Positions 1 to 64,000 of a DNA stretch of 64,000 nt are shown here, piece after piece; the first letter of the stretch is position 1; each line of letters opens with the position of its first letter. The stretch covers positions 310,001 through 374,000 of the forward strand of contig NZ_CP029642.1 of NCBI RefSeq assembly GCF_003268655.1. The letters are read 5' to 3'. The notes below the pieces were generated by a model, which did no database searches, was not told where the DNA came from, and saw only the letters and a program-made list of their open reading frames with translations. Source of the stretch: Arthrobacter dokdonellae (GTDB taxonomy: Bacteria; Actinomycetota; Actinomycetes; Actinomycetales; Micrococcaceae). The position numbers and the translations under genes were made by a program.

Positions 1-1732
1 TCAGCTCGTGGCCCACGTGGGAGCGCATGGCCAGGTTGAACAACGGCGAGTAGTAAAAAACGATCAAGCTGCCCGAGAAGTTGGCCGCGGCAACCAGCGG
101 ATGGGTGATCAGCTGGGAGTATCGGGAGTGCACCAGCACCAGGATCCATTCGCGGATGCCGCGGCTGCCATCCCGACGCGGCGTCAGTGCCTGCAGGGCC
201 AGCGAAACCGGCGAGCCCATAGCCAGGAACAGCGGCGCTATGACCATCAGCGACATGTGCTCCACCATGTGGGCACTGAATAGCACCTGGCCATAAACTG
301 CAGTGCCGCCGGAGGTGATGTACACCAGCGACACCAACCCTGCGAACCAGGAGATCGTGGGCAGGACGGACCACTTGTCGCCGCGGCGGCGCAGCTTGAG
401 CAGGCCGGCGAGGTAGGCGGCCGCGGCGGCCGCGGCAAAGGCCACCCACAGCCAGTCCATGCGCCATTCAGTGAACCACCGGGAAAAGGTCAGCTCCGGA
501 GGCAGCGGGTAGTCGGTGAGGATCTGCGCTGGGGTCAACGCGGCCTGCACCAGCTCCCGGGACTGCGGCGGCGCCGAGCGGCTCAGGCCCACGGCGAGTC
601 CGCTGGTGACGCCCATGATCAGCAGTTCGCCAAAGACCAACTGCCACAGCAGGCGCCGGGTGCGTGCCGCCGTCGAACTTTTTTGGCCCCCGGCCAGACG
701 CGGGATGATCCAGGTGCGGTGCATCCAGCCAATGACGCCGAGCAGGATGGTCGCCGCGGACTTGGCCAGAATCAGCTGCCCGTAACTGGAGTAAAAGAGA
801 TCGTGCCAGCTGGTGATGCGGATGGACGCGTTCACGATTCCGGACCCGGCCACGCCCGCAAAGGCAAAAATGGCCAGGGCGGAGAAGCGCTGCAAGGTTT
901 GGGCGGTGATGTTGCCCAGCACGCCGGAGACCACCACCAACACAATGATGCCGCCCACCCACAGCGAAACGCCGGTGATGTGCAGGAACAGCGAGTTCAC
1001 GGCGCCAATGTGGTCAGCGCTGGAGGCGGAGTGGCCAATCAAGGCCTGCGGCACAAAGGACAGCAGCGCAAGCACCAGCGGCACGGCCAACGCGCTGACG
1101 TTCCGCAGGCCGAACACGAGTGTGGTGGTGACCGCCGCGCAAATGACCACCATGAGCCAGGCCTGCCCCACGGGCAGCGCCGTCATGTAGAACACCAACT
1201 GATTGGTGTAGCCGCTGCTGCCGGACACCGCCAGGCCGGAGATACTCGAGTAGGTCAGCACCAGAACGGCAATGGCCGTCACGGTCCACACCCCGCCGGC
1301 CATGGCAGCGAGCGTCATGACACGGGTGAATGCGGGGTGTTCGGGAGCATTGGCGTGCATGGCCGAGTCAATCTTTTGCTTGCCCGTGTGGGGGCGCCGG
1401 GCCTTGGCGTCCTTGGGCAGGATGACGATGGCGAAAACCAGCGAGCCGACCACCGTGGCCAGGGCCAGGTTGTGGATGGTGGTTGCCACGGGCAGGCCCC
1501 ATCGGGTGAATGACCCCGGATCGCCGAGTTGCTGCACACCCGCGGCACCGGTCCACAGGAGCGCGCCGACGACGCCGGCCACCGCGGCTGCGAGTCCAAG
1601 CCACCACCACGGCCCGCGCACGCCCGCCGCAAAAGTGCCCTGCGCGCCGCGGTTTGGCGTGGCGGTATCCGGGCGGGGGCTGGTGGCGGGGGCTGATTCT
1701 ACGGGCGGCACGCTTCCATTGTCTTTCACCAT
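1..1732 (-). CDS. CopD / CtaG fusion membrane protein (partial)
   Basis: Reading leftward from ATG 1732 the frame stays open to the window edge (577 codons visible; the C-terminus is missing). The N-terminal half is a chain of hydrophobic segments typical of CopD copper-resistance proteins. The C-terminal half (from about residue 380, with LTPAQILTDYPLPPEL and further on FSAHMVEHMSLMVIAPLFLAMGSP) matches the caa3-type CtaG cytochrome c oxidase assembly family with its HMxxH-like motif. Such CopD-CtaG fusions are common in Actinobacteria and are thought to deliver copper to the Cu centres of terminal oxidase at the membrane. No neighbouring oxidase gene is visible here, so the role rests on family knowledge only. 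Confidence 0.85.
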   Translation of the reverse strand, partial: MVKDNGSVPPVESAPATSPRPDTATPNRGAQGTFAAGVRGPWWWLGLAAAVAGVVGALLWTGAAGVQQLGDPGSFTRWGLPVATTIHNLALATVVGSLVFAIVILPKDAKARRPHTGKQKIDSAMHANAPEHPAFTRVMTLAAMAGGVWTVTAIAVLVLTYSSISGLAVSGSSGYTNQLVFYMTALPVGQAWLMVVICAAVTTTLVFGLRNVSALAVPLVLALLSFVPQALIGHSASSADHIGAVNSLFLHITGVSLWVGGIIVLVVVSGVLGNITAQTLQRFSALAIFAFAGVAGSGIVNASIRITSWHDLFYSSYGQLILAKSAATILLGVIGWMHRTWIIPRLAGGQKSSTAARTRRLLWQLVFGELLIMGVTSGLAVGLSRSAPPQSRELVQAALTPAQILTDYPLPPELTFSRWFTEWRMDWLWVAFAAAAAAAYLAGLLKLRRRGDKWSVLPTISWFAGLVSLVYITSGGTAVYGQVLFSAHMVEHMSLMVIAPLFLAMGSPVSLALQALTPRRDGSRGIREWILVLVHSRYSQLITHPLVAAANFSGSLIVFYYSPLFNLAMRSHVGHEL

Positions 1733-1827
1733 GCCGGGATAGGGCGAATCAGGGACTTCCCAGATTGGACCCCGGCGCAAAGGCCTGACGAGGCACCGGC
1801 TTAACCTCCCGAGGCCCGGGCTAAAAC

Positions 1828-1859
1828 CGGAGGCGGCCGGCGTGTGCCAGCCGCCTCCG
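1828..1859 (-). terminator. Rho-independent terminator of the HU gene
   Basis: Perfect 10-bp stem (CGGAGGCGGC / GCCGCCTCCG) with a 12-nt loop, read on the minus strand just after the HU stop codon and followed by GGTTTTAGC, a short T run. Confidence 0.7.
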
Positions 1860-1877
1860 CGGTGAAGTGTGTGGTGA

Positions 1878-2165
1878 CTACTTCTTGTTGGAGACAGCAG
1901 CCTTCAGCTTGGAGCCGGCGGACAGCTTGACGCTGTGGCCTGCCGCAATCTGGATGGTCTCGCCGGTCTGCGGGTTGCGGCCGGTGCGGGCGGCGCGGTC
2001 GGTGCGCTCGATGGAGAGCCAGCCCGGGATGGTGATCTTTTCACCGGCGGCAACGGAGCTCTCGAACACCGAGAACAGTGCATCCAGGACACCGTTCACT
2101 GCGGTCTGGCTGGTCTCAGCCTTTGCAGCAACTTCAGCTACCAGTTCGCTACGATTCTTAGCCAT
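1878..2165 (-). CDS. hup: HU-family nucleoid DNA-binding protein
   Basis: 95 residues, the normal HU length. It starts MAKNRSELVAEVAAKAETSQ and carries the HU beta-arm signature GRNPQTGETIQIAAGHSVKLSAG near residues 54-76. HU binds and bends DNA as a homodimer and compacts the nucleoid. The start at 2165 is preferred over a longer in-frame start at 2186 because AGGAGG lies 6 nt before it. A TTGACA -35-like hexamer (2217-2212, minus) and a small inverted repeat CAAGATTTTCTTG lie in the leader. The gene stands alone and is followed by a clear terminator. It lacks the long Lys/Ala-rich C-terminal tail of mycobacterial HupB, so it is the short bacterial type. Confidence 0.93.
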   Translation of the reverse strand: MAKNRSELVAEVAAKAETSQTAVNGVLDALFSVFESSVAAGEKITIPGWLSIERTDRAARTGRNPQTGETIQIAAGHSVKLSAGSKLKAAVSNKK

Positions 2166-2478
2166 GTTTGTCCTCCTGGACGTCAAGATTTTCTTGTTCC
2201 ACGCGGTTGCGTGTCAACCACTGCTAGCGAACTTACCAGTTCCTCCGCGGGATTCCGGCAATTTTGGGCGTTTTTCGTGGTTTTTTGGGCCAAATCGACG
2301 GGATTCGGGGCCGATTTTCGCTCTTAGCCAAGCGATGGGGGCCCGCGATCCGCCGACGCGGGGGGTCCAGCAGCGAGAGAACGGAGAATACGCCGCCTTC
2401 CCGTACGGGCGCCGGTCTCGGCGTCCGGGACCGAAAAAAGTCGCGTGTGCGCCTCGTTTTCGCGACCGGAATGACGCG

Positions 2479-3687
2479 CTAGTGTCCAGTGCCGGCACTA
2501 AAGGGTGCGAACTGCAGCGGCTGCGCGCGCAGCATTGAAAGTCCGCATTCCAGCGCGCCCAGCAGCACGCCGTCTGCCCCCAGACGCGAGGCCACCAACC
2601 TCGGCACGGGAGGGTAAAAGAGTTCCTGCAGCACGGCGGCGGCCTTTTCGATGACCGGCTGGGCCGCGCTGGCAATGGCGCCGCCCACGATGACCTGCTC
2701 CACGTCCAGCAGGCTGGCCAGCACCTGGACAACGCGGGCCAGCCGCTCCCCCAACCGGTCCACGATCCCCTGCGCCGCCCCATCTCCGGCCGCGGCCGCG
2801 GCGAACACCGCCTCGGCCGACAGGTCGGCGCGCGGAACCCGCGCCAGCGCCGATCCCGGCGGCAGGGTCCGAGCCTTACTGGCCGCCACAGCCCATTGAC
2901 GCGCCAGGAATCCGAGCCCCTCGGAGGAGCCCACCCCCTCGACCATGTCCAACAGGCGCAATTCGCCAGCGCCGCCATGCCGGCCGCGGAGAAGCATGCC
3001 GTCGATGACCAGACCGGCACCAAAGCGTTCTCCGGACAAAAGGGTTGCGAAGGACGTAACTCCCGGAGCGTGCGCCTGCTCGGCAAGAGCGGCCAGGTTC
3101 GCATCGTTGTCGACCACGGTGCGGCCACATCCCTCGAAGACCGCCGGGAAGCCGGGATTCATCAATTTCCAGAAACCGTGCCCCTCGGGCGATTGCCCCT
3201 GTCCGTCCACAGGGGCCGGGACACCGACCACCACGAGGAAGACCTCTTCGGGCCTGGCACCTGCCTCGGACAGGACGGAGTCGACGGCGGCGCGCGTCGT
3301 GGCCCGGCGGACGCTGCCGTTCCCGCCGGCGACGGGACGGCTGATGCGCGCGAGGACGTTGCCGCGCAGCCCGGCCACGGCCGCGGTGACCGTGTGTTGG
3401 CCGGCGTCGACGCCGATGACGTAGCCGGCCCTGTCGCGCAGCCGGTACCGGCGGGCCGGCCGGCCCTTGCCGTAGCGGCCAGCCTCCCGGGAATCGACCA
3501 CCTCATCGATCCACCCCTGCTCCACCAGAGTGTCGCAAAGGCCCAGGACCGTTGAACGGGTCAGCCCCGTCGCCGCCATGACGTCGGAGGCCGGAAACGT
3601 CTGGGCTTCCAAGGCGAAGCGGAGCACGGCCCCTACATTCATGCGCCGCAACAACTGCGGCGACGTCGCAACATCTTCCCGTAGCAT
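2479..3687 (-). CDS. ROK-family transcriptional regulator
   Basis: 402 residues: an N-terminal winged helix (about 1-75, containing ASDVMAATGLTRSTVLGLCDTL) followed by a ROK sugar-kinase-like domain (GVDAGQHTVTAAV near 92; VVDNDANLAALAE near 190). ROK repressors sense sugars or sugar phosphates. The zinc-binding CXCGXXGCXE motif of ROK kinases and repressors is absent: the matching stretch reads GRHGGAGELRLLD, so this protein probably does not bind structural zinc there. It is transcribed divergently from a GH13 alpha-glucosidase with a near-perfect palindrome between them, so it very likely represses that gene and itself. The start codon sits 6 nt after TAAGGT, suggesting a leaderless mRNA. 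Confidence 0.88.
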   Translation of the reverse strand: MLREDVATSPQLLRRMNVGAVLRFALEAQTFPASDVMAATGLTRSTVLGLCDTLVEQGWIDEVVDSREAGRYGKGRPARRYRLRDRAGYVIGVDAGQHTVTAAVAGLRGNVLARISRPVAGGNGSVRRATTRAAVDSVLSEAGARPEEVFLVVVGVPAPVDGQGQSPEGHGFWKLMNPGFPAVFEGCGRTVVDNDANLAALAEQAHAPGVTSFATLLSGERFGAGLVIDGMLLRGRHGGAGELRLLDMVEGVGSSEGLGFLARQWAVAASKARTLPPGSALARVPRADLSAEAVFAAAAAGDGAAQGIVDRLGERLARVVQVLASLLDVEQVIVGGAIASAAQPVIEKAAAVLQELFYPPVPRLVASRLGADGVLLGALECGLSMLRAQPLQFAPFSAGTGH

Positions 3688-3693
3688 CCCTTG

Positions 3694-3699
3694 ACCTTA
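3694..3699 (-). promoter_or_regulatory. -10 box of leaderless ROK regulator transcript
   Basis: TAAGGT on the minus strand, 6 nt before ATG 3687. No ribosome binding site fits, so transcription probably begins at or next to the start codon. Confidence 0.5.
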
Positions 3700-3726
3700 T
3701 CGCCGCATTCGGGGAGCATTGACTTG

Positions 3727-3755
3727 GTATTAAATATAGGTCCTAGATTTAATAC
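3727..3755. promoter_or_regulatory. 29-bp palindromic operator between ROK regulator and alpha-glucosidase
   Basis: Outer arms GTATTAAAT and ATTTAATAC are perfect, and the inner arms TAGG and CCTA also pair; only one of 14 base pairs is mismatched. It lies 39 bp upstream of the ROK start codon and about 100 bp upstream of the alpha-glucosidase, in the only AT-rich patch of this region. A TTGACT hexamer (3719-3724) and TAGATT (3744-3749) overlap it as possible plus-strand promoter elements. Binding of the ROK protein is inferred from position and symmetry. Confidence 0.75.
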
Positions 3756-3857
3756 GCGGAGACACCTGGTGCCACCCCCATACCCCAGCACGGTACCCAG
3801 CGCGCCATTGCCCAGCTCACCACCCCCAGCTCACCACCATCCAAGGAGAGTCGCATC

Positions 3858-5519
3858 ATGACTGACACACTTGCCGAGGCACGGCTGCTGCCCACCCCCG
3901 ACGAGACCTGGTGGCGGCAGGCTGCCGTCTACCAGATCTACCCGCGTTCCTTCGCCGATTCCAACGGCGACGGAGTGGGCGACCTGTCCGGCATCACCGA
4001 CCGCGTCCCCTACCTGGTGGAGCTTGGCATCGACGCGGTGTGGCTCAGCCCGTTTTATCCGTCGGCCCTGGCCGACGGCGGCTACGACGTGGACGACTAC
4101 CGCAATGTCGATCCACGCCTGGGCACCCTGGCCGACTTTGACGTGATGACACAAGCCCTGCACGCCGCGGGCATCCGCCTCATCGTGGACATCGTGCCGA
4201 ACCACACCTCCGACCGGCACGAGTGGTTCCGCGAGGCGCTGGCCTCCCCCAAGGGCTCCGCAGCCCGTGAGCGGTACATCTTCCGGGACGGGGCTGGGCC
4301 CGACGGCGCCGAGCCCCCGGCGGACTGGGAATCCACCTTTGGCGGCCCCGCATGGGAACCGGTGGGCGACGGCCAGTGGTATTTCCACTTCTTCGCGAAG
4401 GAACAGCCCGACCTGAACTGGAACAACCCTGAGGTCCGTGCGGACTTCCGCCGGACACTGCGCTTTTGGTCCGACCGTGGCGTGGATGGCTTCCGCATCG
4501 ACGTGGCGCATGGGCTGGCCAAGGACCTGGGCCGGACGCTGCCAACCCAGGCCGAGCTTGACGCCCTGCCCAAGGACGGCAGCCACCCGCTGTGGGACCG
4601 GGACGACGTCCACGAGATCTATGCCGAATGGCGCGCCGTGTTCAATGAGTACGCGCCTGCCCGCACGGCCGTGGCCGAGGCGTGGGTGGCCTCCGACCGC
4701 CGCGCCCGCTATGCCAGCGCGGACGGATTGGGACAGGCGTTCAACTTCGACCTGCTCGAGGCCGATTTCGACGCCGGCCAGTTCCGGGACATCATCGCCT
4801 TCAACCTGGGCCTCGCGGCGGAATCGGGCTCTTCCACCACGTGGGTGTTCTCCAACCATGACGTGGTCCGCCACGCCACGCGCTACGGACTGCCGCCCCG
4901 GAACGGCGCTGCGGCCAAGCAGGGTTCCCAGTGGCTGCTGCGCGGCGGCCCCGCCTCCGAGCTCGACGCCGAACTGGGCCTGCGCCGGGCGCGCGCCGCC
5001 ACGCTGCTGGAACTTGCCCTGCCCGGATCCGCCTACCTTTACCAGGGAGAGGAGCTCGGCCTGCAGGAGGTGGCCCACATTCCAGCGGCAGAGCGCCAGG
5101 ACCCGGCATTCTTCCGCAATCCAGGCGTCGACATGGGCCGCGACGGTTGCAGGGTGCCGCTGCCCTGGACCCGGACCGGACCGTCATACGGTTTCGGCGC
5201 GGGCGGTTCCCACCTGCCCCAGCCTGCATGGTTCACTGGATACTCCGTCGAGGCGGAGGCCGGCGTGGCCGGTTCAACCCTGTCGCTGTACCGCACGGCC
5301 CTGGCCCTGCGGTCACGGCTGCAGGCGGCCGAGTCCATGGAGTGGCTGGAGACGGGGCGCGCGGACGTCCTGGCGTTCCGCCGCCCGAACGGGTGGACGT
5401 CCGTGACCAACTTCGGCACGGAAGCCTTCACGCTGCCAGCCGGTGAAGTGCTGGTTTCCAGCACGGGCCTCGAAGCCGGTTCACTGCCCGGAGCGGCAAC
5501 GGCCTGGCTACAGGCCTAG
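3858..5519 (+). CDS. GH13 alpha-glucosidase (oligo-1,6-glucosidase / maltase type)
   Basis: 553 residues. All GH13 regions are present: DIVPNH (111-116), GFRIDVAHG with nucleophile Asp215, AVAEAW with acid/base Glu274, and FSNHDVV with Asp335. The N-terminal WWRQAAVYQIYPRSFADSNGDGVGDL is typical of family 13 exo-acting alpha-glucosidases, which release glucose from short alpha-glucosides in the cytoplasm (no signal peptide is seen). The start is supported by AAGGAGAG about 8 nt upstream. It is divergent from the ROK regulator and most likely induced by the substrate or its product. Alternatives are trehalose- or sucrose-active members of the same family; the sequence alone does not settle the substrate. 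Confidence 0.92.
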   Translation: MTDTLAEARLLPTPDETWWRQAAVYQIYPRSFADSNGDGVGDLSGITDRVPYLVELGIDAVWLSPFYPSALADGGYDVDDYRNVDPRLGTLADFDVMTQALHAAGIRLIVDIVPNHTSDRHEWFREALASPKGSAARERYIFRDGAGPDGAEPPADWESTFGGPAWEPVGDGQWYFHFFAKEQPDLNWNNPEVRADFRRTLRFWSDRGVDGFRIDVAHGLAKDLGRTLPTQAELDALPKDGSHPLWDRDDVHEIYAEWRAVFNEYAPARTAVAEAWVASDRRARYASADGLGQAFNFDLLEADFDAGQFRDIIAFNLGLAAESGSSTTWVFSNHDVVRHATRYGLPPRNGAAAKQGSQWLLRGGPASELDAELGLRRARAATLLELALPGSAYLYQGEELGLQEVAHIPAAERQDPAFFRNPGVDMGRDGCRVPLPWTRTGPSYGFGAGGSHLPQPAWFTGYSVEAEAGVAGSTLSLYRTALALRSRLQAAESMEWLETGRADVLAFRRPNGWTSVTNFGTEAFTLPAGEVLVSSTGLEAGSLPGAATAWLQA

Positions 5520-5550
5520 ACGGCACGGCCAAGGCACGGCCAAGGCACAA

Positions 5551-5601
5551 AAGCCCGGCGCCGGACCGCCCCGCCGAGGGGCCGGTCCGCCGTCGGGCCT
5601 T
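5551..5601 (+). terminator. Terminator-like hairpin after alpha-glucosidase
   Basis: Imperfect inverted repeat AGCCCGGCGCCGGACCG / CGGTCCGCCGTCGGGCCT about 30 bp after the stop codon. The T tract is weak. Confidence 0.45.
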
Positions 5602-5632
5602 CATGGCAAGCCGGGTCCGCGGGTCTCGACAA

Positions 5633-5692
5633 ACTCGACCACCGGGCATCAAGCTCGACCACCGGGCATCAAGCTCGAGCACCCGGCGTCAA
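5633..5692 (+). repeat. 20-bp tandem repeat, three copies
   Basis: CTCGACCACCGGGCATCAAG occurs twice exactly (5633-5652, 5653-5672) and a third time with changes. The first unit continues a TCTCGACAAACTCGACCACC stretch that resembles the widespread actinobacterial intergenic motif TGGTTGAGCTTGTCGAAACC. Confidence 0.7.
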
Positions 5693-5709
5693 ACCGAGGC
5701 GTCAAAAAA

Positions 5710-5735
5710 GGGCGGCGACCCGAAGGTCGCCGCCC
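5710..5735 (-). terminator. Terminator of the rpmB-rpmG-rpsN operon
   Basis: Perfect 11-bp stem GGGCGGCGACC / GGTCGCCGCCC with a tetraloop, followed on the minus strand by TTTTTTG. It lies 18 bp after the rpsN stop. Confidence 0.85.
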
Positions 5736-5753
5736 TAACTTTTCAGCCCGGTA

Positions 5754-6059
5754 TTACCAGCTGGACTTCTTGATGCCGGGCAGTTCGCCGGCGTGTGCCA
5801 TCTTGCGGAAGCGGACACGGGAGATGCCAAACTTCTGGAGCGTTCCACGCGGACGGCCGTCGATGGCGTCGCGGTTGCGGACGCGCACGGGCGAAGCGTT
5901 GCGGGGGAGCTTCTGCAGGCCCAGGCGGGCAGCTTCGCGCTCTTCCGGGGTGGAGGCGGGGTTAACGAGGGCCTTCTTCAGTTCGAGGCGCTTCGCAGCG
6001 TAACGCTCGACGATGACCTTGCGCTTCTCGTTCTTGGCGATCATGGACTTCTTGGCCAT
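5754..6059 (-). CDS. rpsN: 30S ribosomal protein S14 (zinc-free form)
   Basis: 101 residues, ending in the S14 signature [20 protein letters not shown]...GIKKSSW. It has no CXXC pair, so it is the long zinc-independent type. S14 binds the head of the small subunit. It is the last gene of a three-gene operon (rpmB-rpmG-rpsN) in which all three proteins are the cysteine-poor paralogue types. The start ATG is 5 nt after the rpmG stop and overlaps the preceding GAGAGG-like ribosome binding region. Confidence 0.96.
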
Positions 6060-6064
6060 AGTCT

Positions 6065-6232
6065 TTAGCGCTCCTCTCGGAATTCAACGTGCTGACGGAT
6101 CTTGGGATCGTACTTCTTCAGGACCAGGCGGTCCGGAGTGTTACGGCGGTTCTTGCGGGTCACATACGTAAACCCGGTTCCGGCCGTGCTCTTGAGCTTG
6201 ATGATGGGACGTACGTCCTTGTCCTTCGCCAT
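6065..6232 (-). CDS. rpmG: 50S ribosomal protein L33 (zinc-free form)
   Basis: 55 residues, [20 protein letters not shown] at the start and [15 protein letters not shown] at the end, a standard L33. The two CXXC zinc pairs found in the zinc-binding form are absent. Its ATG shares one base with the rpmB stop codon (TAATG), so translation is coupled. Confidence 0.96.
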
Positions 6233-6468
6233 TAGAGCTTCACCCCTCGTGCCAGAATCTGTGCAACAACGGCGTCAATTCCGCGTACATCGATGACCTT
6301 GATCCCCTTGGCAGAAACCTGCAGGGTAACGTTGCGGCGCAGGGACGGAACCCAGTAGCGCTTCTTCTGAATGTTCGGATCGAACCGGCGCTTGTTGCGG
6401 CGGTGCGAGTGCGAAATGCTATGCCCAAAGCCCGGCTCGGCTCCGGTCACCTGGCAGTGTGCTGCCAT
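6232..6468 (-). CDS. rpmB: 50S ribosomal protein L28 (zinc-free form)
   Basis: 78 residues with the L28 core [21 protein letters not shown]. The N-terminus reads MAAHCQVTG, that is, only one of the four zinc cysteines is left. The start is at 6468 (AGGAG 7 nt upstream), not at the longer in-frame ATG 6510. First gene of the rpmB-rpmG-rpsN operon. In many Actinobacteria this operon is repressed by Zur and used when zinc is scarce; I looked for a Zur-like palindrome upstream and did not find a convincing one. Confidence 0.96.
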
Positions 6469-6833
6469 GATCACTCCTAATAAATGAATGGGAACGGTCC
6501 GCTGGTGCAAACCGTGCGCCGAGGCAGCGTCCGCCTTTGGACAGCATGGGCCCCCGTCGTCCTTTTCGAGATGATGGGAACCGAATCCGGTCCGGCTAAT
6601 ACTTAGAATGCACGCAACTTGAGCCCCTAACTACCGGCCGGCGGGAGGATGATCACCGCAAACCGGAGCAATTGCACACGCTCCGCGCCACCTAGCGCCT
6701 ACCCAGTCTAGACGTTGCGGAGCGAATAAGACTAATTGCCCTTACCATGGTCCCTTGCCGGAGGGAAGCACGACGCCGGAACTCACCTCCCTGCCGCTCC
6801 CCGCCGCCTGCGTGGGGCGGGGTTCAGCGATCG
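6469..6833 (-). other. Intergenic region upstream of rpmB
   Basis: 365 bp without a credible gene. It must hold the promoter of the ribosomal-protein operon; TTCTAAGTATTAG (minus, around 6595-6610) is the only AT-rich candidate. No Zur box, riboswitch or RNA gene was recognised. Confidence 0.5.
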
Positions 6834-7271
6834 TCACGACCGGAAATTACGCACGTAGCGGCGCTGCCACGGTGTTTCCACGGCACGCGGCAAATAGTTT
6901 CGGCGCACATAGTCCACGGCTTCGCCTCCGGACAGCCCGTCAAGGACGGCCAGGCAGGCCAGCGCAGTGCCGGTCCGGCCCACGCCTCCTCCACACGCAA
7001 TCTCCACCCGGCGGGTTTCTGCGTGCGTCCATGCCTCGTTGAATGCCTGAACCGCCGCGTCGCGGTCCACCGGCAGCCAAAAGTCGGGCCAGCGTAGCCA
7101 CCGGCCTGGCCAGCCGGTCATGTCCGGCCGGCGGCCGGTCAGATACAGCCCAAATTCAGGCCGCTGCCCCTGCGGAAGCGGCCGTTGCAGGCCTCGGCCC
7201 CGCACCAGCCTTCCGGAAGGCAGCTCCAGGAGTCCCGGCGTCGTGCCGGCCCAGGTGTCGACCACGGCCAT
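6834..7271 (-). CDS. Protein-tyrosine-phosphatase-like protein
   Basis: 145 residues. The CX5R phosphatase loop is clear: ACGGGVGRTG with Cys93 and Arg99, and a preceding Asp-rich segment (WLPVDRD) could supply the general acid. This is the cysteine-dependent phosphatase fold of small dual-specificity type enzymes acting on phosphoproteins or small phosphates; the substrate is unknown. Its ATG follows the stop codon of the upstream SGNH hydrolase with no gap (TAAATG), so the two are co-translated. No transmembrane or signal segment. Confidence 0.8.
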   Translation of the reverse strand: MAVVDTWAGTTPGLLELPSGRLVRGRGLQRPLPQGQRPEFGLYLTGRRPDMTGWPGRWLRWPDFWLPVDRDAAVQAFNEAWTHAETRRVEIACGGGVGRTGTALACLAVLDGLSGGEAVDYVRRNYLPRAVETPWQRRYVRNFRS

Positions 7272-8051
7272 TTAGCCCGGGACCACCGGCGTGTGGAGCT
7301 CGGGCCAGCGGGCCGCGAGGTTGTCCCCGGAGGACACCCCGCGCAGGCGCCGGCCAATCCACGGACCCACATATTCGCGGGTCCAGGCTGCATTGTCCTT
7401 CAACGTTTCCGCGGTGGTCCGCACCGGGATGGCCGGCAGTTCCGGCAAGGGGATGCGTGCTGTTTCTCCCAGCTTTTCCAGCACCCGGTTGGCCATGTTG
7501 ATGTGGCCGGGCGTGGACATGTGCATGCGGTCCACGCCCCACAGCCGCCAATCGTTGTATTCGCGGAAGCGCCAGTAGTCGACGATTTCGGCGCCGCGCA
7601 CCTCCGCCACTTCGCGCAGCAGCTCGTTGTAGACGGCGGTGCGGCCGCGGATGCCGGCGAAGACCTTGGAGGTGCTGGCGTCGAAGCCCGTGAACACGAG
7701 CACGCGGGCGCCGGCGGCGGTCAGCTTGGCGATGCCGGCGGAGTAGCCGGCCAGCATGGCGTCGATGTCCACCTTGGGCCGCAGGATGTCATTGATGCCG
7801 GCATAAATGGTGACGAGGGTGGGTTTCATGGCCGCGGCCGTGTCAACCTGCTCCGTCAGGATCTGCTTCATCTTCTTGCCGCGGATGGCCAGGTTGGCGT
7901 AGCCGAACGATTCGCCCGGATGGGCAGCGGCCAGTTGTTCGGCGGTGCGGTCCGCCCAGCCGCGCACCTGGTTGGGCAGTTGCGGGTCCGTATCGCCGAG
8001 CCCCTCGGTGAACGAGTCGCCCAGCGCCACGTACCGTTCCGTAAATTCCAC
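7272..8051 (-). CDS. SGNH/GDSL-family hydrolase
   Basis: 259 residues from GTG 8051, chosen over ATG 8114 because AAGGAGA precedes the GTG at a good distance and because the family begins right there (ERYVALGDSFTEG). Block I GDSFTEG holds the catalytic Ser, block III is GIND, and block V is DRMHMSTPGH with the catalytic Asp and His. Members hydrolyse esters, often acyl chains on lipids or sugars. No signal peptide, so it is probably cytoplasmic. It forms an operon with the downstream phosphatase. Confidence 0.88.
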   Translation of the reverse strand: MEFTERYVALGDSFTEGLGDTDPQLPNQVRGWADRTAEQLAAAHPGESFGYANLAIRGKKMKQILTEQVDTAAAMKPTLVTIYAGINDILRPKVDIDAMLAGYSAGIAKLTAAGARVLVFTGFDASTSKVFAGIRGRTAVYNELLREVAEVRGAEIVDYWRFREYNDWRLWGVDRMHMSTPGHINMANRVLEKLGETARIPLPELPAIPVRTTAETLKDNAAWTREYVGPWIGRRLRGVSSGDNLAARWPELHTPVVPG

Positions 8052-8115
8052 GCCTGTCTCCTTGCCACCCTGTGCTGACCAGATCAATCCTATGTCCGGG
8101 CCCGCACCCTCCAAT

Positions 8116-8137
8116 GTTGAGGTTCGAGATCACGACC
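8116..8137 (+). repeat. Single copy of the 31-bp-family intergenic repeat
   Basis: GTTGAGGTTCGAGATCACG matches the core GTTGACGTTCGAGATCACC found as phased pairs at 20.8 kb and 37.7 kb. It sits just upstream of the SGNH hydrolase. Confidence 0.65.
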
Positions 8138-8299
8138 GCTGACATCAGCGGCTCAGCGACGCCGTTTCGCGCCGACTTCTGACCTTTGCTGCGAGTTCGG
8201 TGCTTACAACGGCTTTTTTGGGGCCAAGGTCAGCAGTCGCGGCGGCAGTGGGCGTCCATGCGTGCAAAACAGTTGAGGTTGGCGAGGCGACAAATCTTC

Positions 8300-10138
8300 T
8301 TACGCGGCCGGTTGGAGTTGGCCGCCCGCCGCAACCAGCTGCGCGTACGCTCCCCCGGCGGCCTGCAGGGCCGGCGGCGTGCCCACTTCCACCAGCAGGC
8401 CGCCGGTGAGGACGGCCAGCTGATCCGCGTCCTCGACGGTCGTGAGCCGGTGGGCGATGGTCAGCGTGGTGCGTCCGACGGCGAGCTGGTCCAGCGCCGC
8501 CTGCACCTGCGCTTCCGTGGTGTTGTCCAGGGCCGACGTCGCCTCGTCCAGGATGAGCACGCGCGGGTTGCGCAGGATGGTCCGTGCGATGGCCAGCCGC
8601 TGCTGCTCGCCACCGGAGAAGCGGTGGCCGCGGGCGCCGACCAGGGTGTCCAGGCCCTCGGGCAGCCCGGCCACGAGATCGGCGATGCGGGCCGCGCCGA
8701 GGGCCTGCCAGAGCGCCGCGTCGCCGGCACCGGGTGCGGCGAGCAGCAGGTTTTCGCGGATCGAGGCATGGACCAGATAGGTTTCCTGCGACACCACGCC
8801 CACAATCCGTGCGAGCACGTCGGGGGCGATGTCGCGGACGTCCACGCCGTCGATCGTGACGCGGCCGCCGGTCGTGTCGTGCAGCCGGGGCACCAGTGAA
8901 CCCAGCGTGGACTTGCCGGACCCCGTGGGTCCGACTACGGCCGTTGCGGACCCGGCCGCAAGCTCAAGGTCGATGCCGCGCAAAACGTCGGGGCCGCCGT
9001 CGTACGCAAAACGGACGCCCTCAAAGCGGACCTCCCCGCGCACCCTGGCCGGGTCCAGCGCGACGGGACGGTCGGGGGCGGCGATGTCGGGGACCAGGTC
9101 CAGGTATTCAAAGATGCGGCTGAACAGCGCCATGGCGCTGACCCACTGGACGCCGAGGTTCAGCAGGCCCATGATGGGCCGGAAGATGGAGGCCTGCAGC
9201 GCGGTGAACGCCACGACGGTGCCGATGCTCATGGTGCTGCCGGGCAGGCCGCCGGCAAAGTAGATCAGCGCCGGGATGGCGGAGAAGATGATGCTCATGG
9301 TCGCCATGCGCCAGCGCCCGGCCAGCTGCGAGCGCAGTTCCAGGCCAATCAGGCGTTCGGAGCTTTCGGTGTAGCGGGCGGCGTCGCGGCCGGTGGTGCC
9401 CAGTGTCTTGGCCAGCCGGACGCCCGAGATGGACAGGCCCTCCTCTACATAGGTGTTCATGGTGGCCAGCTCGGCCTGCAGGGTGGAGGTGATGTCGCGC
9501 CGGAGCAGGGCCACGCGGCGGGAGGACCAGACGGCCGGCGGGATGACCACGAGGGACAGCAGGGACAGCCGCGGCGAGAGCGCCACCATGGCGACGGCCG
9601 TGGCGACCGCGGTGGTCAGGTTCGACGCGACGCCGGTGGCCGTGGACGTGATGACCGACTGCATGCCGGAGATGTCGTTGTTCAGGCGGGACTGCACCTC
9701 GCCGCTGCGGGTCTTGGTGAAGAACGCCAGTGACTGTTTTTGCAGGTGCGTGAACAGGCGGGTGCGCAGCGTGTGCATGATCTTTTGGCCCATGGCCGTG
9801 GTCATCCACGTCTGCACCACGCCGATCACGGCCGTGGCCGCGGCGACGGCCACCATGGCGCCGGCCAGCATGCCCAGGAGCCCCAGGTCCCTGCGCGGCA
9901 GCGCCACATCGATGACGCCGCGGACCAAAAACGGCTGCGCCATGCCGATGACGCTGGATGCGCTGATAAGAAGCACGACGGCGGCGATTCTCGCCTTGTG
10001 CGGGGCGAACAGGGCCGCGATGCGCAACAGGTCCACGGGGTGGCGTTTGAGTTGCGTCGTGTCTGCGGGGTTGATGCGGCCCGGGCCACGGCCTCCGCCG
10101 CGTTGCGCGGGATTTTGTGTTCGGACATTATCCGTCAT
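8300..10138 (-). CDS. ABC exporter, fused permease and ATPase
   Basis: 612 residues from ATG 10138 (GGAGGTG upstream; an earlier in-frame ATG at 10183 lacks one). A six-helix exporter domain (about 40-340) is followed by an ATPase domain: Walker A GPTGSGKST, Q-loop VSQETYLVHASIRENLLLA, signature FSGGEQQRLAIARTIL, Walker B VLILDEATSALD. It is a homodimeric or half-type exporter of the MsbA/LmrA kind, likely for drugs or lipids. It is divergent from a MarR regulator with inverted repeats between the two, which suggests drug-inducible expression. Confidence 0.92.
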   Translation of the reverse strand: MTDNVRTQNPAQRGGGRGPGRINPADTTQLKRHPVDLLRIAALFAPHKARIAAVVLLISASSVIGMAQPFLVRGVIDVALPRRDLGLLGMLAGAMVAVAAATAVIGVVQTWMTTAMGQKIMHTLRTRLFTHLQKQSLAFFTKTRSGEVQSRLNNDISGMQSVITSTATGVASNLTTAVATAVAMVALSPRLSLLSLVVIPPAVWSSRRVALLRRDITSTLQAELATMNTYVEEGLSISGVRLAKTLGTTGRDAARYTESSERLIGLELRSQLAGRWRMATMSIIFSAIPALIYFAGGLPGSTMSIGTVVAFTALQASIFRPIMGLLNLGVQWVSAMALFSRIFEYLDLVPDIAAPDRPVALDPARVRGEVRFEGVRFAYDGGPDVLRGIDLELAAGSATAVVGPTGSGKSTLGSLVPRLHDTTGGRVTIDGVDVRDIAPDVLARIVGVVSQETYLVHASIRENLLLAAPGAGDAALWQALGAARIADLVAGLPEGLDTLVGARGHRFSGGEQQRLAIARTILRNPRVLILDEATSALDNTTEAQVQAALDQLAVGRTTLTIAHRLTTVEDADQLAVLTGGLLVEVGTPPALQAAGGAYAQLVAAGGQLQPAA

Positions 10139-10191
10139 GGGCTGCACCTCCAGATGGTGTGCCGGGTGCGGGGCTCGCACCAATCAATACA

Positions 10192-10211
10192 GAGGTTACC
10201 TCACTATGAGG
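10192..10211. promoter_or_regulatory. Overlapping inverted repeats, probable MarR operator
   Basis: GAGGT-T-ACCTC is directly followed by CCTCA-CTA-TGAGG, sharing the CCTC. The block lies in the short divergent gap between the ABC exporter and the MarR gene, 16 bp upstream of the MarR -10 box. Confidence 0.6.
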
Positions 10212-10226
10212 TTGTGTGTCAATTGG

Positions 10227-10232
10227 TAGAAT
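10227..10232 (+). promoter_or_regulatory. -10 box of leaderless marR transcript
   Basis: TAGAAT, 6 nt before ATG 10239, with no Shine-Dalgarno sequence. Confidence 0.55.
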
Positions 10233-10238
10233 GTGGGC

Positions 10239-10694
10239 ATGACATCCTCCGCTGACCATCCCGCAGACCTGGGCGAGCTGTTCCACGCCGCATTCCGGGG
10301 GCTGCGGCGCACCTGGTCCGAACAGCTGTCCCCCTGGCAGCTGACACCGCACCAGTGGCGGGCACTCATGACGCTCCTGCACAGCCGGCCCGTCGGCCAG
10401 GCCCCGCCAGCGGAACCGGAGGAAATGCGCCTGAAGGACCTGGCCGAGAAGCTGCGGATTGCGCCGCGTTCGGCCACGGAGGTGGTGGACCAGCTGGAGG
10501 CCAAGGGGCTGGTGCGCCGGGATCCGGACCCCACCGACCGCCGCGCCACCCTGGTGGTGTCGACGGCGGCAGGCCGGCAGCTATTTGCGGACATCACGGC
10601 GGAGCGCCGGGACAAGTCCAGCGAATACTTCGCCCGGCTCTCCGCCGGGGACCGGGCGGAGCTGGCCAGGATCCTGGCCCAGCTCCGCGACTAA
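10239..10694 (+). CDS. MarR-family transcriptional regulator
   Basis: 151 residues with the MarR winged helix: LKDLAEKLRIAPRSATEVVDQLEAKGLVRRDPDPTDRRATLV (about 65-106, wing included). MarR proteins are dimeric repressors released by phenolic or drug ligands. It is divergent from an ABC exporter and probably controls it. ATG 10239 is preferred to a start two codons upstream because TAGAAT sits 6 nt before it. The last 16 bp of the gene (with its stop) are duplicated directly downstream. Confidence 0.9.
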   Translation: MTSSADHPADLGELFHAAFRGLRRTWSEQLSPWQLTPHQWRALMTLLHSRPVGQAPPAEPEEMRLKDLAEKLRIAPRSATEVVDQLEAKGLVRRDPDPTDRRATLVVSTAAGRQLFADITAERRDKSSEYFARLSAGDRAELARILAQLRD

Positions 10695-10712
10695 GCAGCT
10701 CCGCGACTAAGC
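10681..10712 (+). repeat. 16-bp direct duplication over the marR stop codon
   Basis: AGCTCCGCGACTAAGC is present twice in a row; the first copy contains the stop codon. It directly abuts the phased 32-bp repeats. Confidence 0.85.
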
Positions 10713-10713
10713 G

Positions 10714-10789
10714 GACGCTCCTGCAGATAAAGGCCGTTTTTAGAAGACGCTCCTGCAGGTAACGGCCGTTATTGACAGACGCTCCTGCA
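10714..10789 (-). repeat. 32-bp-phased repeat array (family A), 3 cores
   Basis: GACGCTCCTGCA starts at 10714, 10746 and 10778, exactly 32 bp apart. The 20 bp between cores are similar to each other within this locus (both contain GGCCGTT) but unlike those at 25.5 kb and 52.2 kb. Confidence 0.85.
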
Positions 10790-10815
10790 CAAGCCGTTGC
10801 GGCTCCCCTGCGGGC

Positions 10816-11229
10816 TTAGGGCTGGGGCGTTCCGGAGATGTTGACGAGCCAGGGAACCCCGAACTTGTCGGTGCACATGCCGAAGGTGTCGCCCCAAGGT
10901 GCCTTGGCCAGTTTCTCGGCGACGGTGCCGCCGTCGGAAAGCTTGTTCCAGTAGCCTGTCAGGGTTTCCTCATCGTCGCCGGAGAGCGAGACGGTGGAGT
11001 TGGCCGTGATGGCCATGGACTGGGGGACATCGGCGCCCATGAGCACCACGCCGTTGTCGCCGGTCAGCTGGCCGTGCATGATCTTGTCAGCCTCGGCAGG
11101 GTCGTCGGAAGCGTGGAATTCGGCGAAGGTGCTCAGATCCAGCTTGCCGCCAAACACGGAGTGGTAAAACTCCATGGCAGCCTTGGCGTTGTCGCGAAAG
11201 TTCAAATATGGGTTGAGTTGAACGGACAT
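10816..11229 (-). CDS. VOC-fold (PhnB/glyoxalase-like) protein
   Basis: 137 residues from ATG 11229, preceded by AAGGAG. It matches the PhnB-type glyoxalase/bleomycin-resistance superfamily: SVQLNPYLNFRDNAKAAMEFY at the start and WGDTFGMCTDKFGVPWLVN near the end. The members are small dimeric metal-fold proteins often of unknown substrate. There is no operon partner. Confidence 0.88.
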   Translation of the reverse strand: MSVQLNPYLNFRDNAKAAMEFYHSVFGGKLDLSTFAEFHASDDPAEADKIMHGQLTGDNGVVLMGADVPQSMAITANSTVSLSGDDEETLTGYWNKLSDGGTVAEKLAKAPWGDTFGMCTDKFGVPWLVNISGTPQP

Positions 11230-11314
11230 GGCTATGCTCCTTAGGGCGTTGGTGGCCGTGCGATGCAAGCCATTATGCCCTCCATCGCGGCACGTGTCTG
11301 TAGCTGCCGGGCAC

Positions 11315-11742
11315 TCACGCGGCAAGCACCTGGCCCATCCGCCAATAGCCCATGAAGGCCACCGCGTTGCGGTCCATGCCGACGTCGCGCACGAGGTACC
11401 GCCTCAGCCCTCGGATCGCGGCGGCCTCGCCTGCGAGCCAAGCATAAAGTCCGTGCCCCGGCGTTGCTTCCGGCGTCTCCCAGAGGAGCGCGCCGTCAAT
11501 GTCAACCTCTTCCGGTTCTTCGCCCCGGAGGCACGCTGCGGACACAAGGAAGTTGCGGACGTCCGCGTCCATGAGTCCGCCGTGGCCGGCACCGTTGCGG
11601 GCATGCCAGCGCACTTCCACGTTGGCCGGGAACGCAATGTCCAAAAAGTCGGCGGCGGTGGGCACCTCCAGAACAGCGTGCCCGAAGACTCGTCGCCCAC
11701 CAGCAGCACCCGCCAGTCGGGGTGCAGCACGAAGTCGATATC
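11315..11742 (-). pseudogene. Siderophore-interacting protein (SIP) remnant
   Basis: The C-terminal part of an NADPH/FAD siderophore-interacting reductase is recognisable: LHPDWRVLLVGDES in one frame, then after a frameshift near 11690 AADFLDIAFPANVEVRWHARNG and LLWETPEATPGHGLYAWLAGE through YWRMGQ in another. The FAD-binding N-terminal half is gone; upstream sequence passes straight into a permease remnant. SIP proteins reduce ferric siderophores after import. It is therefore a non-functional relic. Confidence 0.8.
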
Positions 11743-12178
11743 GAGACGGCGGCCTGCATAAATGCGGCGGCGCCGATGCCCACCAGGATCAGTCCCGGGC
11801 CGCCGCGCCCGCGTGCCAGCCACGTGATCAGCAGCGCCACGGCCAGCGGGTTGCGCAGCATGGCCTGAAAATGGCGCCCGCCATGCCGAACGACGCCCGC
11901 GCCAGCAGTCCGAGCAGCGCCTGTGGCAGCTTATTTTCCATGACGATGAAACTCGCGCCCGGAATCGTGTCCCCTCCGAGCAGGCGCAGGAAGTCCGGGA
12001 CCGTGACGGTGTAGCTGCCCAGCAGTACGTTCACGGCCAGGAGCACGGCCACCACCGCTGCCAGGCCGGCCGTGACCCAGTTACGGCGTCGGCGGGGCGC
12101 CTTGCGCTGTTCGCGGATCCAGGCGTCCGCCGGTTGGGTTGGGCCGGCCGGCCCCGCAGTCCTGTCCAGAATGCTCAC
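11743..12178 (-). pseudogene. FecCD-type siderophore permease remnant (second permease)
   Basis: It starts intact at GTG 12178, overlapping the stop of the preceding remnant (GTGA). It keeps the family motif ENKLPQALLGLLARASFGMAGAIF, then loses one C (TTTCAGGCC where TTTCCAGGCC would keep frame, near 11863). In the shifted frame MLRNPLA continues but jumps over about 60 residues to LLITWLARGRGGPGLILVGIGAAA, and then jumps again into the SIP remnant. Permease 3' end, ATPase gene and SIP 5' end are all missing. Confidence 0.8.
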
Positions 12179-12402
12179 AGCTCCGCCTGTTTTCCGCGGG
12201 GGGCGACGGCGATGAAGGCGGGCAGGGACAGCAGCGCGGCCGCCGCCAGCACTGCCGCCAGCACAACCAGCCAGGTGATCCGGCGCCGGGCCGTTATCGG
12301 CCTGCCGGCCCAGGCAGGCGGCAGGAACGCGGCAGGCGGCAGGGACACTGCGGGCGGCGCCGGCGTCGAGCTTGCAGGGTTCTTCTGGGCGGGGCCACCC
12401 AT
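12175..12402 (-). pseudogene. FecCD-type siderophore permease remnant (first permease)
   Basis: A 75-codon open frame. The N-terminal tail and first membrane helix (RRITWLVVLAAVLAAAALLSL) join directly to what looks like the permease C-terminus (PAFIAVAPRGKQAEL). About 270 residues are therefore missing by an in-frame internal deletion. It could be a short membrane peptide if translated but cannot be a permease. Confidence 0.65.
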
Positions 12403-12413
12403 GCGACAGGTCC

Positions 12414-13408
12414 TTAGGCCTTGCTGGCGGCGGCGCCGAGCTGCGGCAGGAACGCGTCCAGCGCCCAGGGCAGGCTCAGTGGGGACGAAGCGGAAATCGC
12501 GTAGGTGAGTGTTTTGTCCGAATCGGCCACGAAAGCGCCCTTCTTGATGGCCGGGATCTGGCCGAGCAGGGGGTCCTTGACGATGGCGTCCTTCGTCTTC
12601 TTATCCGGCACCCAGCTGACGAACACCTGCGAGGCCAGTTCGTTGGCCTTCTCGGCGGACCAAGGGAGGAAAAACGCGGTCCTGCCCTTCTCGGCGGCAA
12701 CCACCACGGGTGCAAGCTTCATGCCGATGCTCGTGAGGAACCTTGGGCGGTTGTCGGCGGAGAGGTAGACGTTCACGCCGTCGCTCTTGTCCGGTTCCAA
12801 GTTGCCGTAAACAAAGGTCTTGCCGTTGATTTTCGGGTATTTGGCAGCCTGTTCCGCGATGGTCTTCTCCGTGGTGGCGATAAGTTCCCTGGCCGACTGA
12901 GACTTGCCCAGCGCGGCGCCGATCATGGTGGTGGAAGCTTGTCGTAGTCTTCCTGCGTCAGGCCCGAGTAGGCGGCCAGGATGACGTCAGGATTGACCTT
13001 GGCCACCTCGGTGAAATTAATGCCGTCCACCTCGGAGTACTGGACAGGCGCACTGTCCGTGCCCAGCGCAGCCCCGGCCTTCTTCAGCGCGGCGTCTTTC
13101 CACGGCGTCGAACCTTCGGCATTGCCGCCCCAGTCATCCCTGGCCATGCCCACCGGGACAACGCCGAGGGCCAGCGACACGTCGGCATTGACCCACGACA
13201 CCGTGGCGGGGCGCTGCGGGGCCGCCTTGACGACGGTGCTGCCGAACTTGTGCTTCACCGTCACGGGGAAGGTGTCCGTGGCCTTGTTGTCAGCACCGGC
13301 GCCTGCCGCGCCAACGGCGCCGGTGGAGCACCCCGCCAGGGTGGCCCCCGCTGCCGCGATGGTTGCCAGCAGTCCGAACGTCAGTCCCTGTCGACGCGAG
13401 AATTCCAC
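12414..13408 (-). pseudogene. Siderophore-binding lipoprotein, broken
   Basis: GTG 13408 (AAGGA upstream) opens a signal peptide with lipobox TLAGC (Cys27) and a twin arginine (SRRQG), then a periplasmic-binding domain of the FhuD/FepB type through DVILAAYSGLTQEDYDKL. There the frame ends in PPP-stop at about 12925. The second half resumes in another frame (MIGAALGKSQSARELI onward) with roughly 20 residues missing. The surviving halves are otherwise well conserved, so the damage looks recent. It heads a permease-permease-SIP order typical of siderophore import. Confidence 0.82.
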
Positions 13409-13500
13409 AATTGTTCCTTACGGTAAGCCGGTTATTTCCTGCGGATTTTTTCGACAATAGGGAACACAATTGTGACGTATTGAATTTGGCGGAGCATTCG

Positions 13501-13992
13501 TCACGGCGCAGGCGTGCGGAGAATCCAGTGCCCTTCGTCAAGGCCACGGACGAGCTTGCGGCCGATGCGGGCCAGGTCGGCCACATCTTCGCCGTCAAGC
13601 CGGTCAAAGACCAGCCCCCTGACGGTTTCGACGTGAAGCGGCGCCAGTTCCTCGATGAGCGCCACGCCGCCGGAAGTGATGGTGGCCGCCGTGACGCGGC
13701 CGTCCTCGGCGTGCGTGGCACGTTCCACCAGCCCGCGGGCCTGCAGCTTCTTCACCACGTGCGACAGCCGGGACAGAGAGGCGCTGGTGCGCGCTGCCAG
13801 CTCACTCATGGGCAGCGTGCGGCTCGCTGCTTCGGAGAGCATGGCCAAAACGTTGTAGTCAAACAGTGACAGCTTCGCGGCCTGCTGCAACGGTCCCTCC
13901 AGGGCACCGGGGAGCAGTGTTGTGGTGGACAGGAGCGCAAGCCACGCGGCGCGCTCATCCGCACTCAGCCAGCGCGGTCCCTTGTCACTCAT
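13501..13992 (-). CDS. MarR-family transcriptional regulator
   Basis: 163 residues from ATG 13992. Winged helix with SLFDYNVLAMLSEAASRTLPMSELAARTSASLSRLSHVVKKLQARGLVERATHAEDGR (about 52-109), a typical MarR domain. A longer open frame runs to 14367 but its extra residues look like non-coding translation. It lies just upstream of the decayed siderophore operon in the same direction. The 92-bp gap contains palindromes CACAATTGTG (13465-13474) and CTTACGGTAAG (13417-13427), possible operators of the former operon. What it controls now is unknown. Confidence 0.87.
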   Translation of the reverse strand: MSDKGPRWLSADERAAWLALLSTTTLLPGALEGPLQQAAKLSLFDYNVLAMLSEAASRTLPMSELAARTSASLSRLSHVVKKLQARGLVERATHAEDGRVTAATITSGGVALIEELAPLHVETVRGLVFDRLDGEDVADLARIGRKLVRGLDEGHWILRTPAP

Positions 13993-14562
13993 GGGCACCA
14001 TCTTTCCACGGGTCCCAATCTGCGTCGGCCGTTCATTGGCCGAGCGGTCGGCGACACCGCCGAGGCAACCGCTGCCGCCTCCTCCCTGGTGTCCGACGGC
14101 GGCATGCGTCGCAAGGTGGCCGGAACGCTCAGGCGCGTCCGCGAACTCGAAGGCTTCCAGTCCCTGATCCTGACGCTGCAGGCCAACCCGGCCGCCGGGA
14201 CGTTCAACTGGAACACCGGGCTGAAGATTATCGACAAATCCCCACGCCCTTCCCCAGTGCAGCCGCCGGCGCGCCCGTCGAGCGTACATTTCTGGCGACT
14301 TCGCGGCTCGCCAAGTCGCCAAAACTGTACTCTGGGCAGCTTTCGGCGCGCTCGACGCGCCGTCCAAGCCACCAGAGCTGCACAGTGGAGGCGGCGGAAC
14401 CGGTATTTGTGTCGTCCGCCGTCAGTCCCCATGCGCTCCCACTGCCCGCAAGCCAGCAGCGGGCCCCTGGCGCTTGTGGGCCCGATTCTGGCGGCCACCC
14501 TCGGCCAACGACCGGATAGCCTGGTTATTGACAGGCTCAACCACCGGAACCGTACGGCCCCG
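13993..14562 (+). other. 570-bp region without an intact gene; plus-strand coding relic
   Basis: On the plus strand about 14008-14250 reads as protein-like sequence (PFIGRAVGDTAEATAAASSL ... MRRKVAGTLRRVRELEGF ... LILTLQANPAAGTFNWNTG), with no upstream start and no natural stop. It looks like the 3' end of a lost gene that I do not recognise. The rest (14260-14400) is made of inverted repeats. Confidence 0.4.
14284..14330. repeat. REP-like interrupted palindrome
   Basis: Symmetric about one centre: GTACA, 4 bp, TGGCGACTT, 11-bp loop, AAGTCGCCA, 4 bp, TGTAC. A second small hairpin GGCGCG-CTCGA-CGCGCC follows at 14345-14361, and CCAGAGCTGCACAGTGGAG at 14372 resembles CCAGAGTTGTACAGTGGAG at 25416. 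Confidence 0.75.
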
Positions 14563-15576
14563 TTATGCGTCCACGGGGCGGGTGGGAGCGGTGCCGTCGC
14601 CGAACGGGCGCCCGCCGAGGGCGTCGCGCCCGTGCGGGGTCTCCCAGCCGGAGGCGTCCGGGCCCTTGGGGACGATCTGTGTGGGGTTCAGGTCCTCGTG
14701 GACGATGTAGTAGTGCTGCTTGATCTGCTCGAAGTTCACGGTATCGCCAAAACCGGGGGTCTGGTACAGGTCGCGGGCGTAGGCCCACAGCGCGGGCATC
14801 TCGGTGAGCTTGTTCCTGTTGCACTTGAAGTGCCCGTGGTAGACCGCATCGAAGCGGACCAGCGTGGTGAACAGGCGCACGTCCGCCTCCGTGATGGTCT
14901 CGCCCACCAGGAAGCGCTGCGTCGCAAGACGTTCCTCCAGCCAGTCCAGCGCTGTGAACAGGCGGTCGTAGGCGGCGTCGTACGCTTCCTGACTCCCGGC
15001 AAAGCCGCACCGGTAAACGCCGTTGTTGACCTCGGTGAACACCCGTTTGTTCACGGTGTCGATCTCCTCGCGCAGCGCCTCCGGGTACAGCTCCGGCGCG
15101 CCCTCGCGGTGGAAGTCCACCCACTCCGTGGAGAAGTCCAGCGTGATTTGCGGGAAGTTGTTAGTCACCACGGCCCCCGAGGGCACGTCGACGACGGCGG
15201 GAACCGTGATGCCGCGCGGGTAGCCGGGCGTGCGCTTAAAATAGGCGTCCTGGATGCGGGGAATGCCCAGCACCGGGTCCAGGCCTCCCGGGTCCAGGTC
15301 AAAGGTCCAGCTCCGCGCATCATGCGTGGGCCCGCACACGCCAATCGAGATGGCCTCCTCGAGCCCCAGCAGCCGGCGCACAATGGTGGACCGGTGCGCC
15401 CAGGGGCAGGCCCGCGCCACGACGAGCCGGTACCGGCCGGCTTCCACCGGGTAGCCGTCCGCCCCATCGCGGGTGATCCGCGTTTCGATGTAGTTCGTGT
15501 CGCGCGTGTATTCGCCGCCCGTGACGTAGCTGCCCTTGGTGCTGAATTCCGTGTCGCTGGTGTGGTGTGTATCCAT
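14563..15576 (-). CDS. Glutathionyl-hydroquinone-reductase-like (xi-class GST) protein
   Basis: 337 residues. The ACPWAHR motif (Cys57) is the redox site of the YqjG/ECM4 family, followed by the all-alpha GST C-terminal domain ([16 protein letters not shown]). In bacteria with glutathione these enzymes reduce glutathionyl-quinones. Actinobacteria usually lack glutathione and use mycothiol, so the natural thiol here is likely mycothiol (inference). The start lies 6 nt after TAGGGT, consistent with a leaderless mRNA. Confidence 0.9.
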
Positions 15577-15582
15577 GATTCC

Positions 15583-15588
15583 ACCCTA
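15583..15588 (-). promoter_or_regulatory. -10 box of leaderless GST-family transcript
   Basis: TAGGGT (minus), 6 nt before ATG 15576; no Shine-Dalgarno sequence. Confidence 0.5.
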
Positions 15589-15666
15589 TGCCGCCATGAC
15601 ATCCGCGGTAAGCGAAACCCGGGCCCGGGAATCCGCTGCTTTTGCCCCCCTCGGCGCCGACGCTGC

Positions 15667-15696
15667 TTTACTCGGGAAAAACACCCCGCCTATGAT
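15667..15696 (+). promoter_or_regulatory. Candidate promoter of the osmoprotectant operon
   Basis: TTTACT, 18-bp spacer, TATGAT, 43 bp upstream of the first gene. The nearby GGTGAAAGTCACC (15718 region) is a small inverted repeat. Confidence 0.5.
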
Positions 15697-15739
15697 CAAA
15701 GGCAGCAGGTGAAAGTCACCCAACAGTGAGGACCCGCAA

Positions 15740-16915
15740 ATGGTCGTGCCGGATGTTTCACCACACGCCGACACCAGTACCGCTCCCGCCAGCCGCCCAG
15801 TCGGCCAGGCCGGCTCCGCCACGATCGAATTCCACGACGTGGTCAAGAGCTACCAGGCCGGCCAGCCCGCCGTGGGAAACCTCAATCTGGGCATCGATGC
15901 CGGCAGGATCACCGTCTTCGTGGGTCCGTCGGGCTGCGGAAAGACCACGTCCCTGCGCATGATCAACCGCATGGTGGAACCCACCTCGGGCACCATCACG
16001 GTGGGCGGCCGCGACGTCTCCAGCATTCCCGCCCCCGCGCTGCGCCGCTCCATGGGGTACGTCATGCAGTCGGCCGGCCTGCTGCCGCACCGCACCGTTG
16101 TGGACAACATCACCACGGTGCTGCGCCTGAACCGGGTGCCACGCGCAAAGGCCCGCGCACGCGCCGCCGAGCTGCTGGACACGGTGGGGCTCTCCGCGGC
16201 CATGGGCCGCCGCTATCCGAACCAGCTCTCCGGCGGCCAGCAGCAGCGCGTCGGCGTGGCCAGGGCCCTCGCCGCGGACCCGCCCGTGCTGCTCATGGAT
16301 GAACCGTTCAGCGCCGTGGACCCCGTGGTGCGCGCCGAGCTGCAGCAGGAGCTGCTGCGGCTGCAGCGGGACCTTGCCAAGACCATCGTGTTCGTCACGC
16401 ACGACATCGACGAGGCCACGCTGCTGGGCGACAAGGTGGCGGTCTTCGCCACCGGCGGACGCGTGGCCCAGTACGCTGCGCCGGAGGAAATCCTGCGGGC
16501 CCCCGTGGATGATTTCGTTGCCGCCTTTGTGGGCCGGGACCGCGGCTTCCGGCACCTGTCCTTCCACCCCGGGACCGCCGTCCCCCTCCACCCCGTCCCG
16601 ACAGTGCCCATGGAACCGGCCGGGCCGGATGTCGCGGCCCCCTCCCCGGACTGGCGCCTGGCGGTCGACGCCGGGAACCGCCCCCTGGGCTGGCTGGCGC
16701 CCGGCCACGGCGGTCCACTGCTGCCGGGCGGCTCCCTGTTCCATGCCGGAGATCCCTTGCGCAACGCCCTCGACGCGGCACTGTCCTCCCCGTCTGGCCT
16801 GGGGGTTGCCGTGGACGACGCCGGAACCGTCACTGGAGTGGTGCAGGCGCCCGAGGTGCTGTCCGCCATCGACGCCGCCAGGATTTCCTTAAACGGCAAC
16901 GGGACGCAGCCCTGA
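15740..16915 (+). CDS. opuCA: Osmoprotectant (betaine/carnitine/choline) ABC transporter ATPase
   Basis: 391 residues. Walker A GPSGCGKTT, signature LSGGQQQRVGVARALA, Walker B VLLMDEPFSAVDP; the DEPFSAVDP form is typical of OpuC/ProV ATPases. The C-terminal 110 residues look like a CBS-like regulatory segment (ending VDDAGTVTGVVQAPEVLSAI), as in OpuCA, which senses ionic strength. It powers uptake of compatible solutes across the membrane. First gene of a tightly overlapping four-gene operon. Confidence 0.92.
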   Translation: MVVPDVSPHADTSTAPASRPVGQAGSATIEFHDVVKSYQAGQPAVGNLNLGIDAGRITVFVGPSGCGKTTSLRMINRMVEPTSGTITVGGRDVSSIPAPALRRSMGYVMQSAGLLPHRTVVDNITTVLRLNRVPRAKARARAAELLDTVGLSAAMGRRYPNQLSGGQQQRVGVARALAADPPVLLMDEPFSAVDPVVRAELQQELLRLQRDLAKTIVFVTHDIDEATLLGDKVAVFATGGRVAQYAAPEEILRAPVDDFVAAFVGRDRGFRHLSFHPGTAVPLHPVPTVPMEPAGPDVAAPSPDWRLAVDAGNRPLGWLAPGHGGPLLPGGSLFHAGDPLRNALDAALSSPSGLGVAVDDAGTVTGVVQAPEVLSAIDAARISLNGNGTQP

Positions 16916-17571
16916 TGGAGTGGTTTCTGGCCAACCTCGCGCAGGTCCTCTCGCTGACCGGGTCGCACCTGGTCCAGGCCGTGGTGCCACTGGCGCTCAG
17001 CGTTGTCATTGCCATCCCACTGGCTCAGCTGGCGCGGTTGAACAAGGCATTGGGCGCCTTCATCCTGTCGGTGGGATCGCTGCTCTACACGGTGCCGTCG
17101 CTGGCCTTGTTCGTGATCCTGCCGGGACTGCTGGGAACGAAGATCCTGGACTTTGCCAACATCATCGTGGCCCTGACGATTTACGCCGTCGCCCTACTGG
17201 TCCGCTCGACCTTGGACGCGCTTAATTCGGTCGACGACGGCATCCGCCAGGCGGCCAAGGCCATGGGGTTCAAGCCACTCCAGCGCTTCCTCGCCGTTGA
17301 CCTGCCGCTGTCCGTCCCGGTGCTGTTCGCCGGGCTGCGCGTCATCTCCGTCAGCAACATCTCCCTCGTCACCGTCGGCGCGCTCCTGGGCATCCCCAGC
17401 CTGGGCTTCTTCTTTACCGACGGGCTGCAGCGCAACTTCCCGACCGAGATTGTGGTGGGCATCATCGGAACCCTGGTCCTCGCCGTGGTCATGGACGTGC
17501 TTCTGGTGCTGCTCCAGCGGCTGCTGACGCCGTGGCTGCACACACCCAAGCTCGCGCAGGTGTCCGCATGA
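16915..17571 (+). CDS. opuCB: Osmoprotectant ABC transporter permease
   Basis: 218 residues with about six hydrophobic helices and the binding-protein-dependent permease EAA loop (DDGIRQAAKAMGFKPLQRFLAVDLPLSVPVLFAGLRV). Its ATG overlaps the ATPase stop (TGATG). Together with the next permease it forms the membrane channel. Confidence 0.92.
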   Translation: MEWFLANLAQVLSLTGSHLVQAVVPLALSVVIAIPLAQLARLNKALGAFILSVGSLLYTVPSLALFVILPGLLGTKILDFANIIVALTIYAVALLVRSTLDALNSVDDGIRQAAKAMGFKPLQRFLAVDLPLSVPVLFAGLRVISVSNISLVTVGALLGIPSLGFFFTDGLQRNFPTEIVVGIIGTLVLAVVMDVLLVLLQRLLTPWLHTPKLAQVSA

Positions 17572-18347
17572 GCCTGCCCGCCACCAGCTATTCGGCGACC
17601 AATCCGTTCGGCCAGGGCCTGCAGTGGCTCCAGGACGGGGCGAACTGGCAGGGGCCGATGGGCATCCCGCAGCGCATCGCCGAGCATCTGGGCTATACCG
17701 GCCTGGTGCTGCTGATCTCGCTCGCCATCGCGGTCCCCATCGGACTCTACGTGGGGCACACGGGCCGGGGACGCGTCGTCGTGGTTTCCCTGTCCGGAGT
17801 CCTGCGTGCCCTGCCCACCCTGGGCATCATGACCCTGTTTGCGCTCATGGCGACGTCGACGCTTTCACTCATGCCCGCAGTGTGGGCGCTGGTGCTGCTG
17901 GCCGTCCCGCCCATCCTGACAGGGACGTATGCCGGGATTTCCGCCGTCGAACCCGAAATTGTGGACTCCGCCCGCAGCATGGGCATGACCGAATGGCAGG
18001 TGCTGTTCCGGGTCGAGGTGCCCAACGGGCTGGCCGTGATGCTCGGCGGGTTCCGATCCGCCGTGCTGCAGGTGGTGGCCACCGTGGCCGTCGTGGCCTT
18101 CATCAGCCTCGGCGGGCTGGGCCGTTTCATCATTGACGGGCTGGCTGTGCAGGACTACGGTCAGGTGCTGGGCGGCGCGGTGGTGATCGCCGCCCTGGCG
18201 ATCGCCATTGACGCGCTCCTGGCATTGCTGCAGCGCGTTGCCGTTTCACCAGGATTACAAGAAGCCCGGCACCTTCCGGCCGACACCCCCACAGCCATCG
18301 CAGAACCAGCTACCGCAGAAACAGCCACCACAGGAGGAAAACCATGA
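17568..18347 (+). CDS. opuCD: Osmoprotectant ABC transporter permease, second
   Basis: 259 residues from ATG 17568, overlapping the preceding stop (ATGA). The EAA loop reads EIVDSARSMGMTEWQVLFRVEVPNGLAVMLGGFRS. About six helices plus a C-terminal Ala/Thr/Pro-rich tail of about 30 residues. A longer frame from 17532 would overlap the first permease far more and is not favoured. Confidence 0.92.
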   Translation: MSLPATSYSATNPFGQGLQWLQDGANWQGPMGIPQRIAEHLGYTGLVLLISLAIAVPIGLYVGHTGRGRVVVVSLSGVLRALPTLGIMTLFALMATSTLSLMPAVWALVLLAVPPILTGTYAGISAVEPEIVDSARSMGMTEWQVLFRVEVPNGLAVMLGGFRSAVLQVVATVAVVAFISLGGLGRFIIDGLAVQDYGQVLGGAVVIAALAIAIDALLALLQRVAVSPGLQEARHLPADTPTAIAEPATAETATTGGKP

Positions 18348-19297
18348 CTCACAATTCCCGACCCGCCCGCAGGGTCGTCTTGGGTGCAGCCGCGGGGCTG
18401 TCCGTCCTGCTGGCGGCCACGGCCTGCAGCGGCAGCCCGCTCACCGCCAACAGCTCCACGGGCGCCACCGGCGGCACCGGAAGCTCCGGGTCCGTGGTGG
18501 TGGGCTCCGCCAACTTCCCGGAGAGCGCCACCATCGCCGAGATTTATGCCGGCGCGCTCAATGCGGCAGGCGTCAATGCCACCACCAAGCTGAACATCGG
18601 CGCGCGCGAGGTCTACGTCAAGGCGGTGGAGGACGGCTCCATCGACGTCGTGCCCGACTACACCGGCAACCTTCTGGGGTATCTGGACCCCAAGACCACC
18701 GCCACCACGCCGGAAGAAGTCGTGGCGGCGCTGCCCAAGGTGATGCCCTCAGGGCTTTCCGTCCTCGACCCTGCGAAGGCGGAGGACAAGGACGCCATGG
18801 TGGTCACGGCCGAGACCGCCGCCAAGTACCACCTGAAGTCACTCGACGACCTCGCCAAGGTCTGCAGCCAGCTCACCCTCGGCGCCCCGCCGGAATTCCA
18901 GACCCGCCCCTACGGGCTGCCCGGGCTGAAGGCAAAGTACAACTGCGTCCCGGCCAAGTTCACCCCGATCAGCGACGGCGGCGGCCCCCTGACCGTCAAG
19001 GCGCTGTTGAACAATGACGTCCAGGTGGCGGACATCTTCACCACGTCCCCCGCGATCCCCGAGAACAAGCTGGTGGTCCTGAGCGACCCCAAGAACAACT
19101 GGCTGGCCCAGCAGGTGGTTCCGCTGATCAAGACGGACAGGCTCAACGACGCGGCCAAGATGGCGCTGGGCCAAATTTCCGGGCTGCTCACCACCGAGGA
19201 CCTCATCGCCCTGAACACCGAGGTCAGCGGCCCCAAGAAGATGGATCCCAAGGACGCCGCGGCCGCCTGGCTGAAGGACAAGGGCATCACCAAATAA
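18344..19297 (+). CDS. opuCC: Osmoprotectant-binding lipoprotein
   Basis: 317 residues. Signal peptide with lipobox (LLAATAC, Cys28), Ser/Thr/Gly linker, then an OpuAC-type binding domain (VVVGSANFPESATIAEIYA, VYVKAVEDGSIDVVPDYTGNL). It captures betaine-like solutes outside the membrane and delivers them to the permeases. AGGAGG precedes the start, which overlaps the permease stop (ATGA); the strong site fits the need for excess binding protein. Confidence 0.94.
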   Translation: MTHNSRPARRVVLGAAAGLSVLLAATACSGSPLTANSSTGATGGTGSSGSVVVGSANFPESATIAEIYAGALNAAGVNATTKLNIGAREVYVKAVEDGSIDVVPDYTGNLLGYLDPKTTATTPEEVVAALPKVMPSGLSVLDPAKAEDKDAMVVTAETAAKYHLKSLDDLAKVCSQLTLGAPPEFQTRPYGLPGLKAKYNCVPAKFTPISDGGGPLTVKALLNNDVQVADIFTTSPAIPENKLVVLSDPKNNWLAQQVVPLIKTDRLNDAAKMALGQISGLLTTEDLIALNTEVSGPKKMDPKDAAAAWLKDKGITK

Positions 19298-19306
19298 GGA
19301 GCTGTC

Positions 19307-20779
19307 ATGACTTCGCCTGTGACAACCGTTGACGTTGTAGTGCTCGGCATGGGGCCCGGAGGCGAGGCGGTTGCCGGGGAACTGGCCGCGGCCGGGCTGT
19401 CCGTGGTGGGCGTGGAATCCCGGCTGGTGGGCGGGGAATGCCCCTACTTTGGGTGCATCCCCTCCAAAATGATGATCCGTGCGGCCAACGCGCTGGCCGA
19501 GGCCCGCCGGGTGCCCGGGCTGGCCGGGCGGTCCTCCGTGGAGCCTGATTTTTCCGTGGTGGCACGGCGGATCCGGGACGAGGCCACCGACGACTGGGAC
19601 GACGCCGTTGCCGCCAGGCGCTTCACCGACAAGGGAGGGCATCTGGTCCGCGGCACCGGCCGGCTGTCCGGCCCCCGGCAGGTCACCGTCGCCATGAACG
19701 ACGGCGGCGAGGCCACCTTCGCGGGCCGCCTGGCCGTAGTGCTCAATCCCGGCACCGATCCCGCCGTGCCGCCCATCCCCGGACTGGCCGGCACCCCCCT
19801 GTGGACCAATCGGGAGGCCCTGCGGGCCGAGGAGGCGCCGGCGTCGCTCATGGTGCTGGGCGGCGGCCCGATCGGCGTTGAGCTGGCACAAGCATTTGCG
19901 CGTTTTGGCACCCACGTCACGGTGGTGGCGCGCGGTCCGCGGCTGGTGCCGCGCGAGGAGCCCGAGGCCTCTGAACTGCTGGCGGACGTGTTCCGCGGCG
20001 AGGGCATCGACGTGCTGCTCAACACGGACACGACGGCTGTCTCCCACTCCCCCGGCGGTTTCACGGTGGAGTTGTCCACAGGCGGTCCGGACGACGCCGG
20101 TCCTTCCGTTTCGCAGTTGACCGTTGAGAAGTTACTGGTCGCCGCGGGCCGGACATCGACGCTGGGTGCCTTGTCCCTGGACGCCGCGGGCATCGCCTGG
20201 GACGGGAAAAACGCGCCCGGAGTGGACGGCCACCTGCAAATGGCGGAGGGGCTGTATCTCATGGGCGACGCGGCCGGGGCCGGGGCATTCACCCACCTGT
20301 CGATGTATCACGCGAACATCGTGGCCGGGCACATCCTGGCCCGGCAGGACGCGGGCAGGCAGGACGCGGGCCGGCAGGACGCGGGACGGGAGGACGCGGG
20401 CCGGGACCGGGGCACCACCGAGTCACACGCCGTGCCCCGCGTGACGTTCACGGACCCGGAGATTGGCGCCGTCGGCCTGACGGAACGCCAGGCGCGGGAG
20501 GCCGGGCTGGACGTCCGGACCGGATTCACGGACCTGGCCGATTCCACCCGCGGCTGGATCCATCAGGCGCAGGGCTTCATCAAGCTCGTGGCGGACGCGG
20601 ACAGGGGCACCCTGGTGGGCGCGGCCGCCGTCGGGCCGTCCGGCGGGGAGGTCCTGTCCATGCTGGCGCTGGCCGTGCACGCCCGCGTGCCCGTGGCCAC
20701 GCTGAGGACGATGATCTACGCCTACCCCACGTTCCACCGCGCCGTTGAATCAGCCCTGGCGGACCTCCAACCCCGTTGA
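19307..20779 (+). CDS. FAD-dependent pyridine nucleotide-disulfide oxidoreductase (Lpd/MerA-like)
   Basis: 490 residues. N-terminal FAD motif LGMGPGGEAVAGELAAAG, redox disulfide GGECPYFGCIPSK (Cys45, Cys50), NAD(P) motif VLGGGPIGVELAQAFARFG and the C-terminal dimerisation domain. The usual catalytic HPT near the C-terminus is YPT here (IYAYPTFHRAVESAL), so it is not a standard dihydrolipoamide dehydrogenase; mycothione or other thiol reductases remain possible. It starts 9 bp after the osmoprotectant lipoprotein with its own AAGGAG, so it may be co-transcribed. A Gln/Asp/Ala/Gly-rich insert of tandem RQDAG repeats lies at about 346-366. Confidence 0.87.
   Translation: MTSPVTTVDVVVLGMGPGGEAVAGELAAAGLSVVGVESRLVGGECPYFGCIPSKMMIRAANALAEARRVPGLAGRSSVEPDFSVVARRIRDEATDDWDDAVAARRFTDKGGHLVRGTGRLSGPRQVTVAMNDGGEATFAGRLAVVLNPGTDPAVPPIPGLAGTPLWTNREALRAEEAPASLMVLGGGPIGVELAQAFARFGTHVTVVARGPRLVPREEPEASELLADVFRGEGIDVLLNTDTTAVSHSPGGFTVELSTGGPDDAGPSVSQLTVEKLLVAAGRTSTLGALSLDAAGIAWDGKNAPGVDGHLQMAEGLYLMGDAAGAGAFTHLSMYHANIVAGHILARQDAGRQDAGRQDAGREDAGRDRGTTESHAVPRVTFTDPEIGAVGLTERQAREAGLDVRTGFTDLADSTRGWIHQAQGFIKLVADADRGTLVGAAAVGPSGGEVLSMLALAVHARVPVATLRTMIYAYPTFHRAVESALADLQPR
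20342..20401 (+). repeat. In-frame 15-bp tandem repeat within the oxidoreductase gene
   Basis: Four units of (C/A)GG(C/G)AGGACGCGGG(C/A), giving the peptide repeat RQDAG RQDAG RQDAG REDAG. A multiple of three, so copy-number change keeps the frame. Confidence 0.85.
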
Positions 20780-20827
20780 CGTTCGAGATCACCACCTCCC
20801 GCCCCGTCGAAGTTCGAGATCACCACC
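20775..20827 (+). repeat. 31-bp-phased repeat pair (family B)
   Basis: GTTGACGTTCGAGATCACC at 20775 and GTCGAAGTTCGAGATCACC at 20806, 31 bp apart, separated by TCCCGCCCC. The first copy overlaps the oxidoreductase stop codon; the pair lies between two convergent genes. Confidence 0.85.
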
Positions 20828-20831
20828 TCTT

Positions 20832-21935
20832 TCAGCGCAAAGCGAGAACCGCCCTGCGCACGGCGGCGCTGAGCTGCATGCCGCGGCCGGCGGTGGCTCC
20901 CTCCTCGTTCCACGCCGGGACGTAGCCAAATCCGATCCCGTACAGGGGATCGGCAAAGCCCAAAGCCGCGTTGGCGCCGTCGTGCCCGAAGGCCTGCGCG
21001 CTGCCAAAATCCATGCGCGGGTGCGACTTCATGAACGTGATGGCGAACGCGCTGGTGTCGCAAAAGACCCTGTCGAGGCCCCAGACCTGCTCCTGGGACA
21101 TGGTGGCGACGGTTTCGGCCGACAGGTAGGCGGGCAGCCCGTCCACGCCGGTGATGGCACCGGCATAGACGCGGGCCAGGCCGTCGGCCGATCCCACGCC
21201 GGCGCCACTGCAGCTGCCCGCTGCGCGGACACTGCGAATGTTGGGCAGCCCCAGCAGGTTGCCGGCCTGGACGTTGCCGGACATGCCCGCGATGGAGTGA
21301 GGGTCCAGGAAGCCCGCCGGGGGTTCGTCGGCGAAGCGGACGGGACGGAAGCGCGGCTCCTCGGATTCAGGCAGGCCCAGGAACATGTCCGCGGAATAGG
21401 GCTCTCGGATCCGCCGGTTGTACAGGTCCTGCAGCCGCTCGCCCGTGACCCTGCGGCATAGCTCCTCCAGGAACACGCCCATGGTCAGGGCGTGGTAGCC
21501 GAAGGTCACGCTGCCGGGACGCCACAGCGGAGCCATGCCGGCGAGCCGGTCCGCGACGGCGGGAAGGTCATTGTATTCCTCCATGGCGAAGCCTCCCTGC
21601 ACGCCCACCAGCCCGGCCTGGTGGGAGAGCAGTTCACGGACCAGGATGCCGCCCTTGCCATGGCGGGCAAACTCGGGCCAGTAGGAGGCCACGGGGGCAT
21701 CGACGTCGATGAGGCCGTCCTGGACCAGCAGGCTGAAGGCCAGGGCGGCCACGCCCTTCGAGCAGGAGAACACGCCCGTCAGCGAGTCGGCCGACGAATC
21801 CGGTCCGCCCACCACGTCCACCACCTTCACGCCGTCGCGGTAGACCGCCAGCTGGGCGCTGTAGGCGGGATCGGCGTCAAGCATTGAGTCAAAAAGCCTG
21901 CGGACGGAGGCGAATTCATCGGTGGCAAAGTTCAT
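20832..21935 (-). CDS. Serine hydrolase of the class C beta-lactamase/esterase family
   Basis: 367 residues. FSCSKGV supplies the SXXK pair (Ser57, Lys60), with SYWPEF in the place of the YXN motif and LLSHQAGL further on, all typical of EstB-like esterases rather than true beta-lactamases. No signal peptide, so it is cytoplasmic and probably an esterase. It ends 5 bp from the family B repeat. TAGAGT lies 6 nt before the start codon (leaderless). Confidence 0.88.
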   Translation of the reverse strand: MNFATDEFASVRRLFDSMLDADPAYSAQLAVYRDGVKVVDVVGGPDSSADSLTGVFSCSKGVAALAFSLLVQDGLIDVDAPVASYWPEFARHGKGGILVRELLSHQAGLVGVQGGFAMEEYNDLPAVADRLAGMAPLWRPGSVTFGYHALTMGVFLEELCRRVTGERLQDLYNRRIREPYSADMFLGLPESEEPRFRPVRFADEPPAGFLDPHSIAGMSGNVQAGNLLGLPNIRSVRAAGSCSGAGVGSADGLARVYAGAITGVDGLPAYLSAETVATMSQEQVWGLDRVFCDTSAFAITFMKSHPRMDFGSAQAFGHDGANAALGFADPLYGIGFGYVPAWNEEGATAGRGMQLSAAVRRAVLALR

Positions 21936-21941
21936 GGGACC

Positions 21942-21947
21942 ACTCTA
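21942..21947 (-). promoter_or_regulatory. -10 box of leaderless serine hydrolase transcript
   Basis: TAGAGT (minus), 6 nt before ATG 21935. Confidence 0.5.
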
Positions 21948-22011
21948 GGGAACAAGCGGCGCACCCCTGCGCACCGCGCCGGATGCCCGCCGACGCACAC
22001 AAGGCCGCCAC

Positions 22012-22017
22012 TAGACT
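22012..22017 (+). promoter_or_regulatory. Candidate -10 box of alpha-mannosidase
   Basis: TAGACT, about 44 nt before ATG 22061; a leadered transcript is expected. Confidence 0.35.
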
Positions 22018-22060
22018 AAAGCTTCAAGTACCGCCCGTCCGCTCTGGAAGGCAGCTACGC

Positions 22061-25000
22061 ATGCATGACAAGCACACCTTGATCGAGAACCGCCTCAAGC
22101 GTGTCCTGGCGGAACGGATCCTGCCCGCCGTCCACACCCCGGTGGCGCAGCTGGACCTGACGGCTTGGCATGTGGAGGGCGGCGCGGGGGAACCCGTTGA
22201 CCCGGCCGTTGCGTTGGGGCTTAGCGGGCAGGATGCGTCCGCCCAGAGCGGCGCCATGGACGACGACGGTCCCTCCTTTGCGCCGTTCGCTGTCGGCCAG
22301 GCGTGGGGCCCGGCCTGGGGCACCAGCTGGATCCACCTCACCGGAACCGTCCCGCCGGAAGCCGCGGAGCACAAGGTGGAACTGGTGGTCGACCTGGGAT
22401 TCAGCCAGTCGTGGCCGGGCTTCCAGGCCGAGGGGCTCGTGTACCGCCCGGACGGCACCGCGGTCAAGGCCCTGAACCCCCTGAACACCTGGATTCCGGT
22501 GGCGGACAGCGCTTTGGGCGGCGAACAAATCGACCTCTACGTCGAGGCGGCCGCCAACCCGTTTGTGTTCACGGACAACCCCTTTGTGCCCACCGGACTG
22601 GGCGAAAAATCAACGGCTGGCCCGGAACCGCGTTACACGATGGCCCGGGCCGACATCAACATTTTCAACAGCGACGTCTGGGAACTGGTGCAGGACCTGG
22701 AGGTGCTGGAGCAGCTGGCGGCCGAACTGGAACTGGGCAACCCGCGGCGCTGGGACATCCTCTACGCCCTGGAGCGCGCGCTCGACGCCGTTTCCCTCAC
22801 GGACGTTCCCGGAACCGCGGCAGCCGCACGGTCCGAACTGAAGCAGGTGCTGGCCCGTCCGGCCCATGCCAGCGCCCACCAACTCAGCGCCGTCGGCCAC
22901 GCACACATCGACTCGGCCTGGCTGTGGCCCCTGCGCGAGACGGTGCGGAAGGTGGCCCGCACGGCGTCGAACGTGGTGAACCTGCTGGCGGACCACCCCG
23001 AGCTGAAGTACGCCATGTCCTCCGCGCAGCAGTATGAATGGCTCAAGGAACAGCGCCCCGGGGTCTACGCGCGGGTCAAGGACGCCGTGGCGGAGGGCCG
23101 GTTCGTCCCGGTGGGCGGCATGTGGGTCGAATCCGACACCAACATGGTCGGCTCGGAGGCCATGGCCCGCCAGTTCAGCTACGGGCAGCGGTTCTTCCGC
23201 GACAACTTCGGCATCCAGTGCCAGGAGGTGTGGCTGCCCGACTCCTTTGGCTATTCCGCCGCCCTGCCCCAAATAGTGAAGCTGGCCGGCGCCAAGTGGT
23301 TCCTGACCCAGAAGATCTCCTGGAACACCGTCAACAAGTTCCCGCACCACACCTTCAACTGGGAGGGCATTGACGGCACCCGGGTGTTTACGCACTTCCC
23401 GCCCGTGGACACGTACAACTCCCAACTCTCCGGCGCCGAGCTGGCGCACGCCGTGCGGAATTTCCGCGACAAGGGCGCCGCATCCCGGTCGCTGGTGCCG
23501 TTTGGCTGGGGCGACGGCGGAGGGGGTCCCACGCGCGAGATGCTGGCGCGGGCGCGCCGCACCCAAAACCTGGAGGGTTCTGCGCAGGTCGCGATTGCCT
23601 CGCCGGCGGAGTTCTTCGCCGCGGCTGAAGCCGAATATCCGCACGCTCCGGTCTGGAAGGGCGAGCTGTACCTGGAGTTGCACCGCGGCACCTACACTTC
23701 CCAGGCGCTGACCAAGCAGGGCAACCGCCGCAGCGAGCACCTGCTGCGCGAGGCCGAACTGTGGAGCGCCACCGCCGCGGTGCGCGGCCTGCTCGACTAC
23801 CCGTACGCCGAGCTGGACAGGCTCTGGAAGCTGGTGCTGCTCCACCAGTTCCACGACATCCTGCCCGGCTCCTCCATCGCCTGGGTGCACCGCGAGGCCG
23901 CCGAACGGTACGCCGAAATCGCCACCGACCTTAACGCGATCATCAGCCCGGCGCTGCTCGCGCTGGCGCCCCCGGCACCGGACCTCCAGCCGGGCGCGGA
24001 GGCGGACCCCCAACCGCTCCCCAACCTCGCAAGTCCTGCCGGGGATCCCTTGCGCGCGGAGCGGGATCCCGCGGGCTACACGCTCTTCAACGCCTCGCCC
24101 TACCCGCGCCGCGGCATTGCCCCGCTCAGCGCCGGCGTCCCGGCGCCAGCCGCGGGAGGGGTGACGGTGGAGCGGGACGGTGCAGACGTCGTCGTACATA
24201 ACGGGCTCATCAGCGTCCGCTTCGGCGCGGACGGCGTGATCGGCTCGATCCTGGACGTGGCCGCGGACCGCGAGCTGGTGCCGGCCGGGCAGGGCGCCAA
24301 CCTGCTGCAGCTGCACGCCGATTTCCCCAACATGTGGGACGCGTGGGACATTGACGAGTTTTACAAGAACACCGTCACGGACATCCGCGGGCTCGATTCG
24401 ATGGAGGTGGTTGTGGAGGACGGAAGCGCCGAGATCACCATCAAAAGATCATTCCGCAATTCGCATATGTCCCAACGCGTACGCATCGCCCCGGACTCGA
24501 AGACCATCGTCGTCTACAACGAAGTCGACTGGCATGAGCGGGAGACGCTGCTCAAGGCCGCGTTCCCTCTTGACGTGCACGCGGATCATGCGCGGTTTGA
24601 GACGCAGTATGGGCACATTCAGCGTGCCACGCATGAGAACACCTCATGGGACAACGCCCGCTTTGAGGTGTGCGCGCACCGCTGGGTGCATGTGGGCGAA
24701 CCCGGTTTCGGCGCGGCGGTTGTCAATGACTCCACCTACGGGCACGACGTTTCCCGCCACCCCGGGCGCAACGGGTCCAGCTTCACCACTGTTCGGCTGT
24801 CCCTGCTGCGCGGGCCGCGCTTCCCCGATCCGGAGACGGACCAGGGCCGGCATTCCTTCACTTACGGGCTCGTGGTGGGGGCCGACGTGCAGGAGGCCGT
24901 GGCCGCCGGCTACGCGCTGAACCTTCCATGGCGCGGCGTGCCGGCCGATGGCACCGCCGTCGAGCCCGTCGTCAGCACCGACTCGCGGGCCGCGCTGATT

Positions 25001-25240
25001 GAATGCGTCAAATTGGCCGACGACCGCAGCGGCGACGTCATCGTGCGCCTCTATGAGCCGCTGGGCGCCCGGGCATCGGTGGGCCTGAAGGCGTCCTTTG
25101 CCGTGGCCTCCGTGGCGGAAAACAACCTCCTGGAGCAGCCATACGACGCCGGATCGCTCACCTTTGCGGACGGGCGCATCAGCGTGGCGCTGCGCCCGTT
25201 CCAGATCCTCACGCTCAGGCTGCAGCGCGCGGGCGGTTGA
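22061..25240 (+). CDS. GH38 class II alpha-mannosidase
   Basis: 1059 residues, the family length. Catalytic signatures: GHAHIDSAWLWPLRET (zinc His and Asp), EVWLPDSFGYSAALPQI (nucleophile Asp), FHDILPGSSI (zinc His). It cleaves alpha-mannosides from glycans, in the cytoplasm since no signal is seen. ATG 22061 is used because the protein begins there in family alignments (LIENRLKRVLAERI); the frame is open further upstream to 21884 but overlaps the divergent hydrolase. A Pro/Gly-rich stretch near residue 640-670 separates the catalytic and C-terminal beta domains. The adjacent debranching-like enzyme suggests a glycan-use context. Confidence 0.93.
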   Translation: MHDKHTLIENRLKRVLAERILPAVHTPVAQLDLTAWHVEGGAGEPVDPAVALGLSGQDASAQSGAMDDDGPSFAPFAVGQAWGPAWGTSWIHLTGTVPPEAAEHKVELVVDLGFSQSWPGFQAEGLVYRPDGTAVKALNPLNTWIPVADSALGGEQIDLYVEAAANPFVFTDNPFVPTGLGEKSTAGPEPRYTMARADINIFNSDVWELVQDLEVLEQLAAELELGNPRRWDILYALERALDAVSLTDVPGTAAAARSELKQVLARPAHASAHQLSAVGHAHIDSAWLWPLRETVRKVARTASNVVNLLADHPELKYAMSSAQQYEWLKEQRPGVYARVKDAVAEGRFVPVGGMWVESDTNMVGSEAMARQFSYGQRFFRDNFGIQCQEVWLPDSFGYSAALPQIVKLAGAKWFLTQKISWNTVNKFPHHTFNWEGIDGTRVFTHFPPVDTYNSQLSGAELAHAVRNFRDKGAASRSLVPFGWGDGGGGPTREMLARARRTQNLEGSAQVAIASPAEFFAAAEAEYPHAPVWKGELYLELHRGTYTSQALTKQGNRRSEHLLREAELWSATAAVRGLLDYPYAELDRLWKLVLLHQFHDILPGSSIAWVHREAAERYAEIATDLNAIISPALLALAPPAPDLQPGAEADPQPLPNLASPAGDPLRAERDPAGYTLFNASPYPRRGIAPLSAGVPAPAAGGVTVERDGADVVVHNGLISVRFGADGVIGSILDVAADRELVPAGQGANLLQLHADFPNMWDAWDIDEFYKNTVTDIRGLDSMEVVVEDGSAEITIKRSFRNSHMSQRVRIAPDSKTIVVYNEVDWHERETLLKAAFPLDVHADHARFETQYGHIQRATHENTSWDNARFEVCAHRWVHVGEPGFGAAVVNDSTYGHDVSRHPGRNGSSFTTVRLSLLRGPRFPDPETDQGRHSFTYGLVVGADVQEAVAAGYALNLPWRGVPADGTAVEPVVSTDSRAALIECVKLADDRSGDVIVRLYEPLGARASVGLKASFAVASVAENNLLEQPYDAGSLTFADGRISVALRPFQILTLRLQRAGG

Positions 25241-25629
25241 GCTGGGGTTTCGGGCTTGGGTTCCAGGCCCTTCCGGTGATTGAGCCTGCCGAAATCAGGC
25301 CGGCGCCGGTCGTCGTTGGCGCGGGACGTCTCCGGGTGGACAGCGCCGGGCGCCTCGCGCCGCAGAATTTCCCTCGAATGGACAGCATTGGCGACCTGGG
25401 CGGGCTGCCGTGCCGCCAGAGTTGTACAGTGGAGGAACTTCCCGCTTGGCGCCTGGCACTGCTGGCGCTACCTCCGTGCCGTCTGTGGTGCCTGGCCACT
25501 GTTGCCGGATCTGCAGGAGCGTTTCGCAAAAGTCCCCCGGATCTGCAGGAGCGTCTGTGAAGGGGGAGCCGGTTTGGGCCGCCCTCAGCGTCCGCCCGGC
25601 CGCGGGCGTCGGGGCGCACGCCGGGCCCA
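25241..25629. other. Intergenic region between convergent GH genes, repeat-filled
   Basis: 389 bp with no credible gene. It contains GGTGATTGAGCCTGCCGAA (25275), close to the common actinobacterial TGGTTGAGCTTGTCGAA motif, then CCAGAGTTGTACAGTGGAG (25416) shared with the 14.4 kb relic region, then family A repeats at 25511. Confidence 0.6.
25511..25554 (+). repeat. 32-bp-phased repeat pair (family A)
   Basis: CTGCAGGAGCGT at 25511 and 25543, exactly 32 bp apart, in the opposite orientation to the 10.7 kb array. The 20-bp interval ends in CCGGAT, which also precedes the first core. Confidence 0.85.
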
Positions 25630-27684
25630 TCACCCAGCGGCAGAGACGGCCGTGTTCCCTTCCGCGTCAACATCCACCTTGAACTGCCGCCCGTTGGCCC
25701 ACAGGCCGGAGACGCTGAAGGCGCCGAACGGCGTCGGCACCACGGCTGCCGCAACGGGCAGCCGACCTGCGCCCTGCGGTTCCAACCCAAGGGTCGCGAG
25801 CAGGATCGGGACGGCGGACGCGGCCGCCCACGCCTGCGGGCGGCAGGAAGACGGGTAGGGCTGCGGACCGCCGTCATCCGCCGGACGCCCTGAAAAAAGT
25901 TCTGGCAGCCGATAGCCAAAGCCCTCCGCGGCATTGAGCAGTCCGGCCGCAAGCTGCGCGGCGTCCGCGGTGTGGCCCGACGCCGCGAGCCCCCCCAGAA
26001 TGACGGCGGAGTCGTGCGTCCAGACCGATCCGCAGTGGTAGCGCAGGGGCCAGTAGCCGGCGTTGCCGGTGTCCAGGGTGCGGATGCCGAAGCCCGAGAA
26101 CAGGCTCGGGTGCATCAGTCGCGCGGCCACCACGGCACCTTCTTCCTCGGACAGGATGCCCGTCCCGAGCAGGTGGCCCATGTTGCTGGCCACCCCGTCC
26201 ACCGGGCGCTTGTCCGCGTCAAGGGCGATGGCGGGATAGGTCCCCAGCCCGTCCCTGCACCAAAAGGCAGCGCGGAACTTCTCGGACAGGACGGCGGCCC
26301 AGGACCGCCACTCGTCCGCGCCGGGACGGCCCATCGCCTCCAGCAGCTCGGCGCCGTCCAAGGCGGCCCTGTACGCATAGCCCTGCACCTCCGCCAGGGC
26401 GATGGGTCCGCGGGCCAGGGAACCGTCACGCCAGCGGATGGAGTCCCCCGAGTCCTTCCAGCCCTGGTTCGCCAGGCCGTGGCCGGTGGTGTCGAGATAC
26501 TCCAGAAATCCGTCGCCGTCGGCGTCCGCCCAGTCGCGAAGCCAGCCAAGGGCCGCCTCCAGGTTGCCCAGCAGCCCCCTCACCGCTTCCTCCGGCATGC
26601 CCCATTTCCAGGCGTCGTGCAGCAGGCTGATCCACAACGGGGTCGCATCCACGGTGCCGTAATAGACAGGCGGGAGGCGGAGCCCATCGTTGTGGGAGTT
26701 GGCAGGCAGCACCAGCTCGCCGCGGCGGAGTTCATGCAGGATCTTCCCGGGCTGCTCGGCGGTTTCGGGATGGTTTTCAACGCCCTGCCGTGCGGCCAGG
26801 GTGCGGAGCGTCCCGGCCGCCAACCCGGGGTCCACAGGCAGCATCATGCGGGCCGCAATGATCGAATCGCGCCCGAACAAGGTAAAGAACCACGGCGCCC
26901 CGGCAGCAAGGAAGGCGTCGTCGGGCCGTTCGACGGCGGACATCCGGAGCCCGGAAAGGTCCTGCTGGGCTTGGGCCACCAAGGCTGCCAGCCGTGGATC
27001 CCGCGCGCTGACCCGCAGCGGCTTGGGCCCGGCCGTCCCGACCGCGTCGGCGATCCCACCGGCGCTCTCACCGCGGGCGGCCGCAACCGGTGACTGCCCG
27101 TCCACGGCATCGACGGACCACCCCACCTGCGCCCGGCCCCGGGGAGGGATGGTGACATCCCAGCGGAAGGCGATGCCGCCGTCGTCCGCCATGGCAACAG
27201 CCCCCGGGGCCTCGAACGACGCCGTCACCGCGCCGGAGGAAGCCACCCACCGGCCGTCACGGCGGACGGGCGCAAGGGGAACCCGCGGACCGCCGGACTT
27301 GACGGCCGTCATGGGTGAAAAGTCGACCCCGATCCGCAGCCCCACGGAAACCGTCACCTCGTCGGGGAGGTCGGAACGGAGGGAAATCTCCTCCGCGACG
27401 CGCGAGGGCCCGACCGTCCGGCGCCGCGCCAGCAGGAGCAGCGGGTCCGCATAGGCCCCTCCCACGGCCCGCACCACGGAATCAAACACCGGCCCGGCGG
27501 AACCCAGCGGCTCAGGTTCCTCGCCATTGACGGTCAACACGGCCTCGCCGACCACCCGGGTGTCGGCGACGTACATGCCCTGCGCCCCCTGCGCGCGGAT
27601 CTGCCCGTCCTGCCCGGACCAGGCCTGCATCGGCGCGGCGAGCAGCATGCTCAAGTCATGGAGAAAGGGCTGGCGCGGGGACAT
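25630..27684 (-). CDS. Amylo-alpha-1,6-glucosidase / glycogen-debranching-like protein
   Basis: 684 residues from ATG 27684 (CAGGAGGCACC upstream); an open frame to 27804 is not needed. The N-terminal domain (FLHDLSMLLAAPMQAWSGQDGQIRAQGAQGMYVADTRVVGEAVLTV) is the glycogen-debranching N-terminal fold, followed by an (alpha/alpha)6 barrel with PWFFTLFGRDSIIAARMMLP, EVQGYAYRAAL and CGSVWTHDSAVILGGL. Such proteins act on alpha-glucans or related glucosides; the substrate of this stand-alone form is not established. It is convergent with the alpha-mannosidase and divergent from the acyl-CoA dehydrogenase. Confidence 0.85.
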   Translation of the reverse strand: MSPRQPFLHDLSMLLAAPMQAWSGQDGQIRAQGAQGMYVADTRVVGEAVLTVNGEEPEPLGSAGPVFDSVVRAVGGAYADPLLLLARRRTVGPSRVAEEISLRSDLPDEVTVSVGLRIGVDFSPMTAVKSGGPRVPLAPVRRDGRWVASSGAVTASFEAPGAVAMADDGGIAFRWDVTIPPRGRAQVGWSVDAVDGQSPVAAARGESAGGIADAVGTAGPKPLRVSARDPRLAALVAQAQQDLSGLRMSAVERPDDAFLAAGAPWFFTLFGRDSIIAARMMLPVDPGLAAGTLRTLAARQGVENHPETAEQPGKILHELRRGELVLPANSHNDGLRLPPVYYGTVDATPLWISLLHDAWKWGMPEEAVRGLLGNLEAALGWLRDWADADGDGFLEYLDTTGHGLANQGWKDSGDSIRWRDGSLARGPIALAEVQGYAYRAALDGAELLEAMGRPGADEWRSWAAVLSEKFRAAFWCRDGLGTYPAIALDADKRPVDGVASNMGHLLGTGILSEEEGAVVAARLMHPSLFSGFGIRTLDTGNAGYWPLRYHCGSVWTHDSAVILGGLAASGHTADAAQLAAGLLNAAEGFGYRLPELFSGRPADDGGPQPYPSSCRPQAWAAASAVPILLATLGLEPQGAGRLPVAAAVVPTPFGAFSVSGLWANGRQFKVDVDAEGNTAVSAAG

Positions 27685-27866
27685 GGTGCCTCCTGGGGTA
27701 GGGCATGCGATGACTCCTCCCCATACTGCCCTTAACGGGCGTGAAAGCACATGCCCCCGACCGACCATTGCCGCCCCACCTACCGCCGAGTAGCATCGAG
27801 GCAAGAGCCGATTCTTGAGCTCCGCATGCCGGTGCCCACGTCGGCGCCGGCGGAATCGAGGTAGTC

Positions 27867-29828
27867 ATGAGCACACATGTTGACGGTCCGGCCGCGGCGC
27901 CCGTAAATGTCACGGCCGAGGACGCGCGCAATGCGGCTGAGGCGGCGCGGGAAACCACGTGGGAGCGGCCCAGCTTTGCCAAGGGCCTTTACCTGGGCGA
28001 CTTTGACCTGAGCCTGATCCACCCGCATCCGCAGGCCCCGGACGACGACGTGGCGCGCGGCGACGCCTTCCTCGAGGAGCTGGAGGCCTATGCCCGCACC
28101 ATGGACCCGGCCATCATTGAACGGGACGCCCTGGTCCCGGACGAATACCTCGCCGGACTCGCCAGGCTCGGCGTCTTTGGCATGAAGATCCCGCGCAAGT
28201 ACGGCGGCCTGGGCCTGAACCTGACCTACTACGGCCGCGCCCTGGCCATCCTGGGCACCGTCCACCCCTCCTTCGGCGCGCTGGTCTCCGCCCATCAGTC
28301 CATCGGCGTCCCGGAACCCGTCAAGGTCTTTGGCACGGAAGAGCAAAGGCAGAAGTACCTGGCCCGCTGTGCCGCGGGGGCCGTCACCGCCTTCCTGCTG
28401 ACCGAGCCCGACGTCGGCTCCGACCCCGCGCGCATGGCCTGCGCCGCCGTCCCCACCGAGGACGGATCCGAATACGTCCTGGACGGCGTCAAGCTGTGGA
28501 CCACCAACGGCGTCATCGCCGAACTGGTCGTGGTCATGGCGGTGGTGCCCTCGCGGGGCCTGGATGGGAACGGCAAAAGGACCGGCGGCATCACCGCCTT
28601 TGTGGTGGAGGCCGATTCCCCCGGCATCACGGTGGAGCACCGCAACAAGTTCATGGGCCTGCGTGGCATTGAAAACGGCGTCACCCGCTTCCACCAGGTC
28701 CGGGTGCCCGCGGAGAACCGGCTGGGCCGCGAAGGGCAGGGGCTGAAGATCGCCCTGACCACGCTGAACACCGGCCGGCTGTCCATCCCCGCCATGGCCG
28801 CCGGCGCCGGCAAGTGGTCGCTGAAGATCGCCCGCGAATGGTCCAACGCGCGCACCCAGTGGGGCCACCCCGTGGGCCAGCACGAGTCCGTGGGCAAGAA
28901 ACTGGCTTTCATGGCCGCCACCACCTTCGCCCTGGAAGCCGTCTTTGAACTGTCGGCCGCATTGGCCGACGCCGGCATGAAGGACGTGCGGATCGAGGCC
29001 GCCCTGGCGAAGCTGTGGTCCTCGGAAATGTCCTACCGGTGCGCCGACGAGCTGGTGCAGGTGCGCGGCGGCCGCGGCTATGAAACGGCCGAATCCCTCG
29101 CGGCCCGCGGCGAGCGCGCCGTCCCGGCGGAGCAGCTGCTGCGCGACCTGCGCATCAACCGGATCTTTGAGGGCTCCACGGAGATCATGCACCTACTGAT
29201 CGCCCGCGAGGCGGTGGACGCGCACCTGGCCGCCGCCGGCGACCTGGCCTCCACCACGGCGACGCTGCAGCAAAAGGGCAAGGCCGCCGTGGCGGCCAGC
29301 GGCTTCTACGCCAAGTGGCTCCCGCAGCTGGTGGTGGGCAAGGGCCTGGACCCCCGCTCCTACAACGAGTTCGGCCCCCTCGCCAAGCACCTGCGCTACG
29401 TGGAACGCGAATCCCGGCGCCTGGCCCGCCAGACCTTCTACGGGATGGGGCGCTGGCAGGGCAGGCTCGAGTACAAGCAGGCATTCCTGGGCCGGATTGT
29501 GGACATCGGAGCCGAGCTGTTTGCCATTGCCGCCTGCTGCAGCAGGGTGGAGATGATCCGGCTCAAGGACCCCGCTCAGGGCCGGTCCGCGCTCCAGCTC
29601 GCCGACGCGTTTGCCGGCCAGTCCCGGCTGCGCATCGAGGCCCTGTTCAGCGACCTTTGGCACAACACGGACGACGCCGATTCCTCCCTCTCCGCCTCCC
29701 TCCTGGCCGGCGACTACGCCTGGCTGGAGGACGGGATCATCGACCTGTCCGAAGGCACCGGCCCGTGGATCGCCGACGCCACACCCGGCCCCACCACGCG
29801 GGAGGACCAACACCGTAAATACCGGTAA
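27867..29828 (+). CDS. Acyl-CoA dehydrogenase, long form
   Basis: 653 residues, longer than the usual 380 and similar to VLCAD/ACAD9-like or FadE-type enzymes with an extra C-terminal helical domain. FAD/substrate motifs: AFLLTEPDVGSDP, KLWTTNG, RIFEGSTEIM. It oxidises acyl-CoA to enoyl-CoA in fatty-acid degradation and passes electrons to ETF. No beta-oxidation neighbours are visible. GAGG lies shortly before the start. Confidence 0.92.
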   Translation: MSTHVDGPAAAPVNVTAEDARNAAEAARETTWERPSFAKGLYLGDFDLSLIHPHPQAPDDDVARGDAFLEELEAYARTMDPAIIERDALVPDEYLAGLARLGVFGMKIPRKYGGLGLNLTYYGRALAILGTVHPSFGALVSAHQSIGVPEPVKVFGTEEQRQKYLARCAAGAVTAFLLTEPDVGSDPARMACAAVPTEDGSEYVLDGVKLWTTNGVIAELVVVMAVVPSRGLDGNGKRTGGITAFVVEADSPGITVEHRNKFMGLRGIENGVTRFHQVRVPAENRLGREGQGLKIALTTLNTGRLSIPAMAAGAGKWSLKIAREWSNARTQWGHPVGQHESVGKKLAFMAATTFALEAVFELSAALADAGMKDVRIEAALAKLWSSEMSYRCADELVQVRGGRGYETAESLAARGERAVPAEQLLRDLRINRIFEGSTEIMHLLIAREAVDAHLAAAGDLASTTATLQQKGKAAVAASGFYAKWLPQLVVGKGLDPRSYNEFGPLAKHLRYVERESRRLARQTFYGMGRWQGRLEYKQAFLGRIVDIGAELFAIAACCSRVEMIRLKDPAQGRSALQLADAFAGQSRLRIEALFSDLWHNTDDADSSLSASLLAGDYAWLEDGIIDLSEGTGPWIADATPGPTTREDQHRKYR

Positions 29829-29959
29829 GGTAACAGCCCACGAAAAAGCATCACATCTTGATGTCATTCACACGGCGCGCGGGGCGCATGATTCACCCCG
29901 CATGGGCCACGCATACCGTATGAAAGTACACATGCCTGTGGACGATATGGAGTATTTCC

Positions 29960-30259
29960 GTGGACTTTACGCACATCAATTCATACCTGTTGGTTTATTC
30001 CGGGACCGTGGCGCTCGGCCTGCTCATGCTGGCCATCATGCTGGTGTCCTTCCTGGCCGTGACATCAGTGCTGGCCGTGCTCTACGGGCTGGTGGGAGCC
30101 GCGCGCCGGCTCGCCGACGCTGCCGTGAAGTCCGTGAAGTCCAGGCCCGTGGTCAGTCCGGGACCGGCCGTGCTGCGGCACTCCAGCAGGGCCGTCGTCG
30201 TGCACGCCCCGCGCACGCGGCCCATGGCGGACGAAGCCGCAGGCAGCAAGGCGGCCTGA
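29960..30259 (+). CDS. Small membrane protein, unknown function
   Basis: 99 residues from GTG 29960 (GGAG 8 nt upstream). One or two hydrophobic segments (YSGTVALGLLMLAIMLVSFLAVTSVLAVLYGLVGAA, 13-48), then a basic, Pro/Arg-rich cytoplasmic tail. I recognise no family. It is likely real: a good start site, a codon bias like its neighbours and a strong terminator right after it. Confidence 0.65.
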   Translation: MDFTHINSYLLVYSGTVALGLLMLAIMLVSFLAVTSVLAVLYGLVGAARRLADAAVKSVKSRPVVSPGPAVLRHSSRAVVVHAPRTRPMADEAAGSKAA

Positions 30260-30266
30260 ATCCACA

Positions 30267-30298
30267 AAACCCCCGCCGCCGTGCGGCAGCGGGGGTTT
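30267..30298. terminator. Bidirectional terminator
   Basis: AAACCCCCGC / GCGGGGGTTT outer stem plus a GCC/GGC inner stem and tetraloop, between convergent genes; T runs on both strands. Confidence 0.9.
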
Positions 30299-30325
30299 CA
30301 CGTCGGTCGCGCGGTCCGGGACCAG

Positions 30326-30751
30326 TCAGTCGTCGGTCTTGACGATGTAGACGTCGCACGGGGCGTTGTGGGACACGGCGTTGGCCACCGATCCCAGCAC
30401 CCGCTTGAGGCCCTGCATGCGCACGTTGCCGACCACGATGAGGTCTGCCTTGAGCTTCGTGGCTTCCTCGAGGAGGACGTCGGCGGGCTTGCCCAGCGCG
30501 GAGGAGTACTCGGTCTTCACGCCGCTGATTTTCAGCTCGTCGGCCACGCGCTGTGCGACACGTTCGGCTTCGTCGGCGGTGGACAGGAACCATTCGTCGT
30601 TGCCGATCTCGACCTTTTCGGTCTTGTCCTCACCGAACGCGGTCACCACGCGGAGCGTGGATCCCAGAGACTTGGCCAGGTTCGCTGCCACCCGGGCGGC
30701 CTTCATGGACGTTGAGTTGCCGTCGACCCCGACGATGATAATTCCTGCCAT
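30326..30751 (-). CDS. Universal stress protein (UspA family)
   Basis: 141 residues starting MAGIIIVGVDGNSTS, with the ATP-binding signature VVGNVRMQGLKRVLGSVANAVSHNAPCDVYIV near the end. Two further in-frame ATGs lie upstream (30757, 30784); AAGGA is 9 nt from 30751 but only 3 nt from 30757, so 30751 is preferred. UspA proteins bind ATP and rise in stress or stationary phase. Single gene. Confidence 0.92.
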   Translation of the reverse strand: MAGIIIVGVDGNSTSMKAARVAANLAKSLGSTLRVVTAFGEDKTEKVEIGNDEWFLSTADEAERVAQRVADELKISGVKTEYSSALGKPADVLLEEATKLKADLIVVGNVRMQGLKRVLGSVANAVSHNAPCDVYIVKTDD

Positions 30752-30843
30752 TTTCATACATCCTTCGTTTGGTATTGTGCACAAGCAGTATTGATAACTA
30801 CCTTAGCCACAGAATGTGCCCTTTAGGCCGGAAGGTGGGGCAA

Positions 30844-33729
30844 CTAACCGCACGTTTCGCGGCCGCCGGCGGTGGCAGGGCTCGTCGAGACCTCCGCCAA
30901 CAGCTCAAGCACGTGCCGGTATTGGGCGCCGGTGGCCCGGGTCATGCCCAGTTCACAGGTCCGGTTGCAGGAGGCGTGCGCGGAGGCGCCCATCGCCGCG
31001 ACGTCTGTGGCCTGCGCAGCGGTCGCGGACGCTGTCAGTTCCGGATGGAGCATGCCACGGTCCCCCGCAAAGCCGCAGCAGCCCCAGCCGTCGGGGACCT
31101 GGACATTATCCGCGACGGCGCCGGCCACCTTTTCCAGCGCCGGGTTCAGTCCCATGCGGGTCGAGGAGCAGGTGGGGTGCAGCGCCAGGGAGTCGATCCG
31201 CGTCCACGTCCGGCCCAGCGCCGGCAGCACGCGCTCCGCCGTGAAGGCCACCGCATCCACCACGCGCAGCGGCCGCCGGCCGGGCACGGGAACCTCCGAT
31301 CCAATGGTGTGGATCAGCCCCTCCGTGCAGCTGGAGGCGTCGCAGATGATGTTCAGCTCGCCGTCGCGCGTGGCCTCCCGGAGGAGTGCCAGGGTGCGCG
31401 CGTGCATTGCCGCGAGCCCGGCCTCCATCCCCTTGGACGACCATGGCGTGCCGCAGCAGGCACCCTCGATCCCCTCCGGCACCAGCAGTTCCAGCCCGGC
31501 CCGCACGCACAATTCTTCAAAGCTGGCCTGCACGCCTGGCGAGGATTCGGCCGCCGGGCCGAACATGGCGTTCACACAGGCCGGGAAATACACGGCCGCC
31601 GGTTCCGCTGAAGGGGCGGGACGGCGTCGTGCGTGTCCTCCGGCCGGCAGCTCGGTCGAATACAGCGGCAGGGTGTCCGCGCCGAGGACCTTCCGTCCCA
31701 GCGTGTTGGCCGGAAGCACGACGCCGGCCGGCACCTTTGAGGCCACCGTCAGTGCCAGCCCGGCCCCCTGGGTGACGGCTCCCCAGTGCCTGGCTGCGGT
31801 CTCCCAGACCCCGTTTTCGAGTCTTCCGGCAGCGTCGCGGCGCAGGTGCTTGACCAGGTTGCCGGTGTTGATGTCCACGGGGCAGGCGGTCTGGCACATG
31901 CCGTCCACGGCGCAGGTGTCCACGGCGGCGTAGCCGTAGTCGGCCTCCAGCGCGTTGGCCAGCGCCAGGTCGCCGTCGGTGCGGGCCGCCTCGATCGCGC
32001 GCAGGGTCACGATCCGCTGCCGTGGGGTCAGCGTCAGGTCCTTGCTGGGACAGACGGGTTCGCAGTAGCCGCAGGAAACGCAGCGGTCCACCTCGGCGTC
32101 CACTGCGGGCGGGGCGGACTTGATGTGGCGCAGATGGGCGGAGGGGTCGTCGTCGAGCAGGACGCCCGGGTTGAGCATGCCGGACGGGTCGAAGAGCGCC
32201 TTGATGCGGCGCATGATGTCGTACAGTTCATCGCCGTACTGGCGCCGCACGAAGGGGGCCATGACGCGCCCCGTGCCGTGTTCGGCTTTCAGCGAGCCGC
32301 CCTCGCCGAGCACCACATCCACCATGTCCTCCGTGAACGCGGCGTAGCGGTCCAGCTGGTCGGCGGTTTCAAAGCCGTCGGTCAGCATGAAGTGGATGTT
32401 GCCGTCCTTGGCGTGCCCGAACGTGACGGAGTTTTCATAGCCGTGCTTTTCGAACAGCTTCCCCAGCGCCAGGCAGGTCCGGGCCAGCGCGGGAACGGGC
32501 ACCACCACGTCCTCAAGCAGTGCCGTGGTGCCCGGCGGGCGGGCCCCGGCAACGGAGGTGTACAGGCCCTTGCGGAGGTGCCAGAGTTCCGCGCGGACAC
32601 TCGCGTCAGTGCTGAAATGCGCTGGCGCGGACAAGCCCAGGGTGGCCGCCAGCGCGGTGGCGCTGTCCTCGAGCCCGGGCAGCTCCGCCGCGTCGCCGCT
32701 TTGGTATTCCACGAGCAACGCCGCATGGTTTTCCACCTGCAAATCACGGACGACGCAGGGCACCCGGGCCAGCCCCTGGCCCACCTTCAGCGACATGGCG
32801 TCCATGAGCTCCACGGTGGCGGCGCCGCTGGCCACCAGTTCAGGCAGTGCCGTGTTGGCGGCCTCGAGGTCCTGGAAAACGAGCAGTCCGGACGTGGCGT
32901 GGGCCAGGCGGGGCACGGTGCGGAACACGGCCTCGGCCACAAAGCCGAGCGTTCCCTCGCTGCCGACGATCAGGTGCGCCAGGATCTCGGCCGGGCTGTC
33001 AAAATCCAGCAGCGAGTTCAGCCCGTAGCCCATGGTGTTTTTCCTGGAGAACTGGTGCTCGATGATCTTTCGGGACTCGGGGTTGGTGAGGACACGGGCG
33101 CGCAGTTCCACCAGCCCGGCAAAAATGTCGGGTTCCAGCGCGCGGAGGCGGGCGTCGGCGTCGTCCGCGCCGGTGTCGATGACGGTGCCGCTGGGCAGCA
33201 CCACGGTCAGCGACTCCAACGTGCGATAGGCGTTGTCCCGCGTGCCGCAGGCCATCCCGGAGGAATTGTTCGCAACCACGCCGCCGATGGTGCACGCCAC
33301 CTCGCTGGCAGGATCCGGGCCGAACTTGCGGCCGAAGCGGAGGAGGCGGGCGTTGAGCGCGCGCACCGTGGCGCCGGGCTGGACGCGGACGCGGGCGCCG
33401 CCGTCGAGCACCTCGATCCCACGGAAGTTTTTCCGCACATCCACGAGCAGTCCGTCCGTGACTCCCTGGCCGCTGAGGCTGGTCCCACCCGAGCGGAGCG
33501 TCAGCGGGAGGCGGTGCGCGGCACTGGCTTGCAGGAGCTGGCCGACTTCTTCGGCACTGGCCGGCACGGCCACGGCCTGCGGCAGGAGGTAAAAGTGGGA
33601 GGCGTCATGCGCATGCGCATGCAGGTCCAGCGGCCGGGTGGTGGTCTGCTCCGGGGCTGCCAGGGCCGCGCGGATGGAGGCGACACTGCCCCTGGATCCG
33701 GCGCCGCCCCGATCTCGCTGCACTGGCAT
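30844..33729 (-). CDS. FAD-binding and Fe-S oxidoreductase (D-lactate/glycolate dehydrogenase type)
   Basis: 961 residues in one chain: FAD-binding PCMH domain (about 40-260, LPLTLRSGGTSLSGQGVTDG), FAD-oxidase C-terminal domain (to about 530), two 4Fe-4S clusters (CVSCGYCEPVCPSKD and CAVDGMCQTACP), then two CCG cysteine-rich domains (FPACVNAMFGP with GACCGTPW; HPTCSSTRMG with GWGCCGFAGDRGM). This layout is that of membrane-associated quinone-linked D-2-hydroxyacid dehydrogenases (Dld-II type). A GntR/LldR-like operator upstream supports lactate. AAGGGA precedes the start. Glycolate is the main alternative substrate. Confidence 0.9.
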   Translation of the reverse strand: MPVQRDRGGAGSRGSVASIRAALAAPEQTTTRPLDLHAHAHDASHFYLLPQAVAVPASAEEVGQLLQASAAHRLPLTLRSGGTSLSGQGVTDGLLVDVRKNFRGIEVLDGGARVRVQPGATVRALNARLLRFGRKFGPDPASEVACTIGGVVANNSSGMACGTRDNAYRTLESLTVVLPSGTVIDTGADDADARLRALEPDIFAGLVELRARVLTNPESRKIIEHQFSRKNTMGYGLNSLLDFDSPAEILAHLIVGSEGTLGFVAEAVFRTVPRLAHATSGLLVFQDLEAANTALPELVASGAATVELMDAMSLKVGQGLARVPCVVRDLQVENHAALLVEYQSGDAAELPGLEDSATALAATLGLSAPAHFSTDASVRAELWHLRKGLYTSVAGARPPGTTALLEDVVVPVPALARTCLALGKLFEKHGYENSVTFGHAKDGNIHFMLTDGFETADQLDRYAAFTEDMVDVVLGEGGSLKAEHGTGRVMAPFVRRQYGDELYDIMRRIKALFDPSGMLNPGVLLDDDPSAHLRHIKSAPPAVDAEVDRCVSCGYCEPVCPSKDLTLTPRQRIVTLRAIEAARTDGDLALANALEADYGYAAVDTCAVDGMCQTACPVDINTGNLVKHLRRDAAGRLENGVWETAARHWGAVTQGAGLALTVASKVPAGVVLPANTLGRKVLGADTLPLYSTELPAGGHARRRPAPSAEPAAVYFPACVNAMFGPAAESSPGVQASFEELCVRAGLELLVPEGIEGACCGTPWSSKGMEAGLAAMHARTLALLREATRDGELNIICDASSCTEGLIHTIGSEVPVPGRRPLRVVDAVAFTAERVLPALGRTWTRIDSLALHPTCSSTRMGLNPALEKVAGAVADNVQVPDGWGCCGFAGDRGMLHPELTASATAAQATDVAAMGASAHASCNRTCELGMTRATGAQYRHVLELLAEVSTSPATAGGRETCG

Positions 33730-33789
33730 GCCTGAATCCCTTCACCGACGATTCACTTCCGCGACGTCCAAGTGGCGAACAGCCGCGGA

Positions 33790-33800
33790 TTGTCTGACAA
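33790..33800. promoter_or_regulatory. GntR/LldR-type operator upstream of D-lactate dehydrogenase
   Basis: TTGTCTGACAA is a perfect 5-bp inverted repeat around one base and fits the LldR/FadR-subfamily pattern TNGTNNNACNA. A TATGCT -10-like hexamer (minus, 33802-33807) lies immediately upstream, so the operator would cover the transcription start. Confidence 0.6.
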
Positions 33801-33830
33801 GCATACTCAGAGCGAGCATTGTGACCATCC

Positions 33831-33959
33831 GTGGAAAGGCGTCCCTTGCCCCGTCTGGCCCGCGCGTGCCTGGAAAGCGTGCTGGACGCCCACCTGGCCA
33901 CGGCCCGCGAGCGCCTGGCGGACGCGGTGGGCGTGGGACCGGACACGAATTGGCCGTGA
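33831..33959 (+). CDS. Possible 42-residue peptide
   Basis: Open frame from GTG 33831 (or TTG 33846, which has GGAAAGG upstream) to TGA 33959. The peptide is helix-prone and codon bias is normal (LARACLESVLDAHLATARER). Function unknown; it may be a small gene or the end of a lost one. Confidence 0.25.
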   Translation: MERRPLPRLARACLESVLDAHLATARERLADAVGVGPDTNWP

Positions 33960-33978
33960 CGGCGCACCCGCGGCCGCA

Positions 33979-33984
33979 TAGGCT
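33979..33984 (+). promoter_or_regulatory. -10 box of leaderless rraA transcript
   Basis: TAGGCT, 6 nt before ATG 33991; no Shine-Dalgarno sequence. Confidence 0.55.
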
Positions 33985-33990
33985 GGCACC

Positions 33991-34473
33991 ATGACATTCA
34001 CTACGGCTGACCTCTACGACGAACACGGCACCGAACTGGCCTCCGTTTCCCTGCAGTTCCGCGATTTTGGCACCCGCACCGAATTCAGCGGACCTGCCCG
34101 CACCGTCCGCTGCTTCCAGGACAACGCCCTGGCCAAGGCCCTGCTGGCGACGCCCGGCAACGGCGCGGTGCTGGTGATCGACGGCGGCGGCTCGCTGGAA
34201 ACCGCCCTGATGGGGGACATGATTGCCCGGTCCGCCGTGGAGAATGGCTGGTCCGGGGTCATCATCAACGGCGCCATCCGCGACAGCGAGGTGGTGGACA
34301 CGCTGCCGCTGGGTGTGAAGGCCCTGGGCACCAACCCGGTCAAGAGCGCCAAGGACGGCATCGGGGAGGTGGATGTCCCCGTGCAGCTGGGCGCCATCAC
34401 CATTTGGCCGGAAGCGATGGTCTACGCCGATGCGGACGGCATCCTCGTCGAACGCCGCAATCCGGCAGCGTAG
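33991..34473 (+). CDS. rraA: RraA-family protein
   Basis: 160 residues with the family core GDMIARSAVENGWSGVIINGAIRDSEVV. In E. coli RraA inhibits RNase E; many relatives are instead 4-hydroxy-4-methyl-2-oxoglutarate or oxaloacetate aldolases with the same Gly-Arg-Asp site. Both remain possible here. Trimeric cytoplasmic protein. The leaderless start is supported by TAGGCT 6 nt upstream. Confidence 0.9.
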   Translation: MTFTTADLYDEHGTELASVSLQFRDFGTRTEFSGPARTVRCFQDNALAKALLATPGNGAVLVIDGGGSLETALMGDMIARSAVENGWSGVIINGAIRDSEVVDTLPLGVKALGTNPVKSAKDGIGEVDVPVQLGAITIWPEAMVYADADGILVERRNPAA

Positions 34474-34526
34474 GGCGGCCGCCGGAAGGACCGGACCCGC
34501 CCGGGAGGCCGGCCCCGTCCTGCGCG

Positions 34527-35168
34527 CTAAACCACCCGCGGCGCCTTCGCCAGGTTCTCGGCGAGCTCTGCCGCGTTTTGCCGCACCACGTAGGCCGGGC
34601 GGTCGCGTTCCACCCGCCAGCTCTCGGACAGCGTCCCGATGTTCACGGTGTCGAAGCCGAACTCGTCGTACAGGCGTGTGACCAGGTCCGCGGCGTCCGC
34701 GTGGTCGCTGGCGGTGGCCAGGGCCCGGCGGTTTTCGGTGCCTGCGGGCGTGCCGGCGGTGGTGATGTCCGCTGCCAGGATATGGTTGAAGCCCTTGGCC
34801 ACCTTTGACTCCGCCAGGTGCGCCTGCAGCAGACCGGAGGTGGTGGCCTCGCCGTTGTCCAGGGCGGGAACGCGGCCGTCGCGTTCCCAATAGTAGTTGT
34901 TGGTGTCAATGACCACCTTGCCGGCCAGCGGTTCCGCCGGAATGTCCAGGTAGCTCTTCAGGGGGACCGTGACGACGGCGAAATCGGCCGCCTCCGCCGC
35001 TTCCCGTGCCGTGGCGGCCCGGGCGCGCGGGCCCAGCTCCTCCACGAGGCCGGCGAGGGTTTCCGGCCCCCGCGAATTGCTGATGACCACGTCATACCCA
35101 AGCTGTACCGCCTTGCGTGCAATCTGGCTGCCGATGTGTCCTGCCCCGATGATTCCCAGTGTTGTCAT
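34527..35168 (-). CDS. NADPH-binding F420 reductase-like protein
   Basis: 213 residues from ATG 35168. N-terminal Rossmann motif GIIGAGHIGSQIARKAVQLGYDVVISNSRGPETL, then DTNNYYWERDG and KGFNHILAADI, matching the NADP-oxidoreductase/F420-dependent family (F420H2:NADP oxidoreductase-like and ferric-reductase-related). Whether it uses F420 is not clear from sequence. The longer frame to 35393 would overlap the thioesterase gene and is rejected. Confidence 0.82.
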   Translation of the reverse strand: MTTLGIIGAGHIGSQIARKAVQLGYDVVISNSRGPETLAGLVEELGPRARAATAREAAEAADFAVVTVPLKSYLDIPAEPLAGKVVIDTNNYYWERDGRVPALDNGEATTSGLLQAHLAESKVAKGFNHILAADITTAGTPAGTENRRALATASDHADAADLVTRLYDEFGFDTVNIGTLSESWRVERDRPAYVVRQNAAELAENLAKAPRVV

Positions 35169-35200
35169 GTCGGTGTAACCGCCGCGGCGGCCTGAAAATT

Positions 35201-35686
35201 TCAGTGAAAGTTCGCCTCGCCGAGAAGCGGTGCCAGCTGCGCCTTCTTTTCCGCCGCAATGCGCAGGACGGTCCCGCTTCCCTCGTGGAAGAACGCGATG
35301 GTGGTTTCCGCCATGGCGCACTTCACGCGGGTGACCGGATCGAAAATGGCGTAGGCCACTGTGAGGCTGGCCCCCTTGACCGCGCTGATCCACACCTCGA
35401 TCCGGGCCGGGACGTTGCGGTAGTTCAGCGGCACCAGGTACTTCACCCGGTGCTCGACCACCAGCGCCTGCGTGCCTTCCGGCAGGTCGGAAAAGATGGG
35501 CAGCTCCACGTCGACGCCCGGCAGCCCGGTGCCCGCCGGGGGGCCGAACGCGTGGATGCGGGCCTCCTCCATGATGCGCAGCACCTCCACGTTGTTGATG
35601 TGTCCGTACGCGTCCATGTCCCCCCAGCGCATGGGAACGTTCACGGTGAGCCGCAGGCCGCCGTCGTGCCTTGAATCCTTTGCCAT
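35201..35686 (-). CDS. Acyl-CoA thioesterase (4HBT hotdog family)
   Basis: 161 residues from ATG 35686. The hotdog signature VPMRWGDMDAYGHINNVEVLRIMEEARIHAF holds the active-site Asp. These homotetrameric enzymes hydrolyse acyl-CoA thioesters in the cytoplasm. TACCGT lies 6 nt before the start, indicating a leaderless mRNA. It is followed 32 bp later by the F420 reductase-like gene, so the two may be co-transcribed. Confidence 0.9.
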   Translation of the reverse strand: MAKDSRHDGGLRLTVNVPMRWGDMDAYGHINNVEVLRIMEEARIHAFGPPAGTGLPGVDVELPIFSDLPEGTQALVVEHRVKYLVPLNYRNVPARIEVWISAVKGASLTVAYAIFDPVTRVKCAMAETTIAFFHEGSGTVLRIAAEKKAQLAPLLGEANFH

Positions 35687-35692
35687 GGGGCT

Positions 35693-35698
35693 ACGGTA
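35693..35698 (-). promoter_or_regulatory. -10 box of leaderless thioesterase transcript
   Basis: TACCGT (minus), 6 nt before ATG 35686. Confidence 0.5.
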
Positions 35699-35820
35699 TC
35701 GCGATGGGGCGCATTTCACGGCGGCGCCAACACGACTTTGTCCGTCCGTGGCCTTACTGTGGTGCTTGCGTCTTTTTCCTCCGAGCGTTGAGGGATCCAC
35801 CCGCGCCGAAAGGAAACGTC

Positions 35821-36639
35821 ATGATGGGACCCCACCACGCCGCCTGCGGGGCCGCCGCCTGGCTGGCGCTGACCACCCGCTTCCACGTTGACACGGGTGG
35901 TGCCGCCGCGGTGCTGCCGTTCCTGCCGCACGGGTTCGACGTCGGACTGGGGCTTTTGCACGTCGGCGCCGCCGGGGTGCTGGCCGGCACCATCGTCACG
36001 GCGGGCGCGGCGCTGCTGCCCGACGCCGACCACCGGAAGGCCACGATTGCGCACTCGCTGCCGCCGGTCTCCAACGCCATGTGCGTCCAGGTGGGGCGCC
36101 TGTCCGGCGGGCACCGGCATGGCACCCACTCCCTGCTGGGCCTGGCCGTCTTTGTGTTCATCTCCATGCTGGCGGGAATGTGGACCGCGCACCTGGAACC
36201 TTTCGGCGTGATCTATCCCGGAGCCGGGGTCCTGACCGTGCTGCTGGCGTCGTTCGCGGCCAAGGCCCTGAAGTTCATCCCCGACACCATGCGCAGGTTT
36301 CCGTGGGTCCTGGGGATCGCCGTGGGCGTTTTCATCACCTTCTTCGCCCCGCAGGACCAGTTCTGGTTCCCGCTGGCGGTGGGGCTGGGCGCGGCGGTGC
36401 ATGTTGCCGGGGACATGCTGACCACGGGCGGCTGCAATCTGTTGTGGCCGCTGCGGATCCGACCCCCGCGGCTGGCGCGGAAACTGCCGCTGGTGCCCTT
36501 CTTGTGGAAACGCAACGGCAATGTGGCGCTGCCCGTCCTCGGCAACGCCGGTTCCTGGCGCGAATGGACGCTGCTGGTTCCTCTCAGCGGCTACGTGGGG
36601 CTGGGGATCGTGGGCACTGCCGCGCGCTGGCTGGGATGA
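35821..36639 (+). CDS. Membrane-bound metal-dependent hydrolase, YdjM type
   Basis: 272 residues from ATG 35821 (AAGGAAACGTC upstream). Conserved ALLPDADH and GHRHGTHSLLGL motifs provide His/Asp metal ligands; about six hydrophobic helices follow. This is the YdjM/LexA-regulated inner-membrane hydrolase family, of unknown substrate. An earlier in-frame start at 35671 would overlap the thioesterase start and is rejected. Confidence 0.85.
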   Translation: MMGPHHAACGAAAWLALTTRFHVDTGGAAAVLPFLPHGFDVGLGLLHVGAAGVLAGTIVTAGAALLPDADHRKATIAHSLPPVSNAMCVQVGRLSGGHRHGTHSLLGLAVFVFISMLAGMWTAHLEPFGVIYPGAGVLTVLLASFAAKALKFIPDTMRRFPWVLGIAVGVFITFFAPQDQFWFPLAVGLGAAVHVAGDMLTTGGCNLLWPLRIRPPRLARKLPLVPFLWKRNGNVALPVLGNAGSWREWTLLVPLSGYVGLGIVGTAARWLG

Positions 36640-36704
36640 TCCCGGGCTCGGAAAATGGCCACTGGAACCCAGTAAGTTGTAAGGAAACGTCCAGTTCCGT
36701 TGGC

Positions 36705-36710
36705 TAGCAT
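36705..36710 (+). promoter_or_regulatory. -10 box of leaderless transcript
   Basis: TAGCAT, 6 nt before ATG 36717. Confidence 0.5.
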
Positions 36711-36716
36711 GACTGC

Positions 36717-37187
36717 ATGTCCGCCGTCCCTCCGCCCCGCCGCCGCGTGGAATTTCTTTTGGTCCCGTTCGTGGCGGCCCTGTGCATGGCGTTCATCATC
36801 GGCGCCATTGTGATGGACAAGGATTCGGGCGGCTGCCCGCCGCCGTCATGGCGCAACCACGTGACGTTGACAGTGACGGGGAACGAGGCGGCCGTTGCCC
36901 GCGTGGATGCCGTCACGGCCTGCGACGGCGCCAAGTGCGTCCCGCTCACGCCCACCTTTGCCAAGCAGGCCGACGGCGGGTCCGCCATGCTGGCCCGCCA
37001 GCGGGACGGCTCCTGGCTCCTCAATGTCGGTGCGCAACCGTCGTCGTCCGTCACCTTCAGTGCCTTTGACGCGGCCGGAATGGTGCTGGGCCAGCAGTCC
37101 AACATCCTGAACTGGACCAGGGTGGGCGGCAACGAAAAGTGCGGCGGCCCCATGGCGGCCCTGAAGGTGTCCCTGAATCTGGAGTGA
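36717..37187 (+). CDS. Membrane-anchored protein of unknown function
   Basis: 156 residues. Basic N-terminus, one helix (FLLVPFVAALCMAFIIGAIVM, 13-33), then an extracytoplasmic domain with four cysteines (GGCPPPSW, TACDGAKCV, EKCGGP) that could form two disulfides. No family recognised. The start follows a TANNNT box by 6 nt; it ends 6 bp from the convergent next gene. Confidence 0.75.
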   Translation: MSAVPPPRRRVEFLLVPFVAALCMAFIIGAIVMDKDSGGCPPPSWRNHVTLTVTGNEAAVARVDAVTACDGAKCVPLTPTFAKQADGGSAMLARQRDGSWLLNVGAQPSSSVTFSAFDAAGMVLGQQSNILNWTRVGGNEKCGGPMAALKVSLNLE

Positions 37188-37193
37188 GCCGGC

Positions 37194-37694
37194 TCAGCGG
37201 TTGAGGAAGTACACCAGGACACCGGCCGCCCAGATCCCCGCCGCGAGTGAGGCGAAGCCAAATTCGGCCAGCATGCCCAGGCCCGTGGCCTTCAGCGCGG
37301 CGATGGAGGAGGACACGGCCGGCTTCAGGCTCTTGTGCCGCGCCACCTCGGCGAGAAAGAGTCCGACGGCGAATCCAAGCAGCAGCCCCACCACGGGGAT
37401 CACAAAGAATCCGGCCACGCCCAGCACCAGGCCGGCGACAACGGACCGGCCCGGAATGGCCCGCGCCTTCATCGCCCGGCCGGTGAGCACGGTGCTGGAG
37501 ACCATTCCGGCGGCCAGCAGCGGCGCGCCCACGGCGAACACCACCCAGCCCTCGGGCTGGCCCAGCGCCAGGGCCCAGGCCAGCAGGCTCACGCCGATGA
37601 GCAGGCTGCCGGGCAGCACCGGGATGATCACGCCGGCGGCGCCCACCAGGATGGCGACGCCGCAGATGACCGTCCAGATGATTTGTGGGTCCAT
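37194..37694 (-). CDS. DUF456-family membrane protein
   Basis: 166 residues from ATG 37694 (GGGAGGATGG upstream). Four to five hydrophobic, Gly-rich helices with the DUF456 pattern VLVGAAGVIIPVLPGSLLIG and GFFVIPVVGLLLGFAVGLFLAE. Function unknown. The frame extends to 37778 but only through the repeat region. Confidence 0.85.
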   Translation of the reverse strand: MDPQIIWTVICGVAILVGAAGVIIPVLPGSLLIGVSLLAWALALGQPEGWVVFAVGAPLLAAGMVSSTVLTGRAMKARAIPGRSVVAGLVLGVAGFFVIPVVGLLLGFAVGLFLAEVARHKSLKPAVSSSIAALKATGLGMLAEFGFASLAAGIWAAGVLVYFLNR

Positions 37695-37726
37695 CCGGCC
37701 ATCCTCCCACCTCGCGCCCCGCCCCC

Positions 37727-37850
37727 GTTGATGTTCGAGATCACCACCGCTCCACGCGTTGACGTTCGAGATCACCACCTCAACGCTCCTGCGAAGGCGT
37801 GGTGATCTCCAATGTCAACGGGGCGGGGCGTGGTGATCTCCAATGTCAAC
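37727..37850. repeat. 31-bp-phased repeats (family B): two direct plus two inverted copies
   Basis: GTTGATGTTCGAGATCACC (37727) and GTTGACGTTCGAGATCACC (37758) are 31 bp apart; GGTGATCTCCAATGTCAAC at 37801 and 37832 are inverted copies, also 31 bp apart. The two halves can pair as a long hairpin. A family A-like ACGCTCCTGC lies at 37783 in the middle. The block occupies the gap between two divergent genes. Confidence 0.88.
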
Positions 37851-37894
37851 GGGGCGGACGACGGCGGCGCGTGCCCGGCGCCCGCGCGACGGCC

Positions 37895-37900
37895 TAGACT
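37895..37900 (+). promoter_or_regulatory. -10 box of leaderless DUF2079 gene
   Basis: TAGACT, 7 nt before GTG 37908. Confidence 0.5.
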
Positions 37901-37907
37901 TTCAAGC

Positions 37908-39359
37908 GTGACTGCAACGAAGGACCGCGGCCCCTCACCGGGCGGAGCCTCCCCCGGCAAGGCGCCGCCGCGACGCCTGGGCCGGACCGCCGTGCGTCCC
38001 GGCCTGCACGGTGCTTCCGGCGGCCCCCGGGCCGTGGCCGGCCTGCTGGGGATCGGCGCGTTGGTGGTCTACATGCTGTATTCATGGCTGCAGTGGACAA
38101 GCTTCGCCATCCGGTCCTGGGACCTGGGCATCTTCACCCAGCTGGCCAAAGACTACGCACACTTCCAGGCGCCGATCGTCAGCATCAAGGGCCAGGGGTT
38201 CAACCTTCTCGGCGACCACTTCCACCCGATCCTGGTGCTGTTGGGTCCCGTGTACCGCCTTTTCCCCAGCGCCTTCACCCTGCTCGTGGCGCAAGACCTG
38301 CTGTTCGCGGCGTCGGTGGCCGTCATTGCCCACCTCGCCGTCAAACGCCTCGGAGGGATCCCGGGCGCCTGCCTCGGCATCGCCTACGCGCTGAGCTGGG
38401 GCCTGCAGTCGGCCGTGGACGCGCAGTTCCACGAGATTGCCTTTGCCGTCCCCTTCCTGGCGCTGTCGCTCTGTGCCCTGCTCGAGGAAAAGTGGCGGCA
38501 GGCCTGGATCTGGGCGGCGCTGCTGGTCTTCGTCAAGGAGGACCTGGGCCTGACTGTGCTCGTCCTGGGGCTGGCCATGGCGCACCGTTCGCGCAGGCCC
38601 GCCGGACTGTGGCTGGCGGCGTGGGGCGTGGCCTGGTTTGTGCTGGCCACACAGGTCTTCCTGCCCGCCCTGAACCACGGCTCGCCGTGGGCGTACCGCA
38701 GCCAACTGGACCTTGCCGGCTTCCTGGCGGATCCGGCGTCGTTGTTCCAAAAGGACAAGGTGGCCACCGTGCTGCTGCTGGCAGCCATCACCGCCGGCTT
38801 GGCCTTGTTTTCGCCGCTGGTCCTGCTCGTGCTGCCCACGCTGGCGTGGCGGTTCCTCGGCGACCTGCCCTACTACTGGGGGCAGGACTGGCAGTACAGC
38901 GCCGTGTTGATGCCGGTGGTGTTTTGCGCCGCCCTGGACGCGCTGTCCCGCCGCAAGGTGCTTGATTCGGCGAAGCTGCGGCTGCTTTCCGGGGTGGCCC
39001 TGGCCCTGGTGGCGGTGTCGCTCAGCGGCCATTTCGCGTTCGGCAGGCTCCTGCACCCCGCACGGGACTTTTCCACCGCGGGCAACGCCGCCGCCTACAG
39101 CGCGCTGGCAGCCGTCCCCAGCGGGGTGAGTGTGGAAACGGACATCAGCCTCATGAGCTACCTGGTGGACCGCGACGAGGTGTACTGGGTGGGGAACACG
39201 AACCCGGCGCCGGACTATGTCCTCATGGATGTTTCCGGCCGCGCCGGCACAGCCGACACGACGACGGCCACGGAGGCCGAGGCCCGGTTCCCCGGCATCC
39301 GCTACGTCACCGTCCACGCAGACGGCCACTTCCAGGTTGCCAGGCGGGTGGCGAAGTAA
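37908..39359 (+). CDS. DUF2079 polytopic membrane protein
   Basis: 483 residues from GTG 37908; the open frame from 37812 runs through repeat DNA and is not used. About ten hydrophobic helices, with the conserved SWDLGIFTQL, GDHFHPILVLLGPVYR and FHEIAFAVPFLAL motifs and PYYWGQDWQYSAVLMPVVF near 335. The family resembles membrane glycosyl- or mannosyltransferases (GT-C like) but has no proven activity. The C-terminal 100 residues face outside. Confidence 0.85.
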   Translation: MTATKDRGPSPGGASPGKAPPRRLGRTAVRPGLHGASGGPRAVAGLLGIGALVVYMLYSWLQWTSFAIRSWDLGIFTQLAKDYAHFQAPIVSIKGQGFNLLGDHFHPILVLLGPVYRLFPSAFTLLVAQDLLFAASVAVIAHLAVKRLGGIPGACLGIAYALSWGLQSAVDAQFHEIAFAVPFLALSLCALLEEKWRQAWIWAALLVFVKEDLGLTVLVLGLAMAHRSRRPAGLWLAAWGVAWFVLATQVFLPALNHGSPWAYRSQLDLAGFLADPASLFQKDKVATVLLLAAITAGLALFSPLVLLVLPTLAWRFLGDLPYYWGQDWQYSAVLMPVVFCAALDALSRRKVLDSAKLRLLSGVALALVAVSLSGHFAFGRLLHPARDFSTAGNAAAYSALAAVPSGVSVETDISLMSYLVDRDEVYWVGNTNPAPDYVLMDVSGRAGTADTTTATEAEARFPGIRYVTVHADGHFQVARRVAK

Positions 39360-39387
39360 CAGGGCAGGTTCGCCGCCGGCCGGACAG

Positions 39388-39393
39388 TAGACT
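39388..39393 (+). promoter_or_regulatory. Candidate -10 box of TauE/SafE gene
   Basis: TAGACT, 77 nt upstream of the start codon, so a leadered transcript. Confidence 0.35.
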
Positions 39394-39469
39394 TTGAAAG
39401 GCCCTGGCGCCGCTCCGGCGTGCGGGCTTTGAAGGCAACTTCCAGCGCGAATACCGGAACGGATGGCAC

Positions 39470-40240
39470 ATGCTTGAAGCGGGGGCAATATTTCTGGCGG
39501 GCCTTTGGGCCGGCATGATCAATGTTGTCGTCGGGTCCGGCACGCTCGTGACGTTCCCTGTGCTGCTGCTATTTGGCTTCCCGCCCCTGACGGCGAACAT
39601 CTCCAACAACATCGGCCTCGTGGCCGGCGGGCTGTCCGGGACCTGGGGATACCGCAAGGAATTGGCGCCCAACAAGGACATGATCAAGCGGCTGCTGCCG
39701 GCATCGGCCGCCGGCGGGCTGGTGGGGGCGCTGCTCCTGCTCGTCCTTCCGGCGTCGGCCTTCAGCACGATTGTCCCGGTGCTGATCATCATCGGCCTCC
39801 TCATGGTGGCGTTCGGCCCCGCGTTGCAGCGCCTGTTGGCCAAGCGGCGCTACACGGGTCCCCGGCGCGGGCCCTCGCGCGGCGCCGTCGGCCTGGTTGC
39901 GGCCATCTTCGTGCTGGGCATGTACGGCGGATATTTTGGCGCAGCCCAGGGCATTTTGATTGTCGGGCTGATGAGCATCATGACCACGGTGGCGCTGCAG
40001 CAGATCAACGCCGTCAAGAACGTGCTCACCACGGCCGTCAACGGCATAGCGGCCGTGACGTTCATGCTGGTCGCCTGGCACTACATCGACTGGAGGGTCA
40101 CGGCCCTCATCGCGGTGGGGTCCCTGCTCGGCGGGATGGTGGGCGCGAAGTTCGGCCGGAAACTGCCGCCCATGGCCCTGCGCGCCACCATCGTCGTGGT
40201 GGGCACGGCGGCGCTGGTCAAGATGGTGTTCTTCCCCTGA
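39470..40240 (+). CDS. TauE/SafE-family anion exporter/permease
   Basis: 256 residues with about eight hydrophobic helices and the two-fold repeat of the family (GLWAGMINVVVGSGTLVTFPVLLLFG; GMYGGYFGAAQGILIVGLMSIMT). Members move sulfite, sulfoacetate or other organic anions across the cytoplasmic membrane; the substrate cannot be read here. It converges on the MFS gene with 33 bp between stops. Confidence 0.9.
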   Translation: MLEAGAIFLAGLWAGMINVVVGSGTLVTFPVLLLFGFPPLTANISNNIGLVAGGLSGTWGYRKELAPNKDMIKRLLPASAAGGLVGALLLLVLPASAFSTIVPVLIIIGLLMVAFGPALQRLLAKRRYTGPRRGPSRGAVGLVAAIFVLGMYGGYFGAAQGILIVGLMSIMTTVALQQINAVKNVLTTAVNGIAAVTFMLVAWHYIDWRVTALIAVGSLLGGMVGAKFGRKLPPMALRATIVVVGTAALVKMVFFP

Positions 40241-40273
40241 GCGGGCGGCCCGGACGTTTTCCGGCGTCGAACC

Positions 40274-41542
40274 TCAGTCCACGCCCTTGATCTTGACCAC
40301 AAACACGGCCCCCAGCAGGCCGATCACGGCCGCCACCACGTACAGCGTGACGTAGCCGCCCAGTTCGGTGACCAGCGGCAGGGCGATGACGGGCACAATG
40401 ACCTGCGGCAGGGAGTTCGCCACGTTGATCACGCCCAGGTCCTTGCCCCGGCTGGCGGCTGACGGCAGCACCTGCGTCAACAGCGCAAAGTCCACGGCCA
40501 GGTAGGCGCCGTAGCCGACCCCGAGGACCGCGGCACCCGCCAGGGCCCCGGTCCACGTGGGCGCGAAGGCCAGGATCAGCGCGGCCAGGGCGATGATGGC
40601 GGAGGAGGCAATCACAAAGGGCTTGCGTCTGCCCACCCGGTCCGTCCACCGCCCGCCAATGACCGCCGTGACCAGCGTCAGGACGGCGTAGATGCCGGTC
40701 AGGACCAGAACGCCGAATTCCGGGTTGGCGAAGCCCACGGCGTCGCGGAGGAAGAACAGCAGGTACAACGTCACCAGGTGGTTGCCCACGTTGACCAGGA
40801 ATCGGGTGAGCCAGGCCCACGCAAAGTCCGGGTAGCGCCGGGGCGAGATCCAGAATCCGGCAAAGAATGCCGCCCAGGTGAACTGAGGGCGGTCGGCCGC
40901 GGCCAGGACGTGGTCGTTGGACAGAAACAGGTAAGGCACCATGCCTGCCACGAGCGCGATGGCGCACAGGATGTATCCCAGCGCAAAGTTCCCGGCGACG
41001 ACGGCGCCCACGGCGGCGCCCAGCAGAATTCCCACCACCGTCCCCATGGACGCCAGCCCGCCGATCGTGCCGCGCTGGCGGACGGGCACCTGGTCGGGCA
41101 CCGCGGCCGTGATGGCCGCCAGCGCGCCGTTGCAGCCCAGCTGCACCAGGCACCACAGCAGCACCATGGCGGCGACACCGGGGGCCACGGCCAAGCCGAG
41201 CAGGCCGATGGTGCCCAGCACGGCGCCAATGAACACCCACGGCACGCGCCGCCCAAAGCGCGAGACGGACCTGTCGCTGAACGTGCCGAACAAGGGGTTG
41301 GCCACGAGGGACACGGCGGCCCCGGCGCCGGTCACCAGGGCCAGGATGGCTTCCTTGTCCGGCTCGCTGAAGTGGATGGCCTGCTGGCCCAGCAGGACCT
41401 GTATCGGGCCGAAGAAGGCCGTGTTGATGCCCACGTTGACCAGCACCACCGACATGGTCCAGCGCATCCGGACCTTCTTGGTTGGTTCGGACAGCGCCAA
41501 ACGCGAGTGCCCTGCCCCACCCTGCACACCGGCGTCGTCCAT
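40274..41542 (-). CDS. MFS transporter
   Basis: 422 residues from ATG 41542 (GGGGGG about 9 nt upstream; the frame is open to 41629). Twelve hydrophobic helices and the MFS loop motif FGTFSDRSVSRFGRRVP after helix 2, repeated in the second half as GGRWTDRVGRRKP. It resembles sugar-type MFS proteins of Actinobacteria; no ligand can be assigned. TAGGAT (minus, near 41600) is a possible -10 box. Confidence 0.9.
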   Translation of the reverse strand: MDDAGVQGGAGHSRLALSEPTKKVRMRWTMSVVLVNVGINTAFFGPIQVLLGQQAIHFSEPDKEAILALVTGAGAAVSLVANPLFGTFSDRSVSRFGRRVPWVFIGAVLGTIGLLGLAVAPGVAAMVLLWCLVQLGCNGALAAITAAVPDQVPVRQRGTIGGLASMGTVVGILLGAAVGAVVAGNFALGYILCAIALVAGMVPYLFLSNDHVLAAADRPQFTWAAFFAGFWISPRRYPDFAWAWLTRFLVNVGNHLVTLYLLFFLRDAVGFANPEFGVLVLTGIYAVLTLVTAVIGGRWTDRVGRRKPFVIASSAIIALAALILAFAPTWTGALAGAAVLGVGYGAYLAVDFALLTQVLPSAASRGKDLGVINVANSLPQVIVPVIALPLVTELGGYVTLYVVAAVIGLLGAVFVVKIKGVD

Positions 41543-41638
41543 GGTCACCATCCCCCCATTTTTGCCCTGCATCCAGCCTGCCCCGGGAGGGGCAAATCCT
41601 AGGGCCAGCATACTTTGTCCGGCAGCCACGTCGGCCGC

Positions 41639-42667
41639 CTAGGACAGCTGCCTGCGTACCTCTTCAATGACACGCAGCGCCGCCACGGAGTCGGCCGGAT
41701 CCACCGGAACCGGCGCGCCGTCCAGAAGGGCGCTGGCCAGGACCTCGTAAAAGCCCGTGAAGTTGCCGCGTTCGGTGGGCACCGGGTGCAGGGCGCCGTC
41801 GCGGCCCACCAGCCCCCAGTTTTCCTCCGGGTCCACGCCGTACGCGGGGTCGCCGGGCAGGATGCCGGCCGCCAGCTGGGCCTCCTGCTGGTCGGCCAGG
41901 TCCTTGGTGAAGGCCGCCTCGGACCCCAGGACTCGCAGCCGGGGCCCGCGCTGGGGCACGTTGAGGTTCATCCACAGGTGCGACACCACGCCGCCGGCAT
42001 GTTCGAGCGCCACGAAGGCGTCGTCGTCGGCCTTCTCCCCCGGCCGGCGGGCGGCCGCCTCGCCGTATACACGCACGGGCGGGCCGAAAAGCTGCAGCGC
42101 CTGGTCAATCAGGTGCGTGCCGAGGTCGTACAGGATGCCGCCGCCGTCCGCCGCCGTGGCCTGCGCCTTCCACTCCTTCGTGATGTCCTGCTGCCACCGT
42201 TCCAGCCGCGATTCAAAGCGCCGCACCTGCCCGAGCGTGCCCTCGGCGAGGAGCTTCTTCAGCGTCAGGTACTCCCCATCCCACCGCCGGTTTTGATACG
42301 TGGTCAATACCAGGCCCTTTTCGCCGGCGAGGGCAATGAGCGCCTCCCCTTCGGCGCTTGTCACGGTGAAGGGCTTGTCAACCACGACGGCGCACCCGCC
42401 TTCCAGCGCCTCCCGCGCCAGTGCCATGTGGGTTGCGGGCGGGGTGGCCACGACCACCAGGTCCAGGCCTTCGCCCGCGTGGACCCATTCGTCCCGGCCC
42501 ACCACCCTGGCCTGGGGGTGCGCGGCCCGCGCGGCGGCCTGCCGGCCGGGGTCGGAAGTGACGACGACGTCGAGGCTGAATTCCTCCAACGCTTCCAGGG
42601 AAGGGGCGTGGAAAACGCTGCCGGCCAGCCCGTATCCCAGCAGGGCAGTGCTGATCTTTTCTGTCAT
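41639..42667 (-). CDS. Gfo/Idh/MocA-family oxidoreductase
   Basis: 342 residues. N-terminal Rossmann fold (ALLGYGLAGSVFHAP), the family lysine in VVDKPFTVT, and the C-terminal beta-sheet domain (GGGILYDLGTHLIDQALQLFG with the catalytic-region His). It is an NAD(P)-linked oxidation of a sugar or cyclitol, substrate unknown. Possibly in one unit with the downstream MFS gene (96-bp gap). TAGTGT lies 7 nt before ATG 42667 (leaderless). Confidence 0.92.
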   Translation of the reverse strand: MTEKISTALLGYGLAGSVFHAPSLEALEEFSLDVVVTSDPGRQAAARAAHPQARVVGRDEWVHAGEGLDLVVVATPPATHMALAREALEGGCAVVVDKPFTVTSAEGEALIALAGEKGLVLTTYQNRRWDGEYLTLKKLLAEGTLGQVRRFESRLERWQQDITKEWKAQATAADGGGILYDLGTHLIDQALQLFGPPVRVYGEAAARRPGEKADDDAFVALEHAGGVVSHLWMNLNVPQRGPRLRVLGSEAAFTKDLADQQEAQLAAGILPGDPAYGVDPEENWGLVGRDGALHPVPTERGNFTGFYEVLASALLDGAPVPVDPADSVAALRVIEEVRRQLS

Positions 42668-42674
42668 GGCCCAA

Positions 42675-42680
42675 ACACTA
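42675..42680 (-). promoter_or_regulatory. -10 box of leaderless Gfo/Idh transcript
   Basis: TAGTGT (minus), 7 nt before ATG 42667. Confidence 0.5.
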
Positions 42681-42771
42681 CCTGTGCGGCTGGGGACAGG
42701 GCGCGCGGCGCCTTGCGGCAGCGATGGCCAGGGCGTGGACGGCCGCACTGGGCAGCAGCGGATCACGCTGA

Positions 42772-42777
42772 TAGCGT
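42772..42777 (+). promoter_or_regulatory. -10 box of leaderless HTH gene
   Basis: TAGCGT, 7 nt before ATG 42785, divergent from the previous leaderless promoter. Confidence 0.5.
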
Positions 42778-42784
42778 GGCTGGC

Positions 42785-43150
42785 ATGAGTCAGGATGCGC
42801 CGAAAGTGACCGGGCTGGGCCCCGGCGAACGGGCCGCCTTGGCCAGGACACTCGCCGGGAGCCGCGACGTCACCGTCTTCGTGGATGGCACGGCGCACCG
42901 CCTGGCGCCCTCGGCCAGGGACGCCGTCGTCGATCTCCTGGAGCGGCTCTCCCGCGGCGAGGCGGTGACGGTGGCCAGCGTGGCGGAGCTCCTCACCACC
43001 TCGCAGGCGGCCGAGCTGGCCGGGATCTCCCACACGTTCCTGCGCAACATGACCGACCGCGGGGACATCCCCGTGCAGTACCGCGGCTCGCACCGGCGCA
43101 TCCGCCGCGACGACATCCTGGCCTGGCTGGCGGCGCAGCCGTCCGGCTAG
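42785..43150 (+). CDS. Excisionase/MerR-like helix-turn-helix protein
   Basis: 121 residues. N-terminal 65 residues are a helical/beta segment (RDVTVFVDGTAHRLAPSARDAVVDLLERL), then an excisionase-type HTH (LLTTSQAAELAGISHTFLRNMTDRGDIPVQYRGSHRRIRRDDILAWLA). This architecture is usually the antitoxin of a toxin-antitoxin pair with a downstream PIN nuclease. No toxin gene follows: the next 139 bp are non-coding. It may be a solitary regulator or an orphan antitoxin. Confidence 0.8.
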   Translation: MSQDAPKVTGLGPGERAALARTLAGSRDVTVFVDGTAHRLAPSARDAVVDLLERLSRGEAVTVASVAELLTTSQAAELAGISHTFLRNMTDRGDIPVQYRGSHRRIRRDDILAWLAAQPSG

Positions 43151-43232
43151 TCTCAGGGGCCGGGTCACGCGTCACAAACGTTGACGGGAACCGGCCACCA
43201 CCTTAGAATCTTTTCATCTGACAGAATTCATA

Positions 43233-43247
43233 TTTCATAATATGAAA
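43233..43247. promoter_or_regulatory. IclR-type palindrome upstream of bcp
   Basis: TTTCATAATATGAAA: perfect 7-bp arms around one base, 43 bp before the bcp start codon. It matches the boxes at 43.9, 48.5 and 58.3 kb (TTTCA-N5-TGAAA). Confidence 0.7.
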
Positions 43248-43289
43248 ATCACAGAGCCGTGACGTCCGAGAAACCAACCTGGGAGCACC

Positions 43290-43757
43290 ATGCCTGCACA
43301 ACTTGCCGCCGGAAACCCGGCACCGAACTTTTCCCTACCCAACGCCGCCGGAGGGCAGGTCTCACTGGCCGATTACGCCGGGCGCCGGGTGGTGGTCTAT
43401 TTCTACCCGAAGGCCGCCACTCCCGGCTGCACCACCGAGGCCTGCGACTTTCGCGACAGCCTCTCAGCGCTCAACAGCGCCGGGGTTGACGTCGTGGGCA
43501 TCTCCACCGATCCGCAGGAAGACCTTGCGAAGTTCACGGAGGAATTCGAGCTGAACTTCCCCCTGCTTTCCGACGTCAATCACGAGGCTGCAGAGGCGTG
43601 GGGCGCCTGGGGCGAGAAAAAAATCAACGGAACCACGCTGATTGGAACGCTTCGCTCGACCATTGTGGTCAACGCCGACGGCACCGTCCAGTCCGCCGAG
43701 TACAACGTTGCCGCAGACGGCCACGTTGCACGCCTGCGCCGTGAGCTGGGCCTCTAG
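43290..43757 (+). CDS. bcp: Thioredoxin-dependent thiol peroxidase (Bcp/PrxQ)
   Basis: 155 residues. KAATPGCTTEACDFRD contains the peroxidatic Cys47 and resolving Cys52 of atypical 2-Cys peroxiredoxins. It reduces H2O2 and organic hydroperoxides with thioredoxin in the cytoplasm. GGGAGCACC precedes the start. It lies directly before the urate-oxidation genes and carries the same type of palindrome upstream, so it probably removes the H2O2 made by urate oxidase. Confidence 0.95.
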   Translation: MPAQLAAGNPAPNFSLPNAAGGQVSLADYAGRRVVVYFYPKAATPGCTTEACDFRDSLSALNSAGVDVVGISTDPQEDLAKFTEEFELNFPLLSDVNHEAAEAWGAWGEKKINGTTLIGTLRSTIVVNADGTVQSAEYNVAADGHVARLRRELGL

Positions 43758-43811
43758 GGTCCCCCAGGGCGAGCCGTGCCGGCGGGTTCCATCCTGCCCT
43801 GCACGTAGTGA

Positions 43812-43857
43812 AGGCCCGGGAGTGCGCCACGCACAAAAGTGGCGCACTCCCGGGCCT
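43812..43857 (+). terminator. Strong hairpin after bcp
   Basis: A perfect 19-bp stem (AGGCCCGGGAGTGCGCCAC and its complement) with an 8-nt loop. There is no T run, but the length suggests a terminator or transcript-protecting hairpin. Confidence 0.7.
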
Positions 43858-43938
43858 CAGCTGTTCCAGCGGACAGGCAAGGGACCGGCAACGAAACAAG
43901 AACTCGGCATTGACAACGTTCATGTGATGCTGTTCACT

Positions 43939-43988
43939 ATTCATATGCTGAAATAACAGTTTCACGATACGAAAATATTCTTTCGTAT
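43939..43988. promoter_or_regulatory. Tandem IclR-type boxes upstream of uraD
   Basis: Three phased elements: ATTCATATGCTGAAA (43939), TTTCACGATACGAAA (43960) and a perfect ATACGAAA-N6-TTTCGTAT (43967-43988). TTTC and GAAA alternate about every 10.5 bp, one helical turn. They lie 49-98 bp before the uraD start. Confidence 0.72.
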
Positions 43989-44036
43989 AGCCAACGCCGT
44001 GAATGCCAGCATCGAGTCGCTAGGACAGCCCAAGCC

Positions 44037-44534
44037 ATGTTGCTTGAACACTTCAACGAAGCCGCGCCGGACGAGGTTTTGGCCGCACTTCGCCCCTGCA
44101 TTGACATCGAGCGTTGGGCTCGCGAGATCATCGCGGCCCGCCCGTTCTCCAGCGTTCGCGAGCTCATGGAGATGGCCGGAAACGCTGCCAGCCCCTTCAC
44201 GGCTGACGAAGTAGCCTCTGCCATGGCCCACCATCCCCGGATCGGTGAGCGGGCTGCCGGAGCGGGAGCCGAAGCGGAGCTGTCCCGCCAGGAACAGTCA
44301 GCAGTGGATCCCGCCAACGAACAGATCGTGCGCGCCTTGGCTGAGGGAAACCGTGCCTACGAAGCCAAATTTGACCAGGTCTTCCTGATCCGGGCCGCAG
44401 GACGCAGCCCGCAGGAGATCATCAACACCCTTCACCAGCGCATGGACAACACCGCTGAGGAAGAAAACCTCATAGTAGCCGAGCAGCTTCGCGAAATTGC
44501 ACTGCTGCGACTCGAAGGAGTGATGAGCGCGTGA
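44037..44534 (+). CDS. uraD: OHCU decarboxylase
   Basis: 165 residues. The family motif HPRIG (His66) and SRQEQSAVD follow FSSVRELMEMAG. UraD decarboxylates 2-oxo-4-hydroxy-4-carboxy-5-ureidoimidazoline to S-allantoin, the third step after urate oxidase. First of three overlapping genes (uraD-uraH-uaZ) that together convert urate to allantoin. ATG 44037 has only a distant AGGACA upstream; the translation start is otherwise well placed for the family. Confidence 0.95.
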   Translation: MLLEHFNEAAPDEVLAALRPCIDIERWAREIIAARPFSSVRELMEMAGNAASPFTADEVASAMAHHPRIGERAAGAGAEAELSRQEQSAVDPANEQIVRALAEGNRAYEAKFDQVFLIRAAGRSPQEIINTLHQRMDNTAEEENLIVAEQLREIALLRLEGVMSA

Positions 44535-44872
44535 GCGTCTCCCATATAACCACCCACATTCTGGATACCGCGGCAGGGAAACCCGCAGCAGGTGTCGCCG
44601 TCGAGCTTTACGCCCGCGACGGCGGGGCATGGGTCCAGATTGCGTCGGGCACCACTGATGCTGACGGGCGGGTGAAAGACCTTGGCCCCGAGCGGCTGCA
44701 AAGCGGCAACTACCAGCTGCAGTTCGACACGGGAGCCTACTTCGCCGGCATCAATACGGACACCTTCTTTCCGGAGGTAACCCTGACCTTTGCGGTCGAG
44801 GAGAGCCAGGGGCACTACCACGTGCCGCTGCTGCTGAGTCCATTCGCCTATTCGACATACCGAGGAAGTTAA
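44531..44872 (+). CDS. uraH: 5-hydroxyisourate hydrolase (transthyretin-like)
   Basis: 113 residues from GTG 44531, which overlaps the uraD stop (GTGA). N-terminal HITTHILDTAAGKPA and C-terminal YSTYRGS are the diagnostic ends of HIU hydrolases. It opens 5-hydroxyisourate to OHCU, the step between urate oxidase and UraD. Homotetrameric, cytoplasmic. Confidence 0.96.
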   Translation: MSVSHITTHILDTAAGKPAAGVAVELYARDGGAWVQIASGTTDADGRVKDLGPERLQSGNYQLQFDTGAYFAGINTDTFFPEVTLTFAVEESQGHYHVPLLLSPFAYSTYRGS

Positions 44873-44874
44873 TC

Positions 44875-45786
44875 ATGACTGAGAACAACATCATCCTGGG
44901 CGCCAACCAGTACGGCAAGGCCGAGGTCCGCCTGGTCAAGATCACCCGCGACACCGACCGCCACGAGGTCGAAGACCTCAACGTCACCTCCCAGCTGCGC
45001 GGCGACTTCCAGGCCGCCCACCTCGAGGGCGACAACGGCCACGTGGTCCCCACCGACACCCAGAAGAACACCGTCTACGGCTTTGCCCGTGACGGCGTCG
45101 GCTCCCCCGAAGCCTTCCTGGTCCGCCTCGGCGACCACTTCACCAGCGAGTTTGACTGGGTCACCGGCGGCCGCTGGGCGGCCGAGCAGTACGCCTGGAA
45201 CCGCATCCAGGCCGGCGGCCAGGGCCACGACCACTCCTTCGTCAAGAGCAACCAGGAGATCCGCACGGCCGTCGTCGTCAAGGATGGCGCGGACACGCAC
45301 ATCCTCGGTGGCCTGAGCAACCTCACCGTTCTCAAGTCCACCCAGTCCGGCTTCGAGGGCTTCCCGCGGGACAAGTACACCACCCTGCAGGAAACCAACG
45401 AGAGGATCATGAGCACGGATGTTGCAGCCCGCTGGCGCTTCAACCCGGCCAAGGTCAGCGGAGACTTTGACTTCAACGCCTCCTACGAGAGCGTGAAGGC
45501 GCTGTTGCTGGAGGGCTTCAGCGAGAACTTCTCCCACGCCCTGCAGACCACGATGTTCGAAATGGGCACGAAGGTCCTTCAGGCCCACCCGGAGATTGAC
45601 GAGATCAAGTTCTCCATGCCGAACAAGCACCACTTCCTCGTTGACCTCTCGCCATTCGGCCAAGACAACCCCAACGAGGTCTTCTTCGCCGCAGACCGTC
45701 CCTACGGCCTGATCGAGGGAACCGTCCTGCGTGAAAACGCATCGGATGCCGGCAACGCCTGGGACGGCGTCGCAGGCTTCTGCTAA
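44875..45786 (+). CDS. uaZ: Urate oxidase (uricase)
   Basis: 303 residues. Active-site pieces are all visible: NQYGKAEVRLVKI (Lys of the triad), VVPTDTQKNTVY (Thr) and PNKHHFLVDLSPFG (His). The cofactor-free enzyme oxidises urate with O2 to 5-hydroxyisourate and H2O2. ATG 44875 follows the uraH stop by 2 bp (TAATCATG) and the uraH end supplies GAGGAAG as ribosome binding site. The terminator at 45818 closes the operon. Confidence 0.96.
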   Translation: MTENNIILGANQYGKAEVRLVKITRDTDRHEVEDLNVTSQLRGDFQAAHLEGDNGHVVPTDTQKNTVYGFARDGVGSPEAFLVRLGDHFTSEFDWVTGGRWAAEQYAWNRIQAGGQGHDHSFVKSNQEIRTAVVVKDGADTHILGGLSNLTVLKSTQSGFEGFPRDKYTTLQETNERIMSTDVAARWRFNPAKVSGDFDFNASYESVKALLLEGFSENFSHALQTTMFEMGTKVLQAHPEIDEIKFSMPNKHHFLVDLSPFGQDNPNEVFFAADRPYGLIEGTVLRENASDAGNAWDGVAGFC

Positions 45787-45817
45787 AACCAGCAGTTCGA
45801 ACCACCAGTAGCACGCG

Positions 45818-45852
45818 GTGGGCGGGGGTGAACCACATACGTCCCCGCCCAC
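45818..45852 (+). terminator. Terminator of uraD-uraH-uaZ
   Basis: 10-bp stem GTGGGCGGGG / CCCCGCCCAC, 15-nt loop, 31 bp after the stop. Confidence 0.65.
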
Positions 45853-45916
45853 TGAATAGTCGCACCCAACCTGGGCGCAGCACTTTAGTAGAGGTAAGCA
45901 GACAAGGAGGTCCGCT

Positions 45917-47419
45917 ATGACCAGAAAATCGAAATCGGCCAGCCGCACGGCACCGTTGCGGCCGGAAGATGAAAAGCTCGGTATCGGGGCAAGTTTTGCC
46001 TACGGGTTCCAGCATGTTTTGACCATGTATGGGGGAATCGTTGCCGTACCCCTGATCATCGGCCAGGCCGCCGGCCTGGACTCCGCGAACATCGGCCTGC
46101 TCATCGCGGCCTGCCTTTTCATGGGCGGCCTGGCAACCATCCTCCAGACGGTGGGCGTGCCGTTCTTCGGCTCCCAGCTCCCGCTGGTCCAGGGCGTCTC
46201 CTTCGCCGGTGTGGCAACCATGCTGGCAATCGTCAGCACCAAGGGCAGCGACGGTCAGCCCCTGGGGATCCAAGCCGTCTTTGGTGCGGTCATCGTGGCT
46301 TCCCTTGTCGGCCTGGCGATTACGCCCATCTTTTCCAAGATCATCCGTTTCTTCCCTCCGGTTGTCACCGGAACCGTCATCACCACCATCGGACTGTCGC
46401 TGTTGCCGGTGGCGGCCAACTGGGCCATGGGCGGCAACAGCAAGGCCCCCAATTACGGCAGCATGGGCAACATTGGTCTGGCCGCTCTGACCCTCGTCAT
46501 CGTACTGCTCCTGAGCAAGCTGGGCAGCGCCACCATCTCACGCCTGTCCATCTTGCTGGCCATGATCATCGGCACGATTGTGGCAGCGGCCTTCGGGGTG
46601 GCTGACTTCTCCCAGGTCGGCAATGGTCCCATCGCCGCGTTCCCCACTCCGTTCCACCTCGGCCTGCCCACCTTCCACGTGGCCGCGATCGTCTCGATGA
46701 TCATCGTTATCCTGGTGACCCTGGTCGAAACGTCGGCGGACATCCTGGCCGTGGGCGACATCGTGGACACCAAGATTGATTCCCGCCGCCTTGGCGACGG
46801 ACTGCGTGCCGACATGATCTCCAGCGCCGTGGCGCCCGTCTTTGGCTCCTTCACGCAAAGCGCCTTCGCCCAGAACGTGGGACTCGTGGCCGTCACGGGC
46901 ATCAAGAGCCGCTTCGTGGTGGGTGCCGGCGGCGTCATCCTGGTACTCCTCGGCATCCTGCCCATCATGGGCCGCGTCGTGGCTGCCGTCCCTACCCCCG
47001 TCCTCGGTGGTGCCGGCATTGTCCTGTTCGGCACGGTGGCCGCCAGCGGCATCCGCACGCTGTCCACGGTCAGCTACAAAAACAATATGAACCTGATCAT
47101 CGTCGCCACGTCACTGGCCTTCGGCGTCATCCCGATTGCCGCCCCGACGTTCTACGACCAGTTCCCCGCCTGGTTCCGGACCATCTTCGAATCCGGCATC
47201 AGCTCCGCCGCGGTCGTTGCGATTCTGCTGAATCTGCTCTTCAACCACTTCAAGTTTGGCAACCCTGACAACCCGTCCGTGTTTGCCGCGGGAACCGACA
47301 GGCTCATCCCGGCCGAGGTGGTGGACTGCCTGGAGCATGGCGACCACTGGGAAGACGGCAAACTCCTTGACGCGGAAGGCAAGGAAGTCCCCATCCGCCC
47401 GGTCGAGGCCGACCACTAA
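45917..47419 (+). CDS. NCS2 xanthine/urate permease
   Basis: 500 residues with about twelve to fourteen hydrophobic helices. The nucleobase signature QGVSFAGVATM and FVETSAD-like ETSADILAVGDIV motif place it in the nucleobase-ascorbate (NAT) branch that moves xanthine or urate with protons. AAGGAGG lies 7 nt before the start. It follows the urate genes but after a terminator, so it probably has its own promoter in 45853-45916, where I see no IclR-type box. Confidence 0.93.
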   Translation: MTRKSKSASRTAPLRPEDEKLGIGASFAYGFQHVLTMYGGIVAVPLIIGQAAGLDSANIGLLIAACLFMGGLATILQTVGVPFFGSQLPLVQGVSFAGVATMLAIVSTKGSDGQPLGIQAVFGAVIVASLVGLAITPIFSKIIRFFPPVVTGTVITTIGLSLLPVAANWAMGGNSKAPNYGSMGNIGLAALTLVIVLLLSKLGSATISRLSILLAMIIGTIVAAAFGVADFSQVGNGPIAAFPTPFHLGLPTFHVAAIVSMIIVILVTLVETSADILAVGDIVDTKIDSRRLGDGLRADMISSAVAPVFGSFTQSAFAQNVGLVAVTGIKSRFVVGAGGVILVLLGILPIMGRVVAAVPTPVLGGAGIVLFGTVAASGIRTLSTVSYKNNMNLIIVATSLAFGVIPIAAPTFYDQFPAWFRTIFESGISSAAVVAILLNLLFNHFKFGNPDNPSVFAAGTDRLIPAEVVDCLEHGDHWEDGKLLDAEGKEVPIRPVEADH

Positions 47420-47448
47420 GAAGCCAAGCACCAAGCGGTTCCTTCGGC

Positions 47449-47497
47449 AACGCCGTCGGCCCCCATTCCAAGACATGGATTGGGGGCCGACGGCGTT
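47449..47497 (+). terminator. Terminator of the NCS2 permease gene
   Basis: 17-bp perfect stem AACGCCGTCGGCCCCCA / TGGGGGCCGACGGCGTT, with TCCA/TGGA pairing inside the loop and TTT after it. Confidence 0.88.
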
Positions 47498-47509
47498 TGG
47501 AGCGGCGGT

Positions 47510-48295
47510 TCAGCCCCTGCCGATGTACGGCATTCCCGAGGCCGTGATTACCAGGGAGCCAATGGTGGCCGAGGCCGGCAGCTGCGCCATCATCAACACG
47601 GCCCGGGCTGCGTCGGCCACCGGAAAGGTAGGCTCCACCCGCCGACTGCCGTCGGCCTGCAGGGCGCCCGTGGCCACGTCAAGGGTGGCCATGATCCCTG
47701 TGGAGGTGTTGCCGATGTCGATCTGGCCGCAGCTAATGCCGAAGGCCCGCCCATCCAGCTCAATGGACTTGGTCAGGCCGGTCATGGCGTGCTTGCTCAC
47801 GGTGTACGCCACGGATCGTGGACGCGGAGAGTGGGCGGAAATGGAGCCGTTGTTGATGATCCGCCCGCCCTGGGGTTTCTGGCGCTGCATGGTGCGCACG
47901 GCCCCGGCAGCGCACAGCATGGACCCGGTGAGGTTCACGGCCAGCGTGGCATTCCAGTCTGCCAGGGAGATCTCCTCAACCGACTGCGAGGGCCCGAAGG
48001 TGCCGGCGTTGTTGAAGAGCACGTCCACGCGGCCAAACCGTTCCACGGCCTGGGCGAAAAGAGCTGCCACCTGCGCCTCGTCGCACACGTCGGTGGGCAC
48101 CACGAGCGCTTGCGCGTGGCCTTCTGCGGTTGCCAACAGCTCGTTTTCCCTCCGGCCCGCCAAAACCACGTTGAAGCCGGCGACAAGGGCCTGTCGGGCC
48201 ACGGCACGGCCGATCCCGGACCCGGCGCCCGTCACGACGAGCACCTTGGCGCCGGTGTCTTCCTGCGGCTGCTGCGGCGCGGGCTGTTCATTCAT
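47510..48295 (-). CDS. Short-chain dehydrogenase/reductase
   Basis: 261 residues from ATG 48295 (AAGGAGCAGAC upstream; the frame is open to 48481 without a site). Classical SDR: TGAGSGIG cofactor loop (about 27-34), NNAG, catalytic Ser in NNGSISAHS and YTVSK. It uses NAD(P)H; the substrate is unknown. Orientation is opposite to the purine genes on both sides, so its link to purine breakdown is only positional. Confidence 0.92.
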   Translation of the reverse strand: MNEQPAPQQPQEDTGAKVLVVTGAGSGIGRAVARQALVAGFNVVLAGRRENELLATAEGHAQALVVPTDVCDEAQVAALFAQAVERFGRVDVLFNNAGTFGPSQSVEEISLADWNATLAVNLTGSMLCAAGAVRTMQRQKPQGGRIINNGSISAHSPRPRSVAYTVSKHAMTGLTKSIELDGRAFGISCGQIDIGNTSTGIMATLDVATGALQADGSRRVEPTFPVADAARAVLMMAQLPASATIGSLVITASGMPYIGRG

Positions 48296-48693
48296 GTCTG
48301 CTCCTTCTTGGGCGGGTACTTGGCACCCTGGGTCATTGGGAACTGGGTCATGGCGGCTTGGGTTCCATCCCATCACAGGCGCGCCCGGACGGGCAGCTTT
48401 GGGCGTGCACGCGGCGGCCGGCGCTTGGCTCAGCCCCGTAGTGTGGCGCTGCCCGAATTTCGTCTTATCCGTCCCAGCCATCCACCATGCGGGACATGTG
48501 TTGCATCACGCCGCCACACCCAGTAATCTCAACATACAAGATTTATCTTTCACACAGTGAAAAAAATTGTTCGATGTCACGCAAAGGACTTCCCCAGCCC
48601 ATAGTCTTCGTTCGACGAAGAACGCACGACGGGCGGAAACAGGCCACCTCACCATCGCCGGGGTGTGCGAATGCGATCTGAAAAGAGAAATCA
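48296..48693. other. Divergent region between the SDR gene and aceE
   Basis: 398 bp, no credible gene. It holds the IclR-type box at 48548 and must contain both promoters. No RNA motif recognised. Confidence 0.6.
48548..48562. promoter_or_regulatory. IclR-type palindrome upstream of aceE
   Basis: TTTCACACAGTGAAA, perfect 6-bp arms around ACA, 131 bp before the aceE start. Confidence 0.72.
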
Positions 48694-51435
<2,742 letters not shown>

Positions 51436-51441
51436 CACCCA

Positions 51442-51476
51442 CCGGCGCGCCCACGCCCAAAGGTCGGGCCCGCCGG
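51442..51476 (+). terminator. Terminator-like hairpin after aceE
   Basis: CCGGCG-C-GCCC pairs with GGGC-C-CGCCGG, one mismatch, 13-nt loop, 6 bp after the aceE stop; no T run. Confidence 0.5.
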
Positions 51477-51507
51477 AACCCAAGTTCCGACGGGGAGTGG
51501 GTGGAGA

Positions 51508-51513
51508 TACATT
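51508..51513 (+). promoter_or_regulatory. -10 box of leaderless mocA-like gene
   Basis: TACATT, 7 nt before ATG 51521. Confidence 0.45.
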
Positions 51514-51520
51514 GGATGCC

Positions 51521-52156
51521 ATGGCGAACACGACGGCGGTCCTGCTGGCGGCTGGGGCCGGAACCCGGCTGGGGCACGGACCCAAAGCACTGCTGCCGTT
51601 CCGCGGCGGCACCCTCGTGGAGCATGCAGCCGCCGTCCTGCGGGACGGCGGCTGCAGCGATGTCGTCGTCGTCGTAGGTGCGGGAGCAGCTGAGGTCGCG
51701 GCCCTGCAGCAGCCAGGATCAGCGCTGGCCGGCTGCCGGCTCGTACGCAATGACGATTGGGCGTCAGGCATGGGCGGATCGTTCCACCTGGGCGTTGAAT
51801 CGATGCGGGCCGGGCACAACGTGCTGGTGGCCCTGGTGGACCAGCCCGGGGTGTCCCCGGCTCTCGTGGCCAGATTGAATGCCGCCCACCGCCCGGGCCG
51901 CATCACGGCCGCCGGCTACCATGGCGCGACCGGCGGCCTGCACCGGGGCCACCCCATCATCTTCGACCCGCTCCTGGCCGTCCAGGCGGCGGCCATCTCA
52001 AACGGCGACGTCGGAGCCAGGGATTTCCTGCGCTCACACCCCGAGCTGATCGACCTGGTGGACTGCATTGACCTCTTCGACGGCGCCGACCTGGACACCG
52101 AGTCTGATCTGCACCTGCTCGGTGGTCCCGCAGCTTCAGGGGCAACCGGGGGATAG
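51521..52156 (+). CDS. MocA/MobA-like nucleotidyltransferase (molybdenum cofactor)
   Basis: 211 residues from ATG 51521. The N-terminal LLAAGAGTRLGHGPKALLPF is the nucleotide-binding loop of MobA/MocA enzymes, and VALVDQPGVSPALVARL is their metal-site DXP motif. MocA adds CMP to molybdopterin for xanthine dehydrogenase-type enzymes; the adjacent convergent xanthine dehydrogenase makes this the natural partner. The GTG at 51497 is less likely because TACATT stands 7 nt before the ATG. Confidence 0.88.
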   Translation: MANTTAVLLAAGAGTRLGHGPKALLPFRGGTLVEHAAAVLRDGGCSDVVVVVGAGAAEVAALQQPGSALAGCRLVRNDDWASGMGGSFHLGVESMRAGHNVLVALVDQPGVSPALVARLNAAHRPGRITAAGYHGATGGLHRGHPIIFDPLLAVQAAAISNGDVGARDFLRSHPELIDLVDCIDLFDGADLDTESDLHLLGGPAASGATGG

Positions 52157-52216
52157 CCACACCGCCGCGCAACTGCAGGAGCGTCCAGCCACACCGCCGC
52201 GCAACTGCAGGAGCGT
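52155..52216 (+). repeat. 32-bp-phased repeat pair (family A)
   Basis: CTGCAGGAGCGT at 52173 and 52205, exactly 32 bp apart; each is preceded by the same 18 bp (AGCCACACCGCCGCGCAA). It begins at the mocA-like stop codon and ends 4 bp from the stop of the convergent dehydrogenase. Confidence 0.88.
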
Positions 52217-52219
52217 CTT

Positions 52220-55054
52220 CTATCCCTGCTTTGCGCGAAGCCCCAGGTAGATGACGTCCCGCGCCAGTGGCAGCCGCGTGAACCGCACGCCGGTGGCATT
52301 GCGGATGGCGTTGGCCAGCGCCGGGGCCACAGGATTGAACGGACTCTCGCTCATCGATTTCGCGCCGAGCGGCCCCAGGGAGTCGTGCGTGGAAGCGAAG
52401 TACACCTCGCTGCGCGGCACGTCGGCAAAAGTCGGAATGTGGTACTGCCGCAGGATGTCCGTCGTCACGGCGCCGTCGGGCCCCACCAGCACCTCCTCAT
52501 ACAGGGCTGCGCCCAACGCCTGGGCAATGCCGCCCTCGATCTGGCCGCGGCATTGCCGAGGGTTGACCACCACCCCGGCGTCCGCTGCCTGCACGCTCTG
52601 CAGTATCCGCAGCTCCCCGGTGCCGGTGTTGACGGCCACCCGGAAGCCGTGGACGTTGAACGCCACCGAGCGCGGCGTGCCGCCCCAGCGCCCCTCCGTC
52701 ACCAGGGCCCGCCCCGAAGCGGCGGCCAGTTGGAACACCCGGGTGAGCGGCACCGGCGTGCCGGCGCAGTCCACGGCGCCCGGCACCAGGCGGCATTCTG
52801 CGGCGGCCTCCCCGGCCCCGTCGGCGGCCATCTTGACGATCGCTTCCGCCAGGTCCTGCGCGGCGAGCAGCGTCGCCTTGCCGGCCACCACGGTGCCGGT
52901 GGAGCCAAACGCGCCGGTGTCGTGCTCGGTCAGGGCCGTGTCCGACTGGCGCACGGCCACCAGCTCCGCCCGGCTGTTCAACGCCGTCGCGGCCAACTGG
53001 GCGTGCACCGTCGTCGTCCCGTTGCCAAATTCGGCCGTACCCACGCTGGCGCGGAACGTCCCGTCGGCCAGCAGCTCCAACACGGTATGGGCGAAGTGTC
53101 CGCGCGGTGGGACGGTGTCGATCATGGACAGCGCGGTCCCCGTCCCTACAACCCACTCCGGGCCCAGGTCCGCCAACCCGGCGTCCATGTCCCGTTCCGC
53201 GCCCCGGCGCAGCGCATCGTCCACGAGCTCCACGCACTGGTCCAGCCCGTAGCTGCCAAATTGCACGTCCTGTTCGGGCTCGGGAGAGGTGGACAGCATG
53301 GGGTCTCCGGACCGGATCATGTTGCGGCGCCGGAACTCCATCGGGTCCATGCCGAGCCCCACGGCCAGCTCGTCCATGGCCGATTCCACGGCGAAGAACA
53401 TCTGGCTCAGCCCGTAGCCGCGGAACGCGCCGGCCGGCACCGTGTTCGTGTAGACGGACCTCGCGTCGACCTTCTTGTTGGCGCACCGGTACACGCCCAG
53501 GGACTCCCCGCAGCCGTGGAACATGACGCCCGGGGCATGGTTGCCGTACGCGCCCGTGTTCACGAGGACGTCCACGGCGAGCGCCGTCAGCGTGCCGTCG
53601 CGCCTGGCACCGGCCCGCAGCGCGATGGTGAAGGGGTGCCGCGTGGTGGACGCCGTGAGCTGCTCGGTGCGCGTGTATTCCAGCTGCACGGGCCGCCGCA
53701 GTGCCAGCGCGGCCAGTGCCACGATGTCCTCGGTGAGCATCTCCTGCTTGCCGCCGAATCCGCCGCCCACCCTCCCGGCCACGACACGCACATTTTCTTC
53801 CGCCAGGCCAAAGACGCGGCACAGGGCACGCCGGGTGAGGAACGGCGTCTGGGTCGACGAGCGCACGTGCAGCCGGCCGTCGCTGTCCACGCGGGCGATG
53901 GACGCGTGGGTCTCCAGCGCGGTGTGCTGCACCCGCTGGGTGGTGTACGTTTCCTGATGCACGACGTCGGCCTCCGCCAGTCCCGCCGCCACGTCGCCGA
54001 GCTCGGAGTGAAGTTCGGCGACGATGTTGCGCGCGGGGTCGCCGATGCGGCTGGCCGCGGCATCCTTGTCGCCGTGGACCGCCGGTGCGCCGGGTCGCTG
54101 CGCCTCCTCCGGGTCAAGGACGGCCGGCAGCACCTCGTAACGGACCACGAGGGCCCGCACCCCGGCCTCGGCCGCCTGCACCGAATCCGCGACGACGGCG
54201 GCCACGCGCTGGCCAACGTGGCGCAGCACGGGATCAAGCACCAGGGTGTCATCCGGGTCGTCCGTAGACAGCTCGTGCTGCGCGGTGGAAAACAGCTGCT
54301 TCGGGGAGTCCCTGTGGGTGAAGACGGCCCGGACGCCGGGCAGCCGGAGGGCGGCCGAGTCGTCGATCGAGGTGATCCGGGCGTGCGCGTGCGGGGAACG
54401 CAGCAGCTTCAGGTGCAGCAGGCCGGGGTAGTCCGCGGGGTCGACGTCGAGGGTGTAGCGGGCCGTGCCGGTCACCACGGCCGAACCCGCCGGGGCACCG
54501 GGGTTGGCGCCCAGCTGGCCCGGTACGGGGCGGCCGGCAGAAGTGCCGCCGCCCGCTGTGTGGCCGCAGGCCGCCGCCGTCTCCGCGGACCCTGTCTCCG
54601 CCCCTGTTTCCGTGGACACTTTATCCGTGGACACGCCGAGCACGGCATCCTCGATGGCCCGGTAGCCGGTGCAGCGGCACAGGTTCCCCTTGAGGTTCCG
54701 CGGCAGGTTCCGCTTTTGCGCGTCGTCAAAGGTGGCGGCCGTCATGAGCATGCCGGCCGTGCAAAAACCGCACTGGAAGCCCTGCGCGGCCAGAAACTGC
54801 TCCTGCAGGGGGTGCAGCCTGCCGCCGTCGGCCAGTCCCTCCACGGTCGTGACGGACCTGCCTTCGGCGCGGACGGCCGGGTAGAGGCAGCTGTGCACGG
54901 GCACCCCGTCGACGTGCACGGTGCACGCGCCGCAGTCGCCGCCGTCGCAGCCCTTTTTCACGCCCAGCATGCCCTCTTCACGGAGGAAGGTGCGCAGGCA
55001 CTGGCCGGCCCGGGGCTGGTTGGCGTGGGGCGTGCCGTTGATGTCCATGGCCAT
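52220..55054 (-). CDS. Xanthine dehydrogenase, fused [2Fe-2S] and molybdopterin subunit
   Basis: 944 residues. N-terminal plant-type [2Fe-2S] cluster (Cys36, 41, 44, 56) and the alpha-helical second cluster (Cys95, 98, 126, 128), a Ser/Thr/Ala/Gly-rich linker (about 135-185), then the molybdopterin domain with [23 protein letters not shown] and the catalytic Glu in GAKSMSE (usually GAKGVGE). It hydroxylates hypoxanthine and xanthine to urate. It starts 3 bp after the FAD-subunit stop; the operon order is FAD subunit then this gene. No XdhC chaperone gene is visible. A related purine hydroxylase is possible. Confidence 0.9.
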
Positions 55055-55057
55055 CGT

Positions 55058-55933
55058 TCAGGGCCTTTCGCTTGCGGCGTGACTCGGGGTGCCGAGCAGT
55101 TCGGCACGGATTTCCTCGGCCAGCCGGTAGGTCATGTCGCGCCGCCACTGGGGCAGCCCGTGGATGTCGTCGTGGTAGAGCTCCGCCGGGATGGCGTCGT
55201 CCAGGGCACGGCGCAGCTCCGCGGCGCCCGGTCCGGCCGCACTGCGCGTGTCCTTCGCGGCGCCCGCGAAGCGCACCTGTACCGGCCGCTTGGTGGAAGC
55301 GGTCACGGTCAGGACCAGTCCGCCGTCGTGTGTCAGCCGGCCGATCAAAAGGACGCCGGAACGGCCAAGGTTACTGAGCGAAAGCCGCCGGAATGCCGCC
55401 CGGGAATTCAGGGCTGCGGCGGGCAGGTGGATGCTGCGCAGGAGTTCCCCCGGTGCCAGGCTGGTGCGGGCGTCGCCCACCACCAGGTCAGCCACCGGGA
55501 CCTGCCGGCTCCGGCCGCCTGGTTCCAGGACGGTGGCCGTCCCGTCCAGGGCGGCGCACAGGGAGGTCATGGGGCCCGCCGGCAGGGCCGTGCAGATGTT
55601 GCCTCCTACCGTGGAGGCGTTCCAGATCTTGAACGACGCCACAAACGAGTCGCAGCACAGCCGGACCAGTTCCATCGCCGCCCAGTTGCGTGGCAGGCCC
55701 GGGCGGTCCGGGAGCGCGTACAGCTCGGCGATGGTGCAGGTGGCCGCCAGCTCGATCCCGCCGCGGTCCACCTCGATGGCGGGCCAGCCCGCGGCGGTCA
55801 GGTCCAGCAGGCGGCGCAGCGTGGTGCTGCCGTAGGAAAACAGCACGGTGCCGCCGGCCAGCCACGCGTCTCCGGGCCGCCAGGCGGCGGGGTCGGCGGT
55901 GGCCACCACCTCTTCAATCGTGTTCATGTCCAT
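55058..55933 (-). CDS. Xanthine dehydrogenase FAD-binding subunit
   Basis: 291 residues from ATG 55933 (AGGAGG 5 nt upstream). Typical FAD motifs of the CO/xanthine dehydrogenase medium subunit: WLAGGTVLFSYG (AGGT) and ASTVGGNICTALPAGP (TIGGN). It passes electrons from the Fe-S clusters to NAD or another acceptor. Translationally linked to the fused large subunit. Confidence 0.92.
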   Translation of the reverse strand: MDMNTIEEVVATADPAAWRPGDAWLAGGTVLFSYGSTTLRRLLDLTAAGWPAIEVDRGGIELAATCTIAELYALPDRPGLPRNWAAMELVRLCCDSFVASFKIWNASTVGGNICTALPAGPMTSLCAALDGTATVLEPGGRSRQVPVADLVVGDARTSLAPGELLRSIHLPAAALNSRAAFRRLSLSNLGRSGVLLIGRLTHDGGLVLTVTASTKRPVQVRFAGAAKDTRSAAGPGAAELRRALDDAIPAELYHDDIHGLPQWRRDMTYRLAEEIRAELLGTPSHAASERP

Positions 55934-55967
55934 GGAAACCTCCTGTGCCGTTTGAGTGGTGTGGGAT

Positions 55968-56009
55968 GGACGGACCGGGCCGCTCGTGTTGTCGCGGCCC
56001 GGTCCGTCC
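55968..56009 (-). terminator. Hairpin between permease and xanthine dehydrogenase genes
   Basis: Perfect 16-bp stem GGACGGACCGGGCCGC / GCGGCCCGGTCCGTCC with a 10-nt loop. It follows the AzgA-type permease stop and precedes the FAD-subunit start, so it may attenuate or separate the two units. Confidence 0.75.
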
Positions 56010-56050
56010 GACCGGCTGCCAGCCGCCCTCTTTTCCAGGCGATCCTTGTT

Positions 56051-57568
56051 TTAGGCAATCCCGAGGATCTGCTGGAGGGGACCGATGCCGAAGTACACCA
56101 CAAAGGCCGCGGCGACGCCCCACATCAGCGCGTGCACCTCCCGCGCCCGGCCCTGCACCACCCGGATGACGACGTAGGCGATGAACCCGGCACCCAGTCC
56201 GTTGGCGATCGAGTAGGTGAACGGCATCAGGATGAACGTCAGGAACGCCGGGATGGCAATGCCATAGTCGCTCCAATCGACCCTGCGGACCTGGGAGGCC
56301 ATCATGAACCCGACAATGACCAGGGCGGGAGCCACGGCCTCGAACGGGACAATGGCCACCAGCGGCGCAAAGAATGCCGCCAGCAGGAACAGCCCGCCCG
56401 TGACGAGGCTCGCCAGCCCCGTTCGCGCGCCCTCGGCGATGCCGGCTGCCGACTCGACGAAGATCTCATTGGCGGAGACCGAGCCAAAGCCGCCGGCCAT
56501 GGAACCCGCGGCGTCGACCAGCAGCACCCGGTTGGCGTTCTTCATGTTGTTGTTCTCGTCAACCAGCCCGGCCTCGCTGGCCAGCCCCGTCATGGTGCCC
56601 ATCGCGTCAAAGAACACGCTGAGCAGGATGGTGAAGGTCAGCAGCAGGGCGGACATGAGCCCCAGGTGGGCGAAGGCGCCAAACACGTCGACCTTGCCTA
56701 TCAGCGACAGGTCAGGCAGGGAAAAGAACGTTCCAGGCACCACCGGCACCATGAGCGACCAGCCGGAGGGGTCGGTCTGGCTGGAGGCCGTGTGGGTGAA
56801 AAGCTGGAGTCCCATGGCGAACAGCGTGGAGGCGATGATGCCGATCAGGATGCCGCCCTTGACCTTGCGCACCACCAGGATGATGGTCAGCACCAGCCCA
56901 AACACAAACACGAGCGTGGGCCAGCCCAGCAGTTTGCCGTCCTGGCCCAGCTGCACCGGCACGGTGGTGTGCGCGGCGTCAGGCACGCGGCGGACAAACC
57001 CGGCGTTCACGAGCCCGATGATGGCGATGAACAGGCCGATCCCCACCACGATGGCGGTCTTGAGCCCGGCCGGGACGGCCCGCATGACGGCCTCCCGCAG
57101 TCCGGAGATGACCAGGACGAACATGACGATCCCGGCAATGAGCACCAGGCCCATGACCTCCGGCCAGGTCAGGTTCTTGGTGGTGGCGATGGTGGCCGAG
57201 ACGAAGGCGTTCACGCCCAGCCCGGCGGCGAGCGCAAAGGGATATTTTGCCCAGGCGCCCATCACGATGGTGGTCACGCCGGCGACGACGGCGGTCACGG
57301 CCGCCACCTGCGGTATGCCCAGCGTGTGGCCGGAGCCGTCCGCCGAGCTGAGGATCAGCGGGTTGAGGACCACGATGTAGCACATGGCGAAGAACGTGGC
57401 CAGGCCGCCGCGGAATTCGCGCAGGACGTTGGAGCCGCGCGCCGTGATTTCAAAGTAGCGGTCAATCGACCGTGCGAGCCCGCGCTGGCGTGCTGGCGGG
57501 ACGGAGCCGGTGGGGGTCACCATGTCATGGCCGGCCTTGTCCTTGCCGGTCTTATTCAGGAGTGCCAT
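56051..57568 (-). CDS. AzgA-family (NCS2) guanine/hypoxanthine permease
   Basis: 505 residues from ATG 57568. AzgA-branch signatures: GSNVLREFRGGLATFFAMCYIVVLNPLIL, FALAAGLGVNAFVSATI, FFDAMGTMTGLASEAGLVD. This branch takes up guanine, hypoxanthine or adenine by proton symport, complementing the xanthine/urate branch permease at 45.9 kb. It lies 14 bp after the deaminase guaD in the same direction. Confidence 0.93.
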   Translation of the reverse strand: MALLNKTGKDKAGHDMVTPTGSVPPARQRGLARSIDRYFEITARGSNVLREFRGGLATFFAMCYIVVLNPLILSSADGSGHTLGIPQVAAVTAVVAGVTTIVMGAWAKYPFALAAGLGVNAFVSATIATTKNLTWPEVMGLVLIAGIVMFVLVISGLREAVMRAVPAGLKTAIVVGIGLFIAIIGLVNAGFVRRVPDAAHTTVPVQLGQDGKLLGWPTLVFVFGLVLTIILVVRKVKGGILIGIIASTLFAMGLQLFTHTASSQTDPSGWSLMVPVVPGTFFSLPDLSLIGKVDVFGAFAHLGLMSALLLTFTILLSVFFDAMGTMTGLASEAGLVDENNNMKNANRVLLVDAAGSMAGGFGSVSANEIFVESAAGIAEGARTGLASLVTGGLFLLAAFFAPLVAIVPFEAVAPALVIVGFMMASQVRRVDWSDYGIAIPAFLTFILMPFTYSIANGLGAGFIAYVVIRVVQGRAREVHALMWGVAAAFVVYFGIGPLQQILGIA

Positions 57569-57582
57569 TTCCGCCGCCCGCC

Positions 57583-58068
57583 CTAATAGTCGATCCGGGT
57601 GGCGAGGCTGTTCCACGTGACAAAGGGGGCCAGTGGATCGGTGGCGCCGGGTGCCAGCTGGCGCACGGGCATGGGCCGCTGCTCCACGGGGGTGTCGAAG
57701 TAGTCGTAGAAGGCGGCGTCGTCGAAGCCGGCGCGGGCGGCGTCGTGCCTGTCAGCGGCGTAGAACACCTTGTCCACACGGGCCCAGAGGGCCGAGGCGA
57801 GGCACATGGGGCATGGCTCGCAACTGGTGTAGAGGGTGGCGCCGGTGAGGTCGAAGGTGCCCAGCGCCGTGCAGGCGCTGCGGATGGCGGTGACTTCCGC
57901 GTGGGCGGTGGGATCGTTGTTGGCCGTAACGCGGTTGATGCCGTCAAAGGCCCGCCCGTCGGCTGTGACGACGACGGCGCCGAAGGGCCCGCCGCTGTTC
58001 AGGACGTTGGCCGTGGCCAACTCCACTGCCCGGGCCAGGTGGTCCTGGCCGCTCTGATTGGTATTCAT
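57583..58068 (-). CDS. guaD: Guanine deaminase (cytidine-deaminase fold)
   Basis: 161 residues from ATG 58068 (AAGGAAG 6 nt upstream). Zinc site HAE (HAEVTAIRSAC) and PCXXC (SCEPCPMCLASALWARVDKVFYAA), then AGFDDAAFYDYF, the C-terminal signature of the GuaD subgroup rather than tRNA deaminases. It converts guanine to xanthine in the cytoplasm. It forms an operon with the AzgA-type permease, so uptake and first step are made together. Confidence 0.9.
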   Translation of the reverse strand: MNTNQSGQDHLARAVELATANVLNSGGPFGAVVVTADGRAFDGINRVTANNDPTAHAEVTAIRSACTALGTFDLTGATLYTSCEPCPMCLASALWARVDKVFYAADRHDAARAGFDDAAFYDYFDTPVEQRPMPVRQLAPGATDPLAPFVTWNSLATRIDY

Positions 58069-58263
58069 GGTGACTTCCTTGTCACTTTCGAGCACCCGGC
58101 AACTCATGTCCTTGCGGGACGCCCGTCTGGGGCCTCCACTTACCGGTGTGCACTTGGTTTGGATTCAAGATACGCCCGGTAGATAGCGGCCCTTCGCTGG
58201 GCGCCCGCCATAGACTTGAGGAAGACACTAACACCGGATTGTGAACCAGGCAACAGTTTTTTG

Positions 58264-58287
58264 GAAACTTGTTTTCACATCATGAAA
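58264..58287. promoter_or_regulatory. IclR-type box upstream of 8-oxoguanine deaminase
   Basis: TTTCACATCATGAAA (58273-58287; 5-bp arms) preceded by GAAA one helical turn earlier (58264-58267). Its centre is about 49 bp upstream of the expected transcription start and it abuts the -35 box. Confidence 0.7.
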
Positions 58288-58293
58288 GCAGCG

Positions 58294-58322
58294 TTGACTT
58301 CCGCCCTCCGGCCGCCTAGATT
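58294..58322 (+). promoter_or_regulatory. Promoter of the 8-oxoguanine deaminase gene
   Basis: TTGACT, 17-bp spacer, TAGATT; both hexamers are close to the sigma-70 consensus. Confidence 0.65.
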
Positions 58323-58423
58323 GTGGCTGTGGCCGCTTTCGTCGGGCCAACCTGGATCAGCAGACAGGGTCATGGGAAGCAGCGCCTGTCACAGGCGGCG
58401 TCTTTCACGAGCAGGACAACACT

Positions 58424-58450
58424 GAGCTGGCACCCGCGGGGTGCCGGCTC
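58424..58450 (+). other. Stable hairpin in the untranslated leader
   Basis: GAGCTGGCACC / GGTGCCGGCTC, 11-bp stem with one G-T pair and a 5-nt loop, about 70 nt before the start codon and about 100 nt after the expected transcription start. It could be an attenuator or part of an RNA switch. Confidence 0.5.
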
Positions 58451-58519
58451 TTCGTCATTGGCGCCGGGTTCCCGCGGGGCAGTCCACCGACCCCACGCAC
58501 CCGCAAGGACCCACTCACG

Positions 58520-59899
58520 ATGCACAGCACACCCGAAACGCCCCCGCCGCCGCGCCGCCTTTGGCTCAAGAACCCGCTGGCCGCCTTCTCCGCCAATGAC
58601 CTCGACGCCGGCGGCGGGGTGGTCATTTCCGGCGGCACCATCGACGAAGTGGTGGGTACCGGGCAGTCCCCCGCCGCGCCGTGCGACGACGTATTCGACG
58701 CCGGCCGGCACGTCATCACGCCGGGCCTGGTCAACACCCACCACCACTTTTACCAAACCCTCACGCGGGCCTGGGCCCCGGTGGCCAACGCCGAACTCTT
58801 CCCGTGGCTGAAGAACCTCTACCCGGTCTGGGCACGCCTGACCCCGCGCGACCTGGAACTCGCCACCACCGCGGCCCTGGCCGAGCTGCTCCTCTCCGGC
58901 TGCACGACGGCGGCCGATCACCATTACCTGTTTCCCGACGGACTCGAGGACGCCATCGACATCCAGGTCCGGGTGGTGCGCACGCTGGGCATGCGGGCCA
59001 CGCTGACCCGCGGTTCCATGTCCCTGGGCGAGAACGACGGCGGGCTGCCGCCGCAGTCCACGGTGCAGGACCCGGATGTGATCCTGGCCGACAGCGAACG
59101 GCTCGTGGCCGCCTACCACGAGCGTGGCGACGACGCCGTCATCCAGATCGCGCTGGCCCCGTGCTCCCCTTTCTCCGTCACACGCGGGCTCATGGCGGAA
59201 AGCGCCCAGCTGGCCGAACGGCTGGACGTGCGGCTGCACACGCACCTGGCGGAAACCCTCGACGAGGAGGACTTCTGCCGCGAGCGCTTTGGCCTGCGCA
59301 CCGTGGACTACCTGGAAAGCGTGGGCTGGCTGACGTCCCGCACCTGGCTGGGGCACGGCATCCACTTTGACGACGCCGAGATCACCCGGCTGGGGGCCGC
59401 GGGAACCGGCGTGGCCCACTGCCCGACGTCGAACATGAGGCTGGCGTCCGGCACGGCGCGCGTCCTGGAACTCGAGTCTGCCGGCGTCCCGGTGGGCCTG
59501 GGCGTGGACGGGTCCGCCTCCAACGACGCCTCCAACATGATCCTGGAAGCCCGCCAGGCGCTCTACCTGCAGCGGCTGCGCTACGGCGCCGGCGTCCGCG
59601 TGGAGCAGGCGCTCGGCTGGGCCACCCGGGGCTCGGCCCGGGTGCTGGGAAGGGACAGCCTGGGCGAGATTGCCCCCGGGCGCCAGGCCGACCTGGCCCT
59701 GTTCACCCTCGACGAGCTGCGCTTCTCGGGCTCGCACGACCCGGTGGCCGCCCTGCTCCTCTGCGGCGCCGACCAGGCGGACAGGGTCATGGTGGGCGGG
59801 GAGTGGCGCGTGGTCGACGGGCAGGTTCCGGGCCTGGACCTGGGCGCGCTCATTGCCGAACACAGCACGGCGGCCCGCCGGCTGGTGAACGGCGATTGA
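58520..59899 (+). CDS. 8-oxoguanine deaminase / guanine-type amidohydrolase
   Basis: 459 residues. Amidohydrolase metal site NTHHHFYQTLTRAW, then HTHLAETLDEEDFC, GHGIHFDD, HCPTSNMRLASG and VDGSASNDASNM, the set seen in 8-oxoguanine deaminases and AtzB-like enzymes. It deaminates 8-oxoguanine (to urate) or guanine. AAGGACC lies before the start. It may feed oxidised purine bases straight into the urate pathway, by-passing xanthine dehydrogenase; guanine is the main alternative substrate. Confidence 0.88.
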   Translation: MHSTPETPPPPRRLWLKNPLAAFSANDLDAGGGVVISGGTIDEVVGTGQSPAAPCDDVFDAGRHVITPGLVNTHHHFYQTLTRAWAPVANAELFPWLKNLYPVWARLTPRDLELATTAALAELLLSGCTTAADHHYLFPDGLEDAIDIQVRVVRTLGMRATLTRGSMSLGENDGGLPPQSTVQDPDVILADSERLVAAYHERGDDAVIQIALAPCSPFSVTRGLMAESAQLAERLDVRLHTHLAETLDEEDFCRERFGLRTVDYLESVGWLTSRTWLGHGIHFDDAEITRLGAAGTGVAHCPTSNMRLASGTARVLELESAGVPVGLGVDGSASNDASNMILEARQALYLQRLRYGAGVRVEQALGWATRGSARVLGRDSLGEIAPGRQADLALFTLDELRFSGSHDPVAALLLCGADQADRVMVGGEWRVVDGQVPGLDLGALIAEHSTAARRLVNGD

Positions 59900-60005
59900 T
59901 GCCCGCGGTCGAGCAGCGGGACCCGCACTCCGAGCTGTTGTGCGCGGCCGCCAGTCCGAGCGAAGCCCAGTGCAGCGCAGCGCACTTCACCCCAGTCGGC
60001 GCCGG

Positions 60006-60761
60006 CTAGTTGCTGTTCATCTCCGCCGAAATGACCGCGGCGGCCGCCTCCAGCATGGGCACGGCGCGGTCTGCAAAGGCCTGGTCGACGCGGGTGACGG
60101 GTCCGGAGACGGAGATGGCGGTCGGGGTGGGGGCATGCGGGACGGCCATGGCAAAGCAGCGCACGCCAAGCTCCTGCTCCTCCTCGTCAATGGAGTAGCC
60201 GCGTGCGCGGATCAGTTCCAGATCAGCCAGCAGCTCATCGATGGTGCCCAGGCTTTTGCTGGTGGGTGTGGGCATGCCCTGCCTGGAAATGATGCCGCGC
60301 ACGGCGTCGTTATCCAGCTGGGCAAGAAGCGCCTTACCCACCCCAGTGTCGTGCGTGTGGGCTCGACGGCCCACCTCGGTGAACATACGCATCGAGTGCG
60401 GCGAAGGGACCTGGGCAATGTAGATGACCATGTCCGATTCCAGCACAGCCATGTTGGCCGTCTCACCCAAGCGGTCAACCAAAGACTTCAATTGAGGCCG
60501 GGCCAGCGCACCCAGCTGCCTGTTGGCTCCCTCGCCCAGGCGAATGAGCCGCGGGCCCAGCGCGTAGCGGCGGTTGGGCAGCTGGCGAATGTAGCCCAGC
60601 GACACCAAGGTCCGCAGCAGCCGGTGGATGGTGGGCAGCGGCAGGTCCGTCGAGCCGGAGAGTTCACTTAAAGTCACATCGCCGCCAGCATCCGTGATGA
60701 GTTCGAGCAGCTCAAACACCCGTTCGACTGACTGCACGCCACCGCTTGCCTTTGCCGCCAT
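60006..60761 (-). CDS. IclR-family transcriptional regulator of purine use
   Basis: 251 residues from ATG 60761, with AGGAG 8 nt upstream (ATG 60767 is only 2 nt from it). N-terminal winged helix (VQSVERVFELLELITDAGGDVTLSELSGSTDLPLPTIHRLLRTLVSLGYI, about 9-58) and C-terminal ligand domain (VGKALLAQLD, EEEQELGVRCFAMAVPHAP). IclR relatives such as AllR control allantoin/glyoxylate genes and sense glyoxylate or allantoin. Likely regulator of the boxes listed here, including the one at its own promoter. Convergent with the 8-oxoguanine deaminase. Confidence 0.92.
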   Translation of the reverse strand: MAAKASGGVQSVERVFELLELITDAGGDVTLSELSGSTDLPLPTIHRLLRTLVSLGYIRQLPNRRYALGPRLIRLGEGANRQLGALARPQLKSLVDRLGETANMAVLESDMVIYIAQVPSPHSMRMFTEVGRRAHTHDTGVGKALLAQLDNDAVRGIISRQGMPTPTSKSLGTIDELLADLELIRARGYSIDEEEQELGVRCFAMAVPHAPTPTAISVSGPVTRVDQAFADRAVPMLEAAAAVISAEMNSN

Positions 60762-60833
60762 TGCCATTTCTCCTGTTTTGTTGGGCATGAGCCCGTCCAT
60801 ACCGCGGCATCTACCGAAGGAAATATCCGCATC

Positions 60834-60851
60834 GTGAAAACTGTGTTTCAC
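60834..60851. promoter_or_regulatory. IclR-type palindrome at the iclR promoter
   Basis: GTGAAA-N6-TTTCAC, a perfect palindrome 73 bp upstream of the iclR start codon; it has the same GAAA-N6-TTTC layout as the third box before uraD. Confidence 0.7.
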
Positions 60852-60936
60852 CCCTAAAGATACAGCACCTCGCCGCATTTGCATCCAGCTGGTGGATGGG
60901 GCTTGTGTTTCCACTAGATAGATAATAATATCCATC

Positions 60937-60944
60937 ATACGAAA
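60937..60944. promoter_or_regulatory. Half-site upstream of malic enzyme
   Basis: ATACGAAA, identical to the left arm of the uraD box at 43967, 49 bp before the malic enzyme start; no matching right arm seen. Confidence 0.4.
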
Positions 60945-60992
60945 AGAAAATAGATTCCGACAGCCCCTCCGGGCCCACACAAAGGACATTCA

Positions 60993-62396
60993 ATGGCGAA
61001 CCCCAGCCCCGGAAACTCCATCACCCTCCGCGTCAGCGCCCCTTCCAACTTCACCGTCACCAGTGAATTGGCCGCCGCCGTGGCAGCGTCCGGGGCAGCC
61101 GTGACCGCCCTGGATGTGACGGAGTCCCACCACGAAAAAATCACCGTGGACATCACCGCCAACACCACCGATGACGCCCACGCGGACCGCGTACGTGACG
61201 CACTGGAAGCATTGGAGGGCGTCTCCGTCCTTCACGTCTCGGACCGCACCTTCCTCATGCACCTGGGCGGCAAGCTCGAGGTCAACTCCAAGTTCGTTAT
61301 TCGCAACCGTGACGACCTTTCCCGCGCCTACACCCCCGGTGTCGCCCGCGTCTGCATGGCCATCCACGACGATCCTGCCGCAGCCCGGAACCTGACCGTC
61401 AAGCGCAACACCATCGCCGTGGTCACCGACGGCACCGCGGTCCTGGGCCTGGGTGACATTGGCCCGGCGGCCGCACTTCCGGTCATGGAAGGCAAGGCGG
61501 CGCTGTTCAAGCAGTTCGCCAATGTCGATGCCTGGCCTGTGTGCCTGGACACCAAGGACACCGAAGAGATCATCATGATCGTCAAGGCCATGGCCCCGGT
61601 CTACGGCGGCATCAACCTTGAAGACATCGCCGCACCGCGCTGCTTTGAAATTGAGCGCCGTCTCAAGGAAGAGCTGGACATCCCGGTTTTCCACGACGAT
61701 CAGCACGGCACGGCCATTGTGACCCTGGCGGCACTGACCAACGCCTTGAAGGTCGTGGAGAAAAAGATCGAAAGCGTCAAGATTGTCGTCGCTGGTGTCG
61801 GCGCTGCCGGCAACGCCATCATCCAGCTCCTGCTGGCCCAGGGGGCGAAGAACATCGTGGCCTGTGGCCGCAATGGTGCTGTGAACCGCAACGAGTCCTA
61901 CACAGACGCGCACCGCACCTGGCTGGCCAACAACACCAACCCGGAGAACTTCGACGGAACGCTGCACGAGGCCATGGCCGGGGCGGACGTCTTTATCGGA
62001 GTCAGCGGCCCGAACGTCCTTGGCGAGGACCAGGTTGCCTCGATGGCCAAGGACTCGATCGTGTTCGCCATGGCCAACCCCACCCCCGAAGTGGACCCGG
62101 TCGTCGCCTCCAGGCACGCCGCCGTCGTGGCCACGGGCCGCAGCGACTTTCCCAACCAGATCAACAATGTCCTGGCGTTCCCCGGCTTCTTCCGCGGACT
62201 GCTCGACGCGGGCGTGTCCGACATCACCGACGATATGCTGGTCGCAGCAGCCTCCGCCATTGCCAACCGCGTGGACGCCTCCGAACTGAATGCCAGCTAC
62301 ATCATTCCCAGCGTCTTCGACCCGCATGTGGCCGGCGACGTCGCCTCCGCAGTGGCCGCCGCGGCAGGATCATCGAACGAAAGGACGCAGTCATGA
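60993..62396 (+). CDS. NAD-dependent malic enzyme with ACT domain
   Basis: 467 residues. N-terminal ACT regulatory domain (about 10-85), then the malic enzyme core: [37 protein letters not shown] (metal site) and [16 protein letters not shown], plus the NAD fold GVGAAGNAI. It oxidatively decarboxylates malate to pyruvate. AAGGA is 6 nt before the start. Its stop overlaps the malate synthase start (ATGA), so the two are made together: glyoxylate plus acetyl-CoA gives malate, then pyruvate. The ACT domain may bind an amino acid or an end product. Confidence 0.95.
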
Positions 62397-64000
62397 CCAA
62401 CGCCTCCCTCCCCACCGCCTCCGTTGCCGTCACGGATCCTACCCCGATTCCCCGCGCCGGCGAGATCCTGACGCCCGGCGCCCTGGCGTTCGTCGCGGAA
62501 CTTAACCGCCGCTTCAACCCGGTCCGCAAGGAGCGGCTGGCCGAGCGCACCTCGAAGCGCGAGCGTGCCGCGGCCACCGGCGGCCTGGACTTCCTGCCCG
62601 AAACAGCCAGCGTCCGCGCCGGCGGCTGGAAGGTGGCTTCGGCCCCCCCTGCGCTGGCGGACCGGCGCGTGGAGATGACCGGACCGGCGTCGCCGGCCAA
62701 GATGGCCATCAACGCGCTCAACTCCGGCGCCAAGGTGTGGCTGGCCGACCTCGAGGACGCCAGCACCCCCCTCTGGGCAAACGTGGTGGACGCTGTCCTG
62801 AACCTGCGCGATGCCGCGCAGGGCACCCTGTCCTACACCTCCCCCGAAGGCAAGGAATACCGCCTCCGCACGGACGCCCCGCTGTCCGTGGTCGTCGCCC
62901 GCCCCCGCGGCTGGCACCTGGAGGAAAGCCACGTGCTGGTCGACGGCGAACCCAGCTCGGGCGCCCTGGTGGACTTTGGCCTGCACTTCTTCCACACGGC
63001 CAAGCTGCTTCTCGCCAACGGCCAGGGTCCGTATTACTACCTGCCGAAGATGGAAAGCCATCTCGAGGCAAGGCTCTGGAACGACGTCTTTATGTTTGCC
63101 CAGGACTACCTCGGCATCCCGCAGGGAACCGTGCGCGCCACCGTGCTCATCGAAACGATCCCCGCCGCCTTTGAAATGGACGAGATCCTCTACGAATTGC
63201 GCGAACATGCCTCGGGGCTGAACGCCGGACGCTGGGATTACCTCTTCAGCATCATCAAGTATTTCCGGGACGCCGGCGCCGCCTTTGTCCTCCCGGACCG
63301 CGGCCAGATCACCATGACCGCGCCGTTCATGCGTGCCTACACCGAACTGCTGGTGAAGACGTGCCACCATCGCGGCGCCTTCGCCATGGGTGGCATGGCT
63401 GCCGTCATCCCCAACCGGCGGGAGCCCGAGGTTACCGCCGCAGCCTTTGACAAGGTCCGAGCGGATAAGACACGTGAGGCCAATGACGGCTTTGACGGCT
63501 CTTGGGTGGCACACCCGGACCTGGTCCCCGTCTGTCGAGAAGTATTCGATTCAGTCCTCGGTGAGAACCCCAACCAGCTTCAGAAGCAACGACCGGAAGT
63601 CCGTGTCAATGCCTCCGAGTTGTTGGACATCGCCTCCGCCAAGGGCACAGTGACCGAGGAAGGGCTGCGCCTGAACCTCTACGTGGCCGTCGCCTACACC
63701 GCCGTCTGGCTCTCCGGCAGCGGCGCCGTGGCCATCCACAACCTCATGGAAGACGCCGCCACGGCTGAAATCTCCCGCTCCCAGGTGTGGCAGCAGATCC
63801 ACAACGCCGTCACGCTCGCGGACACCGGCAGGACCGTCACCCGCGAGCTTGTCCAGGAAATCCTGGCCGAGGAAACGGCAAAGCTCCACGGTGAGGTGGG
63901 CGACAACGCTTTTGCCAAGTACTACAAGCCGGCCAGTGACCTGATCGCGGACATCTGCCTCTCGGAGGATTACACCGACTTCCTGACGGTACCGGCCTAC
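62393..64000 (+). CDS. aceB: Malate synthase A (partial at right edge)
   Basis: 536 codons visible, nearly the full family length; the last residues lie outside the window. Signatures: [53 protein letters not shown] and [13 protein letters not shown], the malate synthase A type (not the long G type). It condenses glyoxylate with acetyl-CoA to malate. ATG overlaps the malic enzyme stop. No isocitrate lyase gene is adjacent, which fits a role with ureide-derived glyoxylate rather than the glyoxylate shunt. Confidence 0.95.

Follow-up and report, generated by a model that had tools for sequence, protein, structure and literature searches.

The right-hand part of a 64,000-nucleotide stretch of the Arthrobacter dokdonellae genome (NZ_CP029642.1; hereafter the window) is best explained as the leftmost two thirds of a regulon for purine catabolism, carrying one member of an old aceE pair. 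The two aceE genes would occupy two fixed addresses with separate promoters, while recurrent gene conversion keeps their coding sequences alike. We hold this explanation, as a whole, with considerable confidence on the basis of sequence comparison. What surprises most in this region is how nearly identical the two aceE genes are, a fact invisible to the original prediction made from the window.

Gene content of the island

Profile searches confirmed that, as had been predicted, aceE and the genes for malic enzyme and malate synthase A are clustered here with purine genes. Chance is not the cause of this clustering, because relatives show the same linkage. At the left end, a Bcp/PrxQ-type thioredoxin-dependent peroxiredoxin (43290..43757, + strand; NF006960, 158.9 bits, cut-off 140) could possibly scavenge the H2O2 released by urate oxidase. 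On the same strand lie uraD, encoding OHCU decarboxylase (44037..44534; TIGR03180, 185 bits, cut-off 139.4), hiuH, encoding 5-hydroxyisourate hydrolase (44531..44872; TIGR02962, 143.5 bits, cut-off 87.45), the urate oxidase gene uox (44875..45786; TIGR03383, 359.4 bits, cut-off 168.4) and the xanthine/urate permease gene pbuX (45917..47419; TIGR03173, 499.9 bits, cut-off 414.15). A short-chain dehydrogenase (SDR) gene, matching SDR families (47510..48481, − strand; actual start probably near 48250), is divergent from the purine-linked aceE (48694..51435, + strand; TIGR00759, 1369.3 bits, cut-off 859.9). Residues 20–898 of the aceE product align with the solved pyruvate dehydrogenase (PDH) E1 structure 1l8a (E 4e-300); this full-length alignment and the profile score place it among the homodimeric PDH E1 proteins, with the corresponding predicted activity.

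The MobA-like nucleotidyltransferase encoded downstream (51497..52156, + strand; PF12804, 108.9 bits), whose best NCBIfam name is nicotine blue oxidoreductase (NF045782, 264.6, cut-off 260), probably acts in Mo-cofactor maturation for a xanthine-dehydrogenase-type enzyme. The latter is encoded on the − strand by a gene with fused 2Fe-2S and Mo subunits (52220..55054; PF02738, PF20256, PF01315, PF01799), which matches the XdhA family under the equivalog cut-off, and by an FAD-subunit gene (55058..55933; PF00941). Further along are an NCS2-type nucleobase permease (56051..57616, − strand; PF00860), a TadA/guanine-deaminase-type deaminase (57583..58107, − strand; PF00383), an 8-oxoguanine deaminase (58520..59899, + strand; NF006055, 686.2 bits, cut-off 532) and an IclR-family regulator (60006..60989, − strand; PF01614, PF09339) whose actual start probably lies inside this open reading frame. 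The window closes with malic enzyme (60993..62396, + strand; PF00390, PF03949) and the malate synthase A gene aceB (62393..64021, + strand; TIGR01344, 735.3 bits for the in-window part, cut-off 594.5), which ends at C1:374021, 21 bp beyond the window. The names xanthine dehydrogenase and malic enzyme are taken from domains and subfamily matches below curated NCBIfam cut-offs.

The island extends 12 kb to the right of the window end. This part encodes a DUF6986 protein, a ureidoglycine aminohydrolase/allantoate hydrolase, an AAA ATPase, hydroxypyruvate isomerase (hyi), tartronate semialdehyde reductase, glyoxylate carboligase (gcl), glycerate kinase, allantoinase (allB) and, directly 3′ of allB, a PDH E2 with one lipoyl domain. 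The ureide genes expected to the right are represented by allantoinase and by the hydrolase, which passes the models for both ureidoglycine aminohydrolase and bifunctional allantoicase/ureidoglycine aminohydrolase. By sequence, the island encodes the path from xanthine through urate to allantoin, together with allantoin breakdown.

The original prediction fails on one point, namely that a dicarboxylic-acid cycle replaces the usual glyoxylate carboligase route. The genes gcl (1095.5 bits, cut-off 711.2), tartronate semialdehyde reductase (TIGR01505, 364.2, cut-off 340.75) and glycerate kinase (TIGR00045, 377.5, cut-off 168.45) make up a glycerate pathway that, with hyi, sits within this island, 4–9 kb to the right of the window, under the same upstream motif. 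Both glyoxylate routes are therefore encoded, one through Gcl and the other through malate synthase and malic enzyme, and flux through either is predicted. The purine islands of Brevibacterium iodinum and Flexivirga contain aceE and gcl, while malic enzyme and malate synthase A were not found in the stretches examined, so the link of aceE to purine genes is independent of that cycle.

The idea of dedicated metabolic copies was borne out. A second aceE is present at C1:3281761-3284481, at a DUF3052/PucR/fabD locus that we regard as the housekeeping address, and the island copy is accordingly not the sole one. A housekeeping malic enzyme (C1:551858-553024) is 52% identical to the island copy, a malate synthase adjoining isocitrate lyase is 58% identical to island aceB, and an E2 adjoining lipoamide dehydrogenase is 62% identical to the island E2. 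With housekeeping versions of all four enzymes elsewhere in the genome, the island copies appear to be dedicated ones.

An operator-like motif shared by the island

One palindromic motif of the TTTC-N7-GAAA type precedes the urate genes, aceE, the iclR/malic enzyme pair, the deaminases and the gcl-glxK-allB-E2 operon. We scored it with a position weight matrix (PWM) trained on upstream sites of aceE from five other genomes, with a threshold of 15.5, and with an exact short pattern. Two sites stand before the peroxiredoxin gene (43209..43250; PWM 15.7 and 18.0; exact pattern at C1:353233-353247), one before uraD-hiuH-uox-pbuX (43957..43977, − strand; 21.6, exact match), one palindrome between the two deaminase genes (58270..58290; 19.7 and 18.2, exact match) and one site between iclR and malic enzyme (60927..60947, − strand; 17.0, no exact match). 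In the aceE promoter region, the palindrome TTTCACACAGTGAAA (48545..48565, + strand; exact pattern at C1:358548-358562 on both strands) scores 13.7 with the matrix from other genomes, under the threshold, and has counterparts upstream of the purine-linked aceE in all six relatives scanned. A second palindrome, GTTCGACGAAGAAC (48610..48623, + strand), lies ~84 bp upstream of aceE; GTTC-N6-GAAC occurs upstream of aceE at seven of eight same-genus purine loci, at none of the eight canonical loci and in none of 23 pairs from other genera.

Across an 82-kb stretch, six positions reached at least 15.5, all in intergenic DNA of the island, compared with at most one in 400 shuffles of that intergenic DNA. 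The exact pattern falls in the island at five of its seven places genome-wide, a count that is partly circular since the pattern was derived from sites of this genome; the PWM test is not circular. Outside the island, one strong match (23.1) occurs in the 83 kb of this genome used as control DNA (L011), a canonical control locus holds a palindrome of 18.6 far from aceE and a match of 14.7, and the canonical aceE of genome G001 has a weak match (15.8) ~180 bp upstream.

The shared motif places both aceE and the malic enzyme gene in one group with the purine genes, in agreement with their predicted membership in a purine regulon, and the island aceE is apparently switched on together with these genes. 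Given its location, the IclR protein is the likely reader of the motif and would release the marked units together on purines. Either route could then take glyoxylate to pyruvate, which the additional PDH would convert to acetyl-CoA to feed both the TCA cycle and malate synthase, with lipoamide dehydrogenase presumably supplied from the housekeeping locus. Such an island would carry purine catabolism all the way to acetyl-CoA, equipped with both glyoxylate routes and an E1–E2 pair of its own.

Two aceE addresses and one coding sequence

The two aceE loci of A. dokdonellae share a tract of 2,738 bp (48718..51455, + strand) that is the same except for two bases, both near its left end; no similarity was found in the flanks outside this tract. 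The E1 proteins are the same except for about the first eight residues.

We compared 41 two-copy genomes of the family, comprising a first set of 31 and 10 added later. The canonical aceE adjoins DUF3052 or PucR in all 41. The purine copy adjoins a purine-island gene (at least 40% identity) in 35, only the SDR gene in four, and no marker within the flank examined in two; the SDR gene adjoins it in 32 genomes overall. No aceE locus carries both kinds of marker at 40% identity or more. The two copies thus keep distinct syntenies across species, and in 16 of the 41 genomes, beyond the five species that Wang and Chen (2018) ask for, they are sisters within the genome (support at least 0.997 in 15). 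The likeness that these authors also require includes synonymous as well as non-synonymous sites: fewer than 10% of four-fold sites differ in 12 of the 31 first pairs (0 of the 10 later ones). Within the genus, the figure is 0.2–4.4% in seven of eight genomes, compared with 31–64% between genomes (2% for G018/G019).

Evidence of recurrent gene conversion comes from mosaic genes and from gene ends that stayed unconverted. In G172, G082, G148 and G161, the last alignment window (~130 nt) is 23–32% different and the other windows 0–10%. When G102 is compared with G172, the last 300-nt bin contains 28 of the 31 sites that keep a P|C split; grouping by genome is seen at 247 sites. In 16 of 31 pairs, among them the mosaics G021, G102, G111, G127 and G133, the longest agreeing run beats every one of 2,000 site-order permutations, and in the other 15 it does not; because this test assumes exchangeable sites, its result can be inflated by runs in conserved stretches. 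Five sister pairs (G102, G039, G021, G066 and G027) still differ at 14–39% of four-fold sites. Homogenisation is lineage-dependent, as 25 of the 41 pairs are non-sisters and 19 of the 31 first pairs differ by 5–21% in protein. The E2 pair, the companion of aceE, shows no homogenisation in the copies compared; 13 of the 25 E2 loci read lie next to allB, and these are the purine-type E2.

Within the genus, each address has its own kind of leader upstream of the start codon, similar from species to species. We propose that conversion tracts end close to the start codon on one side and the stop codon on the other, leaving each address its own promoter; the outcome would be a single E1 protein with two control systems and two different E2 partners. 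In genus g10, the two copies within a genome resemble each other in the leader directly preceding the start codon, and the promoter is therefore not spared to the same point in all lineages.

Among 23 same-genus genomes, the same six lack uox, allB, the second E2 and the second aceE. All eight with two resolved aceE genes have uox, allB and a second E2, and the second aceE co-occurs with these three in 14 of 14 genomes with resolved aceE. Eight of ten uox-bearing drafts (20 or more contigs) show no intact aceE, likely because near-identical repeats break short-read assemblies. Two uox-bearing drafts (G013 and G022) gave one E2 match only.

Alternative explanations

Had aceE been duplicated recently and independently in each species, rather than converted between old loci, within-genome identities of up to 99.9% would also result, as expected from a new duplicate. 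However, each copy would then have had to land in the same purine neighbourhood and replace the resident aceE, and neither the address-specific leaders of this genus, alike between species, nor the genes that are mosaic inside or only partly converted, with 3′ ends left as they were, fit such a history, which we consider scarcely credible. It is unlikely that the island aceE is a mere dosage copy or passenger, neither needed for purine catabolism nor regulated by purines. Its protein is nearly that of the housekeeping E1, its purine induction is deduced from sequence, and its site falls short with the independent matrix (24.3 if included in the training set). Such a passenger would nevertheless hardly have kept its linkage throughout the family and also in Brevibacterium and Flexivirga, its 14/14 co-occurrence with uox, allB and the second E2, and operator-like sites both here and in the six relatives.

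The divergence of the island E2, with its single lipoyl domain, and that of purine E1, which differs from its twin by up to 21% in diverged lineages, would suit a purine E1–E2 pair that acts on a 2-oxo acid other than pyruvate. The choice of 2-oxo acid, however, is not made by E2. Here, the E1 is the housekeeping PDH protein beyond its first residues and aligns over its length with 1l8a, which makes another substrate very improbable. We see next to no likelihood that glyoxylate passes solely through the malate cycle with Gcl unused on purines: the dedicated malate synthase, malic enzyme and aceE would suit it, but the glycerate-pathway genes precede allantoinase and E2 under the same motif, and Cupriavidus necator, in the available part of its report (PMC7486775), handles glyoxylate mainly by the glycerate route, with the malate cycle secondary.

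Recurrent conversion between two old addresses thus remains our preferred reading, and we tentatively extend it with a joint proposal, for which the odds are against us: that homogenisation of aceE is selected, and that DUF6986 is an undescribed glyoxylate-condensing, malate-synthase-like enzyme. Homodimeric E1 would have to bind two different E2 cores, and co-expressed diverged twins would mix and poison each other; conversion would keep one E1, with two promoters and two E2 proteins switching PDH between housekeeping and purine feeding. DUF6986, encoded beside malate synthase, belongs to the malate synthase/malyl-CoA lyase fold, and its alignment contains a DFED motif that we take to resemble the malate synthase motif. 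If the proposal is true, DUF6986 would complete the cycle in islands without malate synthase A.

Whatever its cause, escape of the promoter from conversion would give the same protein two regulatory addresses, and why homogenisation persists in some genera and is lost in others becomes a testable question. Metabolic models built from drafts without an intact aceE would be misled, given how near-identical repeats fare in short-read assemblies.

Comparison with known systems

The malate cycle of C. necator, as far as the available part of the report describes it (PMC7486775), also runs with the glycerate pathway alongside, but uses generally highly expressed genes, whereas malate synthase, malic enzyme, E1 and E2 are dedicated here. 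The allantoin-inducible gcl cluster of Pseudomonas aeruginosa, in the portion of its report at hand (PMC12694930), resembles the island in placing gcl, hyi, glxR and glxK by purine catabolism. The addition there is pyruvate kinase, whereas here it consists of PDH E1 and E2, malic enzyme and malate synthase; the term "pyruvate dehydrogenase" is not in the main text of that paper. Arthrobacter sp. Rue61a grows on allantoin as carbon and nitrogen source and, in the passages on its purine and allantoin genes (PMC3534580), shares xanthine dehydrogenase, urate oxidase, HIU hydrolase and OHCU decarboxylase, with allantoinase adjoining glycerate-pathway genes as here. Those passages do not mention aceE or E2 at these genes and call the allantoate-breakdown genes not obvious, whereas the present island holds a protein passing the ureidoglycine aminohydrolase/allantoicase models.

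Recurrent concerted evolution in prokaryotes has been described for tuf, tkt, dxs, psbA/psbD, amo/hao and mtrA, with durations of 48 to 3936 million years in the survey tables (Wang and Chen 2018, PMC6053082); aceE is not one of the 26 genes surveyed and stands in neither table. Like the surveyed pairs, as the tables and accompanying criteria present them, aceE has two loci with conserved, different neighbourhoods and is closer within than between genomes, synonymous sites included, in more than five species. Most of the surveyed genes are accompanied by partners from the same complex or pathway, whereas here the partner E2 is unhomogenised. The aceE pair would therefore be a central-metabolism addition to this short list and, unlike the pairs tabulated there, it has a housekeeping address and a catabolic address with its own promoter motif.

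Island content and dedicated gene copies

Every gene that the original prediction named in the purine island was found in its place by profile or domain matches in the window (C1:310001–374000 of a 4.53-Mb genome in two contigs). Its proposal that the island aceE (window 48694–51435, + strand) is an extra copy was borne out: a second aceE at C1:3281761–3284481 rules out a single-copy gene and stands in the usual housekeeping arrangement, DUF3052-aceE-PucR-fabD-fabH-fabF. Judged by sequence, the island malate synthase, malic enzyme, E1 and E2 are all extra copies. A second malate synthase A adjoins isocitrate lyase (58% identical to the island copy), a second malic enzyme lies elsewhere in the genome (52%), and a second E2 adjoins lipoamide dehydrogenase (62%), with two lipoyl domains in the housekeeping E2 versus one in the island E2. 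These identities rule out homogenisation of the dedicated pairs other than aceE.

The island carries on beyond the right edge of the window into the adjoining stretch L009 (C1:372001–392000), where the rightward extension proposed with the prediction revealed allantoinase and a gene of the allantoate/ureidoglycine type. The 3′ end of malate synthase A in L009 is accompanied, just right of the window, by DUF6986 (C1:374018–375286; L009:2018–3286) and a ureidoglycine aminohydrolase-type protein (C1:375295–376110; L009:3295–4110; 478.5 bits, cut-off 338). This predicted protein also passes the model for the bifunctional allantoicase/ureidoglycine aminohydrolase (453.6 bits, cut-off 350) and may fill the allantoate step; allantoate-breakdown genes are called not obvious in the genome paper on Arthrobacter sp. 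Rue61a (PMC3534580). An AAA ATPase gene (C1:376256–377761; L009:4256–5761), 64% identical to its counterpart in the same-genus genome G021, separates the aminohydrolase from hyi, which is followed in L009 by tartronate semialdehyde reductase, glyoxylate carboligase, glycerate kinase, allantoinase and an actinobacterial-type E2, in this order. On our reading of the DNA, E2 can start at a GTG, in which case there is an 8-base overlap with the allantoinase stop, suggesting translational coupling of the two genes.

Probable gene conversion between the two aceE addresses

Only two bases distinguish the two aceE copies over a 2,738-bp tract that begins at codon 9 and ends 20 bp beyond the stop; no similarity was found between the two loci in the flanks outside this tract. 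Among eight genomes of the genus with both copies, the within-genome difference at 4-fold sites is 0.2–4.4% in seven and 25.7% in G021, versus 31–64% when different genomes are compared (2% for the closely related G018 and G019). Upstream of the start codon, the purine and canonical addresses have distinct leaders, and each leader is similar from species to species, the canonical one showing this most clearly; the start codon is GTG in 8/8 canonical genes and ATG in 6/8 purine-linked genes. Since address-specific leaders are common to several species, both loci must be old.

We extended the comparison to the family, taken to be Micrococcaceae since Arthrobacter and its kin gave the best of the matches listed for named genomes; at least 51 of 158 family genomes searched gave two or more aceE matches, some of them fragments. 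A first set of 31 genomes (26 of the 51 and five of the genus) was enlarged by ten to 41. It thereby includes 36 of the 51; the other 15 were excluded because a copy was partial, the matches came as several fragments or the coordinates were not listed, and stretches L219 and L220 of G009 lay outside the comparison. Canonical aceE adjoins DUF3052 or PucR in 41/41 genomes, while the other copy adjoins purine-island genes in 35, only a short-chain dehydrogenase (SDR) gene in four and no marker in two. The SDR gene divergent from purine aceE (window 47510–48481) adjoins it in 32 of the 41.

In a codon tree, copies pair within their genome in 16/41 cases, 15 of these with support of at least 0.997, and the 4-fold-site difference falls below 10% in 12 of the 31 first-compared pairs and none of the ten added later. 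Four pairs (G172, G082, G148 and G161) are homogenised except in the final window, roughly 130 nt long, which is 23–32% different. Between G102 and G172, 247 sites group by genome, and 28 of the 31 sites keeping the old division between addresses lie in the last 300-nt bin. The longest agreeing run exceeded all 2,000 permutations of site order in 16/31 pairs, including G021, G102, G111, G127, G133, G117 and G072; in the remaining 15, agreement is even throughout, or divergence is. In other lineages the twins have drifted: protein divergence is 5–21% in 19 of the 31 pairs compared first. As sequence patterns, mosaics of this kind are a signature of gene conversion and would hardly arise from a fresh duplication, an account of near-identical copies that we rejected on the mosaics together with the old address-specific leaders and the unconverted 3′ ends.

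An order-wide search of 110 genomes found two aceE genes outside the family in four genomes of f6 (perhaps the family of Brevibacterium) and in a single f16 genome. With 71–72% and 66–67% identity to the query, the copies in f6 are not homogenised. Among at least 80 loci listed for named genomes, six have a purine context (L058, L061, L062, L079, L081 and L082), and the matches listed held no aceE pair from one named species for a conversion test.

One E1 as probable partner of two E2 proteins

By sequence, the E2 twins show no homogenisation: in a midpoint-rooted tree, one clade unites 12 of 13 purine-type E2 proteins, and that of G009 falls on the housekeeping side, yet outside the housekeeping clade. 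With the E2 twins diverged, only E1 is kept the same, and it would have to serve two E2 proteins. One reading is that selection against mixed E1 dimers keeps E1 uniform; another is that the E1 pair alone stayed similar enough for recombination.

The second aceE travels with purine catabolism. Among the 23 genomes of the genus, all eight with two resolved aceE genes (G000, the genome of the window, and G001, G006, G009, G011, G018, G019 and G021) have urate oxidase, allantoinase and two E2 genes. Urate oxidase and allantoinase were not found at the thresholds used in six (G002, G003, G005, G010, G012 and G014), which have one aceE and one E2 each (Fisher p 0.00033, with no correction for relatedness). 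Urate oxidase and allantoinase are also present in the nine remaining genomes, all of them drafts (a partial match in G020), and a second E2 in seven of these, the exceptions being G013 and G022; their aceE is fragmented or missing, save for one intact copy in G017. Intact aceE is absent from 8 of 10 urate-oxidase-bearing drafts of 20 or more contigs (G004, G007, G008, G013, G015, G016, G020 and G022) versus intact in 3/3 drafts lacking urate oxidase (Fisher p 0.035). This is the pattern expected from collapse of near-identical repeats, and the aceE copies appear to have been lost or broken during assembly.

A shared operator-like motif

A weight matrix built solely from sequence upstream of aceE in five related genomes gave six positions scoring at least 15.5 in an 82-kb stretch of G000, all in intergenic DNA of the island: two before peroxiredoxin and one each before uraD, between the deaminases, in the iclR/malic enzyme gap and before hyi-glxR-gcl-glxK-allB-E2. 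Across 400 dinucleotide shuffles of nine marked intergenic regions, at most one position reached this score. The G000 aceE site itself, which is palindromic and matches the pattern whichever strand is read, scores 13.7. In 83 kb of other G000 DNA the matrix found one match, of 23.1, in L011. This site, C1:293544 (L011:3544), lies outside the island, is not spanned by any open frame of at least 120 codons, and possibly marks a further regulon member.

A reciprocal matrix built from five non-aceE sites of G000 found sites of at least 14 upstream of purine-linked aceE in 6/6 relatives, and the iclR/malic enzyme site in 4/4 relatives with both genes in the stretch; in G021 this site falls within the 5′ end of a long iclR ORF. 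Four of six canonical control loci had no site; L134 has a weak match (15.8) about 180 bp upstream of the canonical aceE of G001, and L146 has a 14.7 match and, far from aceE, an 18.6 palindrome. The pattern TTTCRYNNNRTGRAA, partly drawn from these sites, occurs at seven places genome-wide, five of them in the island, and its reversed form at none. An IclR gene is present in the island, and AT-rich IclR-family sites described in one report (PMC8222616) resemble the motif; we infer that the island IclR protein would bind the predicted sites. The peroxiredoxin gene (window 43209–43757, counting the two operator-like sites that precede it) appears to be part of the purine regulon and may handle the H2O2 of urate oxidase.

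A second palindrome, GTTC-N6-GAAC, is not supported as a regulon motif. It occurs once without mismatch in the window, upstream of aceE; with up to two mismatches it has 35 matches versus 9.5 expected, scattered over the whole window. In 23 pairs from other genera the palindrome is absent from the 400 bp upstream of aceE.

Two routes for glyoxylate

The prediction had the malate cycle standing in for glyoxylate carboligase (Gcl), a view contradicted by the gcl gene inside the island (L009), which rules out absence of Gcl. Ureide breakdown yields glyoxylate, which can pass via Gcl, tartronate semialdehyde reductase and glycerate kinase to 2-phosphoglycerate and pyruvate, or via malate synthase and malic enzyme to pyruvate at the cost of one acetyl-CoA, which pyruvate dehydrogenase gives back. 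Both routes yield pyruvate, so either can end in pyruvate dehydrogenase. In our proposed scheme, Gcl would supply carbon and the malate cycle energy, and both would be served by an E1-E2 that purines induce.

The purine islands of Brevibacterium iodinum and Flexivirga contain gcl and aceE, and malic enzyme and malate synthase A were not found in the island stretch searched; those of Arthrobacter luteolus and Brevibacterium sediminis have malic enzyme without malate synthase A. The link of aceE is thus with the purine island itself, and from gene content the malate cycle looks like an addition. DUF6986, whose homologue's model has a malate synthase/malyl-CoA lyase fold, is also encoded in purine islands where malate synthase A was not found, making it a candidate new glyoxylate-condensing enzyme.

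Relation to known systems

In Cupriavidus necator, one study describes the glycerate route as the main one and the malate cycle as an oxidative second (PMC7486775). In a survey of recurrent concerted evolution (Wang and Chen 2018, PMC6053082), aceE is absent from both tables. Our literature searches, in part covering best matches only, returned no report of concerted evolution in aceE, of purine islands containing aceE or of DUF6986. Separately, the malate cycle, the Gcl cluster and the genes of purine breakdown were already known; the new elements, on the sequence comparisons presented here, are an E1-E2 dedicated to a purine regulon and the gene conversion linking it to the housekeeping gene.
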